IMG/VR virus record: IMGVR_UViG_3300042934_001336
Span: 1-25,453 of that record
DNA length: 25,453 nucleotides
Reading direction: 5' to 3' (one strand)
Source of the DNA: a virus
Made by a program: the position numbers and the translations under genes. The notes below the pieces were generated by a model. The model was not told the origin of the DNA. It was given only the letters and a program-made list of their open reading frames with translations, and ran no database searches. Position 1 is the first letter of the stretch, and every line of letters begins with the position of its first letter. Positions 1 through 25,453 of this stretch are shown one piece after another.

Positions 1-270
1 AAAGTTACAGCAAGAACCAAAGCCACAATTGAAATGGTCATGGATGCACTTGCAGAGAATATTATTGAAGACTTAGAAAAGGTAAATTCCTCACGTAGAC
101 TTCAAGTCTATATCGACCTAATGAACTACATCAAGCCCAAATTATCAGCAACTAAGAATGAAAATACCAATGAAATAAAAGGCGATGTAAAGATTAATAT
201 TTCATGGGATGATGATGCAACAAATTTAAAAACCCCTCACAATAACGAGGAATTAGACGATGGCGAATAA
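1..270 (+). CDS. Probable small terminase subunit, C-terminal part (5' end outside window)
   Basis: The frame is open from the first base, so the gene starts upstream of the window. An ATG at 34 exists, but there is no stop before it, so it need not be the true start. The visible part has a helical stretch ending in YIDLMNYIKPKL, then a charged, low-complexity tail. Bacteroidota phages often carry a short protein of this look (helical, with an 'L..Y..PKL' segment) directly before the large terminase gene. The small subunit recognises phage DNA and hands it to the large subunit for packaging. The gene overlaps the next one by 11 bp, which fits translational coupling. The assignment rests mostly on position and on this motif; no DNA-binding domain is visible in the fragment. 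Confidence 0.6.
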   Translation, partial: KVTARTKATIEMVMDALAENIIEDLEKVNSSRRLQVYIDLMNYIKPKLSATKNENTNEIKGDVKINISWDDDATNLKTPHNNEELDDGE

Positions 271-1468
271 TATTAACCTTCGTCTACCAAAGCCACATAA
301 AACCCAACAAATAGTTCTTGATGCATTTAAAACAACACGCTTTATTACAATGTGTTGTGGTCGTCGGTGGGGTAAATCCCTCATATCAAAAACGATTAGC
401 ATAATAGAGGGACTACAGGGCAAACATATAGCTTATGTAACTCCTCAATATCGATTAGCTAAGAGATTCTTTAAAGAAATAATTAATCAATTACCACAAG
501 GAATTTACGAAGCTAATAAGAGTGATTTAACAATCGAATTTATAAGCGGTGGCACCATTTCATTTTTTTCGGGGGAGAATTTGGATGCTCTCAGAGGTGG
601 TGAATATGATGTTTTAATCATTGATGAAGCATCATTTATTGCTGACCTTGAAGAGGGTTGGAAGAATGCATTGCGACCATTATTAACCAAGACCAAGGGG
701 AAAGCATTATTTATTTCAACACCAAGGGGAAAGGATTATTTTTTTGAACTAACAAAGAAAGCAGTAGATAATAATGAGTGGAGGAATTTCCAATTTACTA
801 CTTATGATAATCCACATATTGACCCACAAGAAATTGATAACGCTAAAGCTGATTTACCAAGCGAATCTTTCAACCAGGAATATTTAGCTGTAGCAGGAAG
901 TAATAAAAATGGTATCGTGTCGCTCGATGTAATTACACGGAATACATTAACCGAGTATAGCACGGAGCCGACGGCAATTATAGGTATAGACGTTGCAAGT
1001 ACAACCGATTATACATCAATAACATTCATGTCAGCAAGTGGCAAAATGACTGACCACGTACATTTTCAATCTAATGACTGGGTTATAGTTGAGGAGAAAA
1101 TAAAAGCATTACCACAAAATATAATGAAGGTCATGGACACTACAGGCGTGGGTAAAGTGGTATATGATAATCTAATCAACCAAGGGGTTTTAAATCTTAT
1201 TGGTTTCACCTTTACGGCTCAGAGCAAACCACAGCTTATTAAGGAATTGATATTGGCATTGGAAAAAGATAAACTAAAGTTCAATGAGATTACAGCTAAC
1301 GAGCTTTCAACATTTGAATATAAGTTAGGCAAGGGTGGACATGTGAGTTATAATGCTATTTCGTCTTGTCACGATGACACTGTAGTGTCGCTGGCTTTAT
1401 GCAATAAATTCCTTCCTGATGTACAGCATTTAGTTAATGATAATCCATTATCAAAATACGGATGGTAG
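260..1468 (+). CDS. terL: Terminase large subunit (packaging ATPase and nuclease)
   Basis: This is the motor that pumps phage DNA into the prohead and cuts it. The 402-residue protein has a Walker A motif GRRWGKS at residues 34-40, a Walker B motif VLIIDEA with the DE pair at 122-123, and a coupling motif ISTPRG near 152-157. The C-terminal RNase H-like nuclease domain begins around IGIDVAS with Asp244. Further acidic residues lie near MDTTGVG and in HDDTV (Asp372/373), as expected for the metal-binding site. Length is normal for the family. The ATG at 260 lies inside the upstream gene's end, an ordinary overlap. A tail gene follows after only 30 nt. Confidence 0.95.
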   Translation: MANNINLRLPKPHKTQQIVLDAFKTTRFITMCCGRRWGKSLISKTISIIEGLQGKHIAYVTPQYRLAKRFFKEIINQLPQGIYEANKSDLTIEFISGGTISFFSGENLDALRGGEYDVLIIDEASFIADLEEGWKNALRPLLTKTKGKALFISTPRGKDYFFELTKKAVDNNEWRNFQFTTYDNPHIDPQEIDNAKADLPSESFNQEYLAVAGSNKNGIVSLDVITRNTLTEYSTEPTAIIGIDVASTTDYTSITFMSASGKMTDHVHFQSNDWVIVEEKIKALPQNIMKVMDTTGVGKVVYDNLINQGVLNLIGFTFTAQSKPQLIKELILALEKDKLKFNEITANELSTFEYKLGKGGHVSYNAISSCHDDTVVSLALCNKFLPDVQHLVNDNPLSKYGW

Positions 1469-1472
1469 AGAA

Positions 1473-1483
1473 CCAATATTTAT
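1473..1483 (+). promoter_or_regulatory. Late-gene leader motif CCAATATTTAT, copy 1
   Basis: This is the 11-base core, followed by TGG to make the 14-base inverted repeat CCAATA-TT-TATTGG (1473-1486). It lies 15 nt before the ATG of the tail chaperone gene and only 4 nt after the terL stop. It is one of eight identical copies in the window. The function is inferred. Confidence 0.75.
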
Positions 1484-1498
1484 TGGAAATTATTAGGA

Positions 1499-2035
1499 AT
1501 GACTAAAGAAGAATTAATAGAGAAACTCCCCTTAAAATGGTCAGATATTACACTAAAACAATATATCACATTCAGGAATTTGATTGAGAAGTTAGGGGGT
1601 GTAGAGGAGTTCGAAAAGGTGTATAGAAGCATTTTAGATATATATTTCTTCACATTTACAAATGTGAATATTGTCGATGTTGAGGGGTTCAAAGAGTTTG
1701 ATTACTTCAAGATAGCTGAAAGGTTCAACCAATTTGAAAACGACGAAAGCAATACAACAGCAGATATTGATGAAAGCCTAATCAAGGGGTTTGACCAAAT
1801 CATTTTTGAAGACCTTTTAAAATATATGAACCTGCAGGAGCAGAACAGTATAAGCAATTGGCCTGATATGATTAATATTCTATTGAAAACTCCTATTGAA
1901 GATATAGAGAACAAAATGAATATGGCAGACGCTAATAGGTTTTTTTTTGTGCTAGAGAATCAGTTGACCAACTATTTAAAAGCTTTGGAAATCTCTTTGA
2001 CGGAGAAGTTGAAGAAGAATCACAAAGTGCAATAG
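1499..2035 (+). CDS. Tail assembly chaperone (short, zero-frame product)
   Basis: This 178-residue protein begins with a segment (TLKQYITFRNLIEK) typical of Bacteroidota phage tail assembly chaperones. These proteins coat the tape measure protein while the tail tube is built. In the wider siphophage family (lambda G/GT) the gene makes two products through a -1 ribosomal frameshift near its 3' end. That arrangement is visible here: a T_TTA_AAA heptamer in the correct phase at 1975-1981, and a -1 frame open to 2214. The rest of the sequence is acidic and helical. The start ATG at 1499 follows a CCAATATTTAT copy. The tape measure gene is some 10 kb away rather than adjacent, which is unusual for this pair. 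Confidence 0.7.
   Translation: MTKEELIEKLPLKWSDITLKQYITFRNLIEKLGGVEEFEKVYRSILDIYFFTFTNVNIVDVEGFKEFDYFKIAERFNQFENDESNTTADIDESLIKGFDQIIFEDLLKYMNLQEQNSISNWPDMINILLKTPIEDIENKMNMADANRFFFVLENQLTNYLKALEISLTEKLKKNHKVQ
1975..1981 (+). other. Programmed -1 frameshift site (T_TTA_AAA)
   Basis: The codons read TAT TTA AAA GCT, so the heptamer T TTA AAA fits the X_XXY_YYZ rule in the gene's own frame. Slipping back one base re-reads A1981 and continues as AGC TTT GGA. That frame has no stop until 2212-2214. I did not identify a downstream stimulatory structure. Confidence 0.8.
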
Positions 2036-2214
2036 AAGCATCACAGCAGTATTTGAAAAAGGAGTTTTACAAGCGTTGGGGGTATTTTGAATTATTACAT
2101 AATGTTTGTGAATACTTATTTATAACGATGCTCGAAGGAATGAAAATGTTTGCCGTTGATGTATTTGTATATAGCTCCTTACTTAAAGACAAAGTAAATA
2201 TATTAAAGAAATAA
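1981..2214 (+). CDS. Tail assembly chaperone frameshift extension (T part of the GT-type fusion)
   Basis: This 77-codon extension is read in the -1 frame after the slippery site at 1975-1981. With the first 161 residues of the upstream frame it gives a predicted 238-residue fusion. The extension begins SFGNLFDGEVEEE, runs through an acidic linker into KKEFYKRWGYFELLHN, and ends KVNILKK. That hydrophobic and aromatic helical pattern looks like real protein. The stop at 2212-2214 is only 2 nt from the next start codon. The extension therefore explains an otherwise empty gap (2036-2216) in a densely packed region. In lambda, the T domain of GT binds tail tube protein while G coats the tape measure. 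A separate start for this segment is unlikely because it has no good start codon at its head. Confidence 0.75.
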   Translation, partial: SFGNLFDGEVEEESQSAIEASQQYLKKEFYKRWGYFELLHNVCEYLFITMLEGMKMFAVDVFVYSSLLKDKVNILKK

Positions 2215-2216
2215 TC

Positions 2217-2849
2217 ATGGCAAAAAACCTAAAGCAAGCATCAGAGAAAGTACAATTTAACAGCCTGATTGATAACCTAGTTGCAACCGTCGGTGAAGAT
2301 AGAGGAGCGTTTAGTTTTAACATGAATGTGTTAGAGGAGATGGTTGCTTCCTTTATCGAAAGAGTAAAAACTGAAATAAATAGTATCAATGATTTCTTAG
2401 TAACTGGTAGCATTGAGGAACTTTCAATCAAGGTCAACAATATGAATGAGGTTGAAATTTTAGGACTCCAGCATATCATCTATCAATCCCGTGGGGTTAA
2501 CGGAACAGAACAAAATAATGGTAGTGTACACAGTTACGGTCAGTATAAACCACCTGTTGCACCCATCTTGGAGTGGATAGAGAACCGTCAATTAATTTCT
2601 GCCAATAACAGTAAGTTCTTTAAAGACAGTGCATTCGATGATATGACCGATACGGAGAAGAAAACCCAATTAGCGTATGCAATACGAAGTCATATTTACA
2701 AGAAAGGATTCAAAGGCAAAGGCTATTGGGACAAGAATGTTGATTGGCTAAAGCAAGAACTAAATACACGTATCCAACAAAATCTAGGGGACCAGATAAA
2801 ATTCCGCATATTCAATAAATATGGCGACAACGTACATAAAAAAAATTAA
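2217..2849 (+). CDS. Probable neck / tail-completion protein (HK97 gp10-like)
   Basis: This 210-residue protein is helical in its N-terminal half. It then carries a stretch (SYGQYKPPVAPILEWIENRQ, about 102-121) and a later LAYAIRSHIYKKGFKGKGYW segment. The order 'KPP...I.EWI..R', 'AIA..I.KKG.KG' is what I associate with minor head or tail-completion proteins at the head-tail junction of Bacteroidota phages. The gene starts 2 nt after the frameshift product of the tail chaperone and is followed at once by a terminator, so it is the last gene of that unit. No catalytic motif is visible. A role in tail morphogenesis is likely from context; the exact family is less certain. Confidence 0.5.
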   Translation: MAKNLKQASEKVQFNSLIDNLVATVGEDRGAFSFNMNVLEEMVASFIERVKTEINSINDFLVTGSIEELSIKVNNMNEVEILGLQHIIYQSRGVNGTEQNNGSVHSYGQYKPPVAPILEWIENRQLISANNSKFFKDSAFDDMTDTEKKTQLAYAIRSHIYKKGFKGKGYWDKNVDWLKQELNTRIQQNLGDQIKFRIFNKYGDNVHKKN

Positions 2850-2870
2850 GCCCTTTATAGGGCTTTTTTA
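2848..2870 (+). terminator. Intrinsic terminator, probably bidirectional
   Basis: The stem AAGCCCT / AGGGCTT with loop TTAT is followed by a T run. It overlaps the stop codon of the 2217-2849 gene. On the other strand a long A run becomes a T run, so it can also end the convergent gene at 2868-3056. Confidence 0.85.
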
Positions 2871-3056
2871 GTTTTTTGCCAAACCTTCGATTTCTTCCAT
2901 AGTTTGTTGGACTGGAATACTATTTTCGTTCCCTACTAGATTTATAGACGATTTGGACTTTTCATTTCCTACAACAATTTTTACAATTCTAATGGTATCT
3001 GTATTTACTAAAAATGGAGTACCATCTGCAAAGTTCAATTTAATTAGTTTTCCCAT
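2868..3056 (-). CDS. Small protein resembling the FlbD-like family; function unknown
   Basis: This 62-residue protein begins MGKLIKLNFADG and continues with VNTDTIRIVKIV, a conserved-looking INLVGNEN and a final TMEEIEGLAK. This layout (I-K-L strand, 'G.P..VNTD.I', 'I.LVG', 'V..T.EEI') resembles small beta-rich proteins related to FlbD, which Bacteroidota and their phages carry without flagella. A further in-frame codon upstream (3110) would add a poor extension, so the ATG at 3056 is preferred. The gene lies on the opposite strand between two tail genes, ends in a shared terminator, and lacks the late motif. It is probably an accessory (moron-type) gene. No enzymatic residues are apparent. 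Confidence 0.55.
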   Translation of the reverse strand: MGKLIKLNFADGTPFLVNTDTIRIVKIVVGNEKSKSSINLVGNENSIPVQQTMEEIEGLAKN

Positions 3057-3106
3057 ATTTTTTTTATACAATATAATAAAAAAGAAATTGTGATGATTGT
3101 TTGCTA

Positions 3107-3117
3107 CCAATATTTAT
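3107..3117 (+). promoter_or_regulatory. Late-gene leader motif CCAATATTTAT, copy 2
   Basis: An exact 11-base copy, 8 nt before the ATG at 3126, with a purely A/G spacer (AGAAAAAA). It restarts the late genes after the reverse-strand insert. Confidence 0.75.
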
Positions 3118-3125
3118 AGAAAAAA

Positions 3126-4370
3126 ATGGCAATTACAATATCAGGACAACCACACAATATAAACCCCTCAGCAAATGCAAATAAATGGGAATTTACATCC
3201 GATAGTTCCCAAATGATTTATTGTATTGTTGAGGTGAAGGAGCCTATTACAGGTAAAATAATAGCGAAAAAGAAAGTGTTTCCAAAGCCGTTGTCAACTA
3301 CAATGTCCGTTGATTTATCGAGCGTTTTAACCAATGCCGTAGAGTCAAAATTGAATAACTCCAATGACGTAGTAGGTACTAGCAATTTATATGCTTATGA
3401 ACTGACGATTACAGAGTACTTGATAAATTCCTCAACAGGATTAGTTGCAGTCGGTGACAATTTACCAACAGGTATTAAATATGTCTTTGATTCCGAAATG
3501 GGATTGATTGATTATTTAAAATATCAGCCTAATAAATACAACATCAATACTACTTTAAACAAGGCGGTATTCTTATCGAACAAGGCAAACATTAATTATG
3601 TATCAGCAGAGCAGAAGGAGTTTTTAAAGATATTCGACACCTCTAAAATTGGAAAGAAAGTAAAGGTAACGAAGTATGTAAATAATGTTGGCACAGATAC
3701 CTTTTATGATATTCCAACAGTAGGGAATGTGATAAATATTAACGTATCGCCTTCAATTCTTTTTCCTAGTGGAACCGATAACATAGACAGATACAGAGTA
3801 GTGATTGTCGATAACGATAACATTGAACTCAGCGATTTTAAGGGGTATATTATCAAGAAGGATTGTAGTAAAAATGACTTCACAATTTTATATAAAAATC
3901 CTGTGAGCGGATGGGACACATTTACATTCAACAATAGAGTTGAGACCTTAATAATTAATAAGACCTACCTAAATAAATCGAGGGGGCAAACAGCGATTAA
4001 TAGTGTATTATTCAATGATAAGGAGTTAATTAATGTTGATTCGAAATACAGTTATAACGCATATAGTGACGTCCTTAATGACCATGATGCAAGTTTAATA
4101 AAGGAGTTACTAATAGCAAACAAAGTCTATATTGAGATTGAAGATTACTTTGTGGAAATAGCTATAGACGTGAAAACCTATAAGGTATTACAGCAACGTA
4201 ATAACGGATATAAACGGAGCCGATTAACAATAGATTTTAGTGTGGCATTTTCAATTGACTTGTTCAAGCAGATACTAATAGCGAATAGGGACGAGAACCC
4301 CCAAATCAACTACATTCTATCAAACTTTTGGTCACTTGTAGAGAACGAGAAAGGAATAGAGATAATATAA
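3126..4370 (+). CDS. Tail structural protein (tail-tip or fibre-attachment type)
   Basis: This 414-residue protein starts MAITISGQPHNINPSANANK, which is typical of tail-tip structural proteins of Bacteroidota siphophages. Such proteins open with 'ITIS.QP..I.P..NP' and then carry beta-rich domains. The rest alternates beta strands with polar loops, including a long segment around WDTFTFNNRVE (about 262-272). No enzyme motif is visible. It is the first gene of a unit that continues, 2 nt later, with the LamG/PhoD protein, so it probably helps attach or present that host-binding protein at the tail tip. The start follows a late motif. The exact position in the virion is inferred. Confidence 0.5.
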   Translation: MAITISGQPHNINPSANANKWEFTSDSSQMIYCIVEVKEPITGKIIAKKKVFPKPLSTTMSVDLSSVLTNAVESKLNNSNDVVGTSNLYAYELTITEYLINSSTGLVAVGDNLPTGIKYVFDSEMGLIDYLKYQPNKYNINTTLNKAVFLSNKANINYVSAEQKEFLKIFDTSKIGKKVKVTKYVNNVGTDTFYDIPTVGNVININVSPSILFPSGTDNIDRYRVVIVDNDNIELSDFKGYIIKKDCSKNDFTILYKNPVSGWDTFTFNNRVETLIINKTYLNKSRGQTAINSVLFNDKELINVDSKYSYNAYSDVLNDHDASLIKELLIANKVYIEIEDYFVEIAIDVKTYKVLQQRNNGYKRSRLTIDFSVAFSIDLFKQILIANRDENPQINYILSNFWSLVENEKGIEII

Positions 4371-4372
4371 AA

Positions 4373-7126
4373 ATGGCAATACAATATAATTTAATCGGAG
4401 CGATTACGCCAAACTCCGCAACAATAACAAGTAAGTACGATTACCCAGCACCAACACCTAACAGTACCGAGTTAAAGATTCTTAGAATAAGGTATCATTC
4501 AAGTTTAGGAATGCAGGTTTATATCAATGGGAAACTAGAAGCAACAGACAATGGCAAAACAGGGAATTTTGCATATATAGAAAACCTAATGATTGGAAGT
4601 GATGCCGATGAAGTTGCTTATTTCAAAGGCTATATATGTGAATTAGCCTTCATTAATGATTTTGGAACTCCAAATTCCGCAACGAATAGTAACATCATCG
4701 CACAAGAAAGATGGCTTGCTGATAAGTGGTTAACAACTGGAACCGTCCTAGATGATGGATATGTAGTTAAAGCAAGTGAAAGTGGTTCTTTTCCTATGAT
4801 TCCGATGCCTGACCGTATCCAATGGCTCCAAATGAATGAGACAACTATTGTAAATAATGGTGGTGGGAAATGTAGTAAATGGGATGATTTTGTAGGTTTT
4901 GGCGGTGTTTTAAAACACGGTATTCCAACAGCAGGTGCATTGCCCGCAACAATAGCTGTTAACAAATTCAAAGGTAAAAATACACTTTATTTTGATGGAA
5001 CAAATAATTATAAAGTTGCAGGATTAAAACAAAACGGAGACCCGGACTTTTTTACTTTTTTTATGGTTTTTGCCTTTGATAACACGACAGGTGACCAGAC
5101 TGTAATAGGGGCTATTAACGATGGGGGAACCGTTTACAATAATGCAATCAGGATTAAAAAGTACAGTGGTGAGCCTAATCTAGCTGTACGTATTAACACA
5201 GCTGGTTTCAATGAGGTACAAGTTCCTTTTAGCGATGTATATAGTATCAGTTATCCGCCTAATGTTGTATTGGGAAATATTCGTTTAAAGTACTCTAAAA
5301 ATTCCTCTTTTGCCGATGCGAATTACACTCCATTATTGCCACACAATTCAACCAATAATGGAGTTACTAAGCATACATTAACAGGACTTAGTAGCAATAC
5401 TCAATATTACGTCAAAATGGAAACGGACGGTGTGGAGCAACCCGAAGTATTGAAATTTAAGACATTCCCATTAGCAGGTACACCAACAAATTTTAAATTC
5501 GTGGCAGGCTCATGCAACTATACAGGCTCAAATGCCGAAACATTCGAAGAGATTCGAAACGAAGAGCCATTATTTTGGAGTCATTTAGGTGATTGGCATT
5601 ATGAGGATATAACCACGAATGATTCTCAATTGTTCCGTAATGCTTATAATACAACAGCGAAGCAGGCGAGGGTAAGGGATTTAAATCGAAATGTACCACT
5701 TATGTATATGTGGGACGACCATGATTTTGGGGATAACAATTCCGACAAAAATTCCCCTTCAAAAGTTGCTTCAACCAATTTTTACTTGGAAAATATCCCA
5801 CATTATCCGTTTCTGAACGATGCTAATTCAAACCCCTTAACCGATTCGCTCGGTCAAAGTTGGATAGTTGGAAGGGTATTATTTATAATGACGGATTTAA
5901 GAAGTCAAAGAGATAATTTCCTTATTGATGATTACGACCCGAATAAAAAAATGTTGGGTGACGTGCAAAAGGCGTGGTTTAAATCGACATTATTATCAGC
6001 AAAAAATAACGATGACGTTGCTTTGATTTGTTGGTTAAATCCTGGTTCATGGACAGGCGAAGACCTCAATGGTTATTCATGGGATTATGGTTCGAGTGGG
6101 GAACATTGGACAGCGTATAAAGCAGAACGAACAGAATTATGGCAATGGATGAACTCCAATAATATTACGAATATGTTTATTGTTAATGGTGACACACATC
6201 AACAGGCCATAGATGACGGACGGAACGCAATATTTGATACTATGCAACCAACGTTACTAGACTGGAAGACCTTTCCCGAAAACCGTTTAACTCCATGTAT
6301 CGAAGCTTCACCGTTTCATAAAGATGTGGATAGAGGTTCTGGACCATTTCAAATTAATGACATTGGCGATTCAGGTTCGGTACCTGTATTGTCTGAAAAA
6401 ACATATACTACTTTTGAAATTGAGGACAATGGTACAGAGTGGATTAAAGTTATTGTAAAGCAATATGCTTTGCCCGACGGAATAGTATATTATACCGAGA
6501 AAACATTGGTTAATAAGTTCGAATTTGTTAGACCATGTAAAGGAACTAAAGCACCAAGACCTGAAATTAACAACGAATCAGGATTTCAAAAGCTAGCAGG
6601 TAAAATAAAGACTAATTTAACCCTTAACAAGAAATCAGCAGCGATTACTTTTTTATCACCTGTAAGTTTCCAAAATAATTGGAAGGCACCAATAACAGGT
6701 AAAATTAACGGGACTAAAACTGACAGAGTTGTTAAAGTTTATCGACGGTCAGACGAAGATTATTTGGTAGGTGAATGTGCTGTTAATGCTACAACAGGGG
6801 AGTTTACTTTTAGTGGAAATAAAGGAATTTCAACGCTTATATTCAAGATTTACAATTCCTCAACCAACGCTCTTATAGAAGAAGTTATTAATGATGGCGT
6901 AAACGGAGAGACCTACAGCGATATTGAAGCGAAACTATATATTACTAGCGATATAGATTACTTCCAAAGAGCAACCACAATTGGGGTAACTAGCGGTTAT
7001 TCTTTTGAGGTAAATACAAATGATGAGGATAAAATTTACAAGGTCAAAATCATCAATAAAAATACCAATGAGGTTCTAGCAGAAACCCCTGTTCAAGGAT
7101 GGCTACCGAGGAGTTACACACTTTAA
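4373..7126 (+). CDS. Tail-associated LamG / PhoD-like phosphatase protein
   Basis: This 917-residue protein is probably a host-contact enzyme. Residues about 31-96 form a LamG-like module (VYINGKLEATDNG). A second LamG-like stretch follows at about 142-285 (TLYFDGTNNY). A fibronectin-like PhoD N-terminal domain (LTGLSSNTQYYVKM) spans about 295-365. A PhoD-family metallophosphatase spans about 372-720, with VAGSCNYTG, HLGDWHYED, YMWDDHDFGDNN and IVNGDTHQQ as successive metal-site motifs. PhoD enzymes cleave phosphodiesters or phosphomonoesters. About 200 beta-rich residues end in GWLPRSYTL. I took ATG 4373, 2 nt after the previous stop, over an in-frame codon at 4328 inside the previous gene. 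The stop is a lone TAA after which the same frame continues as convincing protein. The substrate is unknown; a phosphorylated surface glycan or lipid is a guess. Confidence 0.8.
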   Translation: MAIQYNLIGAITPNSATITSKYDYPAPTPNSTELKILRIRYHSSLGMQVYINGKLEATDNGKTGNFAYIENLMIGSDADEVAYFKGYICELAFINDFGTPNSATNSNIIAQERWLADKWLTTGTVLDDGYVVKASESGSFPMIPMPDRIQWLQMNETTIVNNGGGKCSKWDDFVGFGGVLKHGIPTAGALPATIAVNKFKGKNTLYFDGTNNYKVAGLKQNGDPDFFTFFMVFAFDNTTGDQTVIGAINDGGTVYNNAIRIKKYSGEPNLAVRINTAGFNEVQVPFSDVYSISYPPNVVLGNIRLKYSKNSSFADANYTPLLPHNSTNNGVTKHTLTGLSSNTQYYVKMETDGVEQPEVLKFKTFPLAGTPTNFKFVAGSCNYTGSNAETFEEIRNEEPLFWSHLGDWHYEDITTNDSQLFRNAYNTTAKQARVRDLNRNVPLMYMWDDHDFGDNNSDKNSPSKVASTNFYLENIPHYPFLNDANSNPLTDSLGQSWIVGRVLFIMTDLRSQRDNFLIDDYDPNKKMLGDVQKAWFKSTLLSAKNNDDVALICWLNPGSWTGEDLNGYSWDYGSSGEHWTAYKAERTELWQWMNSNNITNMFIVNGDTHQQAIDDGRNAIFDTMQPTLLDWKTFPENRLTPCIEASPFHKDVDRGSGPFQINDIGDSGSVPVLSEKTYTTFEIEDNGTEWIKVIVKQYALPDGIVYYTEKTLVNKFEFVRPCKGTKAPRPEINNESGFQKLAGKIKTNLTLNKKSAAITFLSPVSFQNNWKAPITGKINGTKTDRVVKVYRRSDEDYLVGECAVNATTGEFTFSGNKGISTLIFKIYNSSTNALIEEVINDGVNGETYSDIEAKLYITSDIDYFQRATTIGVTSGYSFEVNTNDEDKIYKVKIINKNTNEVLAETPVQGWLPRSYTL
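7124..7126 (+). other. In-frame TAA interrupting a longer tail-fibre frame
   Basis: The frame of the 4373 gene (phase 2) runs without another stop from 4373 to 8146. Codons after TAA read K-N-D-P-A-Y-I-T-P-F-A-S-K-S-Y-L-Y-D-A-G, which is clearly protein-like and joins the downstream glycosidase-like ORF. There is no in-frame ATG between 7127 and 7202. An A-run error cannot explain the stop, because the TAA begins before the A run has any effect on phase and both flanks share one frame. Confidence 0.75.
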
Positions 7127-7201
7127 AAAAACGACCCTGCTTACATTACGCCTTTTGCTTCGAAGAGCTATCTCTATGATGCAGGACTGTCTTTAATATC
7201 A

Positions 7202-8146
7202 TTGACAGGTGTTGGAAACAGTGAAGGGGCAAAAAGGACGGCAAAGGGTATTGTGAAAAGTCAGTTGGTGAATGGAGCATTTCCGTTTAGCACAAATCAC
7301 ATTAACCCGATTGGTGCAGATGCTTATTTAAGGTCGGGAGCTATATGTTGGGTTGCTTATTCTTTAGGTTATTATTTGGAAATGTACCCTAATTCTACCA
7401 TTGAAAAAGACGTAAAACAATGCTTAATCAAAGCTTTGGAATATTTAAAAATACTTCAAGACAATACCAAAGGCGGACTAATTAAAGGTGGCTCAGGAAG
7501 GTATACGACAAGCGGAGGGATTGAAACATTTGACCCTAATTATATTATTCCGTGGGTATCAACAGAACATAATATTGATGCTTATTTTGCTTTCAAGCAA
7601 GCAGGAAATGTATTAGCAAATGCAGGTTATACAAGCATTGCAACAGCAATTGGAAATTCAATAATAGCACGATTATACAATTCAACAGAAAACCGAATGT
7701 ATCAAGGTATCAATGCCGATGGAACACCCGACACAGCCGATGCACTCGATATAAATTCATGGGGCGCTATCGCTATGGTTGCTCTAGGCCAAAGAGAATA
7801 TGCGGTTAAATTATTGAAGCGAGCCGAGCGGTATTATTCAACAGTTGACGAAGAAACAGGTGCGTTAGGATACAAGCCGTATTCAGCCGAATTAGGTTAT
7901 CCCAATGCAAAGGACACCGTTTGGTTTGAAGGGAGCTTTGGCGTTGCTTTGGCCTACTACAAAATTGGTAATGTTGAAAAGTATAATCAACTTTTGGACG
8001 GACTTTATAAGTTCAAGGAATCAGACGGAGCATTTAGATATGCAACATTGCGTGATTCAACTTATGAAATCACTAATAATAAAGCTATTGCAAGTACTGC
8101 ATGGTTTGTGTTAGCAAATAACCTCGCAAATAATGTTTGGAAATAA
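7202..8146 (+). CDS. Glycosidase-like (alpha/alpha)-barrel protein, possibly the C-terminal part of the upstream protein
   Basis: The sequence has repeated helix pairs typical of six-hairpin glycosidase-like barrels: WVSTEHNIDAYFAF, LDINSWGAIAMVALG, TVWFEGSFGVALAYYKIG and a final IASTAWFVLANN. Proteins of this type bind or cleave sugar polymers. With the phosphatase before it, this points to a tail-borne depolymerase. Initiation is doubtful. The listed start is a TTG, and protein-like sequence extends in frame upstream to 7127, immediately after the TAA that ends the 4373 gene. The next in-frame ATG is about 60 codons in. The simplest reading is one 1257-codon gene broken by a stop, so this may be made by readthrough or reinitiation, or may be a degraded half. 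A terminator follows at 8221. Confidence 0.65.
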   Translation: MTGVGNSEGAKRTAKGIVKSQLVNGAFPFSTNHINPIGADAYLRSGAICWVAYSLGYYLEMYPNSTIEKDVKQCLIKALEYLKILQDNTKGGLIKGGSGRYTTSGGIETFDPNYIIPWVSTEHNIDAYFAFKQAGNVLANAGYTSIATAIGNSIIARLYNSTENRMYQGINADGTPDTADALDINSWGAIAMVALGQREYAVKLLKRAERYYSTVDEETGALGYKPYSAELGYPNAKDTVWFEGSFGVALAYYKIGNVEKYNQLLDGLYKFKESDGAFRYATLRDSTYEITNNKAIASTAWFVLANNLANNVWK

Positions 8147-8220
8147 AAAATAATTCAAACTAAATAAAACTTGACACTGTTATAGTCCAAACGTTTCATA
8201 AAATAGGTTAATATATGGCA

Positions 8221-8256
8221 AAGCCCTAGTTACTCCCCAAGTGCTAGGGCTTTTTT
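8221..8256 (+). terminator. Strong intrinsic terminator
   Basis: The stem AAGCCCTAG / CTAGGGCTT (9 bp) has a loop that can fold further (ACT / AGT), followed by a run of six T. It closes the tail-fibre unit. Confidence 0.9.
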
Positions 8257-8320
8257 GTTTTAAAATTTTCAAAACTTTATTGGGTGGCATATTGTTATCA
8301 AACAGTTTTTCATAGGTAGT

Positions 8321-8356
8321 AAACGCTCGATAGACTCCCCATCTATGAGCGTTTTT
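8321..8356 (+). terminator. Second hairpin terminator after the tail-fibre unit
   Basis: AAACGCTC-g-ATAGA pairs with TCTAT-GAGCGTTT around a CTCCCCA loop with one bulged G, then a T run. It overlaps the stop codon of the reverse-strand gene at 8343. The T run suits the + direction; the reverse direction has only a short one. Confidence 0.75.
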
Positions 8357-8834
8357 TATTTATGGATTTAAGCCACGGAAATTGGTTGTTCTCTATCATT
8401 TCAATGACAATATTCAAGTCAGCAGCCGTGAACCATTGTGCGGAGAATTTAAGTGTTAAGTTACTTATCCAGCCCTGAATTTCACAATAATATAAACTTC
8501 CCAAATCGCTATTATTACACATGAATCTGTAGGCATATTTTTGACCAGTATAATTAAGATTTGATACTGTTATTATTTCTCTTTTTTCACCGTAATATGC
8601 AAGACAAAGCATTTTAGATTCGTATTTATGTATTAAAGCGTCAATGATTATATTCTCTAATTCCTTGTTTAAATTACCTTCTTCCAACCGCCAAAGGTGG
8701 TATTGTTGTTTGAATAGGAATTTTGAATTATTCTTACCAAATACGTAATAATCAATTGTTGTTTTACCCTCATCCACTACCTTAATAAATACACTATACT
8801 GTTTGTTTCTATATACAAATTCCAAATTCTCCAT
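8343..8834 (-). CDS. Hypothetical protein, accessory (moron-type) gene
   Basis: I do not recognise this 163-residue protein. It begins MENLEFVYRNKQYSVFI, alternates predicted strands and aromatic residues, and ends basic (KSINKKRS). There is no signal peptide, membrane segment or catalytic motif that I can see. It lies on the strand opposite to the virion genes, between the tail-fibre unit and the baseplate gene, and ends in a hairpin at 8321-8356. A TAnnTTTG-like box (TAATTTTG on the reverse strand, 8839-8846) sits only a few bases before the start, so its transcript could be nearly leaderless. No matching TTTG lies at the usual distance, so this promoter is weakly supported. Orientation and isolation suggest an independently expressed accessory gene. 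Confidence 0.6.
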   Translation of the reverse strand: MENLEFVYRNKQYSVFIKVVDEGKTTIDYYVFGKNNSKFLFKQQYHLWRLEEGNLNKELENIIIDALIHKYESKMLCLAYYGEKREIITVSNLNYTGQKYAYRFMCNNSDLGSLYYCEIQGWISNLTLKFSAQWFTAADLNIVIEMIENNQFPWLKSINKKRS

Positions 8835-8988
8835 CTAACAAAATTATAAATGGATTTTTATGATTGCTAATTATTTTAGTATTTTATTTTAGAGACTATT
8901 ATAATTAAAAGGGGGGATAGGTTATAGTGGCAATATTGAAACATGTTCCAGAGATTTTACTATACTCAAAATGTTTGTATATCTTGCT

Positions 8989-8996
8989 TATCTTTG
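8989..8996 (+). promoter_or_regulatory. Bacteroidota-type -7 box TATCTTTG
   Basis: An exact TAnnTTTG match, 32 nt before the preferred ATG at 9029. A TTTG lies upstream (8974-8977), but 11 nt away rather than the usual 19-21, so the -33 element is not convincing. Confidence 0.45.
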
Positions 8997-9028
8997 ACTA
9001 TATTAAGCTAAAAAATACCATATATTTT

Positions 9029-9802
9029 ATGAAAAATAAAAACAAACGACGTCTTATTATCGGACTCATAGCAATCATGTCTTATATAATTCTATATCTA
9101 TTATTCATCAATAGTAAGGCGAACGAAGCAGATAAAACTTTATATGATACGATAAACAATATATTTGGATTGGGGATAAATGCGATGACAATTTATTTTG
9201 TTTTTAAAACATATAAAAAGCAAGAAGAACAAATTGATATTCAAAAAATTGAAATTGACGAAAGTAAAAAAGAATTAGAATTCAACAGAGCATTAGATAT
9301 AATTAATAGAAAATTAGAGCATACTCTGCATGAATTTAAAAGGAGTAACGAGTTCGACAAAACCTTGTTCGGTAAATATGAATATCATTGTAAGTGGCTT
9401 ATTACTAGTTATTTGAAAGCGAGTGATGAATCTTCAATTTCGATTGAAGTGTTTTTAAAAGATAAGTTAATTAGCATACCACATAGGCAAAAAGCTTGTT
9501 TGGAAGTATTTCAGTTTTTATCAGGCCAGTTTTTTCTTTATGCGAACATACTAGTTACGTATAATTTAAAAGAGTCAGACAAACATAGAATAAAAGAATT
9601 TATTATGCTTTCAATCTCAAATGACCTAACTGATATTATATCAATATTTCATGATTGGTTTTTACCAGAAATTCAAAATTTTGAAACATACAATCAATCT
9701 CCCTATTTGAAAGATTTAAATAGACATATTAAGATGTGTACAAGTTTTGCAAGAAGTGAGTACGAGCTATTTATCGAAGAATACAAGCTCGTAAAGGGAT
9801 AA
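9029..9802 (+). CDS. Two-helix membrane-anchored accessory protein; function unknown
   Basis: This 257-residue protein starts with a basic patch (MKNKNKRRL), then a membrane helix (about 9-27), a short loop and a second hydrophobic helix (about 45-59). A long charged helical region (KKQEEQIDIQKIEIDESKK) and a cytoplasmic-type helical domain follow. The plan resembles proteins annotated as putative phage abortive-infection or superinfection-exclusion factors, but I see no diagnostic motif. An in-frame GTG at 8927, after a G-rich stretch, would add 34 residues. I prefer ATG 9029 because the extension looks non-coding and contains the TATCTTTG promoter-like box. The gene sits between tail genes and lacks the CCAATATTTAT motif, so it is probably expressed separately, perhaps from a prophage. 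Confidence 0.6.
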   Translation: MKNKNKRRLIIGLIAIMSYIILYLLFINSKANEADKTLYDTINNIFGLGINAMTIYFVFKTYKKQEEQIDIQKIEIDESKKELEFNRALDIINRKLEHTLHEFKRSNEFDKTLFGKYEYHCKWLITSYLKASDESSISIEVFLKDKLISIPHRQKACLEVFQFLSGQFFLYANILVTYNLKESDKHRIKEFIMLSISNDLTDIISIFHDWFLPEIQNFETYNQSPYLKDLNRHIKMCTSFARSEYELFIEEYKLVKG

Positions 9803-9819
9803 GTTTATATACTGTTCTG

Positions 9820-9830
9820 CCAATATTTAT
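9820..9830 (+). promoter_or_regulatory. Late-gene leader motif CCAATATTTAT, copy 3
   Basis: An exact copy, 8 nt before the ATG at 9839 and 17 nt after the stop of the accessory gene. Confidence 0.75.
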
Positions 9831-9838
9831 GGTAAAAG

Positions 9839-12094
9839 ATGGTCAAAAAATACAATCTATTCATAATGTCGGACGGCAATAATGAAGTCTTTGAACTTGA
9901 TATTGATACGTTCGACACTTCAACTGTTTTTGCTGTTGAAAACCTTCAAGATATAACAAAGCGTAATGATACCATTACATATGATATAAAGTTATTACGT
10001 ACAAAAAATAACAATATTGCGCTTGGTAATCTATTTGATATTTCTACATTTTCATCCCCAATGTATCACCAACAATTAGGGCATAACTATACCCCTAACC
10101 AATTGGTTAATTGCCAACTTTATGAAGATAGTACTCAATTGTTAAAAGGCAAATTGCAAATTGTTGATTTCAATAAAACCGAATACAATGCAGTGATAAC
10201 AGGGGAGGTCGTTAGCTTCATGGGTAATATCAAAGACCGTTACTTACATGAACTTGATAGCTTATCGGAGACCGTGCAATTTAATTACACTTACATTACT
10301 CCAACTTGGATAAGTTCAACATCATCTTATTTATTCCCAATGCTCGATTACGGTGTCGATTATCGTACAGGTAATTATGACCAATATGATAATAACTACG
10401 ATATAAACAATTTACGACCTGCATTCTATCTGAAATCCTATTTCAACGCAATCTTTAAGGGGTTTCGATTTGACGAAACAAAGCAAATTTACACTCAAAG
10501 AAAACAAGATAACACGTTATTAAACAATAACGCGGTCGATTTGTCAAAAATTGATGGCATTATTAATAACGTATTCATCCCAAATAACTTTGAAAACTTT
10601 ACTCGTATTGAAGAAGGTCTAGTGACTAAGATATTAATGTTCAATCCTGGGCAGGTAGGTGATAATGGAACCTTGCAAACTATCAATGGAGTGGCAAATC
10701 AATTTAATTCGTCTGTTGATGATTTTTGGACAGTTGGAACAAAGACAAATTTCAAGCTTTGGGAATCTAGCGGAGGGGGCGGAGTAACACAATTGTCTAT
10801 GCCTACTTTAAGACCAAACGATAAGTATGTGAATTGTACATTGCGTTTGCGTTTTCGCTTAGTGATGCCAAAGGGTACAATAGGTACTTGGATGGTAGGA
10901 CTTGCCGATGTAGCAGGAGCGAACAAGCTAGAGCAGGGGCAATTGAAGCATTATACAAAGGTGCAGAAAACGGATATTAATGTAAGTCAGGAATTTAATA
11001 TGGAATTTGATTTGCAAGTGGATAACTTACAAGGGGAATTTGCATTTGTATTTTTTCGGGAGGACCAGACCGCTGCCAATTCAAAAAATGAGACGGGAAT
11101 TGAATTTGATAACATCGCTATACAAGTAGGGAAACCAAATACAACAACGGAAATAAGCGTTGATTACAATGACACAATTGACGTATTTAATTACATTCCA
11201 AAGGATGTTAAGATTGTGGATTTTCTAAAGTCAGTGATGCAAATGTTCAATCTCTATTTATACCAAGATAAAGACATTCCCAATAGATTTATATTATCTA
11301 CCTACAATGATTTTTATAAGGACATTATCACTTTAAACTCCTCAAATGCGAAAGACTGGAGCAATAAAATTGAGTGGAGCAAAGCGAAATTCAAAACCAA
11401 TATTGATTTGCCAAAAAGTTATTCATTCAAATTCACAGAGGATAACGATATGATGAATAGTTATTATCAAAATACATACAAATCAAACTTTGGTGACTAT
11501 TCGGTAATTAATGAAAACGGAACAGAAGACGATAATGCAGTTGAATTGATTTTTTCACCAACTCAAAATTTGAGTCATTCAAAGGATTTAAAAAATCTTC
11601 CAATACTTTACGAAAGTGATTCATTGATGGGGGAAAAGAAGCCTTTTAAATCAAACATTAGGATGCTCTACAATAATGGTCTAAAATCGGTATCGCCTTC
11701 TTACGAAATTAAAAATGGTGATACATTAATAGGCTATCGACCGAATTACAATTACTGTAGTATGCTAAAATGGAATGTGTCCGACGTATTTGAAGGGATG
11801 TTACTTTTTGATATTCCATTCAACTTGATGACGTATGATTTTACCGCAATTAATAAATCAAAATCCCTCTTCTATCTATACTACACCAATAGGATAAAGG
11901 AGTTGACGGATAACAATTTGACCGTATTGGAAGTTGAAATATACCTTAGGAAAGAAGATATTGAACAACTAGATTTTACTAAGCCAATCTATGTGGAGAA
12001 TGAGGACGGTAATACATACTTTAAGCTTCTAGAGGTAAATTACAATAACAACACGCTGTTGTCAAAATGTAAGTTGCAAAAAATAACTGTATAA
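9839..12094 (+). CDS. Baseplate / tail-tip hub-like structural protein
   Basis: This 751-residue protein opens with a domain I associate with the large baseplate proteins of Bacteroidota siphophages: an acidic start (VFELDIDTFDTSTVF), then the conserved-looking LQDITKRNDTITYDIKLL, RTKNNNIALGNLF and LLKGKLQIV stretches (about residues 33-112). The motif 'DI..R....S....LP.T..N...FG..FD' marks this family. A middle beta-rich region (about 300-430) looks like a carbohydrate-binding-type insert, and the C-terminal part (VKIVDFLKSVMQMFNLYLYQD) matches the hub style. It stands directly before the tape measure gene, as tail-tip genes often do in either order. It ends shortly before a strong terminator. 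The family is likely; the exact place in the tip is inferred. Confidence 0.6.
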   Translation: MVKKYNLFIMSDGNNEVFELDIDTFDTSTVFAVENLQDITKRNDTITYDIKLLRTKNNNIALGNLFDISTFSSPMYHQQLGHNYTPNQLVNCQLYEDSTQLLKGKLQIVDFNKTEYNAVITGEVVSFMGNIKDRYLHELDSLSETVQFNYTYITPTWISSTSSYLFPMLDYGVDYRTGNYDQYDNNYDINNLRPAFYLKSYFNAIFKGFRFDETKQIYTQRKQDNTLLNNNAVDLSKIDGIINNVFIPNNFENFTRIEEGLVTKILMFNPGQVGDNGTLQTINGVANQFNSSVDDFWTVGTKTNFKLWESSGGGGVTQLSMPTLRPNDKYVNCTLRLRFRLVMPKGTIGTWMVGLADVAGANKLEQGQLKHYTKVQKTDINVSQEFNMEFDLQVDNLQGEFAFVFFREDQTAANSKNETGIEFDNIAIQVGKPNTTTEISVDYNDTIDVFNYIPKDVKIVDFLKSVMQMFNLYLYQDKDIPNRFILSTYNDFYKDIITLNSSNAKDWSNKIEWSKAKFKTNIDLPKSYSFKFTEDNDMMNSYYQNTYKSNFGDYSVINENGTEDDNAVELIFSPTQNLSHSKDLKNLPILYESDSLMGEKKPFKSNIRMLYNNGLKSVSPSYEIKNGDTLIGYRPNYNYCSMLKWNVSDVFEGMLLFDIPFNLMTYDFTAINKSKSLFYLYYTNRIKELTDNNLTVLEVEIYLRKEDIEQLDFTKPIYVENEDGNTYFKLLEVNYNNNTLLSKCKLQKITV

Positions 12095-12096
12095 GA

Positions 12097-12104
12097 TATA
12101 TTTG
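12097..12104 (+). promoter_or_regulatory. Possible promoter box TATATTTG in a short intergenic region
   Basis: An exact TAnnTTTG match just after the baseplate gene stop. A GTTG (one mismatch to TTTG) lies 20 nt upstream. The only thing downstream before the terminator at 12150 is about 45 nt with no ORF, so a transcript from here would be a short RNA ending in the hairpin. Confidence 0.3.
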
Positions 12105-12149
12105 TTCAAACAAAGACCCACATATATCTACCAGAGTATGTATAATGAT

Positions 12150-12176
12150 GGCTCCCCTGATCGGGGAGCCTTTTTT
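12150..12176 (+). terminator. Strong intrinsic terminator
   Basis: GGCTCCCC pairs with GGGGAGCC (8 bp, mostly G-C) with a short loop, then TTTTTT. It lies 23 nt before the late motif of the tape measure gene. Confidence 0.92.
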
Positions 12177-12198
12177 GTTTCCACCCTTTGCCATTGAG

Positions 12199-12209
12199 CC
12201 AATATTTAT
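12199..12209 (+). promoter_or_regulatory. Late-gene leader motif CCAATATTTAT, copy 4
   Basis: An exact copy, 10 nt before the ATG at 12220. The upstream TTGAG is shared with the copy at 17860. Confidence 0.75.
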
Positions 12210-12219
12210 CTAAAAAATT

Positions 12220-14949
12220 ATGGCTATTAAAGGCAGTAACAATAAAGAAGAAATATTACTTGGTGTCCAAATTGATGTTGAATCAGCAGAGAAAAAAATT
12301 CAAGAACTTGAAAAGAAGCTTGATGCGTTGGAAGAGGTTAAATTAAAAGTCAGTGGCGATGCACTTGCACAAGTCAATATGGAGATTGACCAAACTACAA
12401 AAGCAATCAAAGACCTAAATGAGATAATTATTCAACCCTCTTCCAAAGTTGACGAAATTCAAAATATTGGTAAGGTCGTTGAAGATTTAAATGAAAGCAT
12501 TGACGATGTTAACAAGAACAAAATCAAACCCCAAACGGATAATAAAGAGTTAAAAAATACTATCCTCTCATTGGACGAAATGGATGACTTATTATCAAAG
12601 CTCCGTGACGAGCAGAGAAGTTCAAAAGACCCTTTGCGATTACAGCAATTAGCTAATGAAGCCAAAGATTTAACACTCCAAATTGACGCTTTAGAGAATG
12701 GATTTGTTGACACTAATCAGACTATAGGATTGCTTGAAGACCGTTTATATGCTATGGCTCAGGCAGGGCAAACGGGTACCGAGGAGTTTAACAATATTCT
12801 GAACAAAGTTGCTGAATTGAAGCAACATGTCATCAATGTTGATATGGCCGTTGATTCGCTATCAGCCGATAAATGGGGCAAATTCGTTGAAGCAGGTGAA
12901 AACCTTACTGGGGTGCTTGGTGGTGTCACAGGAGCATTGCAATTAATGGGAATCGAGAGCAAGGGAGCGGAAGAGAATATTGCAAAGCTTATGCAATTGC
13001 AATCTATAATGCAGGGGTTGCAGTCTTTGAACCAATTCCGCAAACAATGGACAACTTTAATAACTTCCTTCAAACAAGCAAAAGAAGCAACCGATACAAT
13101 AAATAATATAGCTGATGCAACAGAGACGGCAAGCGATGCAACGGGTACATTAACATCTGCAACACAGGGGGCAACAACAGCAACAACAGCCTTTGGTACC
13201 GCCTTTAAAGCCGTGGGGATAGGGATTTTAATTGCTGGGTTGACTTACCTAATCGCCAATTTTGACAAGCTTAAAAAAGTTGTTTTTAATCTTGTCCCAG
13301 GGCTTAAAGATGTAGCGGAATTTGTGGGCAAAATCATTGAGAAAGTGACGGATTTTATCGGTATTACCTCGGAAGCTGAAAGGCAGTTAGAGCGATTGAA
13401 AAAGTTGAATGAAGGTATTACAACAGGAATTGCAAGTCAAATCGAGATGCTCCAAGCGCAAGGAAATAAAGAAAAAGAAATCTATGAATTAAGTTTAAGA
13501 CAAAACTCCTTAAAACGTCAATCTTTAATTGAAACGGCTAAAGTCAATAAGAAGCTGAATGACGAAGAGCAAAAGCAACTCATTGAACTCAATACGGAGC
13601 GCAATGTATTAATACTTTCAGAACGAAAGCGTATAAGTGACCTTGCTAAAGAGCGAGAAGATAAGGCAAAGCAAGAATATGATACATTACTTAATCAACT
13701 TAAAGGCTATCTTAAAGAAGCTGAAAAAATCACTTATGCTTCCAACCACAATTCAAGACAGACAGATTTAAAAAATCTATCTGACAAATACAAAGAACAG
13801 ATTGCAGTAGCGAGAAAGCTAAATCAAGATATTAGTAAGCTCGAACAATCCGAAAGAATAGAACGTAATATTATCAACAAGAAATATGATGATGAATATT
13901 TTAACTATATAAAGGGCAATAGTCGTCAATTCCTTGATGATTTCAGCCGTGAGTACTTAGAGACCATCGAAGGTTATAATAGGCAAAAAGAAAATGCGAC
14001 AACAGAACAAAAAGCTGATTTAGATGTAAGGCTGAATAATCAATTATTGTACTTATCCCAATTGAAGCAATTAGCCATTTCCCAAAAGGAAGCGGAAAAG
14101 GATTTAAATTCCTCTTCAACCACAAATGAGATAAACGAAGATGATAGCTTTAAAATCCAAAAACAAAAGTTAGATGCTCAGTTACAAGCTACAAAAGATT
14201 ACGAAGATACTTTACTGCTTATAACAACGGAGTCTAAAAATCTTGAAAATTCCGAAATCCAAAGGTTATACGAAGAAGGTCAAGCGAGGTTAAAAGAGTT
14301 AATGTTAGACCCTGCAATTAATGCGAATGAAATAACTAATGTGCAGGCTGAATTGAATGCAAAATTGGGTGCTATTGACGCAAATAATAAGGAAATTGAA
14401 GATGCTACAAAAAAGCACAATGACAACATTTTGAAAGTTGAAAAGGCAAACGTAAAAGCAAAGAAAAAAATCGACGAAGAAGAGAAAAAAGCAAAACTTG
14501 AAAAACTAGGAGCAATCGGAGATGCAACGGAACAAGCAAGTCAATTACTAGGGGAAAGCACAGCATTAGGTAAAACTTTAGCAATTTCAAGTTCTTTGAT
14601 TAGTTCTTATTCAGCAGGCGCAAAAGTATTAGATACCGTTCCATTTCCTGCAAATATTCCTGCAATGGCATCGGTCATATTATCAGGCTTGAATACTGTT
14701 AAAAAAATAATATCAGTCAAAGTGCCTAATGATAATGGCTCAGGTGGAGCAGGAGCAGACGCACCATCATTCAGCGCACCGGTGATTAATTCAACAGTTC
14801 TAAAAACGGCTGAAAACGGTACAGATAAACTGAGCGATGTAATCACCCAAAGCAACGAAAATCAAGTTGTCAAAGCTTATATTACTAATTCTGATATTGA
14901 GACAAACGAACAAAAAAACCAATTTATAAAAAGAACATCGAGCTATTGA
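12220..14949 (+). CDS. Tail tape measure protein
   Basis: This 909-residue protein is mostly helical and rich in coiled-coil heptads (AEKKIQELEKKLDALEEVKL at the start; charged Lys/Glu helices around 390-780). A hydrophobic segment GIGILIAGLTYLIANF lies near residues 330-348, and a second apolar stretch near 787-834 (AISSSLISSYSAGAKVLDTV). Length, coiled coils and central apolar helices are the usual signature of tape measure proteins. These set siphophage tail length and may enter the host membrane during DNA injection. By the common rule of about 0.15 nm per residue, the tail would be roughly 135 nm. The start follows a late motif and the gene is preceded by a terminator, so it forms its own unit. 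Its chaperone gene lies at 1499. Confidence 0.9.
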   Translation: MAIKGSNNKEEILLGVQIDVESAEKKIQELEKKLDALEEVKLKVSGDALAQVNMEIDQTTKAIKDLNEIIIQPSSKVDEIQNIGKVVEDLNESIDDVNKNKIKPQTDNKELKNTILSLDEMDDLLSKLRDEQRSSKDPLRLQQLANEAKDLTLQIDALENGFVDTNQTIGLLEDRLYAMAQAGQTGTEEFNNILNKVAELKQHVINVDMAVDSLSADKWGKFVEAGENLTGVLGGVTGALQLMGIESKGAEENIAKLMQLQSIMQGLQSLNQFRKQWTTLITSFKQAKEATDTINNIADATETASDATGTLTSATQGATTATTAFGTAFKAVGIGILIAGLTYLIANFDKLKKVVFNLVPGLKDVAEFVGKIIEKVTDFIGITSEAERQLERLKKLNEGITTGIASQIEMLQAQGNKEKEIYELSLRQNSLKRQSLIETAKVNKKLNDEEQKQLIELNTERNVLILSERKRISDLAKEREDKAKQEYDTLLNQLKGYLKEAEKITYASNHNSRQTDLKNLSDKYKEQIAVARKLNQDISKLEQSERIERNIINKKYDDEYFNYIKGNSRQFLDDFSREYLETIEGYNRQKENATTEQKADLDVRLNNQLLYLSQLKQLAISQKEAEKDLNSSSTTNEINEDDSFKIQKQKLDAQLQATKDYEDTLLLITTESKNLENSEIQRLYEEGQARLKELMLDPAINANEITNVQAELNAKLGAIDANNKEIEDATKKHNDNILKVEKANVKAKKKIDEEEKKAKLEKLGAIGDATEQASQLLGESTALGKTLAISSSLISSYSAGAKVLDTVPFPANIPAMASVILSGLNTVKKIISVKVPNDNGSGGAGADAPSFSAPVINSTVLKTAENGTDKLSDVITQSNENQVVKAYITNSDIETNEQKNQFIKRTSSY

Positions 14950-14954
14950 TTTTT

Positions 14955-14981
14955 AGCCCATCATAACCGAGGGGTTTTTTA
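14955..14981 (+). terminator. Weak terminator-like sequence
   Basis: A short CCC / GGG pairing followed by TTTTTT comes right after the tape measure stop. The stem is poor, so this is tentative, although its place matches the stronger terminators of the other units. Confidence 0.3.
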
Positions 14982-14989
14982 TTCTACAT

Positions 14990-15000
14990 CCAATATTTAT
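14990..15000 (+). promoter_or_regulatory. Late-gene leader motif CCAATATTTAT, copy 5
   Basis: An exact copy, 11 nt before the ATG at 15012, with an A-rich spacer. Confidence 0.75.
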
Positions 15001-15011
15001 TTAAAAAAAAT

Positions 15012-15614
15012 ATGGATAGAAAACTTTATGAGCTAAAAGTAAATCCCGATATAGGTATGGACGTAAACGTGATTTCAATTGTTGATTCCCCTGCTGTTGA
15101 GAGTTCATTTTTAGCATTCTCAAAGCAAGAAAAGAAAGAAACCTTTGCCGTTGCTAATGAGGATAGGATGGAATTAATAGGAGTGGCAATGATACCTGAT
15201 AAAATAATACCACGTTTTGATGGAGCCACCAAAGAAGAATATGATGTGTTTTTCTCAAAGGACACCATTCGCACAATTGCACAAAACTATTTTTATTCGG
15301 GCTATCAGCATTCTATCAACCTTCAACATTCGGACACTTTTGTTAATGCACATGTGTGGCAAAGTTATATTGTAGATTCATTTTTGGGGTTGAATGCTCC
15401 GAACGGAATTGAAGCAATTGACGGCACTTGGATAGTCGGTGTACAACTTGATAAGGCCGATACAGGTTCCCAAAAACTTTGGAAATTCATCAAAGACGGA
15501 ACATACACAGGATTCTCAGTTGAGGGCTATTTTATCAACCAATTAACACAAAATTTTAACTCCCAAATCACACTTGAACAAGAAATAGATAAGGCTTTAA
15601 AGTCTCTAAAATAG
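15012..15614 (+). CDS. Prohead protease, XkdF-like (peptidase S78-type)
   Basis: This 200-residue protein begins MDRKLYELKVNPDIGMDVNV, followed by IVDSPAVESSFLAF. The pattern 'YEL..NP....V..IS.VD.PAVE..FLAF' marks the XkdF-like proteases of Bacteroidota phages. The candidate catalytic His106 lies in LQHSD and Ser169 in GFSVEGYF, matching the usual 'H' and 'G.S.EGYF' sites. The enzyme trims scaffold and capsid proteins during head maturation. The next two genes are the scaffold and the major capsid protein, as expected. The start follows a late motif. Confidence 0.85.
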   Translation: MDRKLYELKVNPDIGMDVNVISIVDSPAVESSFLAFSKQEKKETFAVANEDRMELIGVAMIPDKIIPRFDGATKEEYDVFFSKDTIRTIAQNYFYSGYQHSINLQHSDTFVNAHVWQSYIVDSFLGLNAPNGIEAIDGTWIVGVQLDKADTGSQKLWKFIKDGTYTGFSVEGYFINQLTQNFNSQITLEQEIDKALKSLK

Positions 15615-15627
15615 GAAAAACAACCGC

Positions 15628-15638
15628 CCAATATTTAT
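15628..15638 (+). promoter_or_regulatory. Late-gene leader motif CCAATATTTAT, copy 6
   Basis: An exact copy, followed by TGG to complete the 14-base inverted repeat (15628-15641). It lies 17 nt before the ATG at 15656, the longest spacer of the eight. Confidence 0.75.
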
Positions 15639-15655
15639 TGGAAAGAAAGACAAAA

Positions 15656-16264
15656 ATGAATATAAAATCATTTAGAGCATTAGAGCAAAAATTTAACGAT
15701 TTAGTTTCAAAATTCATTTTCAAAAGTTCAACGGTGGGTGAAACAGTATACGAATATACGTCCAATTCAGTCGGTGCAGAAGTATATGTTAGCACATCAA
15801 CAGGTAGTGAATTAGCCCCGAACGGTACAGTTGAATTGCCGAATGGCGATAGTTTTATCGTTAATGATGGTAAAATATCTGAAGTGTTAACAGTAGCTAA
15901 TGAAGAGACTGAAGTAGAATTAAAAGCTGAAGACGAAGAAGAAAAAGTTGATGCTGAAGAATCAAAAGAAGAAGAAGCAATTGATTTGATTATTGACGGT
16001 GTTGAGGAAGATAAGGAAAAAGAAGACTTAGCCGAAGAACCAACAGATGATAATAACGAAGTCGATGTTTTGAAAGCTGAAATCGAAGCTTTAAAAGCTA
16101 CAATCAAAGAATTAAAAGGGGAATTTTCTAAAGAAATCGATACCAAAATCGAGGAATTTAAAACCATCCTAAAAAATACGCCTGCATCTTTTTCAAAGCA
16201 AAATACGGTTGCAGAAGACGTAAAAGAAGATAAATGGGCAAGTCTTGCAAAAAAGTTAGCCTAA
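15656..16264 (+). CDS. Head scaffold-like acidic protein
   Basis: This protein of about 202 residues has a globular N-terminal part with LPNGDSFIVNDGKISEV, a strongly acidic middle (runs of Glu and Asp, about 85-135) and a predicted coiled coil (EIEALKATIKELKGEFSKEI). It ends WASLAKKLA. An acidic, coiled-coil protein between the protease and the major capsid gene is the usual layout for the scaffold, which guides capsid assembly and is then removed by the protease. A TTG at 15638 gives six extra residues, but it lies inside the CCAATATTTATTGG motif, so I prefer ATG 15656. The gene ends 25 nt before the capsid gene. Confidence 0.75.
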   Translation: MNIKSFRALEQKFNDLVSKFIFKSSTVGETVYEYTSNSVGAEVYVSTSTGSELAPNGTVELPNGDSFIVNDGKISEVLTVANEETEVELKAEDEEEKVDAEESKEEEAIDLIIDGVEEDKEKEDLAEEPTDDNNEVDVLKAEIEALKATIKELKGEFSKEIDTKIEEFKTILKNTPASFSKQNTVAEDVKEDKWASLAKKLA

Positions 16265-16289
16265 CCAATTTTAAAATATAAAAATTATA

Positions 16290-17189
16290 ATGAGTTATAA
16301 CGTAACTAATTTACCTGCATATACTTCCGAACAGTCAAGAAAGTTTATGCTTAAATCCATTTTAGGTGGAAAAACAATTGAATTTTTAACAAACCAAGGT
16401 TCATTTGACCCAACCGCAATGGGTAATCAAGCTATTCAATTATTAGAGACTGATGTAGTTTGGCAAGACGGTTCAGCATGTAAATTGTCTGAATTAGGTA
16501 GCGTGGCATTAGCGCAAAACGTATTGGTCGTTCAACCAATTGCAATGAAATTCCCTTTGTGCGCTCGCACATTAGTTAAGACTTATGCAGTTGAAGATTT
16601 GAAAGCTAAACAACGTGGTGAAAATGGTTTTGATGATGCTTTATTTATCGAACATATCGGTGACGATGTTGCTAGCAAAAACCAAGCTGAAATAGAGCGT
16701 CTGGTATGGCTTGGCGATAAAACCAAAACAGGTAACATGAAATTTATCGATGGATTTTTAAAGCAAATTTCTACGGGAACTTTTGATTTATCGACTATTA
16801 CTGGTGCTGATATTGTTGCAAAATTGCAAAATGCGTACTTAGCTATGCCTATTGAAGTAAGAGACCAAGACGATTTCAGAATCTTTTTAGGTAAAGAAGT
16901 TTATGATAAATATAAAGCTGTATTGGCAGGTAAAAATATTTACCAAGCTACTGATGATAATACATTGTTCGGTACCACTGCTATTTTCCAAATCGCTAAT
17001 GGTTTGAACGGAACTAATAAAGTTGTCTATTCAAGAGCGAGAAACTTACAAACAGGTGGAGATTTAAAATCTACAGAGCTTGAACATTGGTATTCGAAAG
17101 ATGACGATGAAGTAAAAGTACAAGCTCGTTTTTCACTAGGTGCAACAGCGATTTACAAACAAGAAATCGGAGTTTTAGACGTAGCATAA
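16290..17189 (+). CDS. Major capsid protein
   Basis: This 299-residue protein lies between scaffold and terminator, with the composition expected of a HK97-fold shell protein. It has an N-terminal helical arm (MLKSILGGKTIEFL), a central region with CKLSELGSVALAQNVLVVQP and FPLCARTLVKTY, an acidic ENGFDDALFIEHIGDDVASK helix, and beta-rich parts near the end (VKVQARFSLGATAIYKQE). Position, size and similarity to known Bacteroidota capsid proteins make this a good assignment. The ATG at 16290 is preceded by CCAATTTTAAAATAT, possibly a weak version of the late motif. The next gene is separated by a terminator, which suggests that capsid mRNA can be made to a separate level. Confidence 0.8.
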   Translation: MSYNVTNLPAYTSEQSRKFMLKSILGGKTIEFLTNQGSFDPTAMGNQAIQLLETDVVWQDGSACKLSELGSVALAQNVLVVQPIAMKFPLCARTLVKTYAVEDLKAKQRGENGFDDALFIEHIGDDVASKNQAEIERLVWLGDKTKTGNMKFIDGFLKQISTGTFDLSTITGADIVAKLQNAYLAMPIEVRDQDDFRIFLGKEVYDKYKAVLAGKNIYQATDDNTLFGTTAIFQIANGLNGTNKVVYSRARNLQTGGDLKSTELEHWYSKDDDEVKVQARFSLGATAIYKQEIGVLDVA

Positions 17190-17210
17190 GCTACTTAAAA
17201 ATTGAAATAT

Positions 17211-17244
17211 AAGGGTGGTGCAATAACAACACCATCCTTTTTTA
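17211..17244 (+). terminator. Intrinsic terminator after the capsid gene
   Basis: GGGTGGTG pairs with CACCATCC (one G-T wobble), extended by AA/TT, then a T run. It separates the capsid gene from the next gene. Confidence 0.88.
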
Positions 17245-17261
17245 TATAAAAATATTAAAAT

Positions 17262-17786
17262 ATGGCATGTGGTTCAAGTTTGATTGGGTACGTCCGTCAA
17301 TGCGGAGAGAAGCTTATAGGTGGTACAAAAAACATTTATATGATAGCGTACTCAGACTTAAAAAATATCGAAGGCTCAACGTCTGTCTACTCAATAACGG
17401 CAGGCAAAGTGAGCGAAGTAGGTTTACAGACATCAAAGAAATTCGTTCACATGGGTTTCGAGACTAAGCAAAATAGTATTTCTGATACGTTGTCAGTTTC
17501 AGACAATGGAGTTATTACTGGTAATTTTTCCTACTCAACATCTGTTACAGGATATTCGGCAGAAGCGAATGAACTAGCGAAAAATTTGCTAGGTCAACCA
17601 GTTGTAATTATTGTAGAATTAGCTAATTCAGAGCTAGTTATTTCAGGGTTGGATGGGACAATTCAGCTGAAAGAATCAGTTGGTACAATATCAGCAACGG
17701 ATTTAAACAGAACATTATCGTTCAGTGGGGAAACTTACGGTCCCATTCCGTTGCTAGATAAAACAATCTTAGCAACATTAATCTAA
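17262..17786 (+). CDS. Probable tail tube (major tail) protein
   Basis: This 174-residue protein begins MACGSSLIGYVRQCGEKLIG and is rich in beta strands, ending in VIIVELANSELVISG and LNRTLSFSGETYGPIP. The N-terminal 'C....G.VR.CG' and the pattern 'G..VVIIVE......I.G..G...' with a C-terminal '.L.FSGE' look like the tail tube proteins of Bacteroidota siphophages. It stands between major capsid and portal rather than beside the tape measure, so gene order alone would not predict this. There is no CCAATATTTAT motif before it; the leader is instead AT-rich. It ends before a terminator at 17829. Confidence 0.55.
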   Translation: MACGSSLIGYVRQCGEKLIGGTKNIYMIAYSDLKNIEGSTSVYSITAGKVSEVGLQTSKKFVHMGFETKQNSISDTLSVSDNGVITGNFSYSTSVTGYSAEANELAKNLLGQPVVIIVELANSELVISGLDGTIQLKESVGTISATDLNRTLSFSGETYGPIPLLDKTILATLI

Positions 17787-17828
17787 TCCCAAATTAGATT
17801 TTAAAATTTTCATTACTTAATTATTCGG

Positions 17829-17853
17829 AGGGGCTTTTTCTAGCCCCTTTTTT
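17829..17853 (+). terminator. Intrinsic terminator
   Basis: GGGGCT pairs with AGCCCC around a TTTTCT loop, extended by an A-T pair, then TTTTTT. It lies just before the late motif at 17860. Confidence 0.85.
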
Positions 17854-17859
17854 ATTGAG

Positions 17860-17870
17860 CCAATATTTAT
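17860..17870 (+). promoter_or_regulatory. Late-gene leader motif CCAATATTTAT, copy 7
   Basis: An exact copy, 13 nt before the ATG at 17884 and directly after a terminator. Confidence 0.75.
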
Positions 17871-17883
17871 TTCAAAAGAAGAG

Positions 17884-18210
17884 ATGATTATAGATAAAAA
17901 ACTCCTTACAAATTCCTTGTTCTTCAATGTCGCACCATATACAATAGTGGGGGAGGTCACATTGAAGTTAATAAAGGAATCATCTAATAAGGAATTATCA
18001 TTTACCATTATCCCGACCAAAATAACGGCTCGATTTATTGAGGTTAAAGAGGAATTTGGAGCGATAGAAGAAGGAAAATATAGCTATCAATTAGAGTATA
18101 ACAGCTCAATAATTGATAGCGGATTCATCCGAGTCATCGGAGAGAACCAAGAGGGCGCAATTGAGCGACCAACAGAAGTAAGAAAAGTAATAGATGGACG
18201 AAAAAAATAA
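17884..18210 (+). CDS. Small beta-rich head-region protein, function unknown
   Basis: This 108-residue protein begins MIIDKKLLTNSLFFNVAPYT, then carries alternating strands (GEVTLKLIKESSNK, KYSYQLEYNSSIIDSGFIRVI), and ends basic (KVIDGRKK). It overlaps the portal gene by 17 bp and belongs to the same unit, so it is probably a minor head or head-assembly protein. Small proteins of this sort sit before portal genes in related phages, but I have no name for it. No catalytic residues, signal peptide or membrane helix are visible. Confidence 0.6.
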   Translation: MIIDKKLLTNSLFFNVAPYTIVGEVTLKLIKESSNKELSFTIIPTKITARFIEVKEEFGAIEEGKYSYQLEYNSSIIDSGFIRVIGENQEGAIERPTEVRKVIDGRKK

Positions 18211-20062
18211 CGATTATAACATAAAAATAGAAAACTTTGCGAGGTTCATTACTCCTCAACCAATAGAACCAAAACAAAACAATAACGATAGACACGTCAA
18301 CTGGGGAGAAGACAATCTGTATCCTAATTTTTTAATTGATATTGCGGATAAATCATCGTTACACGGTTCAATTTTGAATAGTAAATCAAACTATATATAT
18401 GGTGATGGCCTAATCGATAAAAAATCAGGGGAGTTTTTGAACGAAATCCAAGTTAATGAAGATGATTCCCTATCGGAATTGATTAAAAAATGTATTAATG
18501 ACTTGGTTTACTTTAATGCTTTTGCTGTTGAAGTTACATTTAACCAATTGGGCGAGCCTTTTAATTACTATCATGTTCCGCTACATCATGTACGTTTGAA
18601 CAATTCAAAAACAACCTTTTTTGTTAACAAAGATTGGAAAAATACACCAAGGACTGTATTGTCTTATCCAAAGTATTTTCCAAAGTCGAACGATTCAACA
18701 GAACCTAAAATATTTTATTTTAACTCATACAATGTAAGTGTGAATAACACATATCCGACAGCCGATTATAAATGTATCGAATCAGCGGTTACAGACATGT
18801 TAGTCACAACGCTTTTCAAAAATAACGTTGCAAATGGATTTTCATTAACTAAAGTTATCAAGACTTTTAACGGTCAGGTATCAGAAGACCAACAACGCAT
18901 TATAACTAAAAAATTCCGTGATATATTTTCGGGTGCAGATGGTGAAAATTTGCTTGTGGAATTCAATTCGCCACAAGGGCAAGCTATGGAAATAGACACC
19001 ATTGAAGCGGACGATTATGCAAGTAAACTAATTGAAGTAATCAAGAAAACTGAACGTAATATCTTATCAGCACACCAAGCAACATCATCAATTTTATTTG
19101 GTGTTGAGAACGAAGGTAATACTTTAGGGGGTAATGGTGCAGAACTTGAAATTGCATATCAATTATTTAAAAACAATTACGTGAAAGACAAGCGTATTGA
19201 GATTGTTAACGCATTTAATAAATTATTCCAGGCCGATGACCGATTGCCAATCATTGACCTTAAAGATAAAGAAAGACTTTTCAAACCTGAATTGGATTCA
19301 GCCACTAAAGAAAAGATAATGACCTTAAATGAACTTAGAAGTGAAGCAGGCTTAGAGCCGTTAGCTGATGGTGATAAGTTGTTGACAATTAATCAATCTT
19401 TAATGTTAGCTACTAACAAATCATTTTCCGATGATAAAAAAAAAGATGACGATGAAATAGAATCTTATTCAGCTACAATTGAGGACTTCGAGAAAGTAAA
19501 GCATTTAGGCACGAACAAAGAGGAATTTGTATTAATTGGTAAAGCTAAATTTTCGGGGTGTGGTCATTATGATTTTGCATCAAATTACAATTCAATTGAA
19601 GAGTATTTGTTAGACAACAAGATTGAGGGTATGGCACTTGATGAAATTGCTATCAAAATTGGTAAAGAACTGAACCAAAATATCACAAAGCAAGAGGTAC
19701 AGAATGCGATAGAATTGCTTAAAAATGCAGGGTTGATTAATGCAAAAACCAATACAGCAAATAACATAATCCATACTGCACCGTCAAGCATTAACAATGC
19801 TAATAAAATTGAGGTATGGTATGATTATCAAAAAAGAGATGATGCTGACGGTAATACAATTATCCCAACAACAAGACACTTTTGTGAAGCTGTAATTAAT
19901 TCTAACAAGTATTTCAGTGCATCGGACATTCAAAAATTTTCACTTGCATTCGGATATAATGTGATGGAACATTGCGGAGGATATTGGAAAAATAAAAAGA
20001 CAGGCGTTGTAAATAAACATTGTCGCCATACGTGGGTACCTGTGAAAACAATCAAAATATAA
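18194..20062 (+). CDS. Portal protein with C-terminal extension (probable minor-head region)
   Basis: The portal forms the ring through which DNA enters the head. Residues 1 to about 430 look like a Bacteroidota phage portal: VNWGEDNLYPNFLIDIAD near the start, ILNSKSNYIYGDG, a long hydrophilic stem and HQATSSILFGVENEG. After a Lys/Asp-rich linker, a further 190 residues follow. They contain a winged-helix-like stretch (LDEIAIKIGKELNQNITKQE, about 481-500) and a final region with HFCEAVI, AFGYNVMEHCGGYW and HCRHTW. The 'C-R-H-x-W' ending recalls the C-terminal part of minor head (Mu F-like) proteins. At 622 residues the protein is longer than a typical portal, consistent with a fusion. It overlaps the upstream gene by 17 bp, and the next gene starts 2 nt later. 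Confidence 0.7.
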   Translation: MDEKNNDYNIKIENFARFITPQPIEPKQNNNDRHVNWGEDNLYPNFLIDIADKSSLHGSILNSKSNYIYGDGLIDKKSGEFLNEIQVNEDDSLSELIKKCINDLVYFNAFAVEVTFNQLGEPFNYYHVPLHHVRLNNSKTTFFVNKDWKNTPRTVLSYPKYFPKSNDSTEPKIFYFNSYNVSVNNTYPTADYKCIESAVTDMLVTTLFKNNVANGFSLTKVIKTFNGQVSEDQQRIITKKFRDIFSGADGENLLVEFNSPQGQAMEIDTIEADDYASKLIEVIKKTERNILSAHQATSSILFGVENEGNTLGGNGAELEIAYQLFKNNYVKDKRIEIVNAFNKLFQADDRLPIIDLKDKERLFKPELDSATKEKIMTLNELRSEAGLEPLADGDKLLTINQSLMLATNKSFSDDKKKDDDEIESYSATIEDFEKVKHLGTNKEEFVLIGKAKFSGCGHYDFASNYNSIEEYLLDNKIEGMALDEIAIKIGKELNQNITKQEVQNAIELLKNAGLINAKTNTANNIIHTAPSSINNANKIEVWYDYQKRDDADGNTIIPTTRHFCEAVINSNKYFSASDIQKFSLAFGYNVMEHCGGYWKNKKTGVVNKHCRHTWVPVKTIKI

Positions 20063-20064
20063 CA

Positions 20065-20628
20065 ATGGACAAAGTAAATTTAATATCAATACAATCAATA
20101 AAAAACAATAGTGTTTTGCCAAAAAACATTGACGAAAATATCATTCAAATAGCATTGAATGAAGCAACCGATTTGGAGTTAGAACCGCTTATTGGTGCTG
20201 AATATATAGCATCAATGAGAACCAAGATTGCAGAAGATAGCACAACAGATACAGACAATTATGTTCTTGATGAAGTTATTGAGCCGTTTTTGATATATGC
20301 TACTATAGCGTATGGAATCGATTATTTGCACTTAAAAATCAATAATAAAGGTATCAATGTCAGCACTGATGCAAGCTTATCCGCTTTACCAATTAAAGAT
20401 AAAGATTCAGCGGTCCAGACAGTAAAACAAAAAATGGATGGTTATAAGACACGCCTTATCAAATATTTTGCAACTGACAAAGATGAAACAACAAATACAT
20501 CAATAGATGCTGACAGTACATTCAACAGCATGAACATTTATTTGGGTGACAATATCGACTATTCATCACAATACTATAGAGAAAGAGCAAGCAAAGTAAA
20601 CTATTATAGGAGGGGGTATTATGGTTAG
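20065..20628 (+). CDS. Head-tail connector-like protein
   Basis: This 187-residue helical protein (EATDLELEPLIGAEYIASM; DYLHLKINNKGIN; YKTRLIKYFATDKDE) lies directly after the portal. Proteins of this size, helical in the first part and with a long extended C-terminus, are the adaptor (gp6-like) connectors that extend the portal in siphophages. An in-frame codon at 20020 would give 15 more residues, but it lies inside the portal gene; ATG 20065 falls just after the portal stop. The gene overlaps the next one by 8 bp. The connector role is inferred from position and fold pattern. Confidence 0.6.
   Translation: MDKVNLISIQSIKNNSVLPKNIDENIIQIALNEATDLELEPLIGAEYIASMRTKIAEDSTTDTDNYVLDEVIEPFLIYATIAYGIDYLHLKINNKGINVSTDASLSALPIKDKDSAVQTVKQKMDGYKTRLIKYFATDKDETTNTSIDADSTFNSMNIYLGDNIDYSSQYYRERASKVNYYRRGYYG
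20608..20613 (+). promoter_or_regulatory. Perfect Shine-Dalgarno AGGAGG before the 20621 start
   Basis: AGGAGG lies 7 nt before the ATG at 20621, inside the end of the upstream gene. Shine-Dalgarno sequences are rare in Bacteroidota, and the other late starts here lack one. It marks this start as reliable and suggests a coupled, internal start. Confidence 0.65.
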
Positions 20629-21049
20629 AAACCTTAAATATATTAGAAATATTATTGAAGAATATTTTGCTCAACATCCGATGGTAAATGATGTAAAATT
20701 CGGGGATAGTGATAAATTAGCGACTTACAGAAAACTTCAATACCCATTGTTGAACTTCGAATACGTGAAGTCAAATTTTAATGCAGGTAATGATAATGCA
20801 ACGATTTGGGAATTTGCAATTATGGACTTATCGGACGAGATTACGGAATTTGACGTTATCGACGCTACCAATGAGATAGCACAGGATTTTTTAAAATTCC
20901 TCGAAAATCACAACGATTTAGAAATTAACGGTAATGTCTCGGTTGTTCCTTTTAGCGACAATTTCGGAGACATGTGTTCGGGGAACGTATTTACTGTCAC
21001 TTTTAATTCATTTCGCAATAACTGTTTGAATATATTGCTAAATCAATAA
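20621..21049 (+). CDS. Probable tail terminator / neck protein
   Basis: This 142-residue protein has a pattern I associate with a neck or tail-terminator family of Bacteroidota phages: an N-terminal helix (YIRNIIEEYFAQHP), KFGDSDKLATYRKLQYPLLNFEY, a WEFAIMDLSDEITE strand-and-turn, a helix (NEIAQDFLKFLENH), and VVPFSDNFGDMCSGN near the end. The pattern 'YPLL..EY', 'I.D..S......D..NE', 'PF.D.F.D...G' supports this. Such proteins cap the tail tube and join it to the head. The gene overlaps the connector gene by 8 bp and has a perfect Shine-Dalgarno, so it is tightly coupled to it. It is the last recognisable head-tail gene; accessory genes follow. Confidence 0.6.
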   Translation: MVRNLKYIRNIIEEYFAQHPMVNDVKFGDSDKLATYRKLQYPLLNFEYVKSNFNAGNDNATIWEFAIMDLSDEITEFDVIDATNEIAQDFLKFLENHNDLEINGNVSVVPFSDNFGDMCSGNVFTVTFNSFRNNCLNILLNQ

Positions 21050-21128
21050 TGTGGAGAACTTACATTCAATCTCTTGTATGTGATTGCTAGTATTTTTAGT
21101 AATTTAGTATTAATTTAATTTAGTAAAT

Positions 21129-21320
21129 ATGGGAAATTTAAGCAATGAAGAGGTAGCGAGATTAGCGAAACCAACCTTAGACAAACTGGTTGCGAATGAG
21201 AAAAGAGATAGGTTATCGTTTTTATTTAATCATCAAAATTCAAACTGGAAGATTACAGCAGAATTATATGGTAATGATTGGGAAATTGTAAACGTGGAAA
21301 GAAGGATGGATACAAATTAG
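21129..21320 (+). CDS. Small hypothetical protein
   Basis: This 63-residue protein begins MGNLSNEEVARLAKPTLDKL, a helix-like start. It continues with SFLFNHQNSNWKITAELYGNDWEIVN and ends at 21320. I do not recognise it. It lies 79 nt after the connector module, in an AT-rich gap with no clear TAnnTTTG box or late motif, and 5 nt before the next gene, so the two are probably co-transcribed. Its reading frame is plausible but short. Confidence 0.45.
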   Translation: MGNLSNEEVARLAKPTLDKLVANEKRDRLSFLFNHQNSNWKITAELYGNDWEIVNVERRMDTN

Positions 21321-21325
21321 GATGT

Positions 21326-21673
21326 ATGAGTACATATTATAGAGAAAAGCTAGTAAAACTACATGACGTTCTTTTTTTGGATGTTAGAAATGCTAGAGAT
21401 TCATTTGTTGAAAATGAAAGCCATTGGGAAACAGCATATTTTGCTTCAAAAACTGTGGGCGATGATGATACGAAAAATAGATGGAATAAGGTATGGGGAG
21501 AGTTAAATAGTAAACAAAATCCTTATAGTTTTGGGACAGATTTTAGTTTCACCATCTCCAAAAAGCAAAGTAAATCGCTCCAAAAGTACTTATTATTCGT
21601 TCTGGAAGAATACGGCCGATTAAGAACGGGATTTCAAGCTAGTAAATCAATAAAAATACAAAGCCCCTCATAA
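21326..21673 (+). CDS. Hypothetical protein, accessory
   Basis: This 115-residue protein begins MSTYYREKLVKLHDVLFLDV and continues with HWETAYFASKTVGDDDTKNR and NPYSFGTDFSFTISKKQSKS, then a long basic/helical end (KYLLFVLEEYGRLRTGFQAS). An upstream in-frame codon at 21278 would overlap the previous gene in another frame, so ATG 21326 is preferred; it follows the previous stop by 5 nt. I do not recognise the family. There is no signal peptide or membrane helix. It ends in a strong terminator and is probably co-transcribed with the small gene before it. Confidence 0.55.
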   Translation: MSTYYREKLVKLHDVLFLDVRNARDSFVENESHWETAYFASKTVGDDDTKNRWNKVWGELNSKQNPYSFGTDFSFTISKKQSKSLQKYLLFVLEEYGRLRTGFQASKSIKIQSPS

Positions 21674-21686
21674 CTAAGGGGCTTTT
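21661..21686 (+). terminator. Terminator between convergent genes
   Basis: AAGCCCCT pairs with AGGGGCTT around an eight-base loop, then TTTT. It overlaps the stop codon of the 21326 gene and is followed by the stop of the reverse-strand gene at 21690. In the reverse direction the following T run is short. Confidence 0.85.
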
Positions 21687-21689
21687 ATG

Positions 21690-22205
21690 CTACTGGTAGA
21701 TGCAGGAATTGATATGTTCTTTTAATTTGTTTAATGCTTGGCGATGGCTGTCGCTTCGAAGGCCGTCATACCAATAATTACCGTCTTTTTGTGTTATCGT
21801 GAAATGCACCAATTTGACTTTGTTTGCGCTCAATTCTTGGATAATATAAGCTATTAAGCCCACTATTGCCCCAATTGCAATACCGTAGAAAATTCCGAAA
21901 AAACTCCCCCCAATAGAACCAACAATTGCACCACTGATACCCCCATCGTCATTAGCTAATACATTGTATACGAATATAATTAGACAAGCCACGACAGTAG
22001 TACCGATTGCAACTTTGGAGGAACTGTAATTGTAAGTATACTGTTTGCCTTCTTGCTCGGTCAAATTCGCTCCACGTACCTCATTGATACCTATGAAGGC
22101 TTCTTGGGAGCCATTTTTATATAGCAGTCTTTTGTCTGTTAACTTAAATCTTTCGTGATTGATTTGGATAGTTAAAACCTCTTTTTCGTTGCCTAATAGT
22201 TCCAT
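21690..22205 (-). CDS. Membrane protein with N-terminal PH-like domain, accessory
   Basis: This 171-residue protein begins MELLGNEKEVLTIQINHERF, followed by LTDKRLLYKNGSQEAFIGIN, a short strand-rich start reminiscent of bacterial PH-like domains. A membrane helix follows (KVAIGTTVVACLIIFVYNVL), then a glycine-rich hydrophobic stretch (SGAIVGSIGGSFFGIFYG and IGAIVGLIAYII), then a polar C-terminus (GLRSDSHRQALNKLKEHIN). I preferred the ATG at 22205, just after the stop of the neighbouring lipoprotein gene, over an in-frame GTG at 22256 inside that gene. It is downstream of, and probably in one unit with, the lipoprotein gene. A cell-envelope accessory role for the lysogen is a guess. The function is unknown. 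Confidence 0.6.
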   Translation of the reverse strand: MELLGNEKEVLTIQINHERFKLTDKRLLYKNGSQEAFIGINEVRGANLTEQEGKQYTYNYSSSKVAIGTTVVACLIIFVYNVLANDDGGISGAIVGSIGGSFFGIFYGIAIGAIVGLIAYIIQELSANKVKLVHFTITQKDGNYWYDGLRSDSHRQALNKLKEHINSCIYQ

Positions 22206-22206
22206 A

Positions 22207-22500
22207 TTATTTGTTACTACAGTTTTCAATGACCTTATCAAATTGGTCTCTAGCACTTTTAACTTGTTCGTCAGTCCAATTTTTATTTACTCCGACTCGT
22301 TCAAGAGTTGCCATGTTGGATTGTTGGAGTGTTTGGCAACGAGCTAGTTGTTCTAATCTTCCTGTTTGATTGGCTATCTGGTGCATTTTGCGATAACAAT
22401 CACATACTTCCTTTGCTAAATCTTGTGGATTATTTTTTGAGCAAGATGCCAATAAGCATACGACTCCTATGAGCGTGTAGGTTAATATTTTTCTCTTCAT
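22207..22500 (-). CDS. Small lipoprotein, accessory (moron-type)
   Basis: This 97-residue protein has a basic start (MKRKI), a hydrophobic core (LTYTLIGVVCLLA) and a lipobox LLASC, with the predicted modified cysteine at residue 20. It is therefore probably exported and lipid-anchored. The mature part is hydrophilic and helical with four further cysteines (two in CDC, one in ARC, one near the end, ENC), which might form disulfides. Prophage-borne lipoproteins often change the surface of the lysogen, for example by blocking superinfection, but nothing here proves that. It ends 1 nt before the membrane-protein gene that follows. It is read from a promoter-like TTTG-N19-TACATTTG overlapped by a palindrome. 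Confidence 0.65.
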   Translation of the reverse strand: MKRKILTYTLIGVVCLLASCSKNNPQDLAKEVCDCYRKMHQIANQTGRLEQLARCQTLQQSNMATLERVGVNKNWTDEQVKSARDQFDKVIENCSNK

Positions 22501-22520
22501 AATGACTTAAATTTTAATTT

Positions 22521-22551
22521 CAAATGTACGACATGTCGTATATAATTCAAA
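22521..22551 (-). promoter_or_regulatory. Bacteroidota-type promoter for the lipoprotein unit
   Basis: On the reverse strand, TTTG (22548-22551) and TACATTTG (22521-22528) are 19 nt apart, matching the TTTG-N19-21-TAnnTTTG pattern. The -7 box is about 20 nt before the lipoprotein start codon at 22500. Confidence 0.65.
22527..22540. promoter_or_regulatory. Palindromic operator TACGACATGTCGTA
   Basis: This is a perfect 14-base palindrome between the divergent lipoprotein and XRE-regulator genes. It overlaps two bases of the reverse -7 box and fills the spacer, where a bound repressor would block RNA polymerase. It is a natural target for the neighbouring regulator; this is inferred. Confidence 0.6.
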
Positions 22552-22576
22552 ATATATTATCCCAATTTTTGTTCTA

Positions 22577-22819
22577 ATGGCAATGAGGAACCCACGGAAC
22601 GAAGAATTAATAACCGCATTTGGACAAAATGTGAGGAGATTTCGTTTGGAAAAAGGGTTGACTATGAATGAATTAGCTTTAGTGTGTGATGTTGAATATG
22701 GAGCGATAAGCACCATTGAGAGAGGAAAAGTAAATTGTTCAATCAGTACAGCATTTGCCATTGCCAAAGCTTTAGATACCCCAATTGAAAAGCTTTTAAC
22801 CGTTGAAACAATCAAATAA
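22577..22819 (+). CDS. XRE-family (Cro/CI-type) helix-turn-helix regulator
   Basis: This 80-residue protein is almost entirely one HTH domain: VRRFRLEKGLTMNELALVCD (about 19-38), then AISTIERGKVNCS and STAFAIAKALDTPIEKLL. These are the features of XRE-family DNA-binding proteins, normally dimers that bind palindromes. The divergent intergenic region holds the perfect palindrome TACGACATGTCGTA at 22527-22540, a likely operator. The ATG at 22577 is used; a second ATG two codons later is possible. The gene is read away from the lipoprotein gene, so it may control that unit and itself. No late motif precedes it. It is not necessarily the lysis-lysogeny switch, since no partner repressor or integrase is in view. 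Confidence 0.85.
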   Translation: MAMRNPRNEELITAFGQNVRRFRLEKGLTMNELALVCDVEYGAISTIERGKVNCSISTAFAIAKALDTPIEKLLTVETIK

Positions 22820-23027
22820 TTAGCCTTATTACCAATCAATTTTTACCCTTTCTATATAAAGATAAATAAAGCCTTTTAAGGGGTTTTGTATCGATATGGA
22901 TTAATGATATTAAATGTTGTAAATAATGCCTTATATGGCTTCTTATGTAGTCCGTTTTAGACGGCAATCTCCCTTTTATAAGTGAAACTAATTTATTTTA
23001 CTTTTCTCCGTGCTTTTGGCCGTCAGT
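22820..23027. other. Intergenic region before the lysis genes
   Basis: This stretch between the XRE regulator gene and the endolysin is AT-rich with no convincing ORF. It holds a small hairpin (CCGT at 22952 with ACGG at 22961) and a six-base inverted pair GACGGC (22960) / GCCGTC (23019). No exact TAnnTTTG box or clear terminator was seen; a poor CCTT..AAGG structure lies near 22871. Confidence 0.4.
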
Positions 23028-23038
23028 CCAATATTTAT
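23028..23038 (+). promoter_or_regulatory. Late-gene leader motif CCAATATTTAT, copy 8
   Basis: An exact copy, completed by TGG to the 14-base inverted repeat (23028-23041). It lies 8 nt before the ATG at 23047 and marks the lysis unit. Confidence 0.75.
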
Positions 23039-23046
23039 TGGAAAAA

Positions 23047-23568
23047 ATGGAAGATAAAAAACTTCAATGGGCGGACTCAATTACGCTCAATAGAATAAAC
23101 CTAATGCACCCTTCATTAAGAGACGAACTAAGAAATCAATATTTAGAAATCAATACAAAATTACCTAAAGGTGTACGATTGAGATTTACCCATACATTAA
23201 GAACATTTGAAGAGCAAAATGCACTTTACGCACAAGGTCGAACCACCAAAGGTAAGATTGTGACGAATGCAAACAGCGGTTCTTCATGGCATAATTACGG
23301 ACTTGCATTTGACATTGTAATTCTCTATGATAAAGACGGCAATGGCACCTTTGAAACTGCAAGTTGGAATGAAGATAAATATTTTATGATGGTTGTTAAT
23401 TATTTCAAATCCAAAGGATGGTTTTGGGGTGGTGACTTTAGGAATTTTAAAGATTCACCACACTTTGAAAAGACGTTTGGATTGACGATTAACCAAGCCA
23501 TAGCCAAATACAACGCCAATGATGTTATTATCAATAATGGTATAAAGTATATTAAGATAGGAGGGTAA
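23047..23568 (+). CDS. Endolysin, peptidase M15 family (L-Ala-D-Glu / D-Ala type peptidase)
   Basis: This 173-residue enzyme cuts peptidoglycan peptides at the end of infection. Its zinc-site pattern is clear: SSWHNYGLAFDIV supplies His82 and Asp89, and GWFWGGDF...DSPHFEK supplies His139. It also has RFTHTLRTFEEQNALYAQGR, typical of the M15_4 (VanY/Ply-like) group. I see no signal peptide, so it probably needs the holin next to it to reach the wall. An in-frame TTG at 23038 adds three residues, but it lies inside the CCAATATTTATTGG motif; ATG 23047 is preferred. The holin gene follows after 2 nt. Confidence 0.88.
   Translation: MEDKKLQWADSITLNRINLMHPSLRDELRNQYLEINTKLPKGVRLRFTHTLRTFEEQNALYAQGRTTKGKIVTNANSGSSWHNYGLAFDIVILYDKDGNGTFETASWNEDKYFMMVVNYFKSKGWFWGGDFRNFKDSPHFEKTFGLTINQAIAKYNANDVIINNGIKYIKIGG
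23559..23564 (+). promoter_or_regulatory. Perfect Shine-Dalgarno AGGAGG before the holin start
   Basis: AGGAGG within the end of the endolysin gene, 6 nt before the ATG at 23571. This is the second such site in the window. Both precede internal, coupled starts. Confidence 0.65.
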
Positions 23569-23570
23569 CA

Positions 23571-24023
23571 ATGGATATTTTAAAAATTATAAAAGAGGTA
23601 ATCAACTCCTTTCTAACTTCATCATTGATAAGTAAGCTAATATTATTTATTTCAGCCTTTTTTGCCCCTGTATACGAGCTGTATATTTTATTAATATTCT
23701 TGGTTTCGGTTGATTACCTCATGGATTTAGGAGTATGGTTTTTTAAAGCAGACAAGCAGACGACAAAAGTATGGGATGTAACAAAACCTTTCATAGTCAA
23801 ATTGATAATGTATTCCGTGCTAGTAATAACCGTTAACAGTGTACAAATGCACCTGATAAAAGAAGCATTTGAACTATTTAAGATGGTCATTGCTATTCCC
23901 ATTATTGCGGAATTATTAGGAATTGTTGCAACGGTTGAGCGTTATACAGGAGTACGAATTGTAGATAAATTGAAACGATATTTGGGGAGTTGGACAAAAA
24001 ACAATGAAATTAATAATCCTTAG
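23571..24023 (+). CDS. Holin, phage_holin_4-like
   Basis: This 150-residue protein has several hydrophobic helices: SSLISKLILFISAFFAPVYE, LYILLIFLVSVDYLMDLGVW, IVKLIMYSVLVITVNSV and VIAIPIIAELLGIVATVER. A polar loop (KADKQTTKVWDVTK) lies between the second and third, and the C-terminus is basic (KRYLGSWTKNN). The order, with a VDYLMD turn and an ELLGIVATVERYTG ending, resembles holins of the phage_holin_4 group, which open the inner membrane to release the endolysin. It follows the endolysin by 2 nt and uses a perfect Shine-Dalgarno. It ends overlapping the reverse-strand gene by 4 bp tail to tail. Confidence 0.75.
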   Translation: MDILKIIKEVINSFLTSSLISKLILFISAFFAPVYELYILLIFLVSVDYLMDLGVWFFKADKQTTKVWDVTKPFIVKLIMYSVLVITVNSVQMHLIKEAFELFKMVIAIPIIAELLGIVATVERYTGVRIVDKLKRYLGSWTKNNEINNP

Positions 24024-24748
24024 AGTACAAGTTTGACTATTTCGTCATCATTATTAACAATATTAAGAAGAACATATTCAGCGCCACCGATATAGGAGAA
24101 GCTCATTTCGTAGGTACGTAAATATTCATTTCCATCGGAATCAAAATATTTGACTTTAAACATAAGATTTTCGATGTCTGGTTTGTTATCATTATACTCT
24201 TTAACATCCAACCTCAATGAAAAAGATATTGAATTGGTAGAATTTTCACTAACATTAAACAGTCTTGGTAAAGAATTATGATAGGATTTGGTCTTTGTAA
24301 AAACGTGGTAAGATAATCTACAGGTTTTATTAGTGGTAATGGTAACTGTTAAATCGATAGCTAATAGCTTATTATCAATGTGGTCGTTCACAAGGTTTTT
24401 CCAAATTTTACGATGAGACTGTATAAAACTAATAGTTGGTCGTATCTCCCTAATATATTTTAATTCTTCAATTTTAGAAATTCGATTTTGGTCTCTCTGA
24501 ACCGTCATTTGAGAGCGTAATGTTTGATACAAAAATACTGCTGTTACTAGTGTAACAATGACCATTACCCAATCGGATACAGTTCCATATTCTTCTGGAT
24601 TAAATTTAAAAGTAATCCAAGGATGGTTATTAGCTATTGCAACAACAAACACAATCGTAGAAATAATAAACAGTCCAACAAAAATAAGAGCTAAATTTTC
24701 ATTTTTATGTTTAAACCTAGTAAACCAAGAACCTGATTTTTTATCCAT
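24020..24748 (-). CDS. Two-helix membrane protein, accessory; function unknown
   Basis: This 242-residue protein has a basic start, a first membrane helix (LALIFVGLFIISTIVFVVAI, about 19-38), a second (WVMVIVTLVTAVFLYQTL, about 60-77), then a coiled-coil-like charged stretch (QRDQNRISKIEELKYI) and a beta-rich C-terminal domain. The layout, two helices followed by a soluble domain, is shared with the accessory protein at 9029-9802, though I see no clear sequence match. It is read opposite to the lysis genes and ends 4 bp inside the holin gene. I could not find a clear TAnnTTTG box before it. A role in superinfection exclusion or other lysogenic conversion is possible but unproven. Confidence 0.6.
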   Translation of the reverse strand: MDKKSGSWFTRFKHKNENLALIFVGLFIISTIVFVVAIANNHPWITFKFNPEEYGTVSDWVMVIVTLVTAVFLYQTLRSQMTVQRDQNRISKIEELKYIREIRPTISFIQSHRKIWKNLVNDHIDNKLLAIDLTVTITTNKTCRLSYHVFTKTKSYHNSLPRLFNVSENSTNSISFSLRLDVKEYNDNKPDIENLMFKVKYFDSDGNEYLRTYEMSFSYIGGAEYVLLNIVNNDDEIVKLVL

Positions 24749-24834
24749 GAGAATAGGGGCTATTATTAATTACTCGATAAAATACATATTTTATGTTAAT
24801 ATTCAAATCTCTTAAAACTCCTTATTTACTAAGA

Positions 24835-24866
24835 TTTGCCTATATGCCTGTTTTTTAGTATATTTG
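24835..24866 (+). promoter_or_regulatory. Bacteroidota-type promoter TTTG-N20-TATATTTG
   Basis: TTTG at 24835-24838 and TATATTTG at 24859-24866 are separated by 20 nt, an excellent match to the Bacteroidota housekeeping promoter. A start site near 24870-24874 would produce a leader of about 130 nt before the gene at 25004. Confidence 0.75.
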
Positions 24867-24869
24867 CTT

Positions 24870-24938
24870 ATGGTAACGCCAGTTACTGAAAACAAGACAA
24901 AAAACAAAACAATGATTTTATTAAAGTGTGAATTATAA
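24870..24938 (+). CDS. Short ORF in the leader of the last gene (22 codons), tentative
   Basis: The ORF reads M-V-T-P-V-T-E-N-K-T and ends C-E-L before TAA. Its ATG lies 4 nt after the -7 box, so it could be read from a nearly leaderless transcript. It is followed by a hairpin at 24948-24985 and the gene at 25004. It may be a leader peptide, or chance; the composition does not decide. Confidence 0.25.
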   Translation: MVTPVTENKTKNKTMILLKCEL

Positions 24939-24947
24939 TGTAGCCGT

Positions 24948-24985
24948 GTTGGGGTGCTTGTTATATTTTATTGTTATACCCCAAC
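24948..24985 (+). promoter_or_regulatory. Leader hairpin before the last gene
   Basis: GTTGGGGT (24948-24955) pairs with ACCCCAAC (24978-24985) around an AT-rich 22-nt loop. No T run follows, so it is not a classical terminator. The base just after it, together with the hairpin's 3' arm, forms CCAACAGTTAT, which matches the late motif at 9 of 11 positions and at the right distance from the ATG (12 nt). Confidence 0.5.
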
Positions 24986-25003
24986 AGTTATAATTTTAAA
25001 AAA

Positions 25004-25453
25004 ATGAATAATAATGAAATCGCTAGGAACTTAGAAGATTTGACCGTTTCTAGATTGACAGCAGTGTCAAAATTGTACAGCGTTGATTGTAATACCTCTA
25101 ACATCGCAAGGCTTCATAAAGCTTTAAAGCAAGTAGTAAATGAAGCTAAAAGAACAGAAGTAAAGACAACGGTAGAAGTCGAACATGATGAAGTGATTGA
25201 CATGTTTAATACTATTGAGGAGGGAATTAAAGCGTATAAAATAAAATATAGTCGGTCAACCTTTCCCAAAGATTTGAATATTTATCAATTGATTGACGAT
25301 TTTAGGAAGCTAAGCCCCCCTCAAATTATTCGTGAAGTATTGAAAGGTACAGAGGAAAAAAAACCAGCGACTAAAAAGAAAAGCAAGGCAGAAGAAAAGG
25401 AAGAAGCATATCAAAAATTTCTAGACAAAAGGAAGCTACACTTGCTAAAGTAA
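25004..25453 (+). CDS. Hypothetical protein, helical and basic
   Basis: This 149-residue protein begins MNNNEIARNLEDLTVSRL, with helical stretches throughout (RLHKALKQVVNEAKRTEVKT; MFNTIEEGIKAYKIKYS; IYQLIDDFRKLSPPQIIREV). It ends in a strongly charged region (KKKSKAEEKEEAYQKFLDKR) that could bind nucleic acid or be a disordered tail. I do not recognise it. An in-frame TTG at 24971 would give 11 more residues but lies inside the leader hairpin; ATG 25004 is preferred. It is preceded by a good host-type promoter and a structured leader. The window ends with its stop codon, so its downstream partners are unknown. Confidence 0.6.
   Translation: MNNNEIARNLEDLTVSRLTAVSKLYSVDCNTSNIARLHKALKQVVNEAKRTEVKTTVEVEHDEVIDMFNTIEEGIKAYKIKYSRSTFPKDLNIYQLIDDFRKLSPPQIIREVLKGTEEKKPATKKKSKAEEKEEAYQKFLDKRKLHLLK

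Follow-up and report, generated by a model that had tools for sequence, protein, structure and literature searches.

A repeated box before the late genes

The window analysed here is the whole 25,453-nucleotide stretch of phage DNA, and profile matches identify a tape-measure protein, a head protease, a portal, an endolysin (ORF 23050-23568, phrog endolysin match) and TerL; an ORF downstream of the endolysin (23571-24023) is holin-like, with a weak holin match. The names tail chaperone, tail tip and baseplate, which an earlier sequence-only reading had given to other late ORFs, found no profile match, and its name for the ORF in the scaffold position was not confirmed. An exact match search locates eight copies of CCAATATTTAT, all on the + strand; the opposite strand of the window has no exact copy. 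Shuffling the window 100 times gives a mean of 0.09 copies and never eight. The positions, common orientation and chance expectation well below one given by the sequence-only reading thus hold, as does the short spacing (8-17 nt from the motif's last base to the ATG). A ninth copy lies a short way upstream of the window, before terS (contig C61:25857-25878), and an Rfam search of the window returned no match. The window copies, each an exact match to a putative late-promoter box, are as follows.

1473..1483, + strand: box CCAATATTTAT, before ORF 1499-2035
3107..3117, + strand: box, before ORF 3126-4370 (MAITI protein)
9820..9830, + strand: box, before ORF 9839-12094; site shared by relatives
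12199..12209, + strand: box, before the tape-measure ORF 12220-14949; terminator directly upstream
14990..15000, + strand: box, before the head-protease ORF 15012-15614; weak terminator directly upstream
15628..15638, + strand: box, before ORF 15656-16264 (scaffold position); site shared by relatives
17860..17870, + strand: box, before ORF 17884-18210 and the portal ORF 18194-20062; terminator directly upstream
23028..23038, + strand: box, before the endolysin ORF 23050-23568 and the holin-like ORF 23571-24023

Conservation, lineage switching and anatomy of the box

A motif search over related phages, which the sequence-only reading had proposed, returns the box at the same gene starts and on the same strand. 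Among some ten close relatives the flanks have diverged but the 11-mer has not changed; every recovered copy (93 of 93) is co-oriented and is followed by an ATG at 2-19 nt. More distant Sphingobacteriaceae prophages carry lineage variants at the corresponding gene starts (TTAATATTTAT, CATAATATATAG, CATACTATTTAT, CCTATTACCT and ATCCATTACC); each of 12 such prophages has its own variant, which recurs before its late genes more often than in shuffled sequence. The site orthologous to 1473, for example, is CCAATATTTAT in close relatives, whereas distant prophages have CTAATATTTAT or ATAATATTTAT there; orthologues of 3107 have, at the same gene start, TTAATATTTAT, ACTATTTAT, CCTATTACC, TTCAATACTT or ATCCATTACC; and gene starts shared with distant relatives carry TTAATATTTAT, CTAATATTTAT or ATAATATTTAT. 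At least seven versions of the box were found. The relatives bear an integrase or are integrated in Sphingobacteriaceae. Because all boxes of a genome shift together to a new sequence among phages of one host family, the reader of the box is most likely encoded by the phage.

Three window copies (1473, 15628 and 23028) do extend, as had been noticed from the sequence, to the perfect dyad CCAATATTTATTGG, a form that would suit an operator for a dimeric regulator (CCAATA-TT-TATTGG). However, the right end of the dyad (TGG) follows only 25 of 93 clade sites, in other lineages the outer pairs are present at just one of 26 AATATTTAT sites, and the copies are all co-oriented, unlike symmetric operators. 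An operator is hardly credible on these counts; the dyad is incidental, since its outer pairs are mostly missing at other sites.

Across lineages the element consists of a single box followed at a fixed distance by an A-run (+14 to +19), whose position follows that of the box more closely than that of the ATG; no second, upstream box was found across these lineages. Intrinsic terminators lie just upstream of 31 of 100 box sites, compared with 18 of 234 control ORFs (P=1.6e-7), and the enrichment persists when only one of the three closest clade members is retained (P = 4.7e-6). Window examples are given below; at sites orthologous to the weak hairpin (14955..14980), the hairpin is stronger in relatives.

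12150..12176, + strand: intrinsic terminator GGCTCCCCTGATCGGGGAGCC plus T6 (-18.0 kcal/mol), just upstream of box 12199
14955..14980, + strand: weak terminator-like hairpin plus T6 (-6.2 kcal/mol), upstream of box 14990
15642..15644, + strand: example A-run, beginning 4 nt after the box; predicted transcription start
17828..17853, + strand: intrinsic terminator plus T6 (-12.9 kcal/mol), just upstream of box 17860

Bacteroidota ribosomes largely ignore Shine-Dalgarno sequences, and the sequence-only reading had allowed that the box might be a translation-initiation element, in this case one aiding such ribosomes. Most copies do stand 6-19 nt ahead of an ATG, and the spacers are A-rich. The distance from box to start codon, however, runs from 3 to about 40 nt (38-41 nt at terS), phages that share a host family differ in the box sequence, the A-run follows the box more than the ATG, and internal genes of a unit (ORF 16290, for example) have no box. 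We consider a role in translation very improbable. The other option offered earlier, an mRNA-processing site, here a cleavage site separating late transcripts, would fit the intergenic placement and the shortness of the resulting 5′ ends. Yet nearly one third of the boxes have a terminator ending within about 25 nt upstream, often with the box directly 3′ of it, so transcription should stop before the cleavage site is reached; a host nuclease, too, would hardly have sites whose sequence depends on the phage lineage, and cleavage is likewise highly unlikely.

Judged from its sequence, the element has the anatomy of a promoter and not of a ribosome-binding or processing site. Terminators, spacing and lineage switching strongly support the proposal, also made by the sequence-only reading, that CCAATATTTAT forms the core of a late promoter specific to the phage, whose transcripts would have a very short leader. 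It would act as the single recognition box of that promoter, with about nine copies per genome, each restarting transcription ahead of a unit of virion, packaging or lysis genes. RNA would begin in the A-run 4 nt downstream of the box, giving leaders of a few nt; the leader of terS would be about 35 nt long and contain a hairpin. Recognition of the box would resemble that of a -10 element, with no -35 box involved.

A candidate sigma factor as the reader

The candidate reader is a protein of ~228 aa that is encoded upstream of terS and belongs to phrog_31903 (family match E 2e-53), a family with no assigned function. All 14 tabulated motif phages have its gene, and none of the four lacking the motif was found to have it; no other early or regulatory gene tested (p130, KilAC, rep and HTH) shows this distribution. 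One of the four motif-less phages is cut by a contig end and one has a broken portal, and terS was found in none and terL in only one, so loss of the module or incomplete recovery may account for part of the joint absence of gene and motif. Distances between the proteins correlate with distances between the motifs (r 0.73; 0.43 controlling for portal), compared with 0.02 for portal and motif distance given the sigma-like protein; as the lineages are related, the correlation of sigma-like protein and motif is not independent of descent. The GenBank phage records searched contain no credible match to the protein. One hit to phrog_31903, G392, is an unrelated adenine-deaminase-like ORF. The sigma factors of the MAG carrying the contig are those of a Bacillota (SigF/SigG/SigH-like), which makes mis-binning of the contig probable.

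Searched against 395 genomes, a phrog_31903 profile matched, outside its own family, only three extracytoplasmic function (ECF) sigma factors. The fair tests by hhalign are those with A6 and with the Sphingobacterium ECF set; against 17 Sphingobacterium ECF sigmas the match has E 2e-5 (77%), compared with 0.1-0.2% for reversed controls, and it aligns at region 2 (core-binding, -10 melting) only. The comparison with A5 (E 5e-8) is biased because A5 includes hits of the query. The link to ECF sigmas runs through relatives, as the window phage's own subfamily alone has no match to them. No curated profile reached its cut-off with the phrog_31903 protein, and neither Pfam Sigma70_r2 (E 0.12) nor NCBIfam TIGR02985 (E 0.013) came near; PDB sequence searches with the A3 and A4 alignments gave nothing relevant.

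AlphaFold models were built from 15 diverse sequences (pLDDT 77) and from nine close ones (pLDDT 54). Structural matches of the former in the PDB are nearly all sigma factors, the best being SigR region 2 (2.4 Å over 76 residues) at Z 7.3, a value short of what counts as safe for helical bundles; Foldseek gave no hit below E 0.001. C-terminal helices that might form a region 4 (-35 binding) are predicted, but the profile match covers region 2 alone, and the putative promoters have no -35 box. Profile comparison and structure prediction together point to an ECF-like sigma factor, which probably reads the box.

Bacteroidota primary-sigma promoters have TTTG at -33 and TAnnTTTG at -7, and the late element resembles them in having an AT-rich box near the start site (here predicted). 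The late promoter might be read by host RNA polymerase and its own sigma with an unrecognised phage activator or coactivator, for example the 130-aa protein encoded beside the sigma-like gene; the promoter anatomy stands whoever the reader, and this protein is conserved in eight of 14 motif phages. It was not found in six of them, however, and the box has no -33 partner or other upstream box and differs in its invariant bases from TAnnTTTG. A single-subunit phage RNA polymerase, an enzyme of ~800 aa, was rejected as reader: the largest early ORF in the stretch of contig retrieved has 296 aa, and a scan of the large late ORFs gave no polymerase match. We regard a reader other than the sigma-like protein as unlikely. 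A single-box late promoter read by the phrog_31903 sigma with host RNA polymerase is, as a whole, the probable explanation, and from one phage lineage to the next the protein would change along with every one of its boxes.

Known late promoters and significance

Late promoters of T4 have a single -10-like box, TATAAATA, read by the divergent phage sigma gp55. The element described here shares this layout but differs in sequence, being AATATTTAT on the coding strand, and it was rejected as a T4-type late promoter, the TATAAATA box being absent.

By analogy of layout, the closest precedent is the promoter of phiEco32, where the phage-encoded sigma gp36 reads a single 9-bp element (tAATGTAtA) without a -35 box; copies stand before middle and late genes, transcription starts 6-8 bp downstream, and a distant relative has an altered promoter sequence (PMC8948821; PMC4331800). 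Both systems have a single conserved box in several copies before late genes. They differ in that the start predicted here lies in an A-run beginning 4 nt downstream, that phiEco32 is a lytic E. coli phage whereas the relatives here are integrase-bearing or integrated, and that phrog_31903 is an unannotated family, likened to gp36 by promoter layout and accompanied by at least seven box versions. The sigma factor gp47 of phage 7-11 has a region 4, and the promoters of that phage are bipartite (GTAAtg-16-aCTA; PMC8948821), in contrast to the single boxes here. The earlier statement that no such element is described stands, as far as found, for the CCAATATTTAT sequence; the kind appears to be the known one of phiEco32-type sigma promoters, and the GenBank phage records searched hold no match for the box system.

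To our knowledge, the switch to late genes in Bacteroidota phages is poorly known, and a limited search of the open-access literature found no described example. We think it reasonably likely that phages of Sphingobacteriaceae have, in phrog_31903, a new family of sigma factors that diverges fast, with a single-box code of its own in each lineage that is changed in step at as many as ten sites of a genome; this would give a natural series of at least seven sigma-promoter pairs, maybe mutually orthogonal. The analysis yields a testable late-promoter code and a proposed function for an unannotated protein family. About a dozen putative natural sigma-promoter pairs would allow one to ask how promoter specificity shifts when every site in the genome must shift too, and the pairs might be of use as orthogonal parts for expression in Bacteroidota.

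Late boxes in the window and its close relatives

The eight exact copies of the 11-mer CCAATATTTAT listed by the sequence-only reading are all present at their reported positions, on the + strand only and 8-17 nt from an ATG, against a mean of 0.09 copies in shuffled sequence. A ninth copy precedes terS just beyond the window edge, on the same contig (C61).

Window genes placed by profile search
260-1468: TerL
12220-14949: tape measure
15012-15614: head protease
18194-20062: portal
23050-23568: endolysin
23571-24023: holin (weak match)

The tail region also encodes a large phosphodiesterase/hydrolase-like protein (4328-7126), followed by a tail-fibre-like ORF (7202-8146). Immediately ahead of the lysis unit, close to minus-strand ORFs at 21690-22500, is a gene for a CI/Cro-like HTH protein (22577-22819). 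The metagenome-assembled genome holding C61 encodes sigma factors of the Bacillota sporulation type, while a prophage of Sphingobacterium sp. xlx-96 is among the relatives of the phage; C61 therefore probably belongs to a Bacteroidota phage and was mis-binned.

Twelve IMG/VR loci share 61-91% portal identity. In the close group, all 93 recovered copies (drawn from partly overlapping loci) are the identical 11-mer, lie on the coding strand and have an ATG within 2-19 nt, and the sequence upstream is often wholly different despite this invariance; the composite logo of the region is CCAATATTTAT-Y-N-N-AAAA. Two more distant phages (portal 67% and 61%) carry TTAATATTTAT, CTAATATTTAT or ATAATATTTAT at equivalent gene starts.

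Lineage-specific words and promoter anatomy

A portal profile detected 16 prophages in 400 genomes from the family to which the Sphingobacterium host belongs. When words upstream of ORFs were counted blind, most of these prophages proved to have a repeated word of their own, and a one-mismatch statistic against shuffles cleanly separated prophages with and without such a word. Many of the same gene starts have the word of their prophage in front of them; the protease, tape measure, MILID head gene and endolysin are commonly among these genes.

Repeated words by prophage-carrying genome
G1024: CCAATATTTAT
G027 (Sphingobacterium sp. xlx-96): TTAATATTTAT/CTAATATTTAT
G1025: ATAATATTTAT
G1042: CTAATATTTAT/CGAATATTTAT
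G871: CATAATATATAG
G820, G731: ACTATTTAT
G886: CATACTATTTAT
G958: CCTATTACC
G1003: CCTATT[AT]CC
G951: ATCCATTACC
G1037: TCAATACTT

By the same statistic no repeated word was found in G805, G910, G980 or G744, of which G744 ends at a contig break and G980 has a broken portal. The loci in G805 (L107-L108) and G910 (L109-L110) retain homologs of the head protease, major head protein and portal, and neither a repeated late box nor a sigma-like gene was found in them.

In 100 sites from 13 phages, only two features carry information: the box itself and an A-run whose peak falls 16 nt from the first base of the box. No second upstream box was found, only a mild T/A-rich stretch. The A-run is anchored to the box more than to the ATG: relative to the box, A is present in 86% of sites, and relative to the ATG in at most 67%. 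If RNA starts at its peak, the A-T common to all lineages would lie at about -11/-10. An intrinsic terminator occurs within 60 nt upstream of 31/100 box sites versus 18/234 motif-free ORFs (P=1.6e-7; P=4.7e-6 when two of the clade's three closest members are left out). The true start of terS is 38-41 nt downstream of its box, with a conserved hairpin in between; at this gene the box is therefore no ribosome-binding feature. The box is a repeated, co-oriented and lineage-specific element at late gene starts, with promoter-like anatomy.

The terS leader hairpin (ATGCC...GGCAT, with variants such as GCCCTA...TAGGGC) lies just upstream of the window in L009, the locus of the window phage, with orthologues in loci L026-L033, L082 and L084; leader control of terS is possible.

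A candidate sigma factor

The box co-occurs with a gene for a sigma-like protein, upstream of terS and outside the window.

Sigma-like gene
L009:8662-9348, minus strand: sigma-like ORF, ~228 aa

Its sole significant match is phrog_31903, a family of unknown function, and no recognisable relative was found in the GenBank phage records searched. Iterated profiles detected the gene in 14/14 tabulated motif phages and in none of the four motif-free phages. Because terS has the same distribution, the two may travel as a single module; p130 and the KilAC, rep and HTH genes are distributed differently. The 130-aa p130 (L009:8266-8658, minus strand) adjoins the sigma-like gene, between it and terS, and is present in 8/14 motif phages; it is possibly a coactivator, or unrelated. 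An AntA/KilAC antirepressor in the early region (L009:9482-10318, minus strand) is confined, among the phages tested, to the window's own clade.

Searched against 395 genomes of the class, the sigma-like profile matched only three proteins outside its own family. These three are textbook ECF sigma factors, and the alignments cover region 2. Comparison by hhalign with 17 Sphingobacterium ECF sigma factors, taken without selection, gave a probability of 77% (E 2e-5), with reversed controls at 0.1-0.2%, and a Clostridial set gave E 7e-4; the window subfamily alone gave no match in this type of comparison. The structure that AlphaFold predicts for a relative (pLDDT 77) has PDB matches that are almost exclusively sigma factors, none individually significant, and its top viral structural matches include phage sigma factors. 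On realignment the best match is SigR region 2 (Z 7.3; 2.4 A across 76 residues); since the protein is helical, a Z of this size would not be decisive by itself. Motif distance and sigma distance are correlated (r 0.73; 0.43 after controlling for portal distance); given sigma, the correlation of motif distance with portal distance is 0.02. These profile matches and the predicted structure suggest that the protein is a probable ECF family member.

Model for late transcription

Host promoters would drive the early genes, and the sigma-like protein, synthesized early, would join the host core polymerase and read the box as a -10-like element with no -35 contact. RNA would start in the A-run, giving every unit a fresh round of transcription after the one before it. 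This predicted working mode resembles that of phiEco32 gp36 in promoter features: gp36, a sigma factor without region 4, uses a single element, tAATGTAtA, with the start 6-8 bp downstream, and in a distant relative, phage 7-11, the promoters differ and occupy similar positions (PMC8948821, PMC4331800). Box repetition, lineage switching and anatomy strongly support the late promoter that the sequence-only reading put forward as its first option: the boxes form a real, well-supported late promoter family, and the sigma-like proteins are probably a new phage sigma family.
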